This document shows positions 1 through 64,000 of a stretch of DNA of 64,000 nt, piece by piece. The translations under genes were made by a program, and so were the position numbers. Under the pieces are notes generated by a model. It was given only the letters and a program-made list of their open reading frames with translations, ran no database searches and was not told where the DNA came from. Origin of the DNA: Nibribacter ruber (GTDB lineage Bacteria; Bacteroidota; Bacteroidia; Cytophagales; Hymenobacteraceae); contig NZ_CP047897.1 of the NCBI RefSeq assembly GCF_009913235.1, positions 3,719,001 to 3,783,000 of the forward strand, in the 5' to 3' direction. Each line of letters begins with the position of its first letter. The stretch's first letter is position 1.

Positions 1-978
1 GGCGTACACCTCAGGAGGGAGCCGGTGCCGAACCACTCCCCAGAGCGAACTCAGCCTGGAGAGGAAGGTCCGCTGCTCAGCTAAGGTCAGCCGTTGCCAA
101 AGTGCATGCGTATGCGGCCGTATGCCATTGACCATCTCCTCCCAGCCCTGGCCTTGGTTGGCCTTGAGGGTTTGGTTAAACAGACGCACCATGTCCAGAA
201 GGGTAGGAGCTTGCGCCAACCGGTCCCCGAAGCCTGTGTCTGCCCTCCCGGAAAGGTACGGCCTAGGCAAGTACCCATGGGTAGACACGGCCACCACCTC
301 GCCCTGAAACCCTTGTTGCTGCAAGGCTTGGAGCGTGTCTATGGTGGTAAGGCCGGTTCCTAGTAAAACCACGCTGGCTATAGACGGCAATCCTTTGAGC
401 GTGTCTGGCTGCCATGGGTCTGCCACGTACAATGGTGGAGTCAAGGCCTCTATATCTGTAGGAGAAAGGCACCGCAGTGGGGCCGGCTTGAAATTGCCGA
501 GGGCCAAGACCACCTGGTCCACAGAAAAAGGCCGGCCGCTTTCTACCTGTAGGTGATAGGTTTCCTGCAGAAGGTTTTTGGTAGTGGTAAGATGATTAGC
601 CCTTTCATTGATTACCCGAAACGTCTGTTGGTGCTGTTCCTGGGTCTGTTGCAGAAGAGCTTCTAAGTAGGCACCGTACAATGCGCGGGGTACAAAGGTG
701 GCGGCTATTTCTTCTGAAGTTAGGAGCTGGTATGCTGGTTGTGTGGCCAGCCAGTCTACAAAATGCGTGGGTTGGTCTGGGAAAGCGCTCATGCGCCCCG
801 CCGGCACATTGAGCAGGAAGGCGTCTGAGCTGGGCGCATAGGCCACTCCTTTGCCCGTTGGATAGCCACTGTTGAATAGGAGTACTTCTACCGGCTGCCG
901 GTTTTGCCTGAGCAGATGGACGGCTACCATGGTGCCACTGAACCCTCCTCCAATAATAGCAATGGTCTTGCGGTGCAT
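1..978 (-). CDS. FAD/NAD(P)-binding protein, partial (3' end outside window)
   Basis: Open on the minus strand from an ATG at 976-978 to the window edge, 326 codons with no stop. The N-terminus carries a Rossmann dinucleotide-binding glycine motif (IIGGGFSG, residues 8-15), and a second glycine-rich stretch (LLGTGLTTID) lies near residue 210. The layout fits the FAD/NAD(P)-binding proteins of the HpyO/YdhS type (NAD_binding_9 domain), usually about 450-600 residues, so roughly a third or more is missing here. The substrate cannot be told from the sequence. It lies downstream of the MoxR gene on the same strand, separated by 176 bases that contain a copy of the 38-bp palindrome, so it is probably a separate or weakly coupled transcription unit. 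The frame was checked codon by codon over the last 300 bases. Confidence 0.75.
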   Translation of the reverse strand, partial: MHRKTIAIIGGGFSGTMVAVHLLRQNRQPVEVLLFNSGYPTGKGVAYAPSSDAFLLNVPAGRMSAFPDQPTHFVDWLATQPAYQLLTSEEIAATFVPRALYGAYLEALLQQTQEQHQQTFRVINERANHLTTTKNLLQETYHLQVESGRPFSVDQVVLALGNFKPAPLRCLSPTDIEALTPPLYVADPWQPDTLKGLPSIASVVLLGTGLTTIDTLQALQQQGFQGEVVAVSTHGYLPRPYLSGRADTGFGDRLAQAPTLLDMVRLFNQTLKANQGQGWEEMVNGIRPHTHALWQRLTLAEQRTFLSRLSSLWGVVRHRLPPEVYA

Positions 979-1114
979 AATGCTGCAGGTTAGGATGCTT
1001 GTAGGGTCTCTGGCCACCAATAGCAGAAGTACAAGCAGTGTCTCTGCAAACTGGTTTTAAGAAAAAAAGTTACGGGGAAGCAGCAGGCCGAAACCTGGTG
1101 ATGGGGGAAGTGCT

Positions 1115-1152
1115 CGTTTTTAGGCTGTTTTTCAGAAAATAGGCCAAAAACG
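1115..1152. repeat. 38-bp intergenic palindrome, copy 1
   Basis: Near-perfect inverted repeat beginning CGTTTTTAGGCTG and ending GGCCAAAAACG. It sits between two minus-strand genes, just downstream of the MoxR stop codon. The centre reads CAG, that is CTG on the transcribed strand. Confidence 0.9.
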
Positions 1153-1154
1153 AA

Positions 1155-2117
1155 TTACAAAAGTTCTTTGACTATCTGCTCTACGGTAATGCCCTGGGCC
1201 TCTGCCTTAAAGTTGCGCACCAGCCGGTGTCTTAAAATGGGCACCGCCACGGCTTTCACGTCTTCAATGTCTGGCGAGTATTTACCGTTGAGCAGGGCGT
1301 TGCACTTAGCGCCCATGATCAGGTGCTGCGAAGCTCTGGGACCTGCGCCCCACTCCAGGTATTGTTTGGCCTGCTCAGCGGCCATGTCTGAGTCTGGCCG
1401 GGTTTGGTGCACCAGTTTCACGGCGTATTCTACCACATTGTCTGTCACGGGCACGCGGCGCACCAACTGCTGGAACTCTACAATCTCCTCAGAGGTGAGA
1501 ATAACCTGCGGTTGATAATTACGATCCCCGGTAGTGTTCTTGACGATCTGCAACTCTGAGGCGTAGCTAGGATAGCTCAACGCCACGTGAAACATGAAAC
1601 GGTCCAGCTGGGCCTCGGGTAAAGGATAGGTTCCTTCCTGTTCAATGGGGTTTTGGGTTGCCAGCACAAAGAACGGGCGCGGGAGTTTGTAATGATGGCC
1701 GGCCACCGTTACGGAGTATTCCTGCATGGCCTCTAAGAGCGCGGCCTGGGTTTTGGGAGGGGTGCGGTTAATCTCATCTGCCAGCACTATGTTGGCAAAC
1801 ACGGGGCCTTTCACAAACTGAAAGTTGCGGTTCTGGTCCAGGGTCTCAGAGCCCAGAATGTCTGAGGGCATCAAGTCTGGCGTGAACTGTACCCGGTTAA
1901 AGGACATGTCCAGAGACGAAGCGATGGTATGGATGAGCAGGGTCTTGGCCAAGCCCGGTACGCCCACCAAAAGACAATGCCCCTGACAAAAGACTGCGGT
2001 GAGCACTAGTTTCACTACCTCCTCCTGTCCAATGATGGTTTGGGAGATTTCAGAGGTAAGGCGCCTGTAGGCGTTGTGTAGCGCGTCAGCGGCTTCTTTG
2101 TCAGAGGCAAATGGCAT
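1155..2117 (-). CDS. MoxR family AAA+ ATPase
   Basis: A 320-residue AAA+ ATPase of the MoxR family, cytoplasmic chaperone-like ATPases that usually act with von Willebrand factor A-domain proteins to mature or activate client complexes. Walker A (GVPGLAKT) is near residues 52-59, Walker B (VLADEINR) near 111-118, and a sensor-1-type stretch (FVLATQNP) near 150. Full length for the family. The start is 13 bases downstream of the stop of the SurA-like gene, so the two are probably cotranscribed. The usual partners (DUF58 and VWA proteins) are not in this window. The client is unknown; linkage to periplasmic foldases suggests, but does not show, a cell-envelope role. Confidence 0.93.
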   Translation of the reverse strand: MPFASDKEAADALHNAYRRLTSEISQTIIGQEEVVKLVLTAVFCQGHCLLVGVPGLAKTLLIHTIASSLDMSFNRVQFTPDLMPSDILGSETLDQNRNFQFVKGPVFANIVLADEINRTPPKTQAALLEAMQEYSVTVAGHHYKLPRPFFVLATQNPIEQEGTYPLPEAQLDRFMFHVALSYPSYASELQIVKNTTGDRNYQPQVILTSEEIVEFQQLVRRVPVTDNVVEYAVKLVHQTRPDSDMAAEQAKQYLEWGAGPRASQHLIMGAKCNALLNGKYSPDIEDVKAVAVPILRHRLVRNFKAEAQGITVEQIVKELL

Positions 2118-2130
2118 ATAAGGAGCGGGT

Positions 2131-3486
2131 TTACTCGTCTAATTTACAAGCCTGAAAGTCTGGGGCCACGTCTACAAACACAGTGCTCTTGTTTTTCTCA
2201 AACCACTCATTGATGGCTTTGTTGCGTTTGTTGCTCAGGGCGGCGGCGGCTATCTTCTGATAATCGTCTTTCAAATTCGCCTGATGCGGAGGTGTCTTGG
2301 ATTTCAGGTACAAGATGCGGAGGGCCTCTTTGCCGTCTTCTGTGCGGTACGGCAGGGGAGCACTGATGCTGCCTACCTGCATGGTGTCAATGACAAAGAA
2401 AATGGCCGGGTCCAGTTTGTCTACGGGCAGGTACGTGGTAGGGCTGTTACCCAGAGTAAGCATGCCGCCGTTGCCTTTGCTGGTCATGTCATCTGAGAAG
2501 TCTTTGGCGGCCTTGGCAAACGTGGTGCTGTCTTTTTGGATCAAAGCTTTAATGCTATCCAAAGCCTGGGCGGTGGCTTGCATGTCTACCTGCGCGGTGG
2601 CGGGCTTGATTAAGATGTGACGAGAGTTGTATTCTTCGCCGCGCACTTCAATCAGCTGGATCAGGTGAAACCCGAACATAGACTCAATCACCGGAGACAT
2701 CTCGCCTGGCTTTAATTTAAGGGCAGCAGCCTCATATTCTGGTACCAACTCGCGGCGCTTGAAAAAGCCAAGGTTGCCCCCCTCTGCGGCAGAGGCCGGG
2801 TCTTGCGAGTATTGCTTGGCCAGCGCGGCAAAGTCCTCACCGTTCACAATGCGCTTTCTGATTTCTTCCAGCTGCTTTCTGGCCTGAGCCTTTTGGGCGC
2901 CGCCAATCTGGGCAATCTTCACAATCTGGCCCACTTCTACTTCGGTAGAGTAATACGGGAGGCTGTCTTGCGGAATCTGGAGGAAGAACTGCTTCACTTC
3001 TTTGGGCGTCACCTTGATTTTGCCGGCTATCTCCTTTTCCATTTTCTGGATGGTCAGGTTCTCCCGCATGCTTTTGCGCAGGTCTTCCCTGATCTGGCTC
3101 ATGGGCTTGTTAAAGTAGGCCTCCAGTTTCTCTGGTCCGCCCACCTGGGCCACCATGTAGCTTAGGCGCTGCTCTAGCTCCCCGTCTACCTGGGCTTGTT
3201 CCACTATCACGGAGTCTACTTCGGCACGGGTCAAGAGTACCTTGTTCTGGATCATGGACTGCAGGATGCTGCAGCGCAGTTCCTGCGTGGCCTGATATCC
3301 TTGGCTGACCGCCTGGGCCTGCTGCAACTCCAGTTCTGACCGCAACACAATGTGGCCGCCCACGCGGGCAATGATATTGTCCAGCAAGATGGTCTGTTGC
3401 GCCTGTGCCTGGTTGCCCAGGGTGCAGGCTAACGCCAGCGCAAACATGCTTTTTAAAAGAATAGAAAAGTTAATACGGGTTTTCAT
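2131..3486 (-). CDS. SurA-like periplasmic peptidyl-prolyl isomerase
   Basis: A 451-residue secreted protein with an N-terminal signal peptide (hydrophobic core about residues 10-24, likely cleavage after AQA near 29). A SurA-type N-terminal helical region is followed by two parvulin (PpiC/rotamase) domains at about 180-285 and 285-400; the first shows the typical GGNLGFF and FGFHLIQL motifs. In Bacteroidota such proteins are expected to chaperone outer-membrane beta-barrel proteins in the periplasm. It follows the larger parvulin lipoprotein gene by 104 bases and is followed by MoxR after 13 bases, so the three may form one envelope-biogenesis cluster. Confidence 0.9.
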   Translation of the reverse strand: MKTRINFSILLKSMFALALACTLGNQAQAQQTILLDNIIARVGGHIVLRSELELQQAQAVSQGYQATQELRCSILQSMIQNKVLLTRAEVDSVIVEQAQVDGELEQRLSYMVAQVGGPEKLEAYFNKPMSQIREDLRKSMRENLTIQKMEKEIAGKIKVTPKEVKQFFLQIPQDSLPYYSTEVEVGQIVKIAQIGGAQKAQARKQLEEIRKRIVNGEDFAALAKQYSQDPASAAEGGNLGFFKRRELVPEYEAAALKLKPGEMSPVIESMFGFHLIQLIEVRGEEYNSRHILIKPATAQVDMQATAQALDSIKALIQKDSTTFAKAAKDFSDDMTSKGNGGMLTLGNSPTTYLPVDKLDPAIFFVIDTMQVGSISAPLPYRTEDGKEALRILYLKSKTPPHQANLKDDYQKIAAAALSNKRNKAINEWFEKNKSTVFVDVAPDFQACKLDE

Positions 3487-3557
3487 GTCAGGTATTTAAA
3501 GCCGAACCTTCTGAGAGGAGCTGACTTTCAGGGCAAAATATGATTAATCTTAACAAA

Positions 3558-3565
3558 CAAAGCTA
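3558..3565 (-). promoter_or_regulatory. Candidate -7 box for the SurA-like gene
   Basis: On the minus strand the sequence reads TAGCTTTG, matching the Bacteroidota -7 consensus TAnnTTTG, 72 bases before the ATG. No clear TTG -33 element was found at the expected distance, so this is tentative. Confidence 0.3.
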
Positions 3566-3590
3566 GACAAACGGCTCCACTTTAAGAAAC

Positions 3591-5885
3591 TTACTTCTTA
3601 ATGAGCTTCTCTACCTCTGCCTGGTTCACGCTTACCGGGTATTTCTGGCGTAGTTCCTTCACCCATTCTTTCTCCAGATAGTTCTGGTAGTCTGAGATGA
3701 CCGCCCCGCGGGTTTCATTCAAGGCTTTAGGGCCGGCGGGTTCTATTTGGTCAATCTTCACCAGCACAGATCTGCCGTCAACGGTAGTGGTGTAGGTGCC
3801 AGGCTGCCAGTTTACCTGATCCAAGGCCTTGTTCTCGCCTTTCTGGAACTTGCGGGACATTACTTGCAGGGCCAGCGGGTTGCTCTGGTTGTACTGGTCG
3901 GCTAAGGTCTGCAAATCTGTAGAGTAGACACGTATGGCCACGCGGCGGGCGTTGCGCGCATTGGAAGGACGGTCAGCATTGGGCACTAACTGGATGGCTT
4001 CTTCATTCACGCCTTTCTTTACCAGGTAGTTCTTCACGGCATTGGCTCTTCTGGCGGCCAAGGAAGCGTTGCTTCTGTTGGTGGTCTCTCTGGCATCTAA
4101 GGAGCCAGTCAGTTCAATGGTTAAGGCGGTGTCTGCCTGCAACAGGTTGGCCAATTGATCCAGTTGGGCCAAAGATGCGGCAGAAAGATTGTCATTGTTG
4201 AACGCAAAGGCCAGGTCTGGCTGCTTATGGCGCAAGGACAGGAATCTACCTTCTGCTAGTTGTTTCTGGGCTTGTGCTAAAATCTCAGGAGTGGCTGCGC
4301 TTAAGATGGTGGCTTGGGCACGAGGACTCCACATGTATTTGCTGCGGTTCTGCTCAAAGAAGTTGCGCAAGCCTACCGTGTCTTCCATGGCCTTGGTCCA
4401 TACCTTCTCTTCCATCAGCTGAAACAACAGAATGCCGTCATGGTACTCATTTACCAGCATCTTAAAGTCCTGGTGTTTTTCCTCTAAGTGGTCGCGCTCA
4501 TAGTTCAGCAGGCTGGTCTCCACAAACTTGTCATACAACAGGTTCATAGAATGGGCCAGAGAAGCGTTCTGCTTTGGTTTCTGGTTTTCCTCTACGTACT
4601 TGCCAAACTGGCTTACTGTGTACGGCTGGCCTTTGATGGTAAACAGGGTGGCAGAACCGACGTTTTTAGGCTCAGCAGGCTCTTTGTACTGCCAGTTGCC
4701 CGCCAATAGGGTAGAGTCTGCCAGACGCAGGGCCAGCTCTTTGTTGGCGGCAACTTCCTGAAACTGGTTTTCTGTTCTTATGCGGCGCAGGAAGGCCGCT
4801 TTGTTCAATTCTGAGCGGGAGTCTTTGGCAATACGGTTACGCAGAGACTGTTCCATCTCCTCATAAGTGGGCAATTGCTTGCGCTCCAGTAATTGGATGA
4901 TGTGCCAGCCGTAGGGCGTCTGAACCGGAGGGGTGATGGCGCCCGGCTGAGGCAGGGCAAAGGCGGCTTCCTCAAAAGAAGGAATCATGCGGCCGGTGCC
5001 AAACCAAGGCAGTTCTCCGCCTTCCTCGGCAGAGGCGGCGTCTTCAGAGAACTGAGAGGCTAGTTTGTTCCAGTCTTCTTTGCGCTGCACGCGTCGGTAA
5101 ATCTCGTCTATCTTCTTTTTGGCTACCAGAGAGTCTGCCTTGGGCATGCCCTGCGTGGCGCGTACCATGATGTGGGCCACTTTTATTTCGCCTTGGGCCG
5201 GGCGGATGTCATTTACTTTGATGATGTGGTAGCCAAAGCGGGTTCTCACGGGCTCAGAGACCTGGCCTTTAGCGGTGTTGTAGGCGGCATTCTCAAACGG
5301 GTACACCATCTGCAGGGCCGTAAAGTAGCCAAGCTGTCCGCCGTTCTCCCGGGCAGACGGATCATCTGACTTTGTTCTGGCCAGGTTCTCAAAAGAAGCG
5401 CCGTTCAGCACCTGCTGGCGTAGGTCAGAAATTCGTTGGAAAGCGGCCAGTGTGTCTTTGGGGTCTGCCTCGCTGTCTACTGCCACCAGAATGTGAGAGG
5501 CGTTGATTTCTTTTTTAGAGCGCTCGTAGGCTTCGCGCACCAACTGGTCCGTGACGCTTTTCTCAGTGAGGTAGGGTTGGGCCAGTTGTTCTTTGTAGCC
5601 GCCTAGCTCCGTCTTGAAGGCTTGGGTGGTGTCCAGGCCGCGGCTTCTGGCTTCAGCTACTTTCAGTTTGAAGTTGGTGTACAGGTCCAGGTACTCCTGC
5701 ACGCTGGCCTGGGAATAGGCGCTGTCTGAGTTGCCGTTGTTTTTCTCATACACATAGGCAAATTCAGAAACAGGAACTGCCTCTGGGCCAATGGTGAGCA
5801 CAGCCGGCTCATTGGCCTTTTTAGGGGAAGAACAACTGTACAGAAGAAAGGCGCTCAGGCCCAGGTAGAAAGAAGAAGCTCGCAT
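3591..5885 (-). CDS. Parvulin-type prolyl isomerase lipoprotein with inserted OmpA-like domain
   Basis: A 764-residue protein with a lipobox near residue 18 (LLYSCSS), so a predicted lipoprotein. Two parvulin domains lie at about 128-230 and 232-337, each with the GGxLGYF/GGELPWF and YGxHIIxL-type motifs. About residues 560-658 resemble an OmpA C-terminal peptidoglycan-binding domain: a LTIELTGSLDA strand, RRANAVKNYL helix and NARRVAIRV end. A tail of about 100 residues follows. PpiD/SurA-type chaperones are common in this phylum; the OmpA-like insertion is unusual and would tether the foldase to peptidoglycan. The intergenic gap to the SurA-like gene downstream is 104 bases. The parvulin assignment is firm, the OmpA-like assignment likely. 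Confidence 0.87.
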   Translation of the reverse strand: MRASSFYLGLSAFLLYSCSSPKKANEPAVLTIGPEAVPVSEFAYVYEKNNGNSDSAYSQASVQEYLDLYTNFKLKVAEARSRGLDTTQAFKTELGGYKEQLAQPYLTEKSVTDQLVREAYERSKKEINASHILVAVDSEADPKDTLAAFQRISDLRQQVLNGASFENLARTKSDDPSARENGGQLGYFTALQMVYPFENAAYNTAKGQVSEPVRTRFGYHIIKVNDIRPAQGEIKVAHIMVRATQGMPKADSLVAKKKIDEIYRRVQRKEDWNKLASQFSEDAASAEEGGELPWFGTGRMIPSFEEAAFALPQPGAITPPVQTPYGWHIIQLLERKQLPTYEEMEQSLRNRIAKDSRSELNKAAFLRRIRTENQFQEVAANKELALRLADSTLLAGNWQYKEPAEPKNVGSATLFTIKGQPYTVSQFGKYVEENQKPKQNASLAHSMNLLYDKFVETSLLNYERDHLEEKHQDFKMLVNEYHDGILLFQLMEEKVWTKAMEDTVGLRNFFEQNRSKYMWSPRAQATILSAATPEILAQAQKQLAEGRFLSLRHKQPDLAFAFNNDNLSAASLAQLDQLANLLQADTALTIELTGSLDARETTNRSNASLAARRANAVKNYLVKKGVNEEAIQLVPNADRPSNARNARRVAIRVYSTDLQTLADQYNQSNPLALQVMSRKFQKGENKALDQVNWQPGTYTTTVDGRSVLVKIDQIEPAGPKALNETRGAVISDYQNYLEKEWVKELRQKYPVSVNQAEVEKLIKK

Positions 5886-6013
5886 AGATTCTCAGCAAAT
5901 CACAAGTGCGCGGCCGTCAGGCAGCCGAACATTATGCAATTTTACTCATTTTTTTGGACAGAACCGGCCCCCTCTGAAAAACATAGTGCTCATGGGGCTC
6001 AAACGGAAACCGG

Positions 6014-6056
6014 GGCCTGTTTTCAGGGTCTTTTGCTGAAAACAGGCCAAAAACGG
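6014..6056. repeat. 38-bp intergenic palindrome, copy 2 (diverged)
   Basis: Two perfect 13-base arms (GGCCTGTTTTCAG and its complement) surround a 9-base loop, followed by AAAAACGG. The left CGTTTTT flank is lost and the centre is enlarged, so this is a diverged family member. It lies between two minus-strand genes. Confidence 0.75.
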
Positions 6057-6093
6057 TTTTTATTGTATACGGGAGGTAAAAAATAAAGCCTGC

Positions 6094-6504
6094 CTATGAA
6101 ATAAGCTTGTACAGCCGGCAGATGTTGGTAGAGCCCTGCTGGGTGTACTCTACCTTGTCCATGATTCTGTTGACCAGCGCCACGCCCACGCCGCCTTTCT
6201 TGCCCATTTTGATGTTGTCAATGATGTCTGGCTCTCGGTAGTGGGCCTGCTCAAAGGCAATGCCGTTGTCTGAGAGCTCAAAGACCACCTCGCGGTCATC
6301 ATAAGAGATCTCCAGACACATGAATTTACTGCCATCTTCCTGGTTGGCATGAATGATCATGTTGGCGCAGATTTCATCCACGGCCAGAATGATCTGGTTC
6401 AAGGTGATGGCAGACAAAGGGACAGGGGCCAGGGTTTCCGTGACAAACGCCCGGATGGTTTTCAGGTTTTTCCTGTCACAACTGACCCGAATGAAATTAG
6501 TCAT
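6094..6504 (-). CDS. RsbW-like HATPase (anti-sigma-type serine kinase)
   Basis: A 136-residue GHKL/HATPase_c_2 protein. The N box is seen in DEICANMIIHA (about residues 47-57), the G1 box in ELSDNGIAFE (about 79-88) and the G2 box in GKKGGVGVALV (about 100-111). Family members bind ATP, phosphorylate a STAS-domain antagonist on Ser and sequester a partner protein. The start codon overlaps the end of the STAS gene by 8 bases, which implies translational coupling and matched stoichiometry. Together with the upstream STAS and SpoIIE-type phosphatase genes it forms a complete partner-switching set. The sequestered target is not encoded nearby. Confidence 0.9.
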   Translation of the reverse strand: MTNFIRVSCDRKNLKTIRAFVTETLAPVPLSAITLNQIILAVDEICANMIIHANQEDGSKFMCLEISYDDREVVFELSDNGIAFEQAHYREPDIIDNIKMGKKGGVGVALVNRIMDKVEYTQQGSTNICRLYKLIS

Positions 6505-6835
6505 TGGCGATGGTCACGGCTTCTTCATAAGAAGAAACAATGGTCATTAACAGGTCAAGGCCTAAAATTTCAAATACGTTGCGTACTTTCTCTTGCATGT
6601 TGAAGAAGATAAGCTTGATCTGTGCATCTTCAAACCGCTGTAAATGCGATATGAACACGCCCAAGCCCGCAGAGGAGATGTAGTTAAGGTTCTTGCAGTC
6701 TACCAGTATCTTGCTGAACATCATGATACTAGGGGCCGAAAGCTCTTCATCTAGCATCACAGATGAGCTGGCGTCCAATTCACCGTCTAAACTGATGGTG
6801 ATGGTATTGTCGGAGATTGTGTGTTTAATTTTCAT
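6497..6835 (-). CDS. STAS-domain anti-sigma factor antagonist (RsbV/SpoIIAA-like)
   Basis: A 112-residue single STAS domain. The conserved phosphoacceptor region is YISSAGLGVF near residues 52-61; the second Ser of ISSAG is the expected phosphorylation site. In the family the unphosphorylated form binds the RsbW-like kinase and frees its partner, and the SpoIIE-type phosphatase removes the phosphate. The gene starts 20 bases after the phosphatase stop and overlaps the kinase start by 8 bases, so the three are an operon. Confidence 0.92.
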   Translation of the reverse strand: MKIKHTISDNTITISLDGELDASSSVMLDEELSAPSIMMFSKILVDCKNLNYISSAGLGVFISHLQRFEDAQIKLIFFNMQEKVRNVFEILGLDLLMTIVSSYEEAVTIAND

Positions 6836-6855
6836 CGCGCTTCTTTACGAAACTT

Positions 6856-8934
6856 CTAAATCTTTGGTTGAGGGGGTTTGAACTTGATCACGAGCAGCGT
6901 CTGGTCATCATAGAGGATGTCATTTGAAAACTCTGACACGTCATTGATGATGGCGCTTTTAATGTCTTCTGCCTCAAGATGGTAGGTTTGGGAGAGCATG
7001 TATTTGAGGCGCTCCTCGCCGTATTCATCCTGTTCTGGGCTACGGGCCTCTACTATCCCGTCTGTGTAAATCACCATCACGTCGCCGGGGTTGTAGTCAT
7101 AGTGCAGGCGGTGAATGCGCTTGGCGTATGACTTGTCCCGCACAATGCCCAGGCCCAACCCTTCGGTCTGGAAGTAGAACGTATCTTCTGTCATGGCATT
7201 GTAGTAGAGCGTATGGCAGTGACCGGCCCTGGCAAAAGACACGCCTTGCATCTTGTAGTCAATGATGTACAGCGCTGAGGTGATGAACGAGGTGCGTTCC
7301 AGGCAGCGACTCAACGCGCTGTTGGCCTGCACCATGAACTCATCTGGCAGCATATCCTGTTGCATGAGCCCGTGAAAGATTCCCTTCATCTGAGCCATGT
7401 GGAACGCCGCCGAAATCCCCTTGCCTGACACATCGCCTATGATGATGGCAATCCTGGACTCACTCAACTGCAAGAAGTCATAAAAGTCACCGCCCACTTC
7501 TTTGGCCGCCTGCGAGTAAGAACTAATTTCAAACCAGGTATCCGTAGGAAATGTTTTAGGAATCAAGCGGTCCTGCACCAGACTGGCAATCTTAAGTTCT
7601 TCTTTGTAGCGCTCGTTCTGCAGCGATTCTGTGACCAGGCGCAGGTTCTCAATGGTCAGGACGGTCTGGTTGGTGAAGGTCTGCACCACGCTCACGGTGT
7701 CGGCGTCAAAGCCTTGGCTAACCTCACGCAGTAAAAACAAATGACCGTATTCTACCTTGGGCGAGGCTAATGGAATCACCAGCATAGACTGAAACGGCAA
7801 CCGTAGTTCTTTGAACGCCGGGTGGTGCAGCAGGTCTCCGTTCATGAAGATTTTGTTCTCGCCCAGCTGCGATGCATCCTGTTTAAGCGTGGCGAATGCT
7901 TTTTTAATGCTCTGCACCATGGGGTCTGGCGCGCTCTCATTGCGCATGAGTGAAGACCGTTTAGAATCTTCGGCTAAGTCCAGCCAGGCGGCGTCTGCCC
8001 CAGAGGCCTTGATGGCACTCTCAAACAACATGGAGTACACCTCGTCCTCGCTGCGGCCCTGCTGAATAGTCTGGCTCAGGCGCTGAAAGTTGAGGAGGTC
8101 TGCGTTCTTCTGCTCAAACACCTGAGACGTGGGCAAGCTGAACATGGCTACCAGCAAAGAGGCCAGCGCATAGCAGAACACAAACGACAAGGTGAGCAGA
8201 ATGAACGGGTTGTCTGTATAATCTACCACCAACTCTGGCGAGTCTGCATATTGGAACAGGAAATTGGCGAACAAGACTACGCTGACCAGAATGGCCATGA
8301 GCAGCAGGATGCTACCCCATTTGCGTTCCAGGTTCAGGTAGGCCACCCAGCGCAGGTGCACGCTCATGTACAAGCCATACGCCAGCAATAAACCCAGGTC
8401 CAGAATCAGGAAGATGTGGTTCATGTACTCTACGTTGAGCAGAGGCACCAGCAAAGAAAGGCCTATCAGAATCTCAAACCATTTCCACTGGCTTTCCAGG
8501 TCCTTGGTCTTGTGGTAGAGCACAAACTGCCGCCACGTGTAAAACGCCTTGGCCAGAAAGTACGCCAGAAACCCGAAGATGATCTGATAAAAGATGTCCA
8601 GCAGGTAGGGACTGTTGATCCAGTAGGTGTTCAGGCTGGGATAGCCCACTTGCAGCAACATGCACAGGTAGGCACTGAGGCCGCCTTTCACAAACAGCTT
8701 CCAGAGCGGCGAGGTGAACTGCGGGTTCTTCTGCACCTTCATGCGCTGGCGCTGGAACAAAAACACAGATACCAGAAAGATGACGGAGAACAGGTTGTTC
8801 AGGTACGGGAAGGCTGCATTGGATTCGCCTTCATGCACCTGCCGCGCCAAAAACAGAATATTCACCAATAGCAGAACCCAGCTCACGCTTCCTGTTAGAA
8901 AAGTCAATTGCTTGATTCGTTTAGTTTGGGGCAT
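6856..8934 (-). CDS. Membrane GAF-SpoIIE protein phosphatase (RsbU/P-like)
   Basis: A 692-residue membrane protein. The first 260 residues hold about seven predicted transmembrane segments, followed by a GAF-like domain (about 290-445) and a PP2C/SpoIIE phosphatase domain (about 455-688). Metal-binding motifs are intact: VGGDFYD near 480, GDVSGKG near 500, YTDGI near 635 and DDQT near 678. It should dephosphorylate the STAS protein encoded 20 bases downstream in response to a membrane or GAF-sensed signal. It starts 87 bases downstream of guaB. The input ligand is unknown. Confidence 0.9.
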   Translation of the reverse strand: MPQTKRIKQLTFLTGSVSWVLLLVNILFLARQVHEGESNAAFPYLNNLFSVIFLVSVFLFQRQRMKVQKNPQFTSPLWKLFVKGGLSAYLCMLLQVGYPSLNTYWINSPYLLDIFYQIIFGFLAYFLAKAFYTWRQFVLYHKTKDLESQWKWFEILIGLSLLVPLLNVEYMNHIFLILDLGLLLAYGLYMSVHLRWVAYLNLERKWGSILLLMAILVSVVLFANFLFQYADSPELVVDYTDNPFILLTLSFVFCYALASLLVAMFSLPTSQVFEQKNADLLNFQRLSQTIQQGRSEDEVYSMLFESAIKASGADAAWLDLAEDSKRSSLMRNESAPDPMVQSIKKAFATLKQDASQLGENKIFMNGDLLHHPAFKELRLPFQSMLVIPLASPKVEYGHLFLLREVSQGFDADTVSVVQTFTNQTVLTIENLRLVTESLQNERYKEELKIASLVQDRLIPKTFPTDTWFEISSYSQAAKEVGGDFYDFLQLSESRIAIIIGDVSGKGISAAFHMAQMKGIFHGLMQQDMLPDEFMVQANSALSRCLERTSFITSALYIIDYKMQGVSFARAGHCHTLYYNAMTEDTFYFQTEGLGLGIVRDKSYAKRIHRLHYDYNPGDVMVIYTDGIVEARSPEQDEYGEERLKYMLSQTYHLEAEDIKSAIINDVSEFSNDILYDDQTLLVIKFKPPQPKI

Positions 8935-9021
8935 TGGACGGGCGCCTGCTATTGGTATTGGTTAGTAAAGAACGAGGGTGAATACGTGAATTCTTACAAA
9001 AGAACTAAAATTTTAACGATA

Positions 9022-10503
<1,482 letters not shown>

Positions 10504-10578
10504 TTATGGTATTTGCCACGTAAAATTAAGAGAAAAGTTGAGTAAGGGCTTCTTTTTCTTATAAAAGAATTTTTAGAG

Positions 10579-10623
10579 CCGTTTTGATTTTGGCTCGTTT
10601 TCTGGGAAATAGCCCAAAAACGG
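10579..10623. repeat. 38-bp intergenic palindrome, copy 3 (with insertion)
   Basis: CCGTTTT, then about 7 extra bases, then GGCTCGTTTTCTGGGAAATAGCC and AAAAACGG: a family member with a short insertion in the left arm. It lies upstream of guaB. The core is still foldable. Confidence 0.75.
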
Positions 10624-11090
10624 TTGCTGATGGTTAATTGCTGTTCGGTAATTGGTAGGAGCAGAGTGGTCCAATACTCTCACTGGCGTGAATACAATTT
10701 CATGACCTTCTCTTTTTGATTGGTGCATGCAGTGGGCTTTTCCTGAGAAGGTTCCTTCTTCCGGTGCCCATATGCCCTTCGCTTCATTGCTACCGCTAAG
10801 CGCTCGCGGCCGCGGGGCCCCGTCTTCCCGCCTCGCGCTGTACCAGCTTGCCTCTTCTGCGTGGAGACTGCTATGGTTGTCAAAGCGTTTCTGCCTTGTG
10901 GTGACCGTTGTTCTAACCTGAGGCGGCAACCTGCTTAGGCGACTCGACGGAAAGACTGGAATCGGTGCGTTTAGTAGAAGCCATTACCACTGGCGGATTC
11001 CCCCCTTGAGGGGGCGAAGGGGGATGTTTACTTCAGCAGGTAAATCAATCAACAATTGACAATCAACAATCAACAATCAGCAATCAAAAA
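10624..11090. other. 467-bp gene-free interval
   Basis: No credible gene. It holds a GC-rich stretch around 10800-10840 (NotI-like GCGGCCGC and GGGGCCCC), the G-rich hairpin element at 10996-11031 and most of the heptamer array. Short open frames on both strands here have no recognisable protein features and odd composition, so they were not called. Confidence 0.6.
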
Positions 11091-11095
11091 TCAAT
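10996..11095. repeat. Composite repeat: G-rich hairpin element plus AATCAAC heptamers
   Basis: At 10996-11031 a GATTCCCC...TTGAGGGGG...GATGTTTAC element can fold through C-run/G-run pairing. After 15 bases, seven 7-base units of the AATCAAC type run from 11047 to 11095. The last unit overlaps the stop codon of the rhodanese gene. The same two parts, with the G-rich part inverted, recur at 62704-62798. Confidence 0.8.
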
Positions 11096-11429
11096 ACGTA
11101 GGAAACGAGGGGTCTGCTTCTTTGGCCCAGGCGTGGAGGCCGCCTTTTAAGTTGAGGACGTTGGCAAACCCGAAACGCTGTTGCAGAAACAGGACCGCTT
11201 GGGCACTTCTAAAACCGTGGTGGCAGATGACTACCGTAGGGAGGGACGAGTCTAGTGTGCTTGCTTTTTTGGCCAGGTCGGTCAAGGGAATCAAGGTGCC
11301 GCCCAGGTGGCAGATGTCCCATTCCTGGGGTTCGCGCACGTCTAGGAGTTGCAGGGGTTCTGGCTGGTCCAGGCGTTGTTTGAGTTGGGTGGGCGTGATT
11401 TCTGGGATCATGGGGCAAAGGTACGGCAA
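11091..11429 (-). CDS. Single-domain rhodanese
   Basis: A 112-residue rhodanese-homology domain. The active-site loop is CHHGFRS, with the catalytic Cys near residue 70 followed by the arginine-bearing six-residue loop, and the LLDVREPQEW motif near residue 24 is typical. These proteins transfer or carry sulfane sulfur in the cytoplasm; the physiological acceptor is not indicated. The gene is divergent from pnuC, and its stop codon falls inside the AATCAAC heptamer array. Confidence 0.92.
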   Translation of the reverse strand: MPYLCPMIPEITPTQLKQRLDQPEPLQLLDVREPQEWDICHLGGTLIPLTDLAKKASTLDSSLPTVVICHHGFRSAQAVLFLQQRFGFANVLNLKGGLHAWAKEADPSFPTY

Positions 11430-11513
11430 AATAATTAGCTGGCAGGAGAGGAGAAAACCGTCAAACCCAGCCAGAAGCTTCTATTTTTGCGGGCGGCAAC
11501 ATCCAGAGAAAGG

Positions 11514-11551
11514 CGTTTTTGGCCTGTTTTCCAGGAAATAGCCCAAAAACG
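11514..11551. repeat. 38-bp intergenic palindrome, copy 4
   Basis: Intact copy with CCAG centre in the divergent gap between the rhodanese and pnuC genes. It ends 12 bases before the pnuC ATG, so it would sit in the pnuC 5' leader. Confidence 0.9.
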
Positions 11552-11563
11552 ACGCGCGCGCTT

Positions 11564-12178
11564 ATGGAATTCTTCACCGCAGACTATTGGGATTTGGCCA
11601 AGCTCACCGAGCTGGTGGGGTTTGTGTCGGGGTTGTTGTGCGTGTGGCTGGCGGCGCGACAGAACGTCTGGACGTTTCCGCTGGCGCTCATCAGTGCCGG
11701 TTTCTACGTGGTGGTGTTCAAAGACGCGCTCCTGTTCGCCGACATGGGCCTGCAGGTCATGTTCGCGGTGCTTAACTTTTACGGATGGTACCTGTGGCTC
11801 TATAAAAGCGGCGAACGCACAGAACGACCCGTCACCCACACGCTTCGTTGGCAATGGATTGTGTTACTGGTGCTGACGCCGCTCTTTACCTTTGGGCTAG
11901 GTAGATACCTGGACCTCACCACGCCGGCAGACATTCCGTACTGGGATGCGGGCACCACCGCCGTGAGTCTGGGCGCGCAGTGGCTCATGAGCCGCAAGAA
12001 GCTGGAAAACTGGCTCATTTGGCTGGCGGTAGACATCGTGTACGTACCCATTTACCTGCACAAAGAACTCTACCTCACGGCCGTCTTGTACGCCCTGTTC
12101 ATTCCCCTGGCCTGGATAGGCTACCGCGACTGGAAAAAGGACCTACAGCTGCATCAGGCAAGGCCAGAAGCAGGGTAA
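11564..12178 (+). CDS. pnuC: Nicotinamide riboside transporter PnuC
   Basis: A 204-residue integral membrane protein with about seven transmembrane segments and the PnuC signature region (NFYGWYLW near residues 75-82, and a WLMSRKKLENWLIWL segment near 140). PnuC facilitates uptake of nicotinamide riboside for NAD salvage. I place the start at the ATG at 11564 because an in-frame ATG 45 bases upstream lies inside the 38-bp palindrome and would add residues encoded by the repeat. A NadR-like kinase gene lies 2 kb downstream on the same strand; it would phosphorylate the imported riboside. Confidence 0.92.
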   Translation: MEFFTADYWDLAKLTELVGFVSGLLCVWLAARQNVWTFPLALISAGFYVVVFKDALLFADMGLQVMFAVLNFYGWYLWLYKSGERTERPVTHTLRWQWIVLLVLTPLFTFGLGRYLDLTTPADIPYWDAGTTAVSLGAQWLMSRKKLENWLIWLAVDIVYVPIYLHKELYLTAVLYALFIPLAWIGYRDWKKDLQLHQARPEAG

Positions 12179-12289
12179 AGGGTGCTGTTATACAAGTATT
12201 TACAACATACCTGCAGAAAAAGGTAACCATTTTAGGGCGCTTACGATTTAAACTAAGGAATAACAATTCCTTAACACAGCCCCTACCCA

Positions 12290-13153
12290 ATGAAACAACT
12301 AGTACGCGTCTGGCTTTCCCTTACCCTCACCTTGGGCGTTCTGACGCCGCAGGTGTTTGCCCAGGAAGCAGACTCCTTGAAAAAATACGAGGCCCCGGTG
12401 GTTGCCCAGGACACCCTCAAAAAGTACCAGGACTCCACCGTTCACCAAGCCACCACCAAGGCCCCGTTCTTCAAGTCCAAAGCCTTCAAGGCCACCATTG
12501 TGCCCGCCATCTTGATTGGCTATGGCCTCAGTACCATCAAAGGAAACGGAATTTACAGCAGCTATGACGCCCAGCGCGACCTGCAGCGCAACTTTCCCAA
12601 TTTCAAGACCTCCATTGATGACGCCCTGCTCATTGCCCCGTATGTAGAACTGGCGCTGGTGAACCTCTTAAACGTCAAGTCCAACCATGATTTCATCAAC
12701 ACGGCCCTGGTAATTGTCAAAGCCGAAGCCATTTTTGGCATCACCGTCTTTGGCATCAAGCAAGTCTCTGACCTGGAGCGGCCCAACGGGGAGAACTTTG
12801 AATCCATGCCTTCTGGCCACACGGCCCAGGCCTTTCTGGCAGCCTCCATTGTACACTCTGAGCTAAAGCACAGAAGCCCCTGGTACGGAGTGGGCGCGTA
12901 CACCATTGCCACGTCTGTAGGAGCGTTCAGGATGCTCAACAATAAGCACTGGCAGAGTGATGTGTTTGTGGGCGCGGGCATTGGCATGCTGTCCTCTCAC
13001 CTGGCCTACCTCTCGCACCGTAACCGCTGGGGCAGAAAGCCTTCCATTGTCATGTCGCCTACCTACGTGTTTGGCCAACCGGGCTTCGCGCTCAACCTCA
13101 ACCTAGACGAATACAAGAAGCGCAAGCAGGATCCGCTGTACTACAAGAACTAG
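12290..13153 (+). CDS. PAP2-family phosphatase, secreted
   Basis: A 287-residue protein with a signal peptide (cleavage after VFA near residue 24). The C-terminal half carries the three-part PAP2 phosphatase signature: KQVSDLERP (near 158-166), PSGH (near 175-178) and RMLNNKHWQSD (near 213-223), which supply the catalytic His, Lys and Arg residues. Family members hydrolyse lipid phosphates such as undecaprenyl pyrophosphate or phosphatidic acid at the membrane or in the periplasm; the substrate here is not determined. The gap to pnuC is 111 bases. A hairpin follows the stop codon. Confidence 0.92.
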   Translation: MKQLVRVWLSLTLTLGVLTPQVFAQEADSLKKYEAPVVAQDTLKKYQDSTVHQATTKAPFFKSKAFKATIVPAILIGYGLSTIKGNGIYSSYDAQRDLQRNFPNFKTSIDDALLIAPYVELALVNLLNVKSNHDFINTALVIVKAEAIFGITVFGIKQVSDLERPNGENFESMPSGHTAQAFLAASIVHSELKHRSPWYGVGAYTIATSVGAFRMLNNKHWQSDVFVGAGIGMLSSHLAYLSHRNRWGRKPSIVMSPTYVFGQPGFALNLNLDEYKKRKQDPLYYKN

Positions 13154-13198
13154 CTATTTGGGTTTACTTACATCTTAACATTTGAGAGGTTTCAAATA

Positions 13199-13233
13199 AA
13201 CGTCGTCTGTTGCAATCTGCGGCAGACGACGTT
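13199..13233 (+). terminator. Hairpin after the PAP2 gene
   Basis: A perfect 11-base stem (AACGTCGTCTG with its complement) with a 13-base loop, 45 bases after the stop codon. It is followed by CTCTATT rather than a strong T-run. Probable terminator. Confidence 0.6.
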
Positions 13234-13294
13234 CTCTATTAGGGGCTGGGGTAGTTACGTTTCTGTTTTAACCCACATGATTGACGGGTTCTTA

Positions 13295-13302
13295 TATTTT
13301 TG
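13295..13302 (+). promoter_or_regulatory. Candidate -7 box for the DUF2490 gene
   Basis: TATTTTTG matches TAnnTTTG 54 bases before the chosen ATG. A TTG is present upstream, but only 11 bases away, so the -33 element is uncertain. Confidence 0.35.
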
Positions 13303-13356
13303 TGCTTCACTTGGCGGAAGGGCTTGTGCAGGGTCTTCTGTTGCCTTTCATACTAT

Positions 13357-14103
13357 ATGAGAAACCAGATTATAGTTGCAGTGCTTTTAATGGGCTTTTC
13401 CTCCAATCTAGCGCTGGCGCAGGTAGAAAGAAAATACACCACCCACGTGCAGGGTTGGTATGCCTATAAAGGAGACCATTTCTTTACAGACAAGTGGGGG
13501 CTTAACACCGAACTCCATGCCAGGAGAGCCCGCTTTGTGGACCCCTTACAGTTTATAGCGCAGGGAGGCATGCATTACAAGCTTTCCAACAACGTGCAGC
13601 TGACCACCGCCTACACGTTCACCCACACCCACCCTTACAGTGATGCTCCGGCGTTAAACCATTTCTCTGAGCACCGCATCACAGAACAGCTATTATTGAA
13701 GGCAGACTACGGTCCTTTGCTGCTGCAGCACCGGTTCAGGCTGGAGCAACGGTTCATTAAGCGGCCCGCGCAGGAGAACGCCACCTACCTGAACCGGGCT
13801 CGCTACCAGGTCAAAGTCACCTTGCCGTTGATGGGCAGTACGTTGGAGGAGAAGGAACCGTATGTGGCCGCGTCTAATGAAGTGTTCATCAACTTCGGGG
13901 AGAGCGTGCAGGCTAACATCTTTGACCAGAACCGCGCCTATGCCGGGCTGGGGTATAAGTTTAGTAAAGCCGCCTCTCTGGAGATTGGCTACCTGCACCA
14001 GTTGGTGCAACAGAGTAACGGCATCAACTTCTTGAGTAACCACACCCTGCAGGTTCAGGTAGGCTATAACCTAGACTTCAGGCCGGCGGCCGTAACCCCG
14101 TGA
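13357..14103 (+). CDS. DUF2490-family outer-membrane beta-barrel protein
   Basis: A 248-residue protein. The ATG at 13357 is chosen because it begins a clean signal peptide (MRNQIIVAVLLMGF, cleavage after ALA near residue 20); an upstream ATG would bury it. The mature part consists of alternating short beta strands with regular aromatic ends, resembling the DUF2490 outer-membrane proteins of Bacteroidota. Function is unknown in the family. It stands alone between a terminator-like hairpin upstream and another directly after its stop codon. Confidence 0.8.
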   Translation: MRNQIIVAVLLMGFSSNLALAQVERKYTTHVQGWYAYKGDHFFTDKWGLNTELHARRARFVDPLQFIAQGGMHYKLSNNVQLTTAYTFTHTHPYSDAPALNHFSEHRITEQLLLKADYGPLLLQHRFRLEQRFIKRPAQENATYLNRARYQVKVTLPLMGSTLEEKEPYVAASNEVFINFGESVQANIFDQNRAYAGLGYKFSKAASLEIGYLHQLVQQSNGINFLSNHTLQVQVGYNLDFRPAAVTP

Positions 14104-14108
14104 TAGGT

Positions 14109-14135
14109 CAAGGTAGCCGGTTTTTCCCTACCTTG
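14109..14135 (+). terminator. Hairpin after the DUF2490 gene
   Basis: An 8-base stem (CAAGGTAG with CTACCTTG) with an 11-base loop, starting 6 bases after the stop codon. A copy of the 38-bp palindrome follows 12 bases later. Confidence 0.5.
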
Positions 14136-14146
14136 GCGGCGGTTTC

Positions 14147-14184
14147 CGTTTTTGGCCTGTTTTCTAGAAATCAGACCAAAAACG
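14147..14184. repeat. 38-bp intergenic palindrome, copy 5
   Basis: Copy with a CTAG centre and two arm mismatches, between two plus-strand genes. It ends 25 bases before the NadR-like GTG start. Confidence 0.88.
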
Positions 14185-14209
14185 AAGGCAGAATCAAGGC
14201 CAACCCGCT

Positions 14210-14725
14210 GTGAAAAAAATAGCCATTACCGGACCCGAAAGCACCGGCAAGTCTACGCTTGCCGCTCATTTGGCCGCGCATTTCCAGGCGCCCTGGGTAC
14301 CCGAATATGCCCGGGCGTATATAGAAAAACTGGACCGGCCGTACGCCGCCTCAGACCTGGACGAGATACTGAAAGGCCAGCTGGCCCTTTGGCAGAAAGC
14401 CGAGGACGCTCAACCCCACCTTCTGTTTCTGGACACCGAGGCCCTGGTCATGAAAATCTGGGCAGAACACGCCTACGGCCAGGCCTCGGATTTCATTCTG
14501 CAGGAGCTTAAAAAACAGGAGATAGACCTGTATTTGCTTCTGGATGTTGATTTGCCTTGGGAGCCAGACCCGCAGCGCGAGCATCCGCATTTGCGTGATT
14601 ATTTCTACCAGTGGTACAAGCGTGAGTTGCAAGAAATGGGCGCGCCCTTCGTGGAGATATCTGGCAAACATGACAGCCGGTTCCAGTCTGCCGTACAAGC
14701 CGTAGAACAGCTGCTTGCCAAGTAA
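14210..14725 (+). CDS. NadR-like nicotinamide riboside kinase domain protein
   Basis: A 171-residue P-loop protein that begins with the Walker A motif GPESTGKST (residues 8-16), followed by WVPEYAR (near 30-36), both typical of the ribosylnicotinamide kinase domain of NadR (AAA_28). A stand-alone kinase of this type phosphorylates nicotinamide riboside to NMN. No DNA-binding or adenylyltransferase domain is present, unlike full-length NadR. The start codon is GTG. It is 2 kb downstream of pnuC on the same strand, consistent with riboside uptake followed by trapping as NMN. Confidence 0.85.
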   Translation: MKKIAITGPESTGKSTLAAHLAAHFQAPWVPEYARAYIEKLDRPYAASDLDEILKGQLALWQKAEDAQPHLLFLDTEALVMKIWAEHAYGQASDFILQELKKQEIDLYLLLDVDLPWEPDPQREHPHLRDYFYQWYKRELQEMGAPFVEISGKHDSRFQSAVQAVEQLLAK

Positions 14726-14769
14726 GCTTTTAGACACGTTTCCAAACCTCAGAACCCAAGACTCCTGCT

Positions 14770-15651
14770 ATGGCCATTGCCTATTTAGAAAACGACCTGG
14801 TGCGCATAGGCGTGAAAAGCCACGGCGCCGAACTGTGTTCTTTTATCAAGAAATCTGACCAGAGAGAGTACATCTGGCAGGCGCATCCTGAGTTCTGGAA
14901 CCGCCACGCGCCCGTGCTTTTCCCTATTGTGGGCCGCCTGCCCAAAGACCAATACCTGCACCAGGGCCAGACCTACTCCTTGCCGCAGCACGGCTTTGCC
15001 CGAGACCTGGAATTTGCGCTGATTTCTCAGGAGGCAGCCCATCTGGTCTATGAGCTCAAGGCCAATGACGCCACGCGGTCCGTGTATCCGTTTGAATTCT
15101 CGCTACAGATAAGCTACACGCTAGAAAACCAGACCTTGCAGGTGGGCTACCGCGTGCAGCATTTGGGCGAAGGGGAGATGCTGTTTTCCATTGGCGCGCA
15201 CCCAGCCTTCCACTGCCCCATGACGCCCAACACAGCGTTTGAAGACTATTACCTGGAATTCTCCCAGCCCGAAACCCTGGCCCGCTACCTGCTGCAAGAC
15301 GGCACCGGCCTGCAGAACGGCCAGACAGAACCGGTGCTGGACAACATGGCCGTCTTGCCTTTGCGCTACCAGCAGTATGAGAAAGATGCGCTGGTGTTCA
15401 AGAACGTTCGGTCAGAAAAACTCACCTTGAAATGCGACCAGCACCCCTACTTTGTGCAGATGCAGTATGAGGGTTTCCCGTATCTGGGCATCTGGACCAA
15501 ATCCGCCGGAGCTCCTTTTCTGTGCATTGAGCCCTGGCACGGCATTGCCGGCACCGCGGGCCCGCCCGTAGAGCTCAGTGAAAAAGAAGGAATGCTGTCC
15601 CTGGGTACGCAGCAAGTCTTTGAAGCCAGTTACACCATTGCCATAGGATAA
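14770..15651 (+). CDS. Aldose 1-epimerase family protein (LacX-like)
   Basis: A 293-residue protein of the galactose mutarotase fold (Aldose_epim, LacX-like subgroup). Recognisable stretches are PVLFPIVGRL (near 49-58), QHGFARDLEF (near 75-84), IGAHPAFHCP (near 145-154, carrying the conserved catalytic-type His) and CIEPWHG (near 255-261). It is probably a cytoplasmic sugar or sugar-phosphate mutarotase; substrate unknown. It starts 44 bases after the NadR-like gene and may be cotranscribed. Confidence 0.88.
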   Translation: MAIAYLENDLVRIGVKSHGAELCSFIKKSDQREYIWQAHPEFWNRHAPVLFPIVGRLPKDQYLHQGQTYSLPQHGFARDLEFALISQEAAHLVYELKANDATRSVYPFEFSLQISYTLENQTLQVGYRVQHLGEGEMLFSIGAHPAFHCPMTPNTAFEDYYLEFSQPETLARYLLQDGTGLQNGQTEPVLDNMAVLPLRYQQYEKDALVFKNVRSEKLTLKCDQHPYFVQMQYEGFPYLGIWTKSAGAPFLCIEPWHGIAGTAGPPVELSEKEGMLSLGTQQVFEASYTIAIG

Positions 15652-15653
15652 GC

Positions 15654-15691
15654 CGTTTTTGGGCTATTTTCTGGAAAACAGGCAAAAAACG
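15654..15691. repeat. 38-bp intergenic palindrome, copy 6
   Basis: Intact copy with CTGG centre between two plus-strand genes, starting 2 bases after the stop codon of the aldose epimerase-like gene. Confidence 0.92.
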
Positions 15692-15707
15692 ATCACTACA
15701 ACTTACT

Positions 15708-16154
15708 ATGTCTACCCTCTACTTTTACGCCAAAGACGAGCCGTTTGGGGAGTTCTCCAAATTCGCGGAGTTTGGCGTGGCCCTGGGCGGGAAATGGTGG
15801 CCCACTGTGGAGCATTATTTCCAGGCCATGAAGTTCTCAGACGCCGCCTATCAGGAAAAAATCAGAATCGCGTCCTCGCCTAAAAAAGCTAGGGAGCTAG
15901 GCAGAACCCGCCAGGTGCAGATTAGGCCAGACTGGGACTAGGTGCGGGATTCTTTTATGCTGCAGGCCGTAAGAACCAAATTCAAGACACACGCGTCCAT
16001 TCAGGCACTGCTGCTTTCCACCACGGCAGACCTAGCCGAAAGCTCGCCGTATGATTTCTACTGGGGCATTGGGGCAGATGGCTCAGGCCAGAACAAACTT
16101 GGCCAGATCTTAATGCAGGTGCGGGAAGAGCTACTGGCAGACCAAAGCAAATAA
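15708..16154 (+). pseudogene. NADAR (YbiA-like) gene interrupted by an in-frame TAG
   Basis: The ATG at 15708 opens a NADAR/DUF1768 domain: LYFYAKDEPFGEFSKF at the start, then WPTVEHYFQAMKF near residues 27-39. A TAG at 15939-15941 (codon 78) interrupts it within the conserved DWD-x-VR segment, and the same frame continues to 16154 with the rest of the domain (WGIGADGSGQNKLGQILM). Joined, the product would be about 148 residues, the normal length for YbiA-type proteins, which hydrolyse N-glycosidic bonds of reactive riboflavin intermediates or ADP-ribose derivatives. Only one codon is wrong; GAG, AAG or CAG to TAG needs one change. It could be a recent pseudogene, a sequencing error, or two separate pieces; the second piece could start at GTG 15942. 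Confidence 0.85.
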
Positions 16155-16187
16155 ATCCACCGTCCTCATTTCAACCTGCAGCAAAAC

Positions 16188-16225
16188 CGTTTTTGGGCTG
16201 TTTTCTGGGAAATACGCCAAAAACG
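16188..16225. repeat. 38-bp intergenic palindrome, copy 7
   Basis: Copy with CTGG centre downstream of the NADAR gene and upstream of the exporter operon. Confidence 0.9.
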
Positions 16226-16398
16226 GATTGCCGCAGGTGCTGTATGGCTTGAAAGATGAGGCCTAAAGGAACTGTCTTTTCAACTTCTGGTAAAATGATG
16301 AGTATCATGTAAGAAGGCGTCATGGCAGGGGTGGGATTGGGCAGGTTTTTCCTTTCTTTGCAGCAATGCCGGCTGGCAATGGATTTGGAGAAAATGCC

Positions 16399-17487
16399 AT
16401 GAAAAAATGCTTTCCGCTTATAGTGCTGCTGTGGCTGGTTTCCTGTGCAGACAAACAGGAGAAAATAAAGCCTCGCCTGAGCGACATCACAGAATCTGTG
16501 TACGCATCGGGTACGGTGAAAGCCGCCGGTCAGTACACCGCCTTTCCCGTGGTGAGCGGCATTGTGCAAACCATTCTGGTAGAGCCCGGAGACACCGTGC
16601 AAAAAGGAACCCCGCTGTTTTTGCTGGAAGACAATACCGCCACTCTAAACGCCCGCAACGCCCAACTAGCCCTGGAACTGAGCAAAGAAGCCAATCTTTC
16701 TTCTTCCGGAAGGGTGCAGGAGGCCAGAGCCGCCGTGCGCATTGCCCGCGAAAAATACCACTTGGACTCCGCGCTCTACCAACGCCAGCAGCGTCTATTG
16801 GCCGGAGATGCCAGTACCAAGGTAGAGGTGGAGCAGCGCCGGCTGGCCTACATTTCATCGCGCAGCAACTACACGGCCGCCCGGGCCAATCTGGCACTGC
16901 TCAACAAGCAACTGCGCAATGAACTGCAGCGCGCCAACGTGACCTATGACATCAGCAAGCAGCTTCAGAATGATTTTGTGGTAAGATCCAGCATCTCGGG
17001 CAAGGTGTATGACGTGCTCAAAGAGAAAGGCGAACTGGTGAGCCCGCAGACGCCGCTGGCCGTGATTGGGCAGACAAAAAGCTTTTTGCTGGAGCTGCGG
17101 GTAGACGAGAATGATATTGTGCAGGTGCGCGTGGGCCAGCCCGTAGAAATCAGCATGGACAGTTACAAGGGGCAGGTGTTTGAGGGCGTGGTGGAGAAAA
17201 TCTACCCCATCATGAACGAGCGGTCGCGCACGTTTCAGGTAGACGCCCGTTTTGTGAACCCGCCGGCCACGCTTTACCCCAACCTTTCTGCCGAAGCCAA
17301 CATTGTGCTACAGGCCAAGAAAAGAGCTTTACTGCTTCCGGTGGAGTACCTGGTAGACGGCCGCTACGTGCTGGTGGCCCCAGACCAGAAGCGCGAAGTG
17401 AAAATAGGCTTACGCGATTACCGCAAGGTGGAGATTCTGCAGGGCCTGGACACCGCCACCTTTGTGTACAAACCACAGCAGCCATGA
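16399..17487 (+). CDS. HlyD/MacA-like periplasmic adaptor lipoprotein
   Basis: A 362-residue membrane-fusion (adaptor) protein. The ATG at 16399 is chosen because it gives a compact lipoprotein signal (MKKCFPLIVLLWLVSC). A lipoyl/barrel-sandwich half (VEPGDTVQKGTPLFLLED near 60-75), an alpha-helical hairpin and a returning half (VVRSSISGKVYDV near 195) are visible, followed by a beta-barrel domain. It should bridge an inner-membrane ABC pump to an outer-membrane channel; no TolC-like gene lies here. It overlaps the permease gene by 4 bases (ATGA), so translation is coupled. Confidence 0.9.
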   Translation: MKKCFPLIVLLWLVSCADKQEKIKPRLSDITESVYASGTVKAAGQYTAFPVVSGIVQTILVEPGDTVQKGTPLFLLEDNTATLNARNAQLALELSKEANLSSSGRVQEARAAVRIAREKYHLDSALYQRQQRLLAGDASTKVEVEQRRLAYISSRSNYTAARANLALLNKQLRNELQRANVTYDISKQLQNDFVVRSSISGKVYDVLKEKGELVSPQTPLAVIGQTKSFLLELRVDENDIVQVRVGQPVEISMDSYKGQVFEGVVEKIYPIMNERSRTFQVDARFVNPPATLYPNLSAEANIVLQAKKRALLLPVEYLVDGRYVLVAPDQKREVKIGLRDYRKVEILQGLDTATFVYKPQQP

Positions 17488-18743
17488 ACGCCAAACTCAT
17501 CCTGAACATTGCCGTGGGGCTGCTGCGGGCGCGCATACGGCAGTCTGTGGTTGCGGCGGCGGGCGTGACGTTTGGCATTGGAATGTTCATTGCGCTGGTC
17601 AGTTTCATGAACGGGCTCAACCAGCTGCTGGACGGCCTCATCCTTAACCGGCTACCCCACGTGCGGCTCTACAATGAGATAAAACCCTCTAAGGTGCAGG
17701 CCGTGGAACAGGCCTCAAAGTACGCCGGGTATGAGCACTTCATCAGGTCTGTCAAGCCCAAGGACCGCGGCAAGGAGCTCTACAACAGCCAGGCCATTCT
17801 CAAGTCTCTGGCGCAAGACCCGCGCGTGGTGGGGGTGGCGCCCAAAGCCATCACGCAGGTGTTCTACAATACGGGCACCATTGAGCTGGGCGGCGTGATA
17901 GATGGCATAGACGTGGTCATGGAAGACAAGCTGTTCCATTTGAGTAACTACATCATTGAAGGCAGCCTGCAGGATTTGGCCACAGTCTCCAATAGCATTA
18001 TCCTGGGCAAGGGCATTGCGCAGAAAATGATGGTAGACTTGGGTGATGTGGTCAGAATCACGGCGCCCAACGGACAGCAGGCCACGTTAAAAGTGGTGGG
18101 CGTTGTGCAGCTGGGCGTCATGGAGATTGATAACATCCAGAGTTACGCCTCTATTGAGACCGTGCAGAAACTGCTGGGCCAGCCCTCTGCCTACCTCACC
18201 GACATTCAAGTAAACCTCACCGACCTGAACCTGGCCCCGGCCACTGCCAGGGAGTACGCCGCCCTGTACGGCCTGGAAGCCACCGACATCCAGACGGCCA
18301 ACTCCCAGTTTGAGACGGGCAGCAACATCAGGAGCATTATTTCTTACGTGGTGGGCATCACGCTGCTCATTGTGGCCGGTTTTGGCATTTACAACATCCT
18401 CAACATGATGATTTATGAGAAGATGGACGCCATTGCCATTCTCAAGGCCACCGGCTTCTCGGCGCAAGACGTGCAGGCCATCTTTCTTTCCCTGTCCATG
18501 ATCATTGGCGTGGCCGGGGGCGTGATGGGGCTGCTGCTGGGCTATGGCATTTCTGTGATCATTGACAACGTGCCGTTCAAGACGGAGTCGCTGCCCACCA
18601 TCACCACGTATCCTGTGTACTTCAACCCGGTGTTCTACCTCATTGGCATTACATTCGCGCTGGTGACCACGTATTTTGCCGGCCTGTTTCCGGCGCGCAA
18701 GGCCAGCAAGACAGACCCGGTAAGCATTATCAGAGGCAAATAA
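17484..18743 (+). CDS. ABC transporter permease, MacB/FtsX-LolC type
   Basis: A 419-residue permease with an N-terminal transmembrane segment (about 20-45), a large periplasmic MacB_PCD-like domain (about 50-270) and three C-terminal transmembrane helices of the FtsX fold (about 285-410). The cytoplasmic loop YEKMDAIAILKATGFSAQDV is the typical coupling segment. Family members export lipoproteins, peptides or drugs rather than importing solutes. It overlaps the adaptor gene by 4 bases and precedes the ATPase gene by 5 bases. Confidence 0.92.
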   Translation: MNAKLILNIAVGLLRARIRQSVVAAAGVTFGIGMFIALVSFMNGLNQLLDGLILNRLPHVRLYNEIKPSKVQAVEQASKYAGYEHFIRSVKPKDRGKELYNSQAILKSLAQDPRVVGVAPKAITQVFYNTGTIELGGVIDGIDVVMEDKLFHLSNYIIEGSLQDLATVSNSIILGKGIAQKMMVDLGDVVRITAPNGQQATLKVVGVVQLGVMEIDNIQSYASIETVQKLLGQPSAYLTDIQVNLTDLNLAPATAREYAALYGLEATDIQTANSQFETGSNIRSIISYVVGITLLIVAGFGIYNILNMMIYEKMDAIAILKATGFSAQDVQAIFLSLSMIIGVAGGVMGLLLGYGISVIIDNVPFKTESLPTITTYPVYFNPVFYLIGITFALVTTYFAGLFPARKASKTDPVSIIRGK

Positions 18744-18748
18744 AGACC

Positions 18749-19432
18749 ATGGCAGAAAAGGTTCTGGAGGCGGTTGGCCTGAATAAGTATTTCTATGACC
18801 CGGCTAAGTTTCAGGTCCTGAGCAACGTCTCGTTCAGCATCACGCACGGCGAGTTTGTGTCAGTGGTGGGCAAGTCTGGCTGCGGCAAGTCCACGCTGCT
18901 CTACATCCTCTCCACCATGGACACCGACTATGAGGGCCAACTCTATCTGGACGGCGAGCTCATGAGTGACCGAACGCCCAAGCAACTGGCCCAGATCAGG
19001 AATGAGAAGATTGGTTTCGTGTTTCAGTTTCATTACCTCATTCAGGAGTTTAGCGTGCTGCGCAACGTCATGCTGCCGGGCATTAAACTGGGCAAATACC
19101 CGGTGCAGGAAGTAGAAGACCGGGCCATGGGCTACCTGAAGACGCTGGGCGTAGACGATCAGGCGCTCAAAATGCCCAACCAGCTAAGCGGTGGCCAGAA
19201 GCAGCGGGTGGCCATTGCCCGCGCCCTCATCAATGACCCCGTTTTGATCATGGGCGATGAACCCACCGGCAACCTGGACAAGAAGAACTCAGACATCGTG
19301 TTTGACATCTTTCAGGAACTCTGCCAGGAAAAGAAACAGACCCTGCTCATTGTCTCGCATGACCCTGACTTTGCCCAGCGCACTGACCGGACCATTGAGA
19401 TGGAAGACGGCAAAATCATCAGCGGCCATTGA
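18749..19432 (+). CDS. ABC transporter ATP-binding protein, LolD/MacB type
   Basis: A 227-residue ATPase with all motifs: Walker [10 protein letters not shown] (near 41-49), Q-loop [10 protein letters not shown] (near 90), signature LSGGQKQR (near 145-152), Walker [13 protein letters not shown] (near 166-177) and an H-loop VSHD. The [10 protein letters not shown] form is typical of the MacB/LolD/FtsE group. It starts 5 bases after the permease stop and closes a three-gene tripartite export operon. Confidence 0.95.
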
Positions 19433-19445
19433 TTCAATCTAAAAC

Positions 19446-19483
19446 CGTTTTTGGCCTTTTTTCTGGAAAATAAGCCAAAAACG
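19446..19483. repeat. 38-bp intergenic palindrome, copy 8
   Basis: Copy with CTGG centre, 13 bases after the stop of the ABC ATPase gene, at a convergent junction with the SIMPL gene. It could serve as the operon terminator. Confidence 0.92.
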
Positions 19484-19528
19484 GAATCAAGCTTATGGAC
19501 TTTTCTGTGTCATGCTCATCGTGGTTCT

Positions 19529-20269
19529 TTATTTAAGCCGGTATTCCACTTGCAGGGTTCTGCTAAGGTAGACGTTGCCGTAGTTGAGAGTGATTCTGGA
19601 GTTGGCGGCGGCGTCTGTGGCCATACGAGACTCAGCTTGCACGGCCACAGGGCCACCGTAATTCTGGGGTTGCAGGGGCAGTTCTACATTGGCCACCCTT
19701 AGGATTTCTTTGTCAGACAATCCCATCTTTTTTACAAGTTTGTCTGCCAGAGCGTTGGCGCTGGTGAGGGCTTTTTGGTAGGCTTCGTGGCTAAGGCTGT
19801 CTACCTTGCTGTGGGCGTAGGAAAGATTCCCAATGGTGACGCTTTCATTAGTAAGCAGTGCAGGATACAATTCTTCCAGTACCGCTAGTTTTCTTATTTT
19901 CAAAGAGATTGACAAGAAAGATCTGTAGCCTAAGAACACGTTGGAATTGTTCTGCCACCCGTATTCCTTCCCTTGGTTGATTGAGGTGGTAAGAATGTCT
20001 TCAGGCGCTATCTTATATGTTTTGAACAGCTTATTCAATGCCTCAGACTTGTCCAGCAGACACTGCTTTGACTTGGTGATGTCCTTGTCCAGACACTGTA
20101 GTTGTAAAGTAATGCTGGCTTCATCTGGCAGGGTGGAAACCTCTCCGGTGGCATTTAGAATCATGGTTCGGCCGCGGTCATTGCTGGCAACGCCGCCGGT
20201 ACTGGTGTCACAGGACTGGTGCAGGAAAGCAAGCGCGCACAGGCACATTAGGTGGAGGAGCGTTTTCAT
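19529..20269 (-). CDS. SIMPL (DUF541) domain lipoprotein
   Basis: A 246-residue protein with a lipoprotein signal ending at QSCDTS (Cys near residue 20). The mature part is a SIMPL/DUF541 domain: GEVSTLPDEASITLQLQCL near 43-60 and ALADKLVKKMGL near 175-186 are typical. The domain forms periplasmic or outer-membrane oligomers in other bacteria; its biochemical role is not established. It is convergent with the ABC operon. No operon partner. Confidence 0.88.
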   Translation of the reverse strand: MKTLLHLMCLCALAFLHQSCDTSTGGVASNDRGRTMILNATGEVSTLPDEASITLQLQCLDKDITKSKQCLLDKSEALNKLFKTYKIAPEDILTTSINQGKEYGWQNNSNVFLGYRSFLSISLKIRKLAVLEELYPALLTNESVTIGNLSYAHSKVDSLSHEAYQKALTSANALADKLVKKMGLSDKEILRVANVELPLQPQNYGGPVAVQAESRMATDAAANSRITLNYGNVYLSRTLQVEYRLK

Positions 20270-20505
20270 GGCGTAAGGATGAGTTTTTGGATAGATAGGA
20301 TGCAGCTTATACGGGTTGCGGTTCTTTTTGGCCTGTGCCTTTACGCCGGTAAGGACGCGTGCGGTTGAACGCGCCCAGGCTTTTATTGCTATAGAATAAG
20401 CGTACCTTTACAACGAACTGCTGCCTGCCAAAACTATTTTCTCATTAGGCAGTTACTTTAAAAATCTCCCCCTAAACGTAAGGTCGCCGTAACCCTATTT
20501 CAATC

Positions 20506-20943
20506 ATGCGTCTAGATGCAAAGAATTCCTTTGACCGAACCTTTTATGTGGTGGAATACAAGCCTGCGCTCAACTTGATAGACACGCACTGGGAAGGATA
20601 TGCCTCTTTGCATGATCTGAAGACTGCTTGTGAGGTAGGGTTGCAAATTTTGGAAACCACGCACTGCCCCTACAAGCTAAATGACAACAGCGCCCTCTCT
20701 GGCCCCTGGAGCGAGGCGGTGAGCTGGCTGGAAGACAACTGGCTGCCCAGAGCCATGCAAGCCGGTCTCAAATACCTGGCTCACGTGGCCAATGAGCATA
20801 CATTCAGTGAAGTGGCCGGTGAGGTCATGCACATCAGTAAGATTGGCCAAGAGCTGAAATACCGCATGTTCTTCAAAAGAGAAGAAGCCATTGAATGGTT
20901 GCAGTCTTGCCAGGCCGTAGAGGCCGCGCAGGTTCTTACGTAA
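20506..20943 (+). CDS. Unknown protein, possibly SpoIIAA-like (STAS/SEC14 fold)
   Basis: A 145-residue soluble protein without signal peptide or membrane segments. It begins with a short strand and ends with a FFKREEAIEWL helix, and the overall strand-helix pattern recalls the SpoIIAA-like (STAS/SEC14) small proteins common in Hymenobacteraceae. No catalytic motif is evident. Of its two neighbours, the SIMPL gene is divergent and the MscS gene convergent, so it is monocistronic. The 236-base upstream gap holds a TACCTTTA near-match to a -7 box at 20403-20410 and a possible half copy of the 38-bp palindrome around 20333-20347. Confidence 0.55.
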   Translation: MRLDAKNSFDRTFYVVEYKPALNLIDTHWEGYASLHDLKTACEVGLQILETTHCPYKLNDNSALSGPWSEAVSWLEDNWLPRAMQAGLKYLAHVANEHTFSEVAGEVMHISKIGQELKYRMFFKREEAIEWLQSCQAVEAAQVLT

Positions 20944-20953
20944 AGCTCCTTTC

Positions 20954-20991
20954 CGTTTTTAGGCTGTTTTCCCAGAAATACGCCAAAAACG
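20954..20991. repeat. 38-bp intergenic palindrome, copy 9
   Basis: Copy with CCAG centre at a convergent junction, 10 bases after the stop codon of the plus-strand gene and 27 bases from the MscS stop. Confidence 0.9.
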
Positions 20992-21018
20992 ACATTTGCC
21001 AAGGTATAGGGTTCCTTC

Positions 21019-22086
21019 TTAATTGGCCTCGGGTGGCTGCGGCACTACCAACACGGTGCGCGTAGGGTAGGCAAACTCAATTCCCCGGTTCTGGAACTCC
21101 TCAAAAATCCTGAAATTAATGTTCTGGTGAATGTTCATGTACTTGGTATAGTCTGAGTCCAGGATGTTGTACACCACGTCATAGGTGAGGCTGGAGTCCT
21201 CATACTTGGCAAAATGGGCGCGGTCAAACACCACCGGCTGCTGTTCCTCTACAATGGACTTGATCAGGTCTGGAATGGCCTTGAGGTTCTCCAAGGAGGT
21301 TTGGTAGGTCACGCCCAGCTTAAACTCCACCCGCCGTTTCTGCATGCGCTTGTAGTTGTGAATACGCGAATCTGTGAGGTCACTGTTAGAAAACACCAGC
21401 TGCTCGCCACTAATGCTCTGCACCCGCGTGGTCTTGAGGCCAATGTAGTCTACGGTGCCGCTCTTGTCATCAATCACAATAAAATCGCCGGTCTCAAAGG
21501 GGCGGTCAAAGAAAATCACGAAGTAGTTGAACACATCGCCAAGAATATTCTGCGCCGCCAGGGCCACCGCAATACCGCCAATGCCCAGACCCGTGATGAC
21601 CGTGGTGACGTTGTAGCCCATGTTGTCAAACAAGAACACCAGGCCAATGATCCAGATGAAGACGTTGATGATGAGCATGAGGCCGCCCAGCTGCTTTACC
21701 TTATCTTCGCCGCGTTCCTGCTTGCGCACATAGGACTGCAACAACACCAGAATAGTAGCCGAAAATAGCCTGATGAGCAGAAACGTGATGGCCACGGTGG
21801 TAGCTACCCTGATTACGTTTTCGCCTTCCTTGGAAAACCTTAGGTACGTCAGGCCCATGTACACCACGGCAAAGTAGAAGGCCGGCACCACAAACCGCTC
21901 CACGCTGTGCACAATGAAATCATCAAATGAAGTGGTGGTGCGCTTGGCCCACCGCATGAGGCGCTGCAGAATAATGCTCTTGAAGAACCTGACCAACAGC
22001 CAGCCGATGAAGATGATGGCCGCCGCTATGATATAATCCTGTACTGTGTTGTGGTAATAGACTCTCTGCAAAAACGATTGATCCAT
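21019..22086 (-). CDS. MscS-family mechanosensitive ion channel
   Basis: A 355-residue inner-membrane protein with four N-terminal transmembrane segments and the pore-lining helix GLGIGGIAVALAAQNILGDV (near 165-184) that defines the MscS family, then the FDRPFETGDFI beta domain. It gates on membrane tension and releases solutes on osmotic downshock. I use the ATG at 22084-22086 (MDQSFL); an in-frame GTG 39 bases upstream lies in the stem of a terminator-like hairpin and would add an implausible hydrophobic leader. Confidence 0.93.
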   Translation of the reverse strand: MDQSFLQRVYYHNTVQDYIIAAAIIFIGWLLVRFFKSIILQRLMRWAKRTTTSFDDFIVHSVERFVVPAFYFAVVYMGLTYLRFSKEGENVIRVATTVAITFLLIRLFSATILVLLQSYVRKQERGEDKVKQLGGLMLIINVFIWIIGLVFLFDNMGYNVTTVITGLGIGGIAVALAAQNILGDVFNYFVIFFDRPFETGDFIVIDDKSGTVDYIGLKTTRVQSISGEQLVFSNSDLTDSRIHNYKRMQKRRVEFKLGVTYQTSLENLKAIPDLIKSIVEEQQPVVFDRAHFAKYEDSSLTYDVVYNILDSDYTKYMNIHQNINFRIFEEFQNRGIEFAYPTRTVLVVPQPPEAN

Positions 22087-22111
22087 AGAAGGGGAATTGT
22101 AGGAAAGGCAT

Positions 22112-22150
22112 AAAAAAACCGCCACCCAGTTTTACGCAACGGGTGACGGT
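22112..22150 (-). terminator. Terminator-like hairpin in the mscS leader
   Basis: On the minus strand ACCGTCACCC and GGGTGGCGGT form a 10-base stem with one mismatch and a 13-base loop, followed by seven T. The T-run ends 25 bases before the mscS ATG. It resembles an intrinsic terminator or an attenuator. Confidence 0.65.
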
Positions 22151-22248
22151 AGAAGTTATACGGAAAAAGACTATTGTTCCTGATTAAAATTTATGAGACT
22201 TAAAGAGTTAATACGCTGGTTATACTTAATCCTTTACACTTTTCATTT

Positions 22249-22626
22249 TTAGTCTGTACCGAGTTCAATCTTTAATTTTACTATTTCACCAGCCTTGAAA
22301 TCAACAGTGTCATTAAGTGTGTAAAAACCTATAAAAGTAGTTTTGAGTGTGTACTTTCCGGGAGGAAGGTGACCAAATTTGAATATCCCGTCCTTCCCGC
22401 AAGTACTGCTAAATGCGTATTGCTCATTTTCAATGGTTACTTGGGCTCCTTTTATTCCCAGGTGATAGTCAAGGTCTAAGACCTTTCCGGAAACAAAGGC
22501 GGTGGCAGTATCCATTATGCCAGTTCTCATAACTGCTAGCCTGTTGCCGTTCTGCCACCTAATGGTTTTTGGGCTGCAGTTACTATTAAGCAGAGCAACA
22601 AATATCAGTAGCATGTACAATCTCAT
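22249..22626 (-). CDS. Small lipoprotein with carboxypeptidase-regulatory-like domain
   Basis: A 125-residue protein. The start at 22626 gives a tight lipoprotein signal (MRLYMLLIFVALL, Cys near residue 18); an in-frame ATG at 22650 would overlap the upstream stop. The mature part is a single carboxypeptidase-regulatory-like (prealbumin) beta sandwich: GKVLDLDYHLGIKGAQVTI, then GKDGIFKFGHLPPGKYTLK. Such domains are often the plug-side extension of TonB-dependent receptors, but here it stands alone on a lipid anchor. It follows the NTF2-like gene closely, so the two are probably cotranscribed. Role unknown. Confidence 0.75.
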   Translation of the reverse strand: MRLYMLLIFVALLNSNCSPKTIRWQNGNRLAVMRTGIMDTATAFVSGKVLDLDYHLGIKGAQVTIENEQYAFSSTCGKDGIFKFGHLPPGKYTLKTTFIGFYTLNDTVDFKAGEIVKLKIELGTD

Positions 22627-22649
22627 GGAAGAATAAGAAGTAAAAGACA

Positions 22650-23159
22650 CTACTTCTTGGCTTTGGACGCTTGAGCGGCTTTCATGTCGCAGCCTTCTTT
22701 GCGGCGCGTGTCTGTGATGGAGAAGATTTTCCAGCCGTCTTGTGAGCGGTACAGTTGGAAGGCGTCTACGCCGCAGTGGCTGAACGTGTCGCCTACGTAC
22801 AGGGCATAGTCACACCAGAGCGTGGCGAAGTCTCCGTCCAGGTGAACTTGCACGTTCCAGATGCCTTCGTCCAGCATTTTTTCATGCTTCTGGCCCACCA
22901 TCTCAATGAATTTCTGCATGGGCGTTTCGCGCAATTGCACCACGCCGTCTTTGCCCATCGCTACAGACTGCAATCTGGCTCCCGGGGCCAGCACAGATTT
23001 AGAAAGCGTGCTGTCGCTTTGGCGCATGCCGTCAAAAAACTTGACCACCGCCGCTTCTACGGCTTTGGCGTCTTGTGAAGCTGGTGCGGCTTTTTTAGTC
23101 TGGGCCGAAGCAGTAAAGCTCAGTACCGCCAGGGTGAGGAAAAGTAAGAAATGACGCAT
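22650..23159 (-). CDS. Secreted NTF2-like (DUF4440/SnoaL-type) protein
   Basis: A 169-residue protein with a signal peptide (cleavage after ASA near residue 19) followed by an NTF2-like cone fold: AVVKFFDGMRQSD helix at the start, a LWCDYALYVGD strand pair and a GWKIFSITDTRR C-terminal strand. DUF4440-type proteins are small periplasmic ligand-binding or enzyme-like proteins without a shared activity. It lies between the prealbumin-like lipoprotein and a membrane protein of unknown function on the same strand. Confidence 0.8.
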   Translation of the reverse strand: MRHFLLFLTLAVLSFTASAQTKKAAPASQDAKAVEAAVVKFFDGMRQSDSTLSKSVLAPGARLQSVAMGKDGVVQLRETPMQKFIEMVGQKHEKMLDEGIWNVQVHLDGDFATLWCDYALYVGDTFSHCGVDAFQLYRSQDGWKIFSITDTRRKEGCDMKAAQASKAKK

Positions 23160-23201
23160 CTTTTGTGTAGTTAGGAGTTAAACGCTTAGAATGAAGGAGT
23201 A

Positions 23202-23741
23202 CTACTTTGGGGTAACCTTTTTCCATTCGCCCTTCGTGAAAAACACATTACCGAATTTAGGCGACCAGAACACGTAATAAAATGGGTCATACCTGCTGTA
23301 CAAGGTAGGTTTATTTTCAATGATATGGCTTCGGGGTTCTTGTATAGAAATCACTATTCTGGGCTTTTGGTAGGCTTCCAGGAAAGAGACGGTTCCTTTG
23401 TATGTCTTGAGGATTCGTTCGTTGTCAGTCTCATAAAAGTAAATGGAATCGTTGGGTTTGATTTCAAAACGATAATGCTGGTACTGCCAATCGGCTTGTT
23501 TGCCCGGGGCCTTAGTTCTATCAACCACGTACTGGCCATAGACATCGTCCCTGCTTAATTCTGATTTCCCAAATATCCGTTGCAGGGTGAACACTACCAG
23601 CACCAAACCAAGTAAGCCAGTCCAGAGCACCCCCAGCAGTTGAAAGTAAAATGCTTTTCTGGTGACTAAACCCAAAATGAAGAGCACCAGCGAGGCAGGC
23701 AGAAAAATGAATGTGAAAAGCAAGTTAAACCCAAACCCCAT
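23202..23741 (-). CDS. Unknown membrane protein, two N-terminal TM segments
   Basis: A 179-residue protein. Two hydrophobic segments (about 5-25 and 31-53) precede a roughly 125-residue soluble part rich in Tyr, Phe and beta-strand pattern, without Cys or obvious catalytic residues. I do not recognise the family. The soluble part could be periplasmic or cytoplasmic. It is on the same strand as the NTF2-like gene, 42 bases upstream of it, so may share its transcript. Confidence 0.6.
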   Translation of the reverse strand: MGFGFNLLFTFIFLPASLVLFILGLVTRKAFYFQLLGVLWTGLLGLVLVVFTLQRIFGKSELSRDDVYGQYVVDRTKAPGKQADWQYQHYRFEIKPNDSIYFYETDNERILKTYKGTVSFLEAYQKPRIVISIQEPRSHIIENKPTLYSRYDPFYYVFWSPKFGNVFFTKGEWKKVTPK

Positions 23742-23783
23742 GCATTGGCCCAGTAAGTGTGCGTGTCAAGTGTTTTCTTCCTA

Positions 23784-24386
23784 TTAAATCAACACCAACT
23801 TATCATGCAACAGCGCCCGCAGTTCTGGCGGCAACCCGAAGTGCGTGTCCATAAAATCGTCCAGGATTTGGCGGGTGTGCGGCGAGATGAGTTCCTGCAT
23901 CTGCTCCAGGGCTTCGTCAGAAATCATGTAAGGCAGGTAACCGTACACCAAGTCAGGGCCGTCGCATTGGGCATAAATTTGGTACTCAGAACAGGCCTGG
24001 CGGGGTTTGCCGGTAACCAGGCAATGGGAGAGCCAATTATCCAGATTCAGAGGATTGGGCAGGCTGAGTAGGGCCTCGCGGCGGGCCACTAAATCTACGT
24101 GCTGGGCAAAGAAAGCCTCAATGCGAGCTTTGGAGTCTACAGACAATTCTTCGCGTAGTTTCTGGGCGCAGGTAAGGCACATGGCATACTCAAAGATGAC
24201 ATCCTGTAGGTTAGCCTCGGGATAATTCTTAATTGATTTCTCCACTAGGTAGGCCGTGCCGTCTTGGCGCAAAGGGCAGTCACACGTTAGACAAGTCTGG
24301 AACGGCTGTCCCGTGCCCATGGACTGGAACAAGGCCGGAACCGGTTCAAACTCGTGCTCAATGTGTAAAGGTGGTAGGGCATCCAT
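23784..24386 (-). CDS. Unknown cytoplasmic protein with CxxC clusters
   Basis: A 200-residue protein starting at the ATG at 24384-24386. Longer versions of the frame read through the adjacent 38-bp palindrome and should not be used. Cysteines cluster as CLTCDCP (near 31-37) and CLTC (near 70-73), with single Cys at about 120 and 131, so a zinc-ribbon or metal site is plausible. The C-terminal third is acidic and helical. No signal peptide and no recognised domain. Divergent from the amidase gene. Confidence 0.65.
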   Translation of the reverse strand: MDALPPLHIEHEFEPVPALFQSMGTGQPFQTCLTCDCPLRQDGTAYLVEKSIKNYPEANLQDVIFEYAMCLTCAQKLREELSVDSKARIEAFFAQHVDLVARREALLSLPNPLNLDNWLSHCLVTGKPRQACSEYQIYAQCDGPDLVYGYLPYMISDEALEQMQELISPHTRQILDDFMDTHFGLPPELRALLHDKLVLI

Positions 24387-24444
24387 GGGCAAAGAAGCTA
24401 GAAGAGCCAAGGTACAAACTCTAACCGCGCAGCACAAGCCCCTT

Positions 24445-24482
24445 TGTTTTTGGCCTGTTTTCCAAGAAACAGGCCAAAAACG
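24445..24482. repeat. 38-bp intergenic palindrome, copy 10
   Basis: Copy between divergent genes, with a C-to-T change at its first base. The centre is CCAAG. It sits in the upstream region shared by the CxxC protein and the amidase. Confidence 0.9.
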
Positions 24483-24585
24483 CAAGTCAAGCCGTATAGG
24501 CAGGGAGAAAGCTGGTGGATTTTTCTAGACAAAACTGGGAGAAGTGACAGCGGCTTTCCATCTTTGGTACTTTCCTGACGCTACT

Positions 24586-25572
24586 ATGAAACATTCCCTC
24601 CACCGCCTGGCGCTGTTCTGCCTGTTTGCCCTCACCCTGGCTGCCTGTGCTAAACACCCGTACACCGATACCAACAAAGCCTATAAAAAACAGGTGAAAG
24701 CCCTGGCCAAAAGCCTGCAGCAAACGCCCGTCACCAGCCCCGGCGAAGACTCTCTCAAGCAAGGCGACTACTGGGTAGGGACCACCAATTTTAGTTTACG
24801 CAAGCCCAACTACGTGGTCATCCACCATACGGCCCAGGACTCTACCGCCCAAACGCTTAAGACCTTTACCCTGCCCAGAACGCAGGTGAGCGCGCACTAT
24901 GTCATTGGCCGGGACGGGAAGGTGTACCATATGCTCAATGACTACCTGCGGGCCTGGCACGGCGGCAGCGGCCGCTGGGGCAACAACACTGACCTGAACT
25001 CGTCCTCCATTGGCATTGAGCTGGACAACAACGGCACAGAACCCTTCCAGGAGGCGCAAATAGAGAGCCTGTTGCAGGTGCTGGCCAACTTGAAGAAAAC
25101 GCACCGCATCCCCACCGAGAACTTTATTGGCCACTCAGACATAGCGCCCACCCGCAAAAACGATCCTAGCCGCATCTTCCCCTGGAAGCGCCTGGCCCAG
25201 GCCGGCTACGGTGTCTGGTATGACGAGGCCGAAGTGGAGAAACTGATCCTAGAGGAGAAACTGGTAAAGGACACGCTGGCCCAAGACTCGGCGCTGGCCC
25301 TGGTCTTGATCACGCCGCAGAAGCCAGACGTGCTGCCCACCAAACTCTCTGACAGCCTGTCTACCGCTACCCAAGTGGATTCTGCCTACCTGGTACCGGC
25401 CTCGTTTAACCCCAAAGTGGCCCTGCGCGTGATTGGCTTTGACACCAAAGACCTGTCGGCGGCCCTACGGGCGTTCAAGCTGCATTTTATTCAGACAGAC
25501 GTGAATGGCGTGCTCACAGATTATGACAGAAAAGTGCTGTATTACCTGTACCGGAAGTTCCTGGATTTGTAA
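24586..25572 (+). CDS. N-acetylmuramoyl-L-alanine amidase lipoprotein (AmiD-like)
   Basis: A 328-residue lipoprotein. The ATG at 24586 begins MKHSLHRLALFCLFALTLAA with the lipobox Cys near residue 22. The amidase_2 domain spans about 70-225: zinc His in YVVIHHTA (near 77-84), IGIELDNN with the expected catalytic-type Glu (near 145-152), and GHSDIAPTRKNDP (near 186-198) carrying further ligands. The last 60 residues (ALRAFKLHF, LYRKFLDL) look like a degenerate peptidoglycan-binding module. It would cleave the amide bond between muramic acid and stem peptide, probably at the outer membrane. It lies upstream of the PBP1A gene. Confidence 0.92.
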   Translation: MKHSLHRLALFCLFALTLAACAKHPYTDTNKAYKKQVKALAKSLQQTPVTSPGEDSLKQGDYWVGTTNFSLRKPNYVVIHHTAQDSTAQTLKTFTLPRTQVSAHYVIGRDGKVYHMLNDYLRAWHGGSGRWGNNTDLNSSSIGIELDNNGTEPFQEAQIESLLQVLANLKKTHRIPTENFIGHSDIAPTRKNDPSRIFPWKRLAQAGYGVWYDEAEVEKLILEEKLVKDTLAQDSALALVLITPQKPDVLPTKLSDSLSTATQVDSAYLVPASFNPKVALRVIGFDTKDLSAALRAFKLHFIQTDVNGVLTDYDRKVLYYLYRKFLDL

Positions 25573-25623
25573 TTCTGGCGGTGGCCAAAGGCCATAGTGG
25601 CCAGGCCCGGGGCGGGTAGCCTC

Positions 25624-25661
25624 CGTTTTTGGCCTATTTTCTGGAAAACAGCCCGTAAACG
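25624..25661. repeat. 38-bp intergenic palindrome, copy 11
   Basis: Copy with CTGG centre between two plus-strand genes, 52 bases after the amidase stop codon. The right arm carries GTAAACG in place of AAAAACG. Confidence 0.9.
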
Positions 25662-25695
25662 GAACGGCAACTTCGCGAAAGCCAACACTTTCCTG

Positions 25696-25703
25696 TAACT
25701 TTG
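25696..25703 (+). promoter_or_regulatory. Candidate -7 box for the PBP1A gene
   Basis: TAACTTTG is a perfect TAnnTTTG match 42 bases before the ATG of the penicillin-binding protein gene. No TTG was found at the usual -33 distance. Confidence 0.45.
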
Positions 25704-25744
25704 CACGTTGTTGAATTCGTAGCTGAGCGCTGCGTCCTTACCGC

Positions 25745-28072
25745 ATGTCAGAAAAAAAGAAGAAGAAAATACAGCCGCAAAACAAGTACAACAAATGGGT
25801 TAGAAACCTTTGGAAAGTATTTGGCGCAGGCCTTGTGTTGGTAATCCTGTATTTTGTTGCCGTTGATGTTAACTTTCTGTACCTCTTCGGGGAGAGCCCG
25901 GGGTTAGATGAGTTGGAGAACCCGCGTAGCAACGTGCCTTCAGAGATTTATACCGCAGACGGCGTCATGGTGGGCCGTTACTTTAGAGAAAACCGTGACC
26001 CGGTGCCGTTTGACAGCATTGCCCCCATTATGGCCAAAGCCCTCATTGCCACGGAGGATGAACGCTTTTACAAGCACCAGGGCATTGACCCTGTGGGCCT
26101 GCTGGCTGCCATTAAAGACAACCTGTCTGGTGATACCCGAGGGGCTTCTACCATTACCCAGCAGCTGGCCAAGAACCTGTACAAGACGCGTACCAAGAAC
26201 ACCAAGGGCGTACTAGGGTACATTCCGGGCGTGTCTACGCTCATTGCCAAAACCAAGGAGTGGAACACGGCCATCAAGCTGGAGCAGCGCTATACCAAAG
26301 ACGAGATTCTGGGCATGTACCTGAACACCGTGGACTATGGAAGCAATGCCTTCGGGATCAAGGTGGCCGCCAACACGTTCTTTAGTACCACGCCAGACAG
26401 CTTAAAGCCCGAGGAGGCCGCCATGCTGGTAGGCGTCCTGAAGGCACCTACCACGTACAATCCGCGCTTCAACCCCAAAAACGCTCTGGCCCGCCGCAAC
26501 GTGGTTTTAGAGCAGATGGCCAAAAACAAGGTCCTCACCAAGGCCCAGGCAGACTCCTTGAGCCAACTGCCCATTGACCTAAAATACCACGTAGAAGAAC
26601 ACCTGGACGGCGTGCCGGCGTATTACCGCCAAGCGGTGAATGAGTTTGTGCGCAACTGGTCAGAAGAAAAAGGCTTGGATTTTTATTCTGAGGGCCTCAA
26701 GATTTACCTCACCATTGACTCCAGAATGCAGCGCCTGGCAGAAGAAGCCCTTCGGGAAAAGATGAAGAGCCTGCAGCGCCGCTTTGAAAGCCACTGGCGC
26801 GGGCGCAACCCTTGGGTAGATGAGAAAGACCAGGAGATTCCTAACTTCATTGAGACATCCATCAAGCGCACCGCTGTCTACCAGTCTTTGAAAAACAAGC
26901 ACGGCAAGGACACGGCGGCTATCAATAGAGCGTTGAACACCCCGCACAAAATGGAGGTCTTCACCTGGAAGGGCATGAAGGACACTACGCTGAGTTCCAT
27001 GGACTCTTTGCGGTACTACAAGCGGTTCTTACATGCCGGCCTTATGACCATGGACCCGTACACCGGCCACATAAAGGCGTGGGTAGGGGGCATTGACTAT
27101 GAGAACTTCAAATATGATCACGTAAAGCAGGCCAGACGCCAGCCGGGTTCCACGTTTAAGCCGTTTGTGTATGCCGCCGCCATTGACCAGGGCTACTCAC
27201 CTTGTGACAAAATCCAGGATCAGCGGGTGACCATTAAGTACGTGGAGGACGGCAAGAACATGGAGTGGACGCCGCACAACGCAGACTATTCCATCTCTGG
27301 CCGCCAGATGACGCTTCGGCACGCCATGGGCCGCTCTGTGAATACCGTAACCGCGCAGTTGACCGAGGCCATTGGCTGGGACACCGTGCGCAAGTTTGCC
27401 AGAAAACTGGGCATTACCAGTCCGCTGGAGGCCGTGCCGTCCATTGGCCTGGGATCTTCAGACGTGAGCGTGTTTGAGATGGTGAATGCATACAGCACTT
27501 TCATCAACAACGGTTTCCTGAACAAGCCCATCCTGGTTTTGAAAATTGAAGACCGCAACGGCAACCTCATTGAGCAGTTCAACCCACAGCAGAAGCGCGT
27601 GATCAGTGAAGAGACCGCTTTTCTGATGGTACACATGCTCAAAGGCACCATGGAAGAACCCGGCGGAACCTCGCAGGCGCTCTGGGAATATGAGCTCTGG
27701 AAAAAAGGCAACCAGGTAGCAGGGAAGACCGGTACCACCTCCAACCACTCAGACGGCTGGTACATGGGCGTGACTAAGGATTTGGTGACCGGCGTCTGGG
27801 TGGGCGGCGAAGACCGGAGCATTCACTTCCGGACCTCGGCCATGGGCGAAGGTTCCAAGACGGCGCTGCCCATTTTTGGCCGGTTCATGGAGAAAGTGTA
27901 CCAAGACCCTACGCTGGGCATTAAACTGGGGCCGTTTCCTAAACCCACTGTCAAGATCAAGAAGCCTTACAACTGTGTGACAGTGATGCCGCGCAAACCT
28001 AAGGTGGTAGACTCATTGGCGGTAGATTCTCTGCTGCAACAGCTCAACGACAGCATCTCCTCACAGTTCTAA
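25745..28072 (+). CDS. Class A penicillin-binding protein (PBP1A-type)
   Basis: A 775-residue bifunctional peptidoglycan synthase: a Lys-rich cytoplasmic tail, one transmembrane anchor (about 24-46), a GT51 glycosyltransferase domain (EDERFYKHQGID near 102-113 with the catalytic Glu, then GASTITQQLAKN near 133-144) and a transpeptidase domain (active-site GSTFKP near 468-473, SVN near 524-526, KTGTT near 660-664). It polymerises and cross-links murein on the outer face of the inner membrane. Length is normal for Bacteroidota homologs. It follows the amidase gene but has its own candidate promoter. Confidence 0.96.
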   Translation: MSEKKKKKIQPQNKYNKWVRNLWKVFGAGLVLVILYFVAVDVNFLYLFGESPGLDELENPRSNVPSEIYTADGVMVGRYFRENRDPVPFDSIAPIMAKALIATEDERFYKHQGIDPVGLLAAIKDNLSGDTRGASTITQQLAKNLYKTRTKNTKGVLGYIPGVSTLIAKTKEWNTAIKLEQRYTKDEILGMYLNTVDYGSNAFGIKVAANTFFSTTPDSLKPEEAAMLVGVLKAPTTYNPRFNPKNALARRNVVLEQMAKNKVLTKAQADSLSQLPIDLKYHVEEHLDGVPAYYRQAVNEFVRNWSEEKGLDFYSEGLKIYLTIDSRMQRLAEEALREKMKSLQRRFESHWRGRNPWVDEKDQEIPNFIETSIKRTAVYQSLKNKHGKDTAAINRALNTPHKMEVFTWKGMKDTTLSSMDSLRYYKRFLHAGLMTMDPYTGHIKAWVGGIDYENFKYDHVKQARRQPGSTFKPFVYAAAIDQGYSPCDKIQDQRVTIKYVEDGKNMEWTPHNADYSISGRQMTLRHAMGRSVNTVTAQLTEAIGWDTVRKFARKLGITSPLEAVPSIGLGSSDVSVFEMVNAYSTFINNGFLNKPILVLKIEDRNGNLIEQFNPQQKRVISEETAFLMVHMLKGTMEEPGGTSQALWEYELWKKGNQVAGKTGTTSNHSDGWYMGVTKDLVTGVWVGGEDRSIHFRTSAMGEGSKTALPIFGRFMEKVYQDPTLGIKLGPFPKPTVKIKKPYNCVTVMPRKPKVVDSLAVDSLLQQLNDSISSQF

Positions 28073-28090
28073 AGAGAAGAGTACATAACA

Positions 28091-28148
28091 CACCGGTGCC
28101 CGTTTTTGGCCTGATTTCCGGAAATCAGGCCAAAAACGGGCACCGGTG
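28091..28148. repeat. Perfect 58-bp palindrome built on the 38-bp repeat, copy 12
   Basis: The core copy (28101-28138) has symmetric centre TTTCCGGAAA and is extended on both sides by matching flanks (CACCGGTGCC and its complement), giving two 29-base arms with no mismatch and no loop. It lies at the convergent junction of the PBP1A and DUF354 genes. Confidence 0.97.
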
Positions 28149-28170
28149 GTTTTAGCGGGAATTGCCTGCG

Positions 28171-29217
28171 TCAGGTGGCGGAGGTTTCGTATTTGAGAAC
28201 CTCGTTGACCATGAATTCTGTGGTGTCAATGCAGTCCCCTAAGAGGCGGTCTCTGAGCTGGCCGTACTTGGTTTTGCCGCCTCCGTCCTGTATGATTTCC
28301 AGACCTCTTTCTATGGCTTTCTCCTGGTCCTGGGGGCTTTCCGTGAAGTAAGACACCAAGCCGTATTTCTCACCTTGTTCATCTGTGTAGCCCAGGCGGT
28401 TGCTGTTGATGAAGATGGCCGGCGTACCCAGCACCGCCGCCTCAGACGCCATGGTGCCGCTTTCTCCAAACAGGAGGGAGCAGTAATAGAGCGCGTCATG
28501 CATCTTGTGGAACGGGATCTTGATTCTCAAGGACTCCAAATCTTCTGGCAAGGCGCCTTCTGAGGAGATGAAGACCCTGGCGTGTTTGGACAGTTCCTTT
28601 ACTGCCCGGCGCTTGTTCTCCAGGCTCATGCCGTTATGGCCAAAATCATGCGCCGCCGCCCAGGACACAAACCGCACTATCACAAATTTTTCCTCTGGAG
28701 CAACGCCCAGAATGTCCAGGATGCCGGGGTCTGGCTTATAGTAATTGGGGTGCAGGTAGGCCAGCTCCATGTAACTTTTGAAGCGGTGCTGCTTCTGACC
28801 CAAATCTATGGTGTAACAAGAAGGCGTAAAGATTTTTGTGGCATAGGGTACGGTTAGTTTATGATGCAGCTTGGCGTGCTCAGAGTCGCTGAAGACCAAA
28901 GTGGGTTTGTTAATGAATTTGGCCACCTGTGAGGGGTAGGGGTGCAGGAAGTTGAGAAACACGTCTGGCTTGAATTTTTTGGCAATCTGCCAGATTTTAA
29001 GGTCGGCGTAGATAAGGTACAGGAACTTGCCAATTTTGCCGTTCTGTCCCTTGCCTCGGTTGATGTAGGGGATGTCATAGAGCTGCAGCAGGTTGTGCTC
29101 AATCTCCTTGTTTCTGGACACGAATAAAATTTCATGGTTCTTCTGCGTCATGATCCTGTAGAAGTTTCTGAAGTAGTGCACATGCGCAGGATGGTTGATG
29201 TCTATAAGTATTTTCAT
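28171..29217 (-). CDS. DUF354 family protein (glycosyltransferase-like)
   Basis: A 348-residue protein from the ATG at 29215-29217; an upstream in-frame ATG lacks family-like sequence. MKILIDINHPAHVHYFRNF at the N-terminus and SESGT-like GESGTMASEAAVLGTP (near 275-290) match DUF354 proteins, which have a two-domain GT-B-like fold and occur in polysaccharide loci of bacteria and archaea. It is the last gene of the minus-strand EPS cluster and ends at the strong palindrome. Probable role is transfer or modification of a sugar; donor and acceptor unknown. Confidence 0.87.
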   Translation of the reverse strand: MKILIDINHPAHVHYFRNFYRIMTQKNHEILFVSRNKEIEHNLLQLYDIPYINRGKGQNGKIGKFLYLIYADLKIWQIAKKFKPDVFLNFLHPYPSQVAKFINKPTLVFSDSEHAKLHHKLTVPYATKIFTPSCYTIDLGQKQHRFKSYMELAYLHPNYYKPDPGILDILGVAPEEKFVIVRFVSWAAAHDFGHNGMSLENKRRAVKELSKHARVFISSEGALPEDLESLRIKIPFHKMHDALYYCSLLFGESGTMASEAAVLGTPAIFINSNRLGYTDEQGEKYGLVSYFTESPQDQEKAIERGLEIIQDGGGKTKYGQLRDRLLGDCIDTTEFMVNEVLKYETSAT

Positions 29218-29351
29218 ACAAGAAAGCTTTATGATAGGAAGGCAGTGGGGTACGTAGCATGCAGATAGCAAACCGGCCTGAACCCGGGCGCTAGTGGGAA
29301 GAATATAGGGAAAGGGCCTTTCAGCTGTCTTGGCGGGCAGGCCCGTTTCTG

Positions 29352-30392
29352 TTAGGTAATGCCCACCTGTTGCCTTTCTAGCGGGGCTGCATACTGTGTT
29401 TTTGTGGCAGGGCTGTTGAGCGGATGAGTGGCTTGTTTGTAAATGTCTACTATGCGGTTGGCCACGGTGTCTGCGTCCAGGCCCAGATCTTTTATGCGTT
29501 GAGCACCGTTGGTTCGGCCATGTTCCTCTGCAAACGCCAGAGAAAGCTTTAATTTTTCGGCGAAGTTCTGGGGTTGGAAGGAAGCGGTATAGCAGCCGGG
29601 CGTGTTACCCAGCACCCATTTGGCATCGCCCATGTCTGTAGATACAATGGGGCAGTTGCAGGCCATGGCTTCTTTGATCACGTTGGGTGAGCCTTCCATC
29701 AAAGACGGTACCACCAGCACGTCTACCGCATTCAGGTATTTGGGAATCTGGTCATGCGTAACCGGGAACGGGTTGATCAGTTCCACGTCATTGCGGTGCA
29801 GGCTGTCTACCGCCTGTTTGGCCAGCACGTAGTTTTTTCTAACGTTGGTTTTATTGCCCAGAAACAGCACCAGCTTCTTGTCCTGGGGTAGGCCCAACTC
29901 TGTCCGGTAATCTTGGGTAGATGGTTTAAATTTCTCTTTGTTAATGCCATTGGGCACTATGTAGGACTTGTTCTTTAAAAACACATACTGTTCAATGTTG
30001 GCAGACTTGGAGATGATGTACTTGGTGAACGGTTGTATGAGGTAAGTGAGCAGCGTAAAGTAGCGGCTGCTGAATTTCACCTTGTTCACACCAATGTATT
30101 CACCGTAGGCATCACTCCCCATCAAGGACAAGACCACCGGGGTTTTATTGGCGCCCAACACCGCCGACCACCCAGACAAGGTGAAATGGGCATGAATGAG
30201 GTCATACTGGTGAGTTTTTAAATGCTTTCTCAGCTGCAGGCCCGCCTTCACATAGCCCGGAAGGCCTTTGCCCACAATAGGGTAATAGTCTACCTGTATG
30301 CCGCGCCTTACCAGAGAATCTCCCTGCTCTTTAATGAAAGGTACCACCTCAAAGTTTTTACTGTTTCCACTGCACACAAAAAGTACTTTCAT
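29352..30392 (-). CDS. Glycosyltransferase family 4 protein
   Basis: A 346-residue GT-B glycosyltransferase. The N-terminal half (MKVLFVCSGNSKNFEVVPF) is the acceptor domain; the C-terminal half has the GT4 nucleotide-sugar site with VLVVPSLMEGSPNVIKEAMA (near 230-249) containing the EX7E-type Glu pair. It should add a sugar to the lipid-linked EPS repeat unit on the cytoplasmic face. It follows the polymerase-like gene by 50 bases and precedes the DUF354 gene by 134 bases, on the same strand. Confidence 0.93.
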   Translation of the reverse strand: MKVLFVCSGNSKNFEVVPFIKEQGDSLVRRGIQVDYYPIVGKGLPGYVKAGLQLRKHLKTHQYDLIHAHFTLSGWSAVLGANKTPVVLSLMGSDAYGEYIGVNKVKFSSRYFTLLTYLIQPFTKYIISKSANIEQYVFLKNKSYIVPNGINKEKFKPSTQDYRTELGLPQDKKLVLFLGNKTNVRKNYVLAKQAVDSLHRNDVELINPFPVTHDQIPKYLNAVDVLVVPSLMEGSPNVIKEAMACNCPIVSTDMGDAKWVLGNTPGCYTASFQPQNFAEKLKLSLAFAEEHGRTNGAQRIKDLGLDADTVANRIVDIYKQATHPLNSPATKTQYAAPLERQQVGIT

Positions 30393-30442
30393 AGTTCTTG
30401 ATTTTAGGGGGTTGGCAATAGGGTTACATTTGGGTATTAGGT

Positions 30443-31717
30443 TTAATGAAAAGTTAAAGTAGTAGGGCTGCTCTCTTCAATGGTGATGTGTGAGAGCTCT
30501 GGTTTGCTTACCGCGGCTCTGCTATGCTTCACAGCCGTCAACAGCATGAGCAAAAACGGCGCAAAGGTGAGGGTGCCAATGAATCTGCCTGGCAGGATGA
30601 CCACCAGCAGCATGACCAACAGCGGATAGTACAGCTTACGGTGGGCAGGTAAAATAACGCCGTTGTTTCTGATGAAGTACTGGATGAGGAGGCCCGCAAA
30701 CATGAGCAATCCCACCAACCCCGTGCTGAAGAACAACATGTTCAGGTCACTGTGAATAGGCCGGTCATGGCCGAAGTACTTAATCCCGAACTCCCGGGTG
30801 TCAAAGAGCTGTACGCCAAAGAAAATCTGCAGGGGCCTGTCTTTCTTCTGGTGGTAGTCCATGATGTACATGGTCTCCAGCACACGGCCTTCTTCTTCAT
30901 ATGTGTCCAGGTCCTGAATGCGGTCTCGTTTCTCCAACTGCGCCGTCAGCCGGGCTTCATACAGCGGGTAAGAAACCACCAGCGCCACCACCAGCACGCA
31001 GAACAGGGCCACCAACTTGAACAGCATCTGGCGGTTGAAATAGGCATACACTACCAGGGCCAGAAACAACATGCCCAGCGCCGTCCTTCTGGTGTTGATG
31101 AGCAGAATACACATGTTCATCAAGATGAAAAGGGCATCTGTGGCTTTAAGAAGCGCGGTTTTGTTTTTGTTGGTGATGATGTAATGAATGGCCAGAAACA
31201 CCACAATGGGTACAATGTACATTCTGGAGGTGACCAGAAACCCCGTGGAAAAAGCATCTGTATATGACTCCCCAAACCCGAATTTATTGGCAAGGATGAT
31301 GTACACCGGCAGCATAATGAGGAGCGCCCGGTTGTAAGGTTCAAACTCCTGAATGAAGTTACCCTGCGTGGCCACGTGCTTGCCAATAGGAATCATGAGC
31401 AGCGTAATCATGACGGCCATTGTCATTCTGGACGTGATGATGATGTCTCCAGCGTTCACCATCCAGAGCACCACCAGGTAGCAGAACAGAAAAAACAGGA
31501 ACATGTCTGATTTCTTGAGTACATGGTGCTTGGCAATGTAAATGGCCATGAGCGTGAGTGGTACCAGGTACCGGACGGCTGCATAGATCTTGTCATCTTT
31601 GTAAAAGCCATCCAGCATGTCAAACATCACAAAGAAGACCATCAGCGCATAGACAAACACCTTGGTGCTGTAAAAGAAGCTGGCAATGAGCAGGGCGCAT
31701 AATAAGAATAAAGCCAT
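30443..31717 (-). CDS. O-antigen polymerase/ligase-like membrane protein (Wzy-type)
   Basis: A 424-residue polytopic protein with about ten to twelve hydrophobic segments and one longer soluble loop (about 265-310) containing HxxxxxR-type charged residues before GHDRPIHSDLNMLFFSTG. This loop and the overall topology match the O-antigen ligase/polymerase superfamily (Wzy_C). In this locus the expected job is periplasmic polymerisation of the EPS repeat units delivered by the flippase. It starts 10 bases after the P-loop kinase-like gene, so the two are cotranscribed. Confidence 0.85.
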   Translation of the reverse strand: MALFLLCALLIASFFYSTKVFVYALMVFFVMFDMLDGFYKDDKIYAAVRYLVPLTLMAIYIAKHHVLKKSDMFLFFLFCYLVVLWMVNAGDIIITSRMTMAVMITLLMIPIGKHVATQGNFIQEFEPYNRALLIMLPVYIILANKFGFGESYTDAFSTGFLVTSRMYIVPIVVFLAIHYIITNKNKTALLKATDALFILMNMCILLINTRRTALGMLFLALVVYAYFNRQMLFKLVALFCVLVVALVVSYPLYEARLTAQLEKRDRIQDLDTYEEEGRVLETMYIMDYHQKKDRPLQIFFGVQLFDTREFGIKYFGHDRPIHSDLNMLFFSTGLVGLLMFAGLLIQYFIRNNGVILPAHRKLYYPLLVMLLVVILPGRFIGTLTFAPFLLMLLTAVKHSRAAVSKPELSHITIEESSPTTLTFH

Positions 31718-31727
31718 AGCGCAGGGG

Positions 31728-32492
31728 TTAAAGGGAAAGATGCCGTAGAAACCGGGTCGCGTTTTCCTCTGGGGTGCTCTTGGTAGAAATCACATACTTG
31801 ACCGGGCAGGGCGAATGCAGGTACAGGTTGTACAGATAGGTATTGTACTGCTTAAGCTTGCGCAGCCGGCGTTGGGGGTCCATGCGGTCAAACCGGCTCA
31901 GTTTGCTAGTGCGGTTGGTAATGCGCACAGAGGCGGTCTCCATGTCAATGTCAAAGTAAAGCACCTGGTCTGTCTGGAGGTAGAACCGGTGCAACTGCTT
32001 CTCTATCTTGTTGTAAGACTTGAGCCGGAAGATGGTAGCCGACCATAGTTCCTGAATCATCCACTGCTCCAGTAGCACAAAGTCTACTTTTTTGGTTTTG
32101 ATGTGCTGGTGCAGCACGGTGTCAAACACGGCAATTCTCACATACCGCAAAATAGAGTTGAGGCTGAAGATCTTGTTCAGGGCCAGCGTGAAGGCATATA
32201 CCACCAGAGTGGGCAGGTGCTTAAAGACCGTTTTAAGAATGAGGAGCGTGCGTTGCGTCTGGCTTATCTTCTTCACATGGTCCTTGATCTCCTTCAAGGT
32301 TAACACTTGGTAGCCTTGTTGGCGCAGAACAGCGGTGTAACAATAGCAATTAGAGGTTTTGCCCGCCCCCGGGGGACCGACGAACTCAATCACCGTTGCT
32401 TTTTGCGTAGGATGCGCCAATGCCATAAATGCTGCTTCCTGTCTGGTCTCCTGCTGTACCTCCATAATCTGCCAAACGTTTTCGTGCTTCAC
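31728..32492 (-). CDS. P-loop kinase-like protein in EPS locus
   Basis: A 254-residue protein with a clear Walker A motif GPPGAGKTS (near residues 38-46) after a beta strand (ATVIEFV). A thymidylate-kinase-like lid may be present in the segment ending SRFDRM near residue 205, preceded by VLYFDIDMETASVRI. I infer a small-molecule or sugar kinase-type fold; the substrate is unknown. It sits between the flippase-kinase fusion and the polymerase gene, so the locus encodes two different P-loop kinase-like domains. A repeat copy lies in its upstream gap. Confidence 0.7.
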   Translation of the reverse strand: MKHENVWQIMEVQQETRQEAAFMALAHPTQKATVIEFVGPPGAGKTSNCYCYTAVLRQQGYQVLTLKEIKDHVKKISQTQRTLLILKTVFKHLPTLVVYAFTLALNKIFSLNSILRYVRIAVFDTVLHQHIKTKKVDFVLLEQWMIQELWSATIFRLKSYNKIEKQLHRFYLQTDQVLYFDIDMETASVRITNRTSKLSRFDRMDPQRRLRKLKQYNTYLYNLYLHSPCPVKYVISTKSTPEENATRFLRHLSL

Positions 32493-32535
32493 TTTGGGTA
32501 ATCCACCCCATGGTGGACTCTGGTTGATCAGGCTC

Positions 32536-32572
32536 CGTTTTTGGGCATATTTCCTGGAAACAGGCCAAAACG
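32536..32572. repeat. 38-bp intergenic palindrome, copy 13
   Basis: A 37-base copy (one A lost from the right arm) between the flippase-fusion and P-loop kinase genes, both on the minus strand. It is one of only two copies inside the EPS synthesis genes. Confidence 0.88.
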
Positions 32573-32630
32573 GAGGCTCTCTGGTGGTTGTCTTTCTTTT
32601 TTCTTCTGGGCGGCTTTTGCTTAGCGTGCG

Positions 32631-35600
32631 TTAATGATAGGCCTGCCAAATCTCTTTCTTCACCGTGGACAGTACCTGGTCCAGAGGCTGCGTGGCGTCT
32701 ACCGTAATCACCTTGCAGGTGTCTTTGAACTGAAGGCTCTTAAAGCCCGCAATCTTCGCCTCCAGAGTGGCCAGCAGGGTTTCGCCGGGCTTGCGGGCTT
32801 CCACCACTTCTGCCTCGGCAATCAGTTTAAAGATGACGTCTGGCGGAGTGCTTTCTGCCTTGGCGTAAATGTTGGCCTCCATCTTGGACAGCATCCTGAA
32901 CACCGGGTTTTTAGAATCTGCCAAATGGTGCAGCAGGGGGCCGTCATTGTAACCCATGATCTGGTTCTGCGGGTACCGGTCACAAATGATGAGCATACCC
33001 TTCTCTTTGGCCACCTGCATCCATTGCAGGTTTCGTCGCTTTTCATTGGCCACCATCAGGGCGTTGATGCAGCGGTAGACTTCGGCCAGGGTACCTTTTT
33101 TGCGAGGCGTGGTGAGGGCTATCTTCTTCCCTGAAGCAGATTTTTTAGGAGCATGCAGAAATGCCCCTTTTGCCCGGGTGAGCATTTTTCTGGGCCAGGA
33201 GACTTTCCCGTCGCCGCGACCGTAATAGATTCTGTATACGTCTAGTTTCTTCTGAAAGGTGTCTCTGAGGTTGGCTGTTACGGTAGATTTTCCAGAGCCG
33301 TCTGCGCCTATCACGGCTATTACCATGCCTCCGCGCGGGTTCACCCGCTGGCTGATGATGGGCCGGTTGAGCAACTGCGCGAATTTTCTGGAGAACTTGA
33401 CGGTGATTTCTCTGTACCAACGCACCAAAGACGCCGTGACAGGCGAGTACAGCCGGGCACTTTCAAACTCCTTTCTCACCAGAAATGACAGTTTTAGCAG
33501 CTGTTTCTTGGTGAACCCGCCGTTCATGATTTGGAGCATGGGTCCGTATTCCTTGAACATGGCAGCCAAAAAGGCCTCCATCTCCAAGGAGGTGGTTCTT
33601 TCCTTCAGCCATCTGTATTCTTTGAGTACGTTCTCTGAATATTGGGTCTTTCCCAGAAAGCCCATCATCAGGACATCGCGGTTTCTGAGTTTGAGGGCCT
33701 CTCTTATGTACAGCAGAATGAGTTCAATGGCAGGGTCTGAACGGTAGATGCCAAAGGTCTCATCATACACCCTGGTGTTCAGGATATTGTCTTCTATCTG
33801 CAGCTGGTAGCCTTTTAAATAGGTTTCGCCCATGGTGAGCCTGAAATGAGCGTGCACGTGAATCACCTTGCCCGAGGCTACGTCCAGGGCAATATAGTCT
33901 TCTATGTCTTTGTACTGCTTCTCTTTGATGGACTTGAAATTTTTGAACCCCAGGTCTGCCAGTACCAGCTCCAACTGCTCTTTCTGGCCGTGGTGAAAAA
34001 GAATGTCTAGGTCAGTGTCTCCTGTCATGGAGGCGTCCAGGTGCTCATTGCTTTTCCAGTGGCAATAGACAATGTTCTGCTGGTGCAGAGCGGTCAGCAG
34101 CTGCTGTATGGTGGGTAGCGGGACTACGGCACAGGTGGTGTCTGGTTGAGTAGAAGAGGACATAGCAGTAGAAGCGTTGGGTACAACAATCTGGTCTGGG
34201 GCGGTTTTCCCATTCTTGGGGACTTTCCCAGACTTTTTAAATTTCTTGACGATGAGGTGGTGGAACAGCTCTTTTAAATCATTTCTGATGAGGTAGTTGT
34301 GAAAGAAACGAAGCATTAGATAGAGCTGCGCGGCTAGGCCAGTGCCCACCAGTGTCAGCCTCAACGCGGGGTGCAAGTCATAGCTTCTGCACAAAGTAGT
34401 GAGCAGGTAGCAGCCAAGGCCCATGGGGATCATCAGCAAAAAACCTTCCTGATGCACTTTTAGGATGCTTGCCCAACTAATGCCCGCCAACCGCGTGCTG
34501 AGTTGCGCCATCATGAAGAAGTTAGCGGTCAGGGCAACGGCAATGCCGGTGGCCACTCCGTATAACCCCCAGTAGTGGCCAATGATGGCACCAATGAACA
34601 CCAGGCCGGCGTAGATGATCTGTCGCCAAGCCCGTTGGTACACGGCACCCGTGGCTCTGGCCAGGGTATCACTAAGTTTATAGCTCATTCTAAACAGAAG
34701 ACTGCAGGCCAGAATCTGAAAAGGCAGAATTACCTCTACCCACTTGCGGCCCAGCAGCGTGAGGACAATCTCCGGCGCCAAAAGCACCAATACCACGCTC
34801 AGGGGCATGGCCAACAGCGCAATCATGCTCACGCCGGTAAGAAAGGCCTTGCCAATTTTCTGGGTGTCTCCCTGCACTTTTGCCATGGCCGGGAAAAGTG
34901 CCTTATCCAAGGCATTCCCAAACAAGCTGGCAGGCATGACCATGAATTGATAGGCTCTGCCGTATATCCCTAGCGCTACGGGGCCCAAGGTGCGGCCAAT
35001 GACCAGGTTGTCGCCTTGGGTGGCTAAAAAATTGCCAATGCGGCCCATGGTCATGCCACCGCCAAAGTAAATGAGTTCTCTAAAAGCGTCCTTGTCAAAC
35101 CCCAACCGTTTAGGGAAAGGCTGCAGTCTAAGCAGGAGCAGAGCGTTGATGACCGCCTGACTGATATTAGCGGCTACCAGAGCCCAGACGCCCCAGCCCA
35201 TCTTGCCCAGCACAATGCCCACCGCTCCGTAGCCCACGGCGTAGGAAGCCAGTTCAATCATGGCGCTGGTCTTGAACTGCATGTTGCGCTGCAGAAGTGC
35301 CTGCCCAATCAAGGTGAAGGAATCTACCAGAAACACCAGTGAAATAGCCCTGATCACCGGCACGAGGCCCTCCATCTTGAAGAAAAGGGCGATTAAGGGT
35401 GCGCCCAACAGCAGCATACTGGAAAACAAGAGACCCATTAGAATGGAAAGCGTGAACCCGGTGGTCAGGTGTCGTTCTTCCAGCTCCGGGCGCTGCACAA
35501 TGGCTGGGCCTACGCCCATCTGGGTGAACATTTTAGAAAGCTCCAGAATCACCAGGGCCAGCCCCATGACCCCAAACTCCTTGGGACTTACCAACCTGGC

Positions 35601-35708
35601 CAAGATGGCCAAGACTCCTATTTTTAAGACAATTTGCAGGCCGCTGCCGGTGATTAGGTACAGAAAGCCTGAGAAGGTGCGTTCAGTAAGTTTCTTATCA
35701 TGCGCCAT
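32631..35708 (-). CDS. Flippase fused to nucleotidyltransferase-like and thymidylate-kinase-like domains
   Basis: A 1025-residue single open frame. Residues 1-475 are a MOP-superfamily polysaccharide flippase (Wzx/WzxC-like, about 12-14 transmembrane segments), with the usual start GFLYLITGSGLQIV and the LARLVSPKEFGVMGLALV stretch. A Lys/Pro-rich linker (about 485-525) leads to a nucleotidyltransferase-like region (YCHWKSNEHLD near 545, GDTDLDIL near 560) up to about 790. A P-loop domain follows: GADGSGKST at 801-809 and DRYP at about 910, as in thymidylate kinases. The last two parts occur together as stand-alone proteins in other polysaccharide loci; fusion to the flippase is unusual. The gene lies 92 bases upstream of the epimerase stop. 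Confidence 0.88.
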   Translation of the reverse strand: MAHDKKLTERTFSGFLYLITGSGLQIVLKIGVLAILARLVSPKEFGVMGLALVILELSKMFTQMGVGPAIVQRPELEERHLTTGFTLSILMGLLFSSMLLLGAPLIALFFKMEGLVPVIRAISLVFLVDSFTLIGQALLQRNMQFKTSAMIELASYAVGYGAVGIVLGKMGWGVWALVAANISQAVINALLLLRLQPFPKRLGFDKDAFRELIYFGGGMTMGRIGNFLATQGDNLVIGRTLGPVALGIYGRAYQFMVMPASLFGNALDKALFPAMAKVQGDTQKIGKAFLTGVSMIALLAMPLSVVLVLLAPEIVLTLLGRKWVEVILPFQILACSLLFRMSYKLSDTLARATGAVYQRAWRQIIYAGLVFIGAIIGHYWGLYGVATGIAVALTANFFMMAQLSTRLAGISWASILKVHQEGFLLMIPMGLGCYLLTTLCRSYDLHPALRLTLVGTGLAAQLYLMLRFFHNYLIRNDLKELFHHLIVKKFKKSGKVPKNGKTAPDQIVVPNASTAMSSSTQPDTTCAVVPLPTIQQLLTALHQQNIVYCHWKSNEHLDASMTGDTDLDILFHHGQKEQLELVLADLGFKNFKSIKEKQYKDIEDYIALDVASGKVIHVHAHFRLTMGETYLKGYQLQIEDNILNTRVYDETFGIYRSDPAIELILLYIREALKLRNRDVLMMGFLGKTQYSENVLKEYRWLKERTTSLEMEAFLAAMFKEYGPMLQIMNGGFTKKQLLKLSFLVRKEFESARLYSPVTASLVRWYREITVKFSRKFAQLLNRPIISQRVNPRGGMVIAVIGADGSGKSTVTANLRDTFQKKLDVYRIYYGRGDGKVSWPRKMLTRAKGAFLHAPKKSASGKKIALTTPRKKGTLAEVYRCINALMVANEKRRNLQWMQVAKEKGMLIICDRYPQNQIMGYNDGPLLHHLADSKNPVFRMLSKMEANIYAKAESTPPDVIFKLIAEAEVVEARKPGETLLATLEAKIAGFKSLQFKDTCKVITVDATQPLDQVLSTVKKEIWQAYH

Positions 35709-35801
35709 ATCAATGTTAGACTAAAAGAACGGATGGACAAGGGTAAAAGCCCGCGGCCCCAGGCCGGCAGTCTTGCAACGGTAGTAGAAATAATGTTTCT
35801 G

Positions 35802-36887
35802 TTAAGCGGCCGCGGCCTTGGCGGGAGCCAGGCTCTGCAGCGCGTAATAGGCCTTGTACCAGTCTGTGAACTTCTTTAGCCCCTGCTGTATGCTGGTGTC
35901 TGGCTTGTAGTTGAAATGCTCCATGAGGTCATCCACGTTGGCCCACGTGGCCACTACATCTCCGGGTTGCATACCTTCCAGCTCTAGAATGGCTTTCTTG
36001 CCCATGTTGGACTCTATCTCCTGAATAAAGTCCAGGAGGGCCACCGGGTTGTTGTTGCCTATGTTGTAGATGGCGTAGGGAGCGGATGATCTGGAAGGGT
36101 CTGGGCAGTTGCCATCCCACTCGGGGAGCGGGGCGGCCGGTTTGTCAATCACGTTCACCATGCCTTCTGTGATGTCATCAATGTAGGTGAAATCCCGCTT
36201 CATCTGGCCGTAGTTGAACACCTTGATGGGTTTCTCTTGGAGAATGGCCTCTGTAAAAGAGAAGTACGCCATGTCTGGCCGGCCCCAGGGACCATACACG
36301 GTAAAGAACCGAAGACCAGAGGTAGGGATTTTGTACAGATGGCTGTAAGTGTGGGCCATAAGCTCATTGGCTTTCTTACTGGCCGCATACAAAGACACCG
36401 GATGGTCCACGCAGTCTTTCACGGAGAAGGGCATCTTGCCGTTCAGGCCGTACACGCTGGAAGAGCTGGCGTACACCAGGTGTTTGATCTGGTTATGCCG
36501 GCTGGCTTCCAGTATGTTCAGGAAGCTTACCAGATTGGACTGCGCGTAGGCGTCTGGGTTGGTGATGGAGTAGCGTACGCCCGCCTGGGCGGCCAAGTGC
36601 ACGATGGCGTCAAACTTCTCCCGGGCACACAGAGAAAGCAAGGCGTTCTTGTCTTCCAGGTTCATTCTAATGAACCGGTAGTTAGGGTATTTAAAGCTCT
36701 TCACCTCTTTGTACCACTGCACCAGTCCTTCGCAGATGCCGCTTTCTGTAAGGCGATCAAACTTCAGTTTGGTGTCATAATAGTCATTGATGTTGTCAAT
36801 GCCCACTACTTCATCTCCTCTGGAGAGGAGCTTTTCAGCTAGATGGAATCCAACAAAACCGGCGGTCCCTGTAATCAATATCTTCAT
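35802..36887 (-). CDS. UDP-glucuronate 4-epimerase-like SDR
   Basis: A 361-residue extended short-chain dehydrogenase. The ATG at 36885-36887 (MKILITGTAGFVGFHLAEKL) gives the Rossmann GxxGxxG; longer versions read through the repeat at 36970-37007 and are artefacts. The DNINDYYDTKLK segment (near 33-44) and the YAASKKANE catalytic stretch (Tyr/Lys near 150-154) match UDP-glucuronate 4-epimerases, which make UDP-galacturonate. A galacturonate-containing EPS would fit the polysaccharide lyase genes 9 kb away. UDP-glucose 4-epimerase activity cannot be excluded. Confidence 0.88.
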   Translation of the reverse strand: MKILITGTAGFVGFHLAEKLLSRGDEVVGIDNINDYYDTKLKFDRLTESGICEGLVQWYKEVKSFKYPNYRFIRMNLEDKNALLSLCAREKFDAIVHLAAQAGVRYSITNPDAYAQSNLVSFLNILEASRHNQIKHLVYASSSSVYGLNGKMPFSVKDCVDHPVSLYAASKKANELMAHTYSHLYKIPTSGLRFFTVYGPWGRPDMAYFSFTEAILQEKPIKVFNYGQMKRDFTYIDDITEGMVNVIDKPAAPLPEWDGNCPDPSRSSAPYAIYNIGNNNPVALLDFIQEIESNMGKKAILELEGMQPGDVVATWANVDDLMEHFNYKPDTSIQQGLKKFTDWYKAYYALQSLAPAKAAAA

Positions 36888-36969
36888 ATCTGCGGTGTTA
36901 ATGGTGCGCATGTAGGATGCAGGGCAACGGTTCCTGTGCGTGGGCCATGGCATTGACCTTTGCGGCATT

Positions 36970-37007
36970 CGTTTTTGGCTTGTTTTCCAGAAAAGAGGCC
37001 AAAAACG
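36970..37007. repeat. 38-bp intergenic palindrome, copy 14
   Basis: Copy with CCAG centre between the epimerase and UpxY-like genes, both on the minus strand; the centre reads CTGG on the transcribed strand. The next copy on the right is 10 kb away. Confidence 0.9.
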
Positions 37008-37192
37008 CTTGGGCGTGAAAAGCAGGAAACAGCGTTGCCGTAGTGGAGGCAATGACGGGAGCCACGAGACCTGCGGCCAGGGCCCAGATCAGACAGCGTA
37101 GAGGAGAAGGCAGGGTGTAGGAGAGCTCCTACCGGTTTACTTTCACAGATGCGCCGTGAAAGGGCGTGGTGTTTTATGAGGTAAGTGGTGGT

Positions 37193-37711
37193 TTACTTGT
37201 GCATGGAGCCCACCTTCTGGCCGGCCCGGTTGCTTCTTTTTTTGGTCTGCCGGGCATACAGCAGCATGCCCAGGGTAGGGAGGTTCAGTAACTGCAAAGG
37301 AGCATTGGCTGGTATTTGTACGCCTTCCCTGTCTACCAGATACGCCTCTGCCATCTTTGCTGATTTAGGCGACTTCAGGTGCGTACTGGTGAACAGGACG
37401 TTGTAGTGCGTTTTAAGAAACTGCTGCATGGCCACAATCTCATCCTCTGGCACCACGGCAGGTTTCTGAGACCATTTCACTATATGCACCACATCTGGCA
37501 AGGACCCAATCCTACCCAGCTGCTGCTCCATGGCCTGAACAAACACATAAGAGCCAAACAGTGGTTTGTGGATGGTTTCCTGTCTTTTTTTCCATTGCTG
37601 CACTTTTCTGTTCAAGGGGCAGTAATGAGGAAATCTGAGTTCCGTGAGGCTTTGCGCTACCTTTCTCTCCCTTCTGGGTTTGGTGCAGATGATGTACCAG
37701 TTTCTCTCCAT
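37193..37711 (-). CDS. UpxY-like NusG paralog (transcription antiterminator)
   Basis: A 172-residue protein with an N-terminal NusG (NGN) domain: NWYIICTKPRRERKVAQSL, then PLFGSYVFVQ (near 50-59) and a VVHIVKW turn (near 76-82). Bacteroidota UpxY proteins are made from capsule operons and let RNA polymerase pass early terminators of their own operon. Here the C-terminal part ends in a basic tail (RQTKKRSNRAGQK) and lacks a recognisable KOW GPF-type loop. It sits between Wzc (154-base gap) and the sugar genes, so may control transcription into the downstream half of the EPS locus. Confidence 0.85.
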   Translation of the reverse strand: MERNWYIICTKPRRERKVAQSLTELRFPHYCPLNRKVQQWKKRQETIHKPLFGSYVFVQAMEQQLGRIGSLPDVVHIVKWSQKPAVVPEDEIVAMQQFLKTHYNVLFTSTHLKSPKSAKMAEAYLVDREGVQIPANAPLQLLNLPTLGMLLYARQTKKRSNRAGQKVGSMHK

Positions 37712-37865
37712 TGGTTTTGCTTGTTGCTAAGAATAGAATTGAGGCCCATGGCGGCCAGGGAAGGTGCCAACTATAGAATTCACTCTGGCAGCAGAGGAGT
37801 ACTTGTGTTTAGCGGGAACCTTTATATAAACGATTTTAATACACTTTTGGCTATGAATTTTTCAA

Positions 37866-40178
37866 TTAAGTATTCTTGGCCAGGTAGGCATTGTTTCCGT
37901 AGTTGAGCTCATACCCATAGCCGTATTCAATGCCGTGGTGGCCTTTGAACAAGCCCCTGGGTTTCACGCCGTTAAACACAATGGCCATGTTGTTCATGAA
38001 CTTGAACTTGTTGTTTTTAGACAGCCGTTTTACAATGCTCATGGGCGTATAGCCGTGGCGCATGATGAGGAGCGTCATGTTGCAGAACTCAGTAAGCAGC
38101 GAGGCCCCAGAGATGATGTCTGCGGGAGCAGTGTCCACCAGAATGTAGTCAAACTCGGCTTCCAGGTAGCAGAAGAGATCTTCCAGCTTTCCGTTGAGCA
38201 ATGATTCTGTGCTGTCTCCCATGTAGGAGCCCGCAGGAACAACAAACAGGTTCTCAGATTCTGAGCTGTTGATGATCTGGTACGGCTCTATGTCCTCCAT
38301 CAGGTATTCGGTGATGCCTTTGAAGTTGGTCAGGTTGAACAGGCGGGTGGTAGCAGGATTGCGCAAGTCAAAGTCCAGCAGCACCACCTTTCTGCCCGAG
38401 GAAGCCAGGCTGTGGGCCAGGTTGGTGCTCACGTAGGTCTTTCCTTCGCCGGCAATGCTGGAGGTGACCATGATTTTCTTTTTCACGAACGTGCGGCCAA
38501 ACAAGCCAATGGTGGCCCGCATGTGTCTGAACTCCTCAATCACGAAGCCGTCTGTGGGTTTTTGGTGCAGCTTGTCCTTGGTTTTGGTGTACTGCAGCTC
38601 TGCCACCACGGGTATGTTGGTGTAGGCCAGAATCTCTGACAGGAAGAGTAACTTGCCGTTCATCATTTCCTTGCCGGAGATCAGGACCACGCCCATTACG
38701 CAGGAAAGCACGGCCGCAATCAGGTACACGTATAAAGAACGCGGCGCAATGGGGTAGAGGGAGGACTCTGCCATGTCCACAATTCTGGTGTCTTCATCTG
38801 TAGGTGCGTAAGACAAGACCGTCTCTTCTCTTTTCTGCAACAGGAAGTTGTAGGCGTCGTTCTTGGTGGCCTGCTGCCGGCTGATCTCCAAAAGCTCTCT
38901 TTCCTTGCGCGGAATGGTAGACAGCACGGAGTTGTATTTGCTGCTGTTGGAGGCTATGCTGCTGCGGCTGGCCTGAAGGGCAGACCGCTGGCTGCGGATA
39001 TTTTCCAGGATGCTGGGCCGTATTCGGTCAATCTCACTGGCCAACGCCAGCAGGATAGGGTTGTTTTCTGCGGTGGTGCTGAGCAGGCGCTGGTATTCAA
39101 TCTCTGAGTCGTAGAGTTTCTGCAGCAGTTGCGTAAGGGCCGGGTCTTTGATGCCGAGGGTAGACGGGGCCATGCCACCCGAATTGCTCTTAAGCACCAC
39201 ATACTGTTCCACCTCGCTCAGTATGGCCAGTTGCAGGTTGATGTCAGACAGGTTACGGTCACTCTCTCCCACGCTGCTGAGGTACATTTTGCCCTGTTCA
39301 CTCAGGTTCACCACTCCCTGGCTGGACTTGTAGTGTACCAATTCATTTTCCAGCGCTTTCAATTCTTTGCCTACCAGCTGTATGCGGTTGTTCACGTACT
39401 CCAGGGTTTTGGCGGCCAGGTCGTTGCGCTTGTCAATGGCTACCTGGTTGTATTCCTGTATCAACTTATTCAGGATGTCTTCGCCGCGTTGGGGAGAAGC
39501 ATCTGTAAAGTTGAGGTTGACCGCGGTAGACAATTTGTTTTCTGCCTGGATGGAAAGGTTGCTGATGATGTTGTCTGTGACTTTCTTAGGGTGCATAATG
39601 GCAAAGAACAGGGGCAGGCTTGGCGTATCGCGCTTGTTGTCATTGGGCAGGAACATGAGCTCACCGTACGGGGTGTTCACCCAGGTGTTCATTGGGTAGG
39701 CTTTGTGGCCAACGGTTACCTGCTGCTTGCCTTTGTCAAAGGCAAAGTACACCTTCTCGGTCTCGCGGGCTTCTTCTGGGTTTCTTAACTTTATCTTGAT
39801 GGGAGAAGAGGTGTAGGCCGGAATGGCTCTGAACTTGTCTTCCTCAAACTGCGGAGCGTACAGGCCTAACTCGTCAATCACTTTTCTGGCCAGAGCTCTG
39901 GACTGGATCACCTTGATCTCATTCTCCACAATGTTGTTGGAGGTGAAGGCGTCTATGGACTGGGTCATTCTGGACTCGTCCACCCCCTTCTTCTCATCTT
40001 TGATGATGATGGTGGCAGAAGTTTTATAGGTGGGCACCGCCAGGTACTGCAGGTAGGCCCAGGCGCCGGCCATGGCAAAAATGAACAGAAGGAGAAACAA
40101 TGGCCAGTAGGGTACATATTTATGTGCCAACGAGTCAAACAGGCTCTCTTCCTGGGTGGTTTGGTTGTTATCAGTCAT
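37866..40178 (-). CDS. Wzc-like tyrosine autokinase / chain-length regulator
   Basis: A 770-residue BY-kinase: a Wzz domain with transmembrane segments near 30-50 and 505-525, a long periplasmic coiled-coil region between them, and a C-terminal cytoplasmic kinase with Walker A (SIAGEGKT near 575-582), Walker A' (LLDFDLRNP near 608) and Walker B (YILVDTAP near 693). The C-terminus is Tyr-rich (IEYGYGYELNYGNNAY), the usual autophosphorylation cluster. It controls EPS polymerisation and export with the Wza-like protein, whose gene ends 15 bases upstream. Confidence 0.94.
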   Translation of the reverse strand: MTDNNQTTQEESLFDSLAHKYVPYWPLFLLLFIFAMAGAWAYLQYLAVPTYKTSATIIIKDEKKGVDESRMTQSIDAFTSNNIVENEIKVIQSRALARKVIDELGLYAPQFEEDKFRAIPAYTSSPIKIKLRNPEEARETEKVYFAFDKGKQQVTVGHKAYPMNTWVNTPYGELMFLPNDNKRDTPSLPLFFAIMHPKKVTDNIISNLSIQAENKLSTAVNLNFTDASPQRGEDILNKLIQEYNQVAIDKRNDLAAKTLEYVNNRIQLVGKELKALENELVHYKSSQGVVNLSEQGKMYLSSVGESDRNLSDINLQLAILSEVEQYVVLKSNSGGMAPSTLGIKDPALTQLLQKLYDSEIEYQRLLSTTAENNPILLALASEIDRIRPSILENIRSQRSALQASRSSIASNSSKYNSVLSTIPRKERELLEISRQQATKNDAYNFLLQKREETVLSYAPTDEDTRIVDMAESSLYPIAPRSLYVYLIAAVLSCVMGVVLISGKEMMNGKLLFLSEILAYTNIPVVAELQYTKTKDKLHQKPTDGFVIEEFRHMRATIGLFGRTFVKKKIMVTSSIAGEGKTYVSTNLAHSLASSGRKVVLLDFDLRNPATTRLFNLTNFKGITEYLMEDIEPYQIINSSESENLFVVPAGSYMGDSTESLLNGKLEDLFCYLEAEFDYILVDTAPADIISGASLLTEFCNMTLLIMRHGYTPMSIVKRLSKNNKFKFMNNMAIVFNGVKPRGLFKGHHGIEYGYGYELNYGNNAYLAKNT

Positions 40179-40193
40179 ACGCGTACTTCTGAG

Positions 40194-40988
40194 TTATCTG
40201 GTTAAGCGATCTACGGCTACTACTACTACAGTCAAACCACTGAAAATCAATGGCAACAGCTGTCTCACTGGATTAGCGGTGGCTACTTTGGCTTTGTCTG
40301 GCTCTACATACACAATGTCATTGGGCTGCAGATAGTAATACTGGGAGTTGAAGAGCTCTGTAGAGTTGAGGTTAATGCGTTTAATGATTTTCTTGTCCTC
40401 TACCTCCCGTATGATCAAAACATTGCTCCGCTTGGCATAAATGGTCAAATCTCCGGCCAGGCCCAGGGCCTCCAGCAGCGTAATCTTCTCATTGGGGGCG
40501 TTCACCACGGTGGGATTGGCTACTTCGCCCAACACGGTCACCCGGTAATTCAGGTACCGTATGTTAATAATGGGGTCTACCAGTAGTTTACGGTCTGTAA
40601 GACTTTTGGTGATGCTCTCTTTTAACTGTCTTTTGGTAAGGCCTAACGCCTTGATGTTTCCTAAGATGGGAAACTGAATGTACCCCTGTGCATTGACCAG
40701 GTACCCCGAGACCGAAGTAGCCCTGCCTGAAAAGTCCGGCGCCTCTGAGTCTGTGACGTTGGGCGTGTTGAATATTTTGGACGCCTCTGGGTTCAGGCTA
40801 CTCACGGAGATGCTCAACAGGTCGTTCTTCTGAATAAGAGGCTCAATGTTCTCTACGCCCGACGGTAGCACGCTGTCCTGAATGTTGTTGAAGTACACCA
40901 CCTTCTTAGTGCTGGAACAGCCGAAAACGAAAAGACTGCACTGCACAAGTAACAGGTAAGACAGAAATTTTCTGAGAGGTACAATCAT
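40194..40988 (-). CDS. Wza-like polysaccharide export lipoprotein
   Basis: A 264-residue outer-membrane export protein with a lipobox (LFVFGCSSTKK, Cys near residue 24), a polysaccharide-export domain (SVSGYLVNAQGYIQFPILG near 90-110) and a SLBB domain (VTVLGEVANPTVVNAP near 147-162). A C-terminal hydrophobic segment (LLPLIFSGLTVVVVAV, near 243-258) is present, as usual in Bacteroidota Wza homologs. It is the first gene of the Wza-Wzc pair and follows a terminator-like hairpin, so transcription probably begins just upstream. Confidence 0.93.
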   Translation of the reverse strand: MIVPLRKFLSYLLLVQCSLFVFGCSSTKKVVYFNNIQDSVLPSGVENIEPLIQKNDLLSISVSSLNPEASKIFNTPNVTDSEAPDFSGRATSVSGYLVNAQGYIQFPILGNIKALGLTKRQLKESITKSLTDRKLLVDPIINIRYLNYRVTVLGEVANPTVVNAPNEKITLLEALGLAGDLTIYAKRSNVLIIREVEDKKIIKRINLNSTELFNSQYYYLQPNDIVYVEPDKAKVATANPVRQLLPLIFSGLTVVVVAVDRLTR

Positions 40989-41047
40989 AGTTGTGGGTAT
41001 GGTAGGATTAAAAGTGTTTCAATAAGCGTACTTGTATAAGGGTATAG

Positions 41048-41074
41048 GTTCTCTGGCCACATGGGCCAGAGAAC
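41048..41074 (-). terminator. Hairpin between T9SS protein and wza-like genes
   Basis: A perfect 11-base stem (GTTCTCTGGCC with its complement) and a 5-base loop, 44 bases after the T9SS gene stop on the minus strand. A weak T-rich tail follows. It separates the T9SS gene from the EPS export operon. Confidence 0.6.
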
Positions 41075-41117
41075 TCAGTTATTTGAATGTGTTAAACCGC
41101 ACGCCCTAAGGCGGATG

Positions 41118-44100
41118 CTACCGGTTGTGCAGCAATTTTATAGTCTCCGTGCCCAGATTTGTCTCTAGTCTGAGAATGTAAAGCCCAGAAGGCAGTCCGG
41201 CAGCGCTCACTTCTAACGTGTTGGCTACGCCCGCTTCGGCGAGGCCCTTTTTGGCGTCAATAACCTGTTCTCCCTTACTGTTGTAGAGAACGATGGTGTA
41301 GGCACCTCCTTGGGGGAGGGTAAAGTTGACGGTGGCAGTGCCTTTGAACGGGTTAGGGTATGCTCTCAGGTTCTGGCCGTGTTCTTTCAACAAGCTGCCG
41401 TTGGCCATAGCCGTGGCGGTAGAACTGCCATCTGACACCAGGAACCCAATGGCTTTCCAAGCGGTAGTGCTCACATCTGTGGCCATCAAGACCGTTTCTC
41501 CTGTGTACGTGGCTTTTGTGCTGCTTACGTAATTATACATACCCCTGATCAGGTAAATAGGAGAGCCAAAGGATATAGCGTCTAAAGAAGACTCCTTGTA
41601 GAGAATGTCACCCCCGTTTTCTTGAGAAGTGTACACGATCCTCAGTTTACCGGCCGCCTCATTCAAAATCACGATGGGGCGCGTGCCGTTCTCCTGGGTA
41701 ATCTCATAAGGGTTGTCCCATACTCCGTTGGGCCGGCGTACCAGCAAGGCTAGTTTGGTGTAGCCAGGCGTTTCATAGCTGGTCTTTACAGCACAATAAA
41801 GGGTGCCATCACTAGCCAGAACCATGTTCATGTGGTCATCAGAGAAACCCGTGCCTACGTTCAAGGCCGTCTGGGAGCCAGGTGACTCATCTTCTGACCA
41901 GGTGGTGGCGCTGTCTCCGGTGGTGTGGGTCCTCATGCCGAAGAAATCTGTGCGCTGGTTGCTCCACAGCACGGCCATCTTGTTCTGGGTAGGCAGGGCA
42001 ACAATGGCGCAGATGTCGTCATCTGCTATGCCGCTCTCAATGACGATGGGCTCGCTCCAGGTGGTATATGGGCTGTCACTGTAGCGTACGTTCACTGAGT
42101 CTGGCGTGTCATAGGCTACCCACATTCTACCGTTGCCATCTATGTCCAGGGTGGCGGTCTCAGCATCTGGGCCCAGTACAAAAGAGGATCTTGTCGGACG
42201 GCTACTCCAAAGCTTATAGGCGGCGGCGGCGGCATCATACTCCAAGGAGATCAGGTAAGAATTGTTGTTGCCTCTGAACAAGAGAACATGCGCCAAATTG
42301 CCTACTACTTTGCAATCTGCCCGGGCTAGTGCGCCGGAAGAAACCAAAAGTACCTTGGTCCATGTGGTGCCGTCCAACCGCCACAGAAAGGTGCCGTCTG
42401 TGGTAGGCAGCACGGTCCAGAACTTGCCGGCGTAGGTCCATACTTTAGATTGGGGCTTGTCTGCCGTGTTGGTGGAAATGGACATGGGCGTGATGCTGGC
42501 CACGGTGGCAAATCCGCCGCCACTCGTAGGGGTTTGCAGCAAATAGGACTCGCCGGCGGTAAAGCCAGACGCGATGGGATTGGAAGACGCATCCATGATC
42601 TCAGTGCCAGATGCCTTCAAGTCTAGCCGTACGGTGCCTTCTCCCGCGGTGTTGGCCGACAAGTCATACACCGTGCCGTCTGTGCCAACGGCGGTAAGCC
42701 CGGTGAGCGTGCCGCCTGCGGTGCCGGTGGTGGTGAACACAAAGTCATTCACAGACACGCCTGTTACTTTCTCAGAAAAGGAAACCCTGAAGGTAACTGA
42801 GCCCGGCATGATACTGGCAGTGGTGGGGCTCTGGCGGTTGATGCTGGTTACCATAGGCGAGGTTACATCTCCCACGGGGCCAGGGTCTGATTGGTCCGCG
42901 AGTAACTCCATGTCAAAGGCCATGTCTGAGGTGTTTGCTTTGGACTGGTGCACTTCCACGGCAATCACGTTGGGGCCGTTGATGAAAGCGCCATTGCTGA
43001 TGGTAAACGATTGTATTTTGGTGCCATCACCGCTAGAACTCAGAGCAGCCAGCGTATTATAGGCAATTGACCCGGTAGGCATGTTGTTGCGGTATACTTC
43101 TGTGCCGTTCACATACACCACCACGCCATCGTCCATCTTAATATTGACTTTAAAGGAGGTGTAGTTACTTACATCTGTAATGGAAAGGCTTTTTCTAAAG
43201 TAGGTGGTAATGTATTTGTTCTTGGCATTAGGTCCATATCCCACCAGGGTGGCCGCGTCTGTTATTCCGTAGCCAAACTTGCCTACGCCTGTTTTCCAGG
43301 CGGCGTCGCTGAAGGAAGTGGTTCTCCAGGCGGTGCTTTGGTCTGTGCCGTTGTCCAGGTATTTCCAGGAACTGTTAAAGCTGAACAAGGCATTGGCGAG
43401 CGGCACCGGTTCAACCAAGGTATAAGACTCGCCGGAAGTATAGTCCCCCGCAAGGGCGTTAGAAGATAAGTCTGTGATATCCGTGTCAGGGGCCATAAGG
43501 TCCAGGCGCAAGGTTCCTTCACCAGAAGCATTCACGGTGGCGTCATAGTGGGTGCCATTCTCAGAACTTACGTCGGTTACCGTGGCTTCTACAGAGCCGG
43601 TGGCTATTGCCGTGAAGTCATCTGGAGTGACGCCATTCACGGGCTCAGAGAAAATGGTTCTAAAGGTGACTGCCCCGGGCTCTGTGATCTCACTGGAGGG
43701 AGACAGCCGCTCTATGCTTACCACGTACGGTGATACCAAGTCACCGTCTGGTCCATACAGGCTGGAGGACAGCTCCATGTCAAAGGCCATGTCTGAGGTA
43801 TTTACCTTGGACTGGTGGATTTCTACGACAATCACATTGGTGCCACTTACAAAAGGAGCTGAGTTAACCTGGAAGGTGAGGGTTTTGGAGCCGTCTCCGC
43901 TGGAGCTTACCGCAGAAAGGGTATTATACGCGATTGGGCCGGTGGGCATGTTAATGCGGTGTACCTCTACTCCGTTCACATATATGACAGCACCATCATC
44001 TAGCCGGATATTGGCCGTGAAATCCCCCAGGCTGGCAGGATCTGTAATGGAGATAGACTTCCTGAAGTACGTGGTGACGTATTTTTTACTTTTATCTGGG

Positions 44101-44327
44101 CCGAAGCCAATTTGAGTATTGATTCCCTCTACACCATAGCCAAACTTGGCAGAACCTGTCTTCCAGGTGCTGCTATTGAAGGAGGTTGATATCCAAGCCA
44201 TTCCCTGGTCTGTTCCATTGTCCAGATACTGCCAAGAGGAGCCGAACGGGATTAGGGTATTCTGGGCATTTGCATCAAAAATAAAGAGCACGGCAAGTGC
44301 TAAAAGAACAGATAGACTTTTTTTCAT
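41118..44327 (-). CDS. Large T9SS-secreted protein with two duplicated modules and a BNR-like domain
   Basis: A 1069-residue protein with a signal peptide (cleavage after ANA near residue 21). Two copies of a module of about 290 residues follow (about 22-312 and 313-602); each has a beta-sandwich part with SSWxYLDNGTDQ, FGYG, YFRKS and a NVIxVExHQSK ending, then an Ig-like part with a GAVTFRxxFSEPV/KV-type strand and a GEGTxRLDL motif. Residues about 610-975 form a beta-propeller-like (BNR/sialidase-like) region. The last 80 residues are a type IX sorting domain (AYPNPFKGTATV, then GLPSGLYILRL). It is probably surface-attached and may bind or process polysaccharide. The propeller and sorting parts are paralogous to the protein at 48233-49645. 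Confidence 0.87.
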   Translation of the reverse strand: MKKSLSVLLALAVLFIFDANAQNTLIPFGSSWQYLDNGTDQGMAWISTSFNSSTWKTGSAKFGYGVEGINTQIGFGPDKSKKYVTTYFRKSISITDPASLGDFTANIRLDDGAVIYVNGVEVHRINMPTGPIAYNTLSAVSSSGDGSKTLTFQVNSAPFVSGTNVIVVEIHQSKVNTSDMAFDMELSSSLYGPDGDLVSPYVVSIERLSPSSEITEPGAVTFRTIFSEPVNGVTPDDFTAIATGSVEATVTDVSSENGTHYDATVNASGEGTLRLDLMAPDTDITDLSSNALAGDYTSGESYTLVEPVPLANALFSFNSSWKYLDNGTDQSTAWRTTSFSDAAWKTGVGKFGYGITDAATLVGYGPNAKNKYITTYFRKSLSITDVSNYTSFKVNIKMDDGVVVYVNGTEVYRNNMPTGSIAYNTLAALSSSGDGTKIQSFTISNGAFINGPNVIAVEVHQSKANTSDMAFDMELLADQSDPGPVGDVTSPMVTSINRQSPTTASIMPGSVTFRVSFSEKVTGVSVNDFVFTTTGTAGGTLTGLTAVGTDGTVYDLSANTAGEGTVRLDLKASGTEIMDASSNPIASGFTAGESYLLQTPTSGGGFATVASITPMSISTNTADKPQSKVWTYAGKFWTVLPTTDGTFLWRLDGTTWTKVLLVSSGALARADCKVVGNLAHVLLFRGNNNSYLISLEYDAAAAAYKLWSSRPTRSSFVLGPDAETATLDIDGNGRMWVAYDTPDSVNVRYSDSPYTTWSEPIVIESGIADDDICAIVALPTQNKMAVLWSNQRTDFFGMRTHTTGDSATTWSEDESPGSQTALNVGTGFSDDHMNMVLASDGTLYCAVKTSYETPGYTKLALLVRRPNGVWDNPYEITQENGTRPIVILNEAAGKLRIVYTSQENGGDILYKESSLDAISFGSPIYLIRGMYNYVSSTKATYTGETVLMATDVSTTAWKAIGFLVSDGSSTATAMANGSLLKEHGQNLRAYPNPFKGTATVNFTLPQGGAYTIVLYNSKGEQVIDAKKGLAEAGVANTLEVSAAGLPSGLYILRLETNLGTETIKLLHNR

Positions 44328-45129
44328 ACCAACATCACTAAATGATCAAACACTGGTCCTCCTTTACGCGCCGCCGTGTACAATGCCAGAAAAAGTAGCA
44401 TGATTAGCAGACGCCTAAAGCAGACGCTTTCTTCGCAGTTCTTTGAAACCAGCAGGTGCGTGTAGAGCAGGGCCTGATGGTGCTGTAGGGCAGATAAGCT
44501 AAGGGTGCTCCGTAAACATTCAGGCGTTCATAGCACCACATGAACGCAACTGGTGGGGTTGATGCCAGGCTAAGCCTTTAATATGTAGGGGTGATTGTGT
44601 CTTTTACCTGATATTGTTATTATTTCAATAACGGCATAGTGAGAATATAAGAATCTATACGCTGCTAAAAAGTGAATGTTCACGTTTTAATACGGATATT
44701 CTCAAAAATTAAAATATTAGATTACTCTATATAGAATTAGTTCAATTTATGGTGGAAGGTGCATCAGCCTTTCTTCCGGTCTTTCTGCATATAAGCTTTT
44801 TCTGCTAAAAGGCATCAAGAGAAAAGCACTCGCTTAGTAGCCTTGTACTGGGTGAGGCTCACGCTGTTACTGCCAGACAAAAGGCGGGTTTAGGGCAAAG
44901 ACCAACAACGGTGTAACAGCAAGCTGAATTCTCTGCCGCTCCTTTAGGCTTGCCCGATCCAAATAAATTCACTCATTTCTGCAATTTGCCTCGCTACGGT
45001 AAATTTCCCTGGCTGGTTATAATATAAATAAGCCACAAGACCAGAAACGGCCCCTTTTTAGGAATAAGCTAAAGAATAGTCCGTCTCTTGCTTATAGAAT
45101 TCAATATAGGGGATTTTTGATATAAGTAA

Positions 45130-45157
45130 TTGATATACAGGAAGTTGTATAACTTTG
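45130..45157 (+). promoter_or_regulatory. Candidate promoter 1 for the first lyase gene
   Basis: TTG at 45130-45132 and TAACTTTG at 45150-45157 are separated by 17 bases, a good fit to the Bacteroidota TTG / TAnnTTTG arrangement. It would give a leader of about 415 bases. Confidence 0.4.
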
Positions 45158-45250
45158 TTTTGTATTATTTAAGGTAAATGTAGGCAGGATAGAAGAACTT
45201 TGACTGTTTTTTATAACAATTTAATACAATATGGTACTAAAGGGTGGTCT

Positions 45251-45283
45251 TTGAAAAATGTATTGAAAATGTATTTAACTTTG
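45251..45283 (+). promoter_or_regulatory. Candidate promoter 2 for the first lyase gene
   Basis: TAACTTTG at 45276-45283, with TTG at 45251-45253, 22 bases upstream. The spacing is at the long end of the usual range. The -7 box is identical to that of candidate 1. Confidence 0.4.
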
Positions 45284-45579
45284 CAACTACGGAATTGGTA
45301 ATAAGAAGGTTACAAGATTCTGAAAGATTTTTAAAGTCAGTTAAAAAGGCAAAAATACAATTTAGGGCAAGCGGTATCAGAACCTGATTCTGGTTTTAGT
45401 GCAGAAAGATAGAAAGAAGAAACCTTAACCTAATAGGCGTATATGAGGCACTTTTAGAAGGAAGTAGTAAAGTCAGATTTAACTGACTGATTTTCAAACG
45501 CTCAAGCTACTCAATTATTACATAGAGTTTGAGAACTAAGCCAAACCTTTTACAAAATCCCTTTATTAATTTTTTCAAC

Positions 45580-46872
45580 ATGAAGTTTAACACCAAATAT
45601 ATCGTATTGCCATTGCTAGTAGGTTTCATCTCAGCCTCTTGTGATAAGAATGAATTAGATGAAATGACGCCTGCCACTGCGGTTTCTGCCACGTCTAACC
45701 TGTCAAGCAACCTTATTTTTGAAGAAACCATGGAAGGATCTTCTCCTTTCTCTTTGGCGCATGCCCAGGAAGTAGGAGATTGGGACTATGCCTTTCAGAT
45801 TGTAAACACTCCTGTATGGAGAGGCACCAAGGCCGCCCGCTTTGAGATCAGAAAAGACCAGCCGTTGGTACAGGACGGTAAAAGATCAGAAATGACCATC
45901 GTGAAAGGTGCAGACGGTGACATCACCAAGAACACCTGGTATTCTTTTGCCGCCTATTTCCCTTCCAAAGGGTATGAGTATGACACAGAGCGCGAGATCA
46001 TTAACCAATGGTACCAGAGCGGTAGCCCGTCTACCTCACTTAGAACTGACAAAGACAGAATCACTTTTGAGGTAGGAAACACTCCGGAGACAAGAAAGCT
46101 GCATGATTTAGGTGCCATCAAGAAAGACGCCTGGACTGAGTTTGTATTCCACTTCATCCACTCTTACGGTACTGACGGCCTTGTTGAAATCTGGATGAAC
46201 GGCGTGAAAGTGAAAACTATCACCGGGGGTAACATGTACAATGACGTGCTGCCTAAGTGGAAAATTGGTCTTTACAAGTCTGCCTTCAAATATGATGAGA
46301 CCATTGTCACCAACCGAGTAATCTATTTTGACAATGTGAGAGTTGGTAATGCCAACGCCACCTTCGCTGACATGACCTCTGGTACTGCTTCAGGATCAAC
46401 GACCACTACCACCAGCGGAACTACTACCACTAGCGGTACCACCACTACCAGCGGTACTACCACCACTTCTGGTACAACTACAACCACTACCACCTCCACC
46501 ACAGATGTTCAGAAAGTAGTAAGCTTCACGCTGGTGAATGCAACTACAAATAAAGACATCATGACCATTGCTAACGGTGGCGTGATTGACCTGAGCGTAA
46601 TTGGCACAAACAAATTCAACATCAGAGCCAATACCAGCAAGACTACCAGTGGTGTGGTGAAGTTTGTAATGTCAGGTGCCAAGAGCGATACGAGATTGGA
46701 TGATGTAGTACCTTACGCCTTGTTCGGCGACAACAGAGCAGGTGATTATTACTCTTGGAGTGCTACCACAGGTTCTTACACACTTTCTGGAACTACCTAC
46801 ACAGGTACTAAGGACAAAATGGGTTCTGCCACAGCTCCTGCGTACACCATCAAGTTCACTATTCAGAAATAA
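45580..46872 (+). CDS. Secreted polysaccharide lyase (heparin lyase I-like fold) with extra C-terminal domain
   Basis: A 430-residue lipoprotein (MKFNTKYIVLPLLVGFISASC signal, Cys near residue 21). Residues about 45-270 match the polysaccharide lyase family of the heparin lyase I / glucuronan lyase jelly-roll type: FEETMEGSSPF, ARFEIRKDQP, WYSFAAYFP and LPKWKIGLYK motifs. A Thr-rich linker of four TTTTSG units is followed by a C-terminal beta domain (residues about 310-430, VVSFTLVNATTNKD and YALFGDNRAGDYYSW) also seen attached to other secreted Bacteroidota proteins. It should cut uronic-acid polymers outside the cell. Start at ATG 45580 is chosen because it yields the lipoprotein signal. 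Confidence 0.87.
   Translation: MKFNTKYIVLPLLVGFISASCDKNELDEMTPATAVSATSNLSSNLIFEETMEGSSPFSLAHAQEVGDWDYAFQIVNTPVWRGTKAARFEIRKDQPLVQDGKRSEMTIVKGADGDITKNTWYSFAAYFPSKGYEYDTEREIINQWYQSGSPSTSLRTDKDRITFEVGNTPETRKLHDLGAIKKDAWTEFVFHFIHSYGTDGLVEIWMNGVKVKTITGGNMYNDVLPKWKIGLYKSAFKYDETIVTNRVIYFDNVRVGNANATFADMTSGTASGSTTTTTSGTTTTSGTTTTSGTTTTSGTTTTTTTSTTDVQKVVSFTLVNATTNKDIMTIANGGVIDLSVIGTNKFNIRANTSKTTSGVVKFVMSGAKSDTRLDDVVPYALFGDNRAGDYYSWSATTGSYTLSGTTYTGTKDKMGSATAPAYTIKFTIQK
46402..46473 (+). repeat. Four 18-bp in-frame repeats (TTTTSG linker)
   Basis: Four tandem 18-base units of ACTACYACNAGCGGNAC type encode TTTTSG each and connect the lyase domain to the C-terminal domain. Third-position differences between units show they are not freshly duplicated. 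Confidence 0.9.
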
Positions 46873-46929
46873 GGTCAGGCCACTAACTGGCTCTTCCAAC
46901 TGAATACCCAAAACAGATACTAAACCCTT

Positions 46930-46965
46930 AAAAGGAGCAGCCCACCGGCTGCTCCTTTTGTTTTG
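46930..46965 (+). terminator. Intrinsic terminator after the first lyase gene
   Basis: An 11-base perfect stem (AAAAGGAGCAG with its complement), 8-base loop and T-rich tail (CCTTTTGTTTTG), 57 bases after the stop codon. Confidence 0.85.
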
Positions 46966-46985
46966 TCAACCCTTTACGCTGTATC

Positions 46986-47035
46986 TGGGTCCGTTTTTGG
47001 GCAGTTTTCTGGAAAACTGCCCAAAAACGGACCCA
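46986..47035. repeat. 38-bp intergenic palindrome, copy 15 (extended to 50 bp)
   Basis: The core (46992-47029) is flanked by TGGGTC and its complement GACCCA, giving 25-base arms broken only at the CTGG centre. It lies between the two lyase genes. The whole gap from 46873 to 47215 otherwise holds only the preceding terminator and no gene. Confidence 0.95.
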
Positions 47036-47215
47036 ATTATTTTTATAGGGATTTCAAATGGGAAATCTATTCACGTGAGCGCTCGCTGCAACTTTCCTGT
47101 AACCAAGAAAGAAGGCCACTCAACAGGTGGTTTTTGCGTAGAAGAGGGAAGAGTGCTGTAGGGATCTGTCCCTGGCCTTGTTCTCCTGCTTCCGTCACCT
47201 CACGTTGTATAACAT

Positions 47216-48094
47216 ATGGTCTTTTATTCTAATGGCTTGCTTTTGTTGCAGATGCTGTTGGCGGTTTCCTGCGCAGACAAAAAAGACGGGTCTGGTGTGA
47301 TGGGGCTGGACCAACTAGCTTCTTCCAGTACTCCTGTGAGAGGAAACCTGCTGTTTGAAGAAACCTTTGAGCAAGGCAGTCCTTTTGCTTTGGCCCATGC
47401 CAAAGAAATAGGTGACTGGCCCTACGCCATGCAATTGGTACAGGCACCCGCTTTTAGGGGCCACGGCGCCTGCCGGTTTGAGATCAGACAGGACCAGCCT
47501 TTGGTGAAAGACGGAAAAAGGGCTGAAGTAACTGTGGTAGGCCCTGTCTCCTCTAAGGAAATGTGGTATTCCTTTGCTGCCTATTTCCCCGCCGATGAAT
47601 TTGTCAAAGACACGGAGCGCGAGATCATAAGCCAGTGGTACCAGCGCGCCGACAAGCACCTGGGGGAAAAGTCTTCCAGCCCGGCCACCGCACTACGTAT
47701 CAAAAACGACCGCTTTGTTCTGGATACTGGCTTTAACGCAGACCTGGTTTCTGATGGCGTACAGGAAGGAAGCAAAAAGAAGCTAGACCTGGGCGAAGTG
47801 ACTAAAAACACCTGGCATGAGTTTGTCTTCCATTTCGTGCATTCCTATGAAGAAGACGGCCTCATTGAGGTATGGCACAACGGAGAAAAAGTCATTACCC
47901 ACCGCGGGGGCAATATGTACAACAACGCCGTGCTGCCTAAATGGAAGATTGGGCTTTACAAAGCAGCCTTCAAAAGCGGTGCTTCCACACTACCCAACAG
48001 AGTGGTGTTTTTTGATAACATCAAAGTAGGCAATGAACGAGCCAGTTATGAAGAAATGGCCCCCAGCGCAGTTGTCCCCAATTCCAATAACTAA
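47216..48094 (+). CDS. Second secreted polysaccharide lyase, paralog of the first
   Basis: A 292-residue lipoprotein (signal ending LLAVSCADKK, Cys near residue 19). Residues about 45-275 repeat the motifs of the neighbouring lyase: FEETFEQGSPFALAHAKE, CRFEIRQDQP, WYSFAAYFP, REIISQWYQ and LPKWKIGLYKAAF. Compared with that protein it has an insertion of about 25 residues near 145-170 and no C-terminal domain. The pair arose by duplication but has diverged well. The hydrophobic signal lacks a positively charged N-region, so the exact start is less certain. Confidence 0.86.
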   Translation: MVFYSNGLLLLQMLLAVSCADKKDGSGVMGLDQLASSSTPVRGNLLFEETFEQGSPFALAHAKEIGDWPYAMQLVQAPAFRGHGACRFEIRQDQPLVKDGKRAEVTVVGPVSSKEMWYSFAAYFPADEFVKDTEREIISQWYQRADKHLGEKSSSPATALRIKNDRFVLDTGFNADLVSDGVQEGSKKKLDLGEVTKNTWHEFVFHFVHSYEEDGLIEVWHNGEKVITHRGGNMYNNAVLPKWKIGLYKAAFKSGASTLPNRVVFFDNIKVGNERASYEEMAPSAVVPNSNN

Positions 48095-48122
48095 TCAGCT
48101 CCACCAGCAATCAATGATATGT

Positions 48123-48160
48123 CGTTTTTGGGCTGTTTTCTGGAAAATAGCCCAAAAACG
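48123..48160. repeat. 38-bp intergenic palindrome, copy 16 (arm shared with terminator)
   Basis: Intact copy with CTGG centre at a convergent junction. Its right arm CCAAAAACG is also the beginning of the left arm of the hairpin at 48152-48210. Confidence 0.95.
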
Positions 48161-48210
48161 GAAGTCCCGGCACCTGAGAATGACCTAGGTGCCGGGACTT
48201 CCGTTTTTGG
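48152..48210. terminator. 24-bp-stem bidirectional terminator sharing an arm with the palindrome
   Basis: Perfect 24-base arms (48152-48175 and 48187-48210) around an 11-base loop. The arms start with CCAAAAACGG and end CCGTTTTTGG, so either strand shows an A-tract, GC-rich stem and T-tract. It can form only if the adjacent palindrome does not. Confidence 0.93.
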
Positions 48211-48232
48211 TGGGCCTACTCAAGGCATATGG

Positions 48233-49645
48233 TTATTTTTCCAGAAGCACTTTGATGTGCTGCAGGCCGGTGTTGGTTTTAAGCCGCGCTATATACATGC
48301 CGCTGGCAAGACGGGAGCCGTCTACCGTTATCTTATTCTGCTTTCCTTTTAAGGCGTTGCCCTCAAAGAATTCTGTTACCCGTAGCCCTTTGCTGTCATA
48401 CAAGCCAATGGAATAGTCACTGTCTTCGGCCAGTGAAAAGGCAATGGTGCACTTCATGTTAAATGGATTAGGGTAAGCTTTTAGAGTAGCATTGAGCGCG
48501 TCTACAGTTAGAACACCCATCACTTGCAGATTAAGAGTAGATACGTTGGTGGCAATGACCAAGGATTCTGGGGCATTGGGGTTGTTTTTGGCTGTAGATG
48601 GGTAATTGTAGGGGCCTGCCAGCAGCGTACGAGGTGAGTCAAACAGGATGTTCTTTGTAGAGGATTCGCGTTGTAAGATGTCGCCGCCTCCCTCATCTGC
48701 CGTGTATATTACTTTTAGCTTGTCCTGGGCATCGTTTAAGATGACAATGGGGCGGGTGCCAGTGCCAGATACCTTGTACATGTCATCCCAGGTGCCATAG
48801 GGTCTGCGTATCAGGAGAGCTATTTTGGTATAACCAGCGGTCTCAAACGAGGTCTTCACGGCGGCATACAGGGTGCCGTCACTGGCGGCGGTCATGTTCA
48901 GGTGGTCATCGGCCATGCCGCTACCTATATCCAGGGCAGACTGAGACGCTGGTACTTCGTCTTCAGACCAGGCTTCTGGGGTGGCATTGTCATCATGCAG
49001 TTTAAAGCCGAACCGCTGGGTGGCACTATTTGACCAGAGGACTCCCACCTTATTGATGGAGGGTAGGGCAATGACGCCAGAAAGGTCATCTGAGCTGGTG
49101 TTGTCGGCTAGAACAATGGGGGCACTCCAGTTGGTGTAAGGGGCATCGCTCCAAATGGCGTAAATTTCTTTTATGCCGTCATAGGCAATCCACATTCTTT
49201 CCTTGCTGTCTACGTCCAGGCTGGCTATCTCTGCATTGGGCCCAAACACCAGGTTGGTACGGTTGGGTTGTTTGCTCCAGAGCTTGTACGTAGCGGTTGC
49301 AGGATCATATTCCAGAGAGAGTACATACGAGGTATTGGTTTCCCTGAACAGCAGCACATGGGCCAGATTGCCTACTACCTTGCAGTCTGCCTTGGCGTAG
49401 TCACCAGGTAAGAGCAGCTGGAGCTTAGTCCAGGCCGTCCCATCCAGACGCCAGAGAAAGGTGCCTTCTGCATTGGGCAGAATACTCCAGTATTTTCCTT
49501 CATAAAACCAAATTTTAGATTGCGGCTTGTCACCTGTGTTGGTGGCTACCCCCAAGGGCTGTAGGTTTTTAAAGGACGAAAGCTGGGCCGCAAGTGGCAA
49601 AGAAAGAAAGGCACAGAATACTAACAGCAGAGTAAACTTTCTCAT
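48233..49645 (-). CDS. T9SS-secreted BNR/propeller-like protein, paralog of the C-terminal half of the large T9SS protein
   Basis: A 470-residue protein with a signal peptide (cleavage near residue 20), a beta-propeller-like region (about 25-380) with motifs such as KADCKVVGNLAHVLLFR, ADDHLNMTAASDGTLYAAVKTSFET and RPIVILNDAQDKLKVIYTA, and a C-terminal type IX sorting domain (LKAYPNPFNMKC, then SGMYIARLKT). The same propeller and sorting domain form the C-terminal half of the protein at 41118-44327; the duplicated N-terminal modules are absent here. It is convergent with the second lyase gene. Substrate or ligand unknown. Confidence 0.87.
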   Translation of the reverse strand: MRKFTLLLVFCAFLSLPLAAQLSSFKNLQPLGVATNTGDKPQSKIWFYEGKYWSILPNAEGTFLWRLDGTAWTKLQLLLPGDYAKADCKVVGNLAHVLLFRETNTSYVLSLEYDPATATYKLWSKQPNRTNLVFGPNAEIASLDVDSKERMWIAYDGIKEIYAIWSDAPYTNWSAPIVLADNTSSDDLSGVIALPSINKVGVLWSNSATQRFGFKLHDDNATPEAWSEDEVPASQSALDIGSGMADDHLNMTAASDGTLYAAVKTSFETAGYTKIALLIRRPYGTWDDMYKVSGTGTRPIVILNDAQDKLKVIYTADEGGGDILQRESSTKNILFDSPRTLLAGPYNYPSTAKNNPNAPESLVIATNVSTLNLQVMGVLTVDALNATLKAYPNPFNMKCTIAFSLAEDSDYSIGLYDSKGLRVTEFFEGNALKGKQNKITVDGSRLASGMYIARLKTNTGLQHIKVLLEK

Positions 49646-49785
49646 GGTCTTTTGTTTTAGAACGCGTTGCTAATGATCGGGGGTAAGCAAGACAGTGGGC
49701 TAAGATTGCCTACTATGGATAGTTCCTGGAAAGCTGGAGCCACGGTGCTGCACCGGGGATAAAATTAGATTCATATATATACGTA

Positions 49786-51252
49786 TTAGAAGACATTTTT
49801 GTGAGTGCTTTTGCCAAAAATTGTCATGTATATGATTTTGATATCCAGCCACAAAGACCAGTTTTCCACATACCATAGGTCGTGGCTGGTTCTTTGGTTT
49901 TTCTGCTCTTTGGTGTCTGTGGGCCCGCGCCAGCCGTTTACCTGCGCCCAACCGGTAATGCCGGGTTTAAAGTAGTGGCGAACCATGTACTTGTCTTCGG
50001 TCTGCTGCAATTGCTGGTTCAGGAAGCTTCTATGGGGTCTGGGGCCCACCACGCTCATGTCTCCCAGAAGCACATTGAAGAACTGAGGAAGTTCGTCCAG
50101 GCTGTACTTTCTCAGGATACGACCTATTTTGGTGATTCTGTCGTCATTCTCTCTGGTGGAGAGAGTGCCGCCCTGGGCGCTGTCATTCTCGCGCATGCTT
50201 CTGAATTTGAAGACTTTGAATGGTTTACCCGACTTGCCAATCCGGATGGGGCAGTAGAGCAACGGGCCCGGCGAGTCTAGTTTGATAAGCGCGGCTACCA
50301 CCAAGAGTACCGGAGTGAGCAGCATGATGGCCGCAAACGCGAAAAGCTTGTCAAACGTGTTCTTCAGGAGGAAGGCCCAGGTTTCATCCAGGGGCGTCTG
50401 GCGCACGTTGACAATGTCCAGGGAGCCCACGCGGGTGGCTTTGTAGTTCTTCCCAAACAGGTTCTCATAGTCTGGAATGTATTTTACCCGAATGCCGTAG
50501 TAGTCTGCGGTTTCTATGATGCGCTTTACCTTTTTGGAGGTTTTAACGGGCAGCGCTATCACTATTTCATCCACGGTATTGTCTTTCAGGTAGTCCTTGA
50601 ACTGGGCCAGGTTAGAGACAATGTTTTCTTGTTGTACGGCACAAGCCTCGTCTTTGCACTTTACAAAGCCTTTGATCTTATAGCTAGAGTCATGGCAGTT
50701 GTAGAATTGCTTCTGAATGCTTTTGGCCGTGCTTCCAATGCCGGCAATAAGGGTGTATTTGGTCTGGTGGTCTAGCTTGAAGTTCTTGAAGGCAGTGAAG
50801 AACGGATGGTTCACCTGCGTGGAGACGTTCTGATTGCCTTCTCTAACCGGCACCAGTGGCTTCAGGAATGAGAGGGACAGCAATTCAATAGGCGTGGTAA
50901 CCTGGTCAAAAATCAAATGCGCCTCAAAGGGAACAATCTCTGCCTGAAAGAGCTGGTTGCAATAAATATAGATGAGGGTTAGACTAACGGAAGACAGAAT
51001 GAAAAACAAAATGGAAGAATACGTGCTGCCGGTTTTTTTTGTATAAAAGAGAAGGGTGAGCAGATACGCCAGGCAGAAAATGGAAACTAGGCTGCTTAAT
51101 GGCCAGTTGGACGTCTGGGTGTATTCTATCAAGAAATAAAGGGAAAGGACAGAGAAGAATCCTACAAATAACTTGGGCGTTTTAGAATAGAACAGAGTGG
51201 GCTTATCATTCAATGATCTGTCTTGTAAAAAAGAAGGTATAGGCTGGACCAT
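49786..51252 (-). CDS. Initiating sugar transferase (WcaJ-like polyprenyl glycosylphosphotransferase)
   Basis: A 488-residue membrane protein: four N-terminal transmembrane segments, a middle CoA-binding-like Rossmann domain (about 165-270), a further membrane-associated helix, and a C-terminal bacterial sugar transferase domain (LIKLDSPGPLLYCPIRIGK, FKFRSMRE near 350, SLDELPQFFNVLLGDMSVVGPRP near 385-407). It transfers a hexose-1-phosphate to undecaprenyl phosphate and so starts EPS repeat-unit synthesis. It is about 10 kb upstream of the wza-like gene on the same strand, separated by the lyase block. Confidence 0.94.
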   Translation of the reverse strand: MVQPIPSFLQDRSLNDKPTLFYSKTPKLFVGFFSVLSLYFLIEYTQTSNWPLSSLVSIFCLAYLLTLLFYTKKTGSTYSSILFFILSSVSLTLIYIYCNQLFQAEIVPFEAHLIFDQVTTPIELLSLSFLKPLVPVREGNQNVSTQVNHPFFTAFKNFKLDHQTKYTLIAGIGSTAKSIQKQFYNCHDSSYKIKGFVKCKDEACAVQQENIVSNLAQFKDYLKDNTVDEIVIALPVKTSKKVKRIIETADYYGIRVKYIPDYENLFGKNYKATRVGSLDIVNVRQTPLDETWAFLLKNTFDKLFAFAAIMLLTPVLLVVAALIKLDSPGPLLYCPIRIGKSGKPFKVFKFRSMRENDSAQGGTLSTRENDDRITKIGRILRKYSLDELPQFFNVLLGDMSVVGPRPHRSFLNQQLQQTEDKYMVRHYFKPGITGWAQVNGWRGPTDTKEQKNQRTSHDLWYVENWSLWLDIKIIYMTIFGKSTHKNVF

Positions 51253-51265
51253 ATGACTTAATAAT

Positions 51266-51277
51266 TTAACGCGTTAA
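51266..51277. promoter_or_regulatory. Palindromic operator-like site upstream of the sugar transferase
   Basis: TTAACGCGTTAA is a perfect 12-base palindrome 14 bases before the ATG. It could be a repressor site. Confidence 0.35.
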
Positions 51278-52371
51278 GTTGAAATGTAGAATGGCAAGCA
51301 CAGACCAAGGGACACCAGCTGCAGGTAGAACCAAGGGCTACGTTCAGAGGGCCAGATACAGGCGAAGGCTCAACAACACAGGCAAGGGCGCATCCTCTCC
51401 AAGTTCGCAGAACGGCCAATACAAGCCGTTAACCGGGAAAGCTGTTAGTGGAGGAAAGGCGGTCTGCTGTACAGAAGCACGGAGCCATTCTCAAGAGAGC
51501 ATTAGAAAATAGAAACCATAGAAGGGCACGGCCACTAATAAATAGAGTGTATTTACCAGTAGCACAACTCTTGCCAGACAGCAGGAGGAGCACCGCCTAC
51601 TATGGAAGGGAGAACCTATAAGGAATGGGGCATCAGGCCCGGGGCCTGATTAAGAAGATGGGAAAAAGTTTGTCATAGAGTACACCGTTTAGTTTACCAA
51701 CTGCCTCAAATCATTCTCACAAAGGGAGGCTCAACGGCAGGGGCAAGTCCTGTAAGACAAGGCAATTCTACTGATGGAGCGTTTCCCTAATAACCTTAGT
51801 GTCAATTACTCTAAAAAAGAAAGTAGTGGTGAAGTCTGGTGGCATCTTGAAGCCAGAGCAAACTTCTGCTCAAGCCACCTGGAATCGTATTCAACTACAG
51901 CAAACTGCCTTTATGGTAAGTACATCTCAATTTGCTATATACCCTATATACTAGGTTTTAATGAAGAAAGTTGTGAGACTTATGCAATAAAATAGGCTAT
52001 GCGTCATGCATAATAGCCAGTAAACCAGCCTTGGCAGAGGGCAAGAAGATTCTTGATTTAGTTATGTGAAAAGGAGGAAAAGAAGGTGTTGGTTGTATAG
52101 CGCTGATCCTTAGTGGCTTATAGGCACATTGAATGGGGCTATAATATTTTTCTTGTTGTGAAAGGCCCATCAAGTTTCTCTTGGAAGAATGATGGTAGCT
52201 GGAAGGAAATGAAGAATATTACGTAATTAGTGTACTGTTCTAAGATTAGCCCAGGAGGATTGGAAATTGATAAATTAGAAAAGTTATATATAGAATTATA
52301 AGCAGTAGCATACCTCTTAATGTAAGGCGCTTGATAGGGGAAGTAGGCAGGAGGGGAAAGATTAGCGCTCC

Positions 52372-52411
52372 GTGAATTGAAGAAGGCCCTATTGGAACTT
52401 CTTCAATTCAC
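52372..52411 (-). terminator. 14-bp-stem hairpin after the TIGR01777 epimerase gene
   Basis: Perfect 14-base arms (GTGAATTGAAGAAG and its complement) and a 12-base loop, 8 bases beyond the stop codon on the minus strand. No strong T-run follows. Confidence 0.7.
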
Positions 52412-52419
52412 AAGAGATA

Positions 52420-53337
52420 TTAGCTGTGTTTATCATAAAGAGACTCCAGGGCCTCTCGTAATTGGCTGAATTCAAAGGTAAATCCTGTCTGTAGCAATTT
52501 GTTGGCGCTCACGCGCGAGCCGCCCAAGACAATCTCACTCATCTCGCCCAGCATCAGTTTCAGCCCGAAGGCCGGCACGTTTGGAAAAACCAACGGCTTG
52601 TGCATCACCTCGGCTAATGCTTTTGTGACTTCCTCATTGGTGCTAGGGTGCGGAGCCACGGCATTGTACACGCCTTGCATCTGCGCATCTTCCATGGCTT
52701 TGATGAAGAGCCGGCACATGTCATCAATATGAATCCAGGACATGTATTGCTTGCCAGAACCCAGTGGCGCGCCGGCCAGCATTCTTATGGGCTTAGCAAT
52801 CTGGGGAAGAGCGCCGCCTTTGTTGCTCAGCACAATGCCAATCCTGAAGATCACGGTTCTAATGCCCAGGTTATGCACCTGCCAGGCAGAATGCTCCCAT
52901 TGCTTGCAGACCTCGGCTAAGAAGTCAGAGCCATAGGTGCTTTCTTCCAGCATGAGCTTGTCACCTGAGTTGCCGTAAATCCCCACTGCCGAAGAAGAGA
53001 AGAACCCCTTTACGTGATGCGGTACTTTGTTCAGGTACTCGCACAAGATGTGCGTGCTTTGGGTACGGCTGTGCAGGATTTCCTTCTTGCGGGAACCCGA
53101 CCATTTCTCCTCAGAGACGCTGGCACCGGCCAGGTTGATGATATAGTCTGCGTACTTGATGGCTGCTTCGTCCAGACACCCTTTCTTCAAATCCCATTTA
53201 AAGGTTTTGTAGTGCGCGTACTTGTCTGGGTTTCGGCTGAGGTGGGCCACTTCATAGCCGCTGTCAATCAGCATCTCAGACAAACGCGTTCCTAACAAAC
53301 CTGTGCCCCCGGCAATCAGTATTTTCTTTCCTGACAT
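52420..53337 (-). CDS. TIGR01777-family epimerase/oxidoreductase
   Basis: A 305-residue extended SDR. The ATG at 53335-53337 (MSGKKILIAGGTGLLGTRL) places the Rossmann GxxGxxG at the N-terminus. The motifs FFSSSAVGIYGN (near 110), IRTVIFRIGIVLS (near 160) and SWIHIDDMC (near 205) define the TIGR01777 (YfcH/SulA-like) family, whose substrate is generally unknown. It is a single gene with its own terminator-like hairpin downstream; an in-frame ATG 33 bases upstream is possible but less family-like. Confidence 0.9.
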   Translation of the reverse strand: MSGKKILIAGGTGLLGTRLSEMLIDSGYEVAHLSRNPDKYAHYKTFKWDLKKGCLDEAAIKYADYIINLAGASVSEEKWSGSRKKEILHSRTQSTHILCEYLNKVPHHVKGFFSSSAVGIYGNSGDKLMLEESTYGSDFLAEVCKQWEHSAWQVHNLGIRTVIFRIGIVLSNKGGALPQIAKPIRMLAGAPLGSGKQYMSWIHIDDMCRLFIKAMEDAQMQGVYNAVAPHPSTNEEVTKALAEVMHKPLVFPNVPAFGLKLMLGEMSEIVLGGSRVSANKLLQTGFTFEFSQLREALESLYDKHS

Positions 53338-53484
53338 GTTGCTTTCTATACGACCTTCGTTCACCGTCATCTACCTTCTCTAAGCTGGTTTAGTTGAGAA
53401 AAGACAGAGCCTTCCTGTTCATGAGGGAATTGCACTGGAAAACGCAGGATGCATCTGAAAAATTCATCTTCTGGAAGATTTGCA

Positions 53485-54153
53485 TCAGCTTTTGTTATGG
53501 CGTATGGCCTGCATGAATTCAAGACGGTACGCGTCCTGCTCAAACAGCCCCGAGTACTCAGAAGTAATGGTGCTGCTGCTCACGTCATTCACGCCGCGGC
53601 TCATCACACACAGGTGGTCTGCCTCGATCAAAACGGCCACGTTGTCCGTCTTCAGCACATCCCGTAGCTCTTGGGCAATCTGGCGCGTCAGGCGTTCCTG
53701 CACCTGCGGCCGACGGCCGTAGTATTGCACAATGCGGTTTAGTTTAGAAAGGCCTATCACGTGCTCATTGGGGATATAAGCCACATGGGCTTTGCCAATG
53801 ATGGGTACAAAGTGGTGCTCACAGCTGGAGTATAAGGTGATGTCGCGCTCTACCAGCATCTGGCGGTAGCCGTAGCGGTTTTCAAACAGGCGGGCGGCGG
53901 GTCTGTTCTCGGGCTTGAGGCCGTCAAAAATCTCCTGCACGTACATCTTGGCCACGCGGCGCGGCGTGCCTTTGAGGCTATCGTCTTCCAGGTCAAGACC
54001 CAGCAGCTGCATGATTTCTTTAAAATGGTATTCTATGCCCTCTATCTTCTGCTCATCCGTCAGGACGAAGGCATCTGGGCGGAGCGGCGTATCCAAAGAA
54101 CCCGGCATGTGGTCTTCTTCAGGATCCTGATTATTGTCCTCCCGTCTATCCAT
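53485..54153 (-). CDS. folE: GTP cyclohydrolase I
   Basis: A 222-residue enzyme converting GTP to 7,8-dihydroneopterin triphosphate, the entry to folate and pterin synthesis. The zinc-site motif SSCEHHFVPI (near 110-119) and ADHLCVMSRGV (near 178-188) are intact, as is the SKLNRIVQYYGRRPQVQERLT helix region. The ATG at 54151-54153 is chosen: it overlaps the upstream synthase gene by 8 bases, a coupling arrangement, while a longer in-frame start would read far into that gene. The first 50 residues are an acidic, poorly conserved extension. Confidence 0.96.
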   Translation of the reverse strand: MDRREDNNQDPEEDHMPGSLDTPLRPDAFVLTDEQKIEGIEYHFKEIMQLLGLDLEDDSLKGTPRRVAKMYVQEIFDGLKPENRPAARLFENRYGYRQMLVERDITLYSSCEHHFVPIIGKAHVAYIPNEHVIGLSKLNRIVQYYGRRPQVQERLTRQIAQELRDVLKTDNVAVLIEADHLCVMSRGVNDVSSSTITSEYSGLFEQDAYRLEFMQAIRHNKS

Positions 54154-54553
54154 GGTATTCAACAAAGTTTCTTTCGGTTTCAAATAAGGTGACGGACAAA
54201 GCCAGGTTTTCTGAGAGGTGGGGGCGCAGGCGCTGCCAGATGATGATGGCAATGTTTTCAGCGGTGGGATTCAGATGTTTGAACTCGTCCGTGTCCAGGT
54301 TTAAGTTTCGGTGGTCAAATTTATCTAAAATTTCTGCTTTAATCAGCAGACTCAGTTTTTTCATGTCATAGACATAGCCCGTGTCTGGGTCTACCGGCCC
54401 CGTCAAACGTACCACCAATTCATAATTATGCCCATGGTAATTGGGGTTGTTGCAGAGGCCAAACACCCGGGTGTTCTGCTCATCTGTCCAGGCAGGATTG
54501 TGCAGGCGGTGGGCGGCGTTGAAATTCTCTTTTCTACAGACGGTTACGTTCAT
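54146..54553 (-). CDS. 6-pyruvoyl-tetrahydropterin synthase-type protein (PTPS/QueD family)
   Basis: A 135-residue protein with the zinc His set (FNAAHRLHN near 10-18 and YHGHNY near 40-45). The segment FGLCNNPNYHGHNYEL carries the catalytic-type Cys in the form CNNPN-x-HGH, which is closer to the animal 6-pyruvoyl-tetrahydropterin synthases than to the shorter Cys-to-HGH spacing of E. coli QueD. It would act on dihydroneopterin triphosphate, the product of the overlapping folE gene. Possible products are 6-pyruvoyl-tetrahydropterin or 6-carboxy-tetrahydropterin (queuosine route). Confidence 0.9.
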   Translation of the reverse strand: MNVTVCRKENFNAAHRLHNPAWTDEQNTRVFGLCNNPNYHGHNYELVVRLTGPVDPDTGYVYDMKKLSLLIKAEILDKFDHRNLNLDTDEFKHLNPTAENIAIIIWQRLRPHLSENLALSVTLFETERNFVEYHG

Positions 54554-54603
54554 AGTGCATCAAACAGGCAAAAGGGCCAATAGGTTTTTAGAGGCCCCTG
54601 GGT

Positions 54604-54611
54604 CAAAGGTA
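54604..54611 (-). promoter_or_regulatory. Candidate -7 box for the PTPS-folE operon
   Basis: TACCTTTG on the minus strand matches TAnnTTTG and is 50 bases before the PTPS ATG. The -33 element is weak. Confidence 0.4.
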
Positions 54612-54683
54612 AAATTTTATACGGCTCTGTGCCTATTCTGATTTTTTGCCTAATTTCAGGATTGAATACCTCAACACAATCAA

Positions 54684-55445
54684 ATGAAAGGCAAACGTAC
54701 GCACATGAAGGCAGTAGCGCTGTTGTTCATGCTTTTAGGCATGGCAACAATGGGTTGGGCACAGCAACGCTCAACGGTAGACGAAAAGGAGGTGGATATC
54801 AATGGCATTGTTCGGAAGGGGCAGCGCATTATGATCCAGCTGGACAGCAAAGTGGTGGAGAAGGCCTGGGCTTCTTATTTAAAGGAAAAGTCTGGCGGCA
54901 CCGTGAAAGGTCCTTCTATTCTGCCAACTGCTAAAGCTCAGGCTAGCAAAGGCGTGTACACCGTAGAGAAAGCCCAGATAGACACCATTACCAGCAATCC
55001 TATGCGTATCATGTCTAAAGTGGAAGGCTCTGACCAAGGCACCATGGTGTGGTGGTCACTGGACTTAGGCAACGCCTACTTAAGCAAAAAGGAAACCACC
55101 AAAGAGTGGGCCCGCTCTGAGGCTATGCTCCAACAGTTTGCCCGCCAATTGTACAAGCAAGATGTGCAAAACCAGATAGCCGATGCGGAGAAAGTATTGG
55201 TCAACTCCCAAAACGAGGCCGACCGCGTCATCCGTCAGGCCGACGAGATCAAATACAAAATCACCAAGAACCAGGCCCGCAAACAAGAGTTGGAAGCTGA
55301 ACTAGCCGCTAACGGTAATGAGCTTGAGCAACTCAACAAAGACGTAGAAACTAACTTGAAGCAGCAGGAAGCCGCCAAGAAAGAAGTAGAAAACATGCGC
55401 CGTGCCGTGGAGATTGTAAAAGCCAAAATGGACAAAATCATCTAA
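54684..55445 (+). CDS. Unknown secreted coiled-coil protein
   Basis: A 253-residue protein with a signal peptide (MKGKRTHMKAVALLFMLLGM..., cleavage after GWA near residue 26). A globular part (about 30-150) is followed by a long coiled coil (about 150-250) rich in Glu, Gln and Lys heptads. No enzymatic motif. The product is probably periplasmic. The gene ends 16 bases before a strong terminator hairpin. The family was not recognised beyond its occurrence as a typical Bacteroidota hypothetical. Confidence 0.7.
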   Translation: MKGKRTHMKAVALLFMLLGMATMGWAQQRSTVDEKEVDINGIVRKGQRIMIQLDSKVVEKAWASYLKEKSGGTVKGPSILPTAKAQASKGVYTVEKAQIDTITSNPMRIMSKVEGSDQGTMVWWSLDLGNAYLSKKETTKEWARSEAMLQQFARQLYKQDVQNQIADAEKVLVNSQNEADRVIRQADEIKYKITKNQARKQELEAELAANGNELEQLNKDVETNLKQQEAAKKEVENMRRAVEIVKAKMDKII

Positions 55446-55461
55446 GCACTGCTTACTTACT

Positions 55462-55508
55462 AAAACGGAATCGCCCGATGTTGCAGAAACATCGGGCGAT
55501 TCCGTTTT
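55462..55508. terminator. 21-bp-stem bidirectional terminator fused to the palindrome
   Basis: Perfect 21-base arms (55462-55482 and 55488-55508) with a 5-base loop. The left arm starts AAAACGG and the right arm ends CCGTTTT. The T-tract is also the left arm of the adjacent repeat copy. Confidence 0.93.
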
Positions 55509-55540
55509 TAGGCTATTTTCTGGAAAACAGGCCAAAAACG
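55503..55540. repeat. 38-bp intergenic palindrome, copy 17 (arm shared with terminator)
   Basis: Intact copy with CTGG centre; its left arm overlaps the terminator at 55462-55508 by 6 bases. It ends 4 bases before the pirin stop codon, at a convergent junction. Confidence 0.95.
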
Positions 55541-55543
55541 CGC

Positions 55544-56398
55544 TTAGTGCTTCCATTGGCCAAATTTACCTTGCTGATAATCCTGGTACGCTTGTCTTAT
55601 CTCGGCTTCTGAGTTCATCACAAACGGCCCCTGCGCCACTACTGGCTCATTGAACGGCACCGCGTGCCCAAAGAGCAGGATACTTTCCTCAGAGGCTTTC
55701 ACCTGCAATTCTTCGCCGTCATTGTTAAATTCCACCAGATTCCTGAAAGGTACTTCCTGACCGTTCACCGTCAGAGAGCCTTTGATGATGTAGAAGAAAA
55801 TGTTGCGATCTGCGGGAACAGACACCTTCATCTCACCACCGGCCTGGAAGTAAATGGTGCTCAACAGAATGTCTGTCACCGTGTCAAAGGCGCCTTTGTG
55901 CTCACCCCAAGTACCAGAGATTAGGTTGAAAGTGACGTTCTCGTCTTCCAAAGAGAAACTCGGAATGTCTTCCTTCTGAAGGCCTTTGTAAGCCGGTTCC
56001 ATCATTTTGTGCTTGGCTGGTAGGTTCATCCACAACTGCAGAATCTCCAACGGTCCGCCTTTGGCCTTAAACTCAGAAGAAGACACCTCGGCATGAATCA
56101 AGCCTCTGCCCGCCGTCATGTACTGCGCCCCGCCGGCGGTAATCACGCTCTCATGGCCGCCGCTGTCCTTGTGCATGATGTCGCCTTCCAGGATGAAGGT
56201 CATGGTCTCCATGCCCCGGTGCGGGTGCGGCCCAAACGGTAAGCCGTTGTTGTTGGACTTGTATACTTGGTGACCGTGGTGGTTCAGAAACAGGAACGGG
56301 TCAATCATCTGCAGGCTTCGGGATGGAAGCGGCGAGTAGGTGATTAAGTCTGCAATGGGGGAGTATTCTGCTTTATGGATTTTCTTGATGGTTCTCAT
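55544..56398 (-). CDS. Pirin family protein
   Basis: A 284-residue bicupin. The N-terminal cupin has the pirin metal set: GPHPHRGMET (near 53-62) and TAGRGLIHAE (near 95-104); the C-terminal cupin (about 175-275) lacks clear metal ligands, as in other pirins. Some bacterial pirins oxidise quercetin, others bind regulators; activity here is undetermined. A perfect 18-base palindrome lies 62 bases upstream of the start and may be an operator. Confidence 0.93.
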   Translation of the reverse strand: MRTIKKIHKAEYSPIADLITYSPLPSRSLQMIDPFLFLNHHGHQVYKSNNNGLPFGPHPHRGMETMTFILEGDIMHKDSGGHESVITAGGAQYMTAGRGLIHAEVSSSEFKAKGGPLEILQLWMNLPAKHKMMEPAYKGLQKEDIPSFSLEDENVTFNLISGTWGEHKGAFDTVTDILLSTIYFQAGGEMKVSVPADRNIFFYIIKGSLTVNGQEVPFRNLVEFNNDGEELQVKASEESILLFGHAVPFNEPVVAQGPFVMNSEAEIRQAYQDYQQGKFGQWKH

Positions 56399-56459
56399 TG
56401 TGACTTAGTTGGAATTGGCATACAACAGTAGCGAAGGTAAGAGTCAAAAGGTTTTCATG

Positions 56460-56477
56460 TTTATGTACGTACATAAA
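56460..56477. promoter_or_regulatory. 18-bp perfect palindrome upstream of pirin
   Basis: TTTATGTACGTACATAAA is self-complementary over all 18 bases. It is 62 bases upstream of the pirin ATG, in the 270-base gap to pgi. Its GTAC core is reminiscent of MarR/HxlR-type operators, which is inference. Confidence 0.45.
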
Positions 56478-56520
56478 AATAATGCTGCTTCCTTTTTGAC
56501 TTCTCTAAAGTTTAGGAATC

Positions 56521-56558
56521 CGTTTTTGGCCTGTTTTCCAGAAAAGAAGCCAAAAACG
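56521..56558. repeat. 38-bp intergenic palindrome, copy 18
   Basis: Copy with CCAG centre between two minus-strand genes (pgi upstream, pirin downstream); reads CTGG on the transcribed strand. Confidence 0.92.
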
Positions 56559-56668
56559 GATATGCCCTCAAATCCAGAACCAATAGCTGTAACGACCCAA
56601 AGCAAAAACTCCCTCCAACTTTATATGAGACAAAGCTGGAGGGAGTTTAGAGTTAAGCAGAAGTATTT

Positions 56669-58360
<1,692 letters not shown>

Positions 58361-58430
58361 TTACATAGAAATGCCAAAGGCCGTATCACCTCTGGCATCC
58401 CTTTGCTATTCGTACAAATCTGCTATTTAG

Positions 58431-59021
58431 TTATTGAATCCACTGCTGAATCAGCTTTTCAGCGAAGGCCTCGTCTTTCCAGCCCATCAGGCGGGTAGGT
58501 TGTTGGCGGTCCACGTTCAGGTACCAGTTTTGCAGAATGGTCTTCACCGCGGGGTAGCGCCCCGAAAAGTCCAGGTAGTTGTGCGCTGAAATAGTTTGTT
58601 CGCTAGGTCTTGCCGGTATGGCTACGATCAGATGATACAACTCGCCGTTGCGTTCCAAGACCAGCACGCCCATGGGCAGAATCTCCAGTACCGTGCCCTG
58701 TTTCAATTGATTGGACAGCACCAACACCGGAAGCGGGGCAGCAGGGCGGCCTTTCACCGAGTCCACCAGAGTGCTGGGAATAAAGCCTTCATTGCCCAGA
58801 GATGGCAGAAAATCCAGTTTTTTAGGTTGGCCGGCCTCGGTTTGGGGTAGGAATTTCTTTTGGCTGGCATCATAGCGCTGCGGTTCGGTAGAACCGGCGG
58901 GCGTCACAATCACCGCCTGCCATTGTTTGGTCTCGGTGAAGGCGGGCACATCCTGGTAATTGGTGGTACAGCTGCTCAACGCCATGAATAGCACCAAGCA
59001 GAAAGAGAAAAAGTATTTCAT
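58431..59021 (-). CDS. Inorganic pyrophosphatase-like lipoprotein without catalytic aspartates
   Basis: A 196-residue lipoprotein (MKYFFSFCLVLFMALSSC, Cys near residue 18). The mature part aligns by eye with family I soluble pyrophosphatases: FLPSLGNEGFIPSTLV, then the LPVLVL strand, MGVLVLERNGE, LIVAIP and LMGWKDEAFAEKLI at the C-terminus. Where active enzymes have the DGDPLDVLV-type motif, this sequence has GRPAAPLPVLVL, so the metal-binding Asp residues are missing, and the later Asp/Lys positions are also replaced. It is therefore probably not a pyrophosphatase and may have a binding role. The start at 59021 is preferred for the signal. Confidence 0.8.
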   Translation of the reverse strand: MKYFFSFCLVLFMALSSCTTNYQDVPAFTETKQWQAVIVTPAGSTEPQRYDASQKKFLPQTEAGQPKKLDFLPSLGNEGFIPSTLVDSVKGRPAAPLPVLVLSNQLKQGTVLEILPMGVLVLERNGELYHLIVAIPARPSEQTISAHNYLDFSGRYPAVKTILQNWYLNVDRQQPTRLMGWKDEAFAEKLIQQWIQ

Positions 59022-59190
59022 AAGGAAAGCGAGTCCTTTCAAAGTAAAGCAAGCGAGGTAAGGGTGCCGGCCAGGCTCAAGTACAGAACGGGGGAATTTT
59101 TGAAACCATTGCGCCTCCTATAAACTTACACCTTTCCCGCCAAGGATTCCAGCGCTCGCCATACTTTCTTTCTTTTACTTCCATGTTAAT

Positions 59191-59228
59191 CGTTTTTGAC
59201 TTATTTTTCTGGAAACACCACCAAACCG
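59191..59228. repeat. 38-bp intergenic palindrome, copy 19 (decayed)
   Basis: Same length as the intact copies and CTGG centre, but the right arm is degraded (CACCACCAAACCG). It ends 12 bases before the M20 gene start and is read as protein by a false upstream start. Confidence 0.75.
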
Positions 59229-59240
59229 AACAACCTCTCC

Positions 59241-60578
59241 ATGACGCTTTTACAGAAACTAAGCCTTTGCACGCTGGCTACCGGACTTTTAATTGTTCCA
59301 TCGCTAACCTTCGCGCAAACCAACGACCTGCATGCCCAGATAGACCGACTAGCCGATAAGATTGAGCCCAAAGTCATTCAATGGCGAAGAGACTTTCACC
59401 AGAACCCAGAGCTGGGAAACCTGGAGTTTAAGACCGCCGAAAAGATTGCCAAACACCTAAAATCCTTAGGCCTGGAAGTGCAGACTGGCGTAGCGAAAAC
59501 TGGAGTGGTAGGCATTTTGAAAGGTGGCCAGCCCGGCCCCGTGGTAGCCCTTCGCGCCGATATGGACGCCCTGCCCGTGACCGAACGCAACAGCCTGCCC
59601 TTCGCGTCTAAAGTGAAGACTACCTACAACAACCAACAAGTAGGGGTGATGCACGCCTGCGGCCATGACACGCACATAGCCATGCTCATGGGTGCCGCCG
59701 AAATCCTGACCCAGAACAAGAAAGACATTGCCGGTACCATCAAATTCATTTTTCAACCCGCTGAGGAAGGCGTGCCCCTAGGCGAGGAGGGCGGCGCCAA
59801 ACTCATGGTGAAGGAAGGAGTGCTCACCAACCCGAAGGTAGACGCTATTTTTGGCGTGCACATCAATTCAGCCACAGAAGTGGGTACCTTGAAGTACAAG
59901 CCACAGGGCACCATGGCCAGTTCAGATAACTTCAAAATCAAGATAAAGGGCCGTCAGGCGCACGGAGCGTATCCTTGGGCCAGTATTGATCCGATTGTGG
60001 TGTCGGCGCAGATCATCAACGGCATTCAAACCATCGTGAGCCGTCAGATGGAAATCACGCAAGATGCCGCGGTCATTACCGTGGGCGCCATCCATGGTGG
60101 CGTGCGCTCTAACATCATCCCGGAGGAAGTGGAAATGATTGGCACCATCCGAGCGCTCAACACTGACATGCAGAAGGAACTGCACACGCGTTTAAAGCGC
60201 ACCGCTGAACTCATTGCCGCCAGCGCCGGCGCTACGGCTACGGTTGAAATTACAGAGCAATGCCCGGTCACTTACAACCATGAATTGCTTACTGCCCACA
60301 TGTTGCCAAGTCTTGAGCTAGCCGCCGGAAAGGAAAACGTGAAACTGACCAAGGCGGTGACGGGAGCAGAAGACTTCGCGTTCTTCCAACAGCAAGTACC
60401 AGGGGTATATCTGTTTGTGGGCGGCATGCCGAAAGGGATGGACCCTAACAAGATTCCGGCGCACCATACTCCAGATTTCATGATTGATGAGAGCGGTATG
60501 AAACTAGGCATGCGCACCTTAGCCTACATGGCCGTTGATTACCTGAATAACCCGTTGCAGAAGAGCGCTTCCAAGTAA
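59241..60578 (+). CDS. Secreted M20-family amidohydrolase
   Basis: A 445-residue metallopeptidase-fold amidohydrolase. The ATG at 59241 gives a signal peptide (MTLLQKLSLCTLATGLLIV, cleavage after TFA near residue 25). M20D motifs are seen: ALRADMDALPV (near 110-120), MHACGHDTHIAML (near 140-152) with metal ligands, QPAEEG (near 173-178) and a C-terminal ITEQCPVTYNH-GAEDFAFF (near 340-390). Family members hydrolyse N-acyl-amino acids or hippurate-like amides; a periplasmic location is expected. No operon partner. Confidence 0.93.
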   Translation: MTLLQKLSLCTLATGLLIVPSLTFAQTNDLHAQIDRLADKIEPKVIQWRRDFHQNPELGNLEFKTAEKIAKHLKSLGLEVQTGVAKTGVVGILKGGQPGPVVALRADMDALPVTERNSLPFASKVKTTYNNQQVGVMHACGHDTHIAMLMGAAEILTQNKKDIAGTIKFIFQPAEEGVPLGEEGGAKLMVKEGVLTNPKVDAIFGVHINSATEVGTLKYKPQGTMASSDNFKIKIKGRQAHGAYPWASIDPIVVSAQIINGIQTIVSRQMEITQDAAVITVGAIHGGVRSNIIPEEVEMIGTIRALNTDMQKELHTRLKRTAELIAASAGATATVEITEQCPVTYNHELLTAHMLPSLELAAGKENVKLTKAVTGAEDFAFFQQQVPGVYLFVGGMPKGMDPNKIPAHHTPDFMIDESGMKLGMRTLAYMAVDYLNNPLQKSASK

Positions 60579-60593
60579 TTTTCTGTAATTTCG

Positions 60594-60643
60594 GCGCTTC
60601 GTTTTTGGCCTGTTTCTGTGGAAAGAGGCCAAAAACAAAGCGC
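60594..60643. repeat. 38-bp intergenic palindrome, copy 20 (extended to 50 bp)
   Basis: Core with a CTGTGG centre flanked by GCGCTT and its complement AAGCGC. It lies between two plus-strand genes, 16 bases after the M20 stop codon. Confidence 0.9.
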
Positions 60644-60724
60644 TTTTTATGCCTCCTTCCTGTTTTTTGATTTGATTAGGAAAAGAGGGGCGTTCATCCA
60701 TTTTACTTCTAAGACATTCCTCTT

Positions 60725-61600
60725 TTGAAACTCGCACTAGTAACCTATTCAGATTTGCACAGCTACGGCTCTTTGAGCAGCAGTGAAGACAGCGTGTTGG
60801 TAGACTACCTTACTTCTAAAGGCCTGGACCTGACCGTGGAGGTTTGGAATGACCCAGCCGTCAACTGGCAGCAATATGAGGTGGCCATCCTTAAATCGCC
60901 GTGGGACTACTTTAACCGCATTGAAGAGTTTATGGCGTGGCTGGACAAAATAGAAGGACTGGGCGTGCGCCTGCTCAACCCCATAGACATTGTGCGCTGG
61001 AATACAGACAAGCACTACCTTTTAGAAATTGAGAAGGCTGGCCTGCCCGTAGTCCCTTCTGCCTTGCTCAAAAGAGGAACAGAGATTAATCTCGAGGACC
61101 TCTACACTCGGTTTAGTACGGATAAACTCATTGTGAAACCAACCGTAAGTGGCGGCGCCAAGAACACGTTCATTGTTACCAAAGAACAGGCAGCCGCTGA
61201 GCTGCCTAAGATTCAGGAGCTGACCGCTACAGAAGATTTCCTGGCCCAGCCGTTCATGCCCCAGATTCAGGAAGAAGGGGAATGGTCGTTTCTGTTCTTC
61301 GGGGGGAAATATAGCCATACCTTACTCAAATCTGCCAAGAGCGGAGATTTTAGAGTGCAGCACTTCTTTGGCGGTACCATCCATCCTCAGATGGCCCCTG
61401 CGCACCTATTGAGCCAAGCCCAGAAACTGGTGGACAAATTTGCCCAAGGCTGTCTGTACGCACGCGTAGACGGCATAGTGGTGGGAGAGGAGTTGCAACT
61501 CATGGAACTAGAGCTGATTGAACCCTTTTTGTTTCTGCACACGAATGAGCACGCGCTGAAAAACTACTATCAAGCCTTGAAAAGCATGCTTCCAGGATAG
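60725..61600 (+). CDS. ATP-grasp domain protein (RimK/DcsG-like), TTG start
   Basis: A 291-residue ATP-grasp protein. The frame opens at TTG 60725 (MKLALVTYSD); an in-frame TAA at 60710-60712 leaves no upstream ATG. The ATP-grasp parts are visible: DKLIVKPTVSGGAKNTF (near 132-148), FLAQPFMPQI (near 174-183), GEWSFLFFGG (near 187-196) and ARVDGIVVGEELQLMELELIEP (near 245-266, metal ligands). The closest functional analogues are RimK-like ligases and the DcsG enzyme of cycloserine synthesis. Substrates are unknown. It probably ligates a carboxylate to an amine or thiol in the cytoplasm. Confidence 0.85.
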   Translation: MKLALVTYSDLHSYGSLSSSEDSVLVDYLTSKGLDLTVEVWNDPAVNWQQYEVAILKSPWDYFNRIEEFMAWLDKIEGLGVRLLNPIDIVRWNTDKHYLLEIEKAGLPVVPSALLKRGTEINLEDLYTRFSTDKLIVKPTVSGGAKNTFIVTKEQAAAELPKIQELTATEDFLAQPFMPQIQEEGEWSFLFFGGKYSHTLLKSAKSGDFRVQHFFGGTIHPQMAPAHLLSQAQKLVDKFAQGCLYARVDGIVVGEELQLMELELIEPFLFLHTNEHALKNYYQALKSMLPG

Positions 61601-61601
61601 G

Positions 61602-61639
61602 CGTTTTTAGCCTGATTTCCAGAAAAGAAGCCAAAAACG
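61602..61639. repeat. 38-bp intergenic palindrome, copy 21 (arm shared with terminator)
   Basis: Copy with CCAG centre, starting 1 base after the ATP-grasp stop codon. Its right arm AAAAACG is the start of the next hairpin. Confidence 0.95.
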
Positions 61640-61682
61640 GAAAGCCCTTGCAATACTCTTATTGCAAGGGCTTTCCGTTTTT
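61633..61682. terminator. 22-bp-stem bidirectional terminator sharing an arm with the palindrome
   Basis: Perfect 22-base arms (61633-61654 and 61661-61682) and a 6-base loop, with A-tract and T-tract ends, at the convergent junction of the ATP-grasp and SDR genes. Confidence 0.94.
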
Positions 61683-61698
61683 AAATATTTGCGGGTTC

Positions 61699-62472
61699 TT
61701 AAGAGAAGTAGTTCACGCTCATGCCACCGTCTACGGCGATGCACTGCCCCGTGATATAGGCCGCCGCGGGCATACATAAGAAAGCCACGGCTCCGGCCAC
61801 GTCCTCTGGGTTGCCAATCACATTGAGAGGCGTACGGCTTAACACGCTTTTCAGGTAGTCCTGGTCTTGTAATACGGTTTCAGCCAAAGGCGTTCTGATG
61901 TACCAAGGCGCCACGCAGTTCACGCGTATGCCGTAGGGTGCCCATTCGCCGGCCAGGTTCTTAGACAGCTGGATTAAGGCTGCTTTGGTCATGCCGTAGA
62001 TAGCGCCCGTGCGCACATGGCCTAAACCAGCCACCGAAGACACGTTCACCACATTGCCCTGCGGCGACTTCTGCAACAACGGCAAGGCATGCTGGCACAA
62101 CTCAAACGCACTGGTGAGGTTGGTCTGCAACAGAAAGCTGTATTCTTCTGGGCTGTATTCCTGGATCTTCTTTCGGATATTGGTACCTACGTTGTTGACC
62201 AAGATATCCAAGCCGCCCCAGGTATTCTGAATCAATTGAAGGAGGTTGTGACGGTCGGCGGCTATGCTCACGTCCGCTACCATGCCCGAGGCTTTGAGGC
62301 CTCGGGCCCGGTAATCTACCACGGCCTGATTAACTTCCAACTCCTTACGAGCTACTAGGAGGACTTCGGCGCCCAACATCAATAGTTCCTCGGCAATGGC
62401 GGCTCCTATGCCTTTGGTGGCGCCCGTGACCAGGGCTCTGCGGCCTTCTAAACTCCAACGGTTCTGTTGCAT
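61699..62472 (-). CDS. Short-chain dehydrogenase/reductase
   Basis: A 257-residue classical SDR (FabG/tropinone reductase-like). The ATG at 62470-62472 ([21 protein letters not shown]) places the TGxxxGIG cofactor motif near residue 17. NNVG is near residue 93, the catalytic Ser in NVSSVAG near 141 and YGMTKAAL with Tyr/Lys near 157-161. An open upstream extension reads the repeat at 62543-62580 and is an artefact. Substrate unknown. It may be a sugar, keto-acyl or other ketone reductase. Confidence 0.92.
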
Positions 62473-62542
62473 GTTCTGTGGTTCAATTTGGTAATGGAAC
62501 CCAAGTCTACGCAGAAACTCTGTAACCTGATGCCTTTGCCGC

Positions 62543-62580
62543 CGTTTTTGGGCTGTTTTCTGGAAATCAGGCCAAAAACG
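62543..62580. repeat. 38-bp intergenic palindrome, copy 22
   Basis: Intact copy with CTGG centre between two minus-strand genes, upstream of the SDR gene. Confidence 0.92.
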
Positions 62581-62703
62581 ATGGTCTGGTTCATTCTCTC
62601 TGAAAGAGAAGGTTAGGAGGAGGGTTGGCGTTGGAGATTGTCGTAGAGACCAGGCACTGCCTTGTCTCTTGCACATTGCTTTCTTCTCCTGATTTATTTG
62701 GCA

Positions 62704-62798
62704 GTGTAAACACCCCCTCGCCCTCCTCGAAGGGGGAATCATCATTGCCAACATTGGTAAAAACAATCAGCAATTAACAACCAGCAATCAACAAGCAG
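62704..62798. repeat. Composite repeat, second copy (inverted G-rich part plus heptamers)
   Basis: 62704-62740 is the reverse complement of a sequence closely similar to 10996-11031 (GATTCCCC, GAGG, GTTTAC blocks conserved). It is followed after 23 bases by five 7-base units of CAATCAG/CAATTAA type, 62764-62798, in the same orientation as at 11047-11095. Confidence 0.78.
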
Positions 62799-62818
62799 CA
62801 GCCAAAAAGTATGGGCAT

Positions 62819-62849
62819 AAAAAAAGCCGGTGGTTAAACCGGCTTTTTT
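62819..62849. terminator. Intrinsic terminator downstream of rplS
   Basis: Stem AAAAAGCCGGT with its complement, 6-base loop, with A-tract and T-tract flanks. It lies 39 bases beyond the rplS stop codon on the minus strand. Confidence 0.9.
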
Positions 62850-62887
62850 CAGAACTAAAACTATGGGAAAACCAATTGGATATGGTC

Positions 62888-63241
62888 CTATCCTCTTCTT
62901 TCTTTGATACGAGCAGCTTTACCAGAAAGGCCTCTCAAGTAGAACAGACGAGCTCTTCTTACTTTACCTCTGCGGATAACCTCAATCTTCTCGATGTTTG
63001 GAGAAAGAAGCGGGAAAATACGCTCTGTACCGATTTGGTTAGACACTTTTCTTACAGTGAAAGTCTCGCTTACACCAGAGTTTCTGCGTTGCAAAACCAC
63101 GCCTTGGAATTGCTGGATACGCTCTTTGTTACCCTCACGGATTTTCACGTGAATGTTCACGGTATCGCCAGCAGCAAAAGAAGGAATAGACGCACGCTTA
63201 TCCGTGAATTCCTGCTCTACTAATTTGATTAAATCGCTCAT
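62888..63241 (-). CDS. rplS: Ribosomal protein L19
   Basis: A 117-residue ribosomal protein of the 50S subunit at the 30S interface. Characteristic stretches are [26 protein letters not shown] (beginning, barrel), [21 protein letters not shown] and [20 protein letters not shown]. Full length and highly basic. It lies downstream of trmD, the usual order, with an 88-base gap that has its own candidate promoter, and a strong terminator follows. Confidence 0.98.
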
Positions 63242-63282
63242 GACTATAATATAGTGTCTATTTTATCTCAAAATTCGGAGTG

Positions 63283-63290
63283 CAAATATA
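63283..63290 (-). promoter_or_regulatory. Candidate -7 box for rplS
   Basis: TATATTTG on the minus strand matches TAnnTTTG, 42 bases before the rplS ATG. A TTG occurs 24 bases further upstream, slightly beyond the usual spacing. Confidence 0.45.
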
Positions 63291-63329
63291 GACGTAATTT
63301 TTGTAATTGTAAATCAAGTAGTAATAAAT

Positions 63330-64000
63330 TTATTCTTCGGGCAATAAATCAGGCCTGCGTTCGCGGGTTCTCTGTACTGCCTGCTCAAAGCGCCACTCCT
63401 CTACTTTAGGGGTATTGCCAGAAAGAAGAATCTCCGGGACGCCATGTCCCTCAAAGTCAGCGGGCCGGGAATACACCGGCGGCGCCAACAGGTTGTCCTG
63501 AAAGGAGTCTGACAAGGCACTGCTCTCATCATTCAACACGCCGGGTATGATTCTGATGATAGAATCTGCCAACACGGCCGCGGCCAGTTCGCCACCAGAC
63601 AGAACATAGTCGCCTATGCTTATCTCATGGGTCACAAACATGTCCCTCACGCGCTGGTCCACGCCTTTGTAATGACCGCAGAGAATGATGATGTTCTCCA
63701 GCAGAGACAAGCGGTTGGAGGTTGCCTGGTTTAGCGTCTGGCCGTCTGGGGTCATGTAAATGACCGCGTCATAGCTGCGCTGGGCCTGCAGTTCTCTAAT
63801 GCACTTGGCAATAGGCTCTACCATCAAGACCATGCCCGCCCCGCCGCCAAACGCATAGTCATCAATCTGACCGTGTTTGTTGATGGCGTAGGCGCGTAGG
63901 TCATGCAGATGAACTTCCACCAGGCCTTTGTCCTGGGCACGCTTTAAGATGGAGTGGCTGAAGGGTCCGTCCAGTAAACTAGGCTGGCAGGTGATGATGT
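63330..64000 (-). CDS. trmD: tRNA (guanine-N1)-methyltransferase, partial (5' end outside window)
   Basis: The minus-strand frame is open to the window edge, where it reads IITCQPSLLDGPFSHSIL, the typical TrmD N-terminus lacking only a few residues. The visible part is about 223 codons. The trefoil-knot SAM site is seen in LCGHYKGVDQRV and ISIGDYVLSGGELAAAV. The enzyme methylates G37 of tRNAs reading CNN codons. A GTG codon at 63920 looks like a start but lies within the conserved VEVHLHDLR segment, so the gene is not complete here. Confidence 0.95.
   Translation of the reverse strand, partial: IITCQPSLLDGPFSHSILKRAQDKGLVEVHLHDLRAYAINKHGQIDDYAFGGGAGMVLMVEPIAKCIRELQAQRSYDAVIYMTPDGQTLNQATSNRLSLLENIIILCGHYKGVDQRVRDMFVTHEISIGDYVLSGGELAAAVLADSIIRIIPGVLNDESSALSDSFQDNLLAPPVYSRPADFEGHGVPEILLSGNTPKVEEWRFEQAVQRTRERRPDLLPEE

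Follow-up and report, generated by a model that had tools for sequence, protein, structure and literature searches.

A 38-bp inverted repeat recurs throughout the genome of the window (the 64-kb stretch of DNA analyzed here) and occupies about one in two intergenic gaps that are at least 45 bp long, mostly as a single site in each. On balance, it is best read as a DNA-level recognition site for a putative symmetric protein, most likely involved in marking or organizing the chromosome. The first-pass annotation was right in its observation of this family, which is larger than was claimed. Its suggestion of a mobile or selected element in place of independent terminators stands for a selected, genome-wide and intergenic element, and falls for mobility; among the roles it offered, a nucleoid-type site remains the best.

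Abundance and Anatomy of the Element

The half-site CGTTTTTGGCCTGTTTTC, allowing up to 3 mismatches, has 38 matches in the window, compared to a mean of 0.07 and a maximum of 1 in 100 shuffles. Matching the full 38-bp register at up to 10 mismatches of 36 gives 22 places, and all 22 copies reported earlier were located (Table 1). The one at 59191 is a poor match with 10 mismatches, while the diverged copy reported at 6014 is real, its register starting at 6018. Genome-wide (4.35 Mb), GTTTTTNNNNTNNTTTNNNNAAANNANNNNAAAAAC at up to 3 mismatches has 1,707 matches as opposed to 3 for a reversed control. The count was extended to relatives, as the first-pass annotation had suggested: each of the 16 genomes of the genus searched (the Rufibacter group) holds 1,020–2,469 matches, the genome of the window (G000) having 1,646 in this comparison, and 23 genomes outside the group are near background.

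The element is composed of two 18-bp half-sites flanking a 2-bp centre in mirror symmetry (an 18-2-18 dyad). Each half-site contains two T-tracts approximately one helical turn apart (positions 3–7 and 14–17), which are separated by a GC-rich segment. Among 165 inward half-site pairs in 464 kb (each half-site scoring at least 11 bits), the centre is 2 bp in 163 and 3 bp in 2, bearing out the constant 38-base length described earlier. Solitary half-sites are also over-represented in intergenic DNA: over 79 kb there are 13 with a score of at least 11 bits vs. 0.8, an excess indicating that some half-sites are unpaired. On each strand the last bases of the unit are AAAAACG, and no T-run of its own follows the stem, in keeping with the earlier view that it is not a plain intrinsic terminator. 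Within the 64-kb window, there were 0 matches to Rfam 15 at gathering score.

Table 1. Copies of the 38-bp element in the window, based on half-site search and 38-bp register match to the consensus (strand given as ".").
Position	Strand	Feature	Observation
1115..1152	.	38-bp site, 4 mismatches from consensus	Gap retains site in G007
6018..6055	.	38-bp site, left arm diverged, 7 mismatches	Site kept in same gap in G007, G006, G009 and G010; absent in G013
10585..10622	.	38-bp site, left arm diverged, 7 mismatches	Two sites in the gap of G007
11514..11551	.	38-bp site, divergent gap, TATTTTTG promoter-like motif on one side, NMN-transporter (PnuC-type) gene on the other	Gap retains site in G007, G013, G006, G009 and G010
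14147..14184	.	38-bp site	
15654..15691	.	38-bp site	
16188..16225	.	38-bp site	
19446..19483	.	38-bp site, convergent gap	
20954..20991	.	38-bp site, convergent gap	Site kept in same gap of G001
24445..24482	.	38-bp site, divergent gap	
25624..25661	.	38-bp site	
28101..28138	.	38-bp site, perfect arms, within longer stem (ACCGGTGCC/GGCACCGGT flanks), terminator-embedded	Paired changes in G007
32536..32573	.	38-bp site	
36970..37007	.	38-bp site	
46992..47029	.	38-bp site, perfect arms, GGGTC/GACCC flanks, terminator-embedded	Second, separate terminator-like hairpin nearby at 46929-46960
48123..48160	.	38-bp site, convergent gap, right edge adjoined by strong hairpin	
55503..55540	.	38-bp site, convergent gap, left edge adjoined by strong hairpin	With this hairpin, the site's CGTTTTT can act as T-tract
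56521..56558	.	38-bp site	
59191..59228	.	Degenerate match, 10 mismatches, across predicted gene start	Poor in G007 too (16 bits); probably a non-working copy
60600..60637	.	38-bp site in terminator stem (GGCGCTT/AAGCGC, then TTTTT)	G007 keeps stem and T-run
61602..61639	.	38-bp site, convergent gap, right edge adjoined by hairpin	
62543..62580	.	38-bp site	

Placement Relative to Genes

The closeness to stop codons noted in the first-pass annotation is confirmed, with a stop codon at most 60 bp away for 14 of 21 window copies (59191 left out) and for 96 of 166 copies over 464 kb using our own gene calls. Its statement that every copy is outside genes applies to the window except for 59191; elsewhere a few copies lie in genes. 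Site density is 2.86 per kb in convergent gaps, 1.70 in tandem gaps and 1.40 in divergent gaps, and sites are present in 40/53 convergent and 24/55 divergent gaps.

Of the sites found together with a -7 promoter motif, 32 lie upstream of the motif and 4 lie downstream. The motif does not raise the occupancy of tandem gaps (odds ratio 1.07) and was rejected as a predictor of sites there. Separate terminators are likewise not enriched at gene ends beside a site (85/160 vs. 68/106); taken with the odds ratio, this points to a weak tie to transcription-unit borders. Long-range regular spacing was also rejected: the sites seemed more evenly placed than random intergenic placement would give, but a maximum of one per gap suffices to explain this, in a simulation that weighted convergent gaps by 40/51 where the counted occupancy is 40/53. 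Inspection by eye of the genes starting just after a site found none evidently encoding a DNA-binding protein.

Inherited Positions and Species Dialects

The nearest relative, G007, was compared with G000 gap by gap, and presence or absence of a site is the same in 37/37 comparable gaps. A site is found in G007 in 19/19 gaps occupied in G000 (59191 included, poor in both) and in none of the 18/18 empty ones. Identity to G007 is 0.83 for the sites and 0.48 for the abutting flanks, as seen in 16 hand-picked pairs of the 22. Further away, gaps empty in G000 are occupied in 1/7 cases in G013, 2/14 in G006, 1/9 in G009, 2/5 in G001 and 3/6 in G010.

The consensus varies between species in the manner of dialects, chiefly in the GC-rich reading segment, and the sharpest contrast seen is that of G013 to G000 and G007. 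No recurrent palindrome was seen in 80 kb from each of five further genera in the family, where the candidates listed resemble ordinary hairpins, and a look-alike repeat in G025, from another family, was rejected as a longer and rarer unit (17 in 400 kb). The exact 38-mer pattern had no match in a collection of named genomes, which may omit the source or a very near genome. In the literature on Rufibacter genomes and repeats, Bacteroidetes intergenic palindromes and uptake sequences, no published description of the element was found, and the available part of PMC7366714 contains nothing on it.

Arm Pairing and Terminator Co-Use

Copies could instead act as RNA hairpins, serving as terminators or 3'-end stabilizers that are bidirectional through their palindromy, though this is unlikely to be what the element is for. 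The arms do not covary in G000: across 166 copies, 2,407 of 2,988 cells are Watson–Crick, compared to 2,409.0 with permuted arms, and at the free positions 6–11 the covariation is z = 1.0 (169 copies) or z = 0.6 (157 copies without stem extension). The covariation score of 50 chosen copies is 0.089 both observed and shuffled. Between left-arm and right-arm scores, the correlation is r = 0.02 in G000 and r = 0.51 in G013. As the arms vary independently in G000, hairpin pairing does not maintain most of its copies. This contradicts the RNA-stability role proposed earlier, if taken as the main one, though not in every relative; a pure RNA hairpin is rejected as the chief role in G000 and kept as a secondary use. 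A hairpin loop would also not need an invariant 2-bp centre.

Relatives differ in this respect. Covariation at positions 6–11 reaches z = 4.1 in G012, 3.9 in G006, 3.0 in G015, 2.4 in G014 and 2.4 in G001, and becomes 3.6, 2.4, 1.7, 1.2 and 2.2, respectively, once stem-extended copies are removed. Such copies are thus rejected as the source of the signal in G012 and account for it only partly in G006 and G001; its persistence in G012 suggests that pairing may matter in some species. Strict dyad geometry and independently varying half-sites, the pattern expected of a site for a sequence-specific chromosome-organizing protein, are found together in G000, whereas the independence fails in G012. 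Compensatory stem pairing is absent from G000 overall, present in the stem-extended minority and apparently in G012.

The hairpin alternative draws further on gene ends. Of 160 that adjoin a site, 27 (about a sixth) have the site within a stem that resembles a terminator and is followed by a T-rich tail, and in 15 more the site edge is the T-tract. At least 5 perfectly paired flanking bases are present in 44 of 493 copies from 15 genomes, and these stem-extended copies have better paired arms in 13/13 genomes having any. Occupancy is also highest in convergent gaps, as this alternative would have it, but divergent gaps are occupied too. Moreover, a separate terminator-like hairpin is present at 85 of the 160 gene ends (shuffled control 23/81), and the bidirectional terminator variant considered in the first-pass annotation applies to a minority of copies. 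Terminator function is a secondary use of some sites. Like intrinsic terminators, some copies lie within terminator-like hairpins or supply their T-tract; unlike them, most G000 copies have independently varying arms and lack their own T-run.

Proposed Recognition by a Symmetric Protein

Judging from sequence features, it is likely that a protein binds the 38-bp site; that its job is architectural, as opposed to uptake-like or other, is proposed tentatively. Each copy would be a double-stranded DNA site bound by a symmetric protein, a dimer or tetramer, which would read the two half-sites independently as they face one another over a rigid 2-bp centre. Independent reading of both halves would remove the need for hairpin pairing. 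The approximately 1,700 copies would be held in position by selection, and drift in the preference of the protein would cause the whole set of sites to drift, giving a species dialect. An architectural or insulating protein may sit between genes, most often convergent ones, and sites at gene ends may sometimes have been folded by evolution into terminator stems. In favour of this reading stand the nearly invariant centre, the lack of arm covariation in G000, the higher identity to G007 of sites than of flanks, the positions shared with G007, the dialects, the high counts across the genus with background outside it, the two in-gene copies that are not insertions, the side of the -7 motif on which most sites lie and the density in convergent gaps. 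Counting against it are the arm covariation in some relatives, the solitary half-sites, the correlated arm scores of G013, the weak tie to transcription-unit borders and the concerted shift of approximately 1,700 sites through selection on each, which is demanding.

The sites matS, KOPS and parS are sequence-specific, protein-read DNA sites spread over the chromosome. The 38-bp element would resemble them in being sequence-specific, chromosome-wide and, as proposed here, read by a protein. It differs from matS and parS, as these are generally known, in being far more numerous (1,707 matches), longer and mostly present as one per gap. A more speculative picture, put forward with even less assurance than the architectural role, is that of one symmetric protein on approximately 1,000–2,500 fixed 38-bp addresses per genome, in about every second intergenic gap, with co-evolving dialects. 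If true, this would be a bacterial counterpart to insulator or positioned-chromatin sites, within one genus. If the element is read by a protein, the 16 genomes would each offer over a thousand position-conserved natural binding sites with differing consensus, in which both the joint change of DNA-binding specificity with a whole site set and the effect of marking intergenic space on a bacterial chromosome are testable.

Uptake Sequences and Mobile Elements as Alternatives

It is improbable that the copies are an uptake-signal-like sequence, which would label a cell's own DNA for natural transformation and be spread and homogenized by biased uptake and recombination. Copy-number range, dialects, permissive intergenic sites and terminator co-use are as in known uptake sequences, and the element is depleted on the second contig of G013 (155 kb), with 7 in 100 kb compared to 159 in 380 kb of chromosome. 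According to the available portions of PMC3630211 and PMC2397512, the DUS of Neisseria occurs in thousands of copies and differs between species as dialects; inverted pairs of it lie in terminators, and genes acquired recently lack it. As far as these portions of the sources go, dialects, mostly intergenic permissive sites, terminator co-use and thousands of copies are shared by the element with DUS (Neisseriaceae) and USS (Pasteurellaceae). The obligatory fixed-centre dyad is unlike DUS, for which a single copy suffices according to the part of PMC2397512 available, and the 38-bp element further differs from DUS and USS in being rarely in genes.

All 16 genus genomes searched have a ComEC-type Competence domain, which favours uptake, but the domain is equally common outside the genus (38/39 genomes in all). 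Chromosome-wide over-representation with dialects fits an uptake sequence; as to type IV pilus machinery for uptake, the PilB/PilT/GspE-type ATPase (PF00437) is above the Pfam cut-off in 0/16 genus genomes, with weak sub-cut-off matches in 8, making pilus-based uptake of the Neisseria/Haemophilus kind unlikely.

The least credible alternative, a very improbable one that is largely refuted, is a non-autonomous mobile element such as REP/RAYT or MITE. In its favour are the many copies and their intergenic placement, the sites in some G000-empty gaps of the distant relatives G013, G006, G009, G001 and G010, and one gap with two sites in G007 and a single site in G000. Against it stands the agreement of all comparable gaps with G007. 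No consistent target-site duplication was seen in 165 copies, where a slight excess of 4-base matches occurs at one offset (4 vs. 0.8), and two in-gene copies, each compared to 15 orthologues, are not insertions of the 38-bp unit. Genes of the RAYT family (PF01797) are present in 15/16 genus genomes, with 3 in G000 and 0 in G007, yet G007 has 1,458 element matches, similar to G000 (1,646). The RAYT-type element suggested in the first-pass annotation, and any mobility driven by RAYT, is rejected on these grounds: inherited positions, no insertion signs and a copy number that does not follow RAYT genes. In being a short intergenic palindrome that frequently follows a stop codon, the 38-bp element is like the REP/BIME elements that go with RAYT transposases; it differs from them in its inherited positions, the lack of any insertion sign and a copy number independent of RAYT genes. 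In annotation, caution is warranted, since in our reading a copy can be taken wrongly for a terminator or a mobile repeat.

Copy Number and Distribution

In the window, positions 3,719,001–3,783,000 of the genome's contig, the palindrome is present at 22 places at up to 10 mismatches over the 38-bp register, which agrees with the number claimed in the first-pass annotation, and its half-site CGTTTTTGGCCTGTTTTC has 38 window matches at up to 3 mismatches against 0.07 expected. In a 464-kb sample of the N. ruber genome (G000), made up of the window and 20 sampled 20-kb stretches, 172 copies are found at up to 10 mismatches. The genome-wide count by which that annotation had proposed to check the family bears it out: in the 4.35-Mb genome, held on one contig, GTTTTTNNNNTNNTTTNNNNAAANNANNNNAAAAAC has 1,707 matches at up to 3 mismatches and the reversed control has 3. 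With a dialect-neutral pattern, each of the 16 genomes searched in the Rufibacter group (hereafter the genus) holds 1,020–2,469 matches (control 4–15), and 23 genomes outside it hold 0–62 (control 1–57). For a stricter pattern, the named records among the matches listed are Rufibacter species and Sabulibacter ruber; 80 kb sampled from each of five further genera in the family did not show the element. The fewest matches in the genus (1,020) and the weakest consensus both belong to G009, where the system may be decaying. In G025, a genome from a different family, a longer repeat with a similar core, GTTTTTAGCCTATTTTGTCAAATAACTGGTAAAAC, and conserved flanks is interspersed at 17 places in 400 kb (contigs L303–L322).

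Coordinates of single copies and related features
Sequence	Position	Feature	Remark
Window	28101	Start of a copy	One of two window examples with the outer stem kept in G007, the nearest relative; has paired changes in G007
Window	36970	Start of a copy	
Window	37193–46872	About 10 kb without sites, between the copies at 36970 and 46992	Two of the genes encode proteins of Wzz/AAA_31 and T9SS-tailed type, respectively
Window	46992	Start of a copy	
Window	59191	Start of a copy	Poor match in G000 as well as in the nearest relative; unlikely to be functional
L016	2511–2548	Second in-gene copy	In frame; the gene is long and has no Pfam match
L192 (39-kb contig)	1275–1310	The strict pattern's one match in the viral collection	Site directly after a terminator-like hairpin
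L321 (G025)	6917	Example of the longer repeat	

Anatomy and Placement

The element consists of two 18-bp half-sites facing each other, and among 165 inward pairs in the 464 kb (each half-site at least 11 bits) the centre is exactly 2 bp in 163 and 3 bp in two. Half-site positions 3–7, 15 and 16 are nearly invariant and 8, 10, 11, 13, 17 and 18 are variable; by eye, each half has a GC-rich segment between two T-tracts that lie about 10–11 bp from each other, and in 87% of flanks a C or T stands immediately outside the site. Half-sites also occur outside full sites, with 13 in intergenic DNA against 0.8 expected (at least 11 bits, 79 kb) and 15 in coding DNA against 8.0.

By gene calls made for this analysis, which put 359 genes in the 464 kb, sites occupy 40 of the 53 convergent gaps, 84 of the 171 tandem ones and 24 of the 55 divergent ones (gaps of at least 45 bp). 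The spacing of sites is accounted for by a rule of at most one per gap, and more than one is present in 12 gaps. Among 135 cases surveyed for a TAnnTTTG motif before the start codon, the motif was not found in 99, and the site lay upstream of the motif in 32 and downstream of it in 4; in tandem gaps, a -7 motif did not predict whether a site was present (odds ratio 1.07). The site-poor stretch L016, with one copy, looks like one long operon, and a domain scan of 7 of its 13 called genes shows respiratory genes (COX1, COX3, COX15, NrfD and Fer4).

Conservation and Species Dialects

G007 has a site in all 19 comparable site-bearing gaps, the poorly matching copy among them, and none in the 18 site-free gaps, while one gap holds two sites in G007 and one in G000. 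Identity between the two is 0.83 in the site and 0.48 in the flank (16 hand-picked pairs of 22, ungapped). With the G000 matrix and a threshold of 10 bits, more distant species keep fewer (9/12 in G013, 11/15 in G006, 6/7 in G001, 9/9 in G010 and 5/10 in G009) and have sites in gaps that are site-free in G000 (1/7, 2/14, 2/5, 3/6 and 1/9, respectively). The consensus CGTTTTTGGCCTGTTTTC is common to G000 and G007, and those of G013, G006 and G005 are CGTTTTCGGGCTCATTTC, TGTTTTGGGCCTGTTTTC and CGTTTAGGGGCTGTTTTT.

In G013 a second contig (155 kb) has 7 sites in 100 kb, compared to 159 in 380 kb of chromosome, and the scores of the two arms are correlated (r = 0.51, compared to 0.02 in G000). The two arms of a site on the G013 chromosome tend to carry different bases at positions 10, 11, 14 and 18, and within an arm there is linkage between positions 7 and 10, a pattern that would fit the coexistence of an old dialect with a newer one.

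Hairpin or Protein Site

Covariation between the arms would be expected of a hairpin. None is seen in G000, where Watson-Crick pairs fill 2,407 of 2,988 cells in 166 copies and permuted arms give 2,409.0, the free positions 6–11 give z = 1.0 (169 copies), and a separate tool scored 50 chosen copies at 0.089 both as observed and shuffled; per position, only position 2, borderline position 10 and some flanking positions outside the site exceed permutation. At positions 6–11 the relatives give z = 4.1 in G012, 3.9 in G006, 3.0 in G015 and 2.4 in both G014 and G001, with the remainder between -0.4 and 1.4 except for G013 (-2.2). Covariation in several relatives counts against reading the element as a protein site rather than a hairpin.

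Stem-extended copies, in which at least the first 5 bases on either side of the 38 bp pair perfectly with each other, make up 44 of 493 across 15 genomes. They pair better in the arms in all 13 genomes having any, several of which have one copy each; in G000 mean arm mismatches are 2.1, against 3.7 in other copies, and by eye several are followed by T-runs. At least 6 such flanking bases are paired in 12 of 165 G000 copies (about 0.2 expected), and the outer stem is kept in G007 for two window examples. Upon removal of stem-extended copies, z falls to 2.4 in G006, 2.2 in G001, 1.7 in G015, 1.2 in G014 and 0.6 in G000; unlike G000, G012 stays at 3.6 (26 copies; L206–L208), thus this subset accounts for part, not all, of the relatives' covariation.

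Possible Functions

High-copy chromosomal recognition sequences are an already known kind, and the element fits no family tested in this analysis; no published description of it was found in the literature on Rufibacter, Bacteroidetes palindromic repeats or uptake sequences. We favour a putative chromosome-organising or marking protein as its basis. A DNA uptake-type sequence is suggested by the dialects, copy numbers and co-use with terminators, which resemble the DUS and USS of Neisseriaceae and Pasteurellaceae as described in PMC3630211, PMC2397512 and PMC7371117. However, the element is a fixed dyad, unlike DUS, and the PF00437 ATPase of pili and type II secretion is above cut-off in 0 of 16 genus genomes, while ComEC is near-universal and thereby uninformative. 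Uptake therefore appears unlikely, and the organising or marking protein is preferred.

The bidirectional terminator variant proposed earlier holds for a minority of the 160 gene ends adjoining a site: 27 have the site within a terminator-like stem and 15 use its edge as T-tract, but 85 have a separate terminator-like hairpin, with none in 33. Gene ends without a site have such a hairpin in 68 of 106 and none in 38; the shuffled control is positive in 23 of 81. Hairpins below -12 kcal/mol abut the site in 20% of convergent, 9% and 6% of tandem and 2% of divergent flanks, compared to 7% at random gap positions, and Rfam gave no match in the window. These counts indicate that the element is drawn into terminators, yet is not itself the usual terminator. 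Spread by a RAYT (REP-associated transposase), as the first-pass annotation had suggested, was rejected with 3 PF01797 genes in G000 and 0 in G007.

Sites within Genes

No consistent target-site duplication accompanies the element; at one offset, 4-base matches are slightly in excess (4 against 0.8). Called genes scoring at least 40 contain 5 windows of at least 20 bits, against 0.0 in synonymous shuffles, and two of the five were traced in orthologues. The first is inside a gene for a P-type ATPase (PF00122, HMA domain) and shows no indel across the stretch relative to 15 orthologues, which have 1–5 mismatches of 18 fixed positions. The second, in L016, shows single-codon gaps in places among orthologues and no insertion of the unit; as neither copy involves such an insertion, in-place substitution can give rise to sites and maintain them. 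Despite changed residues, this second copy has at most 3 of 18 mismatches in 14 of 16 genus genomes (G000 included), a level reached by 10 of 640 random stretches.
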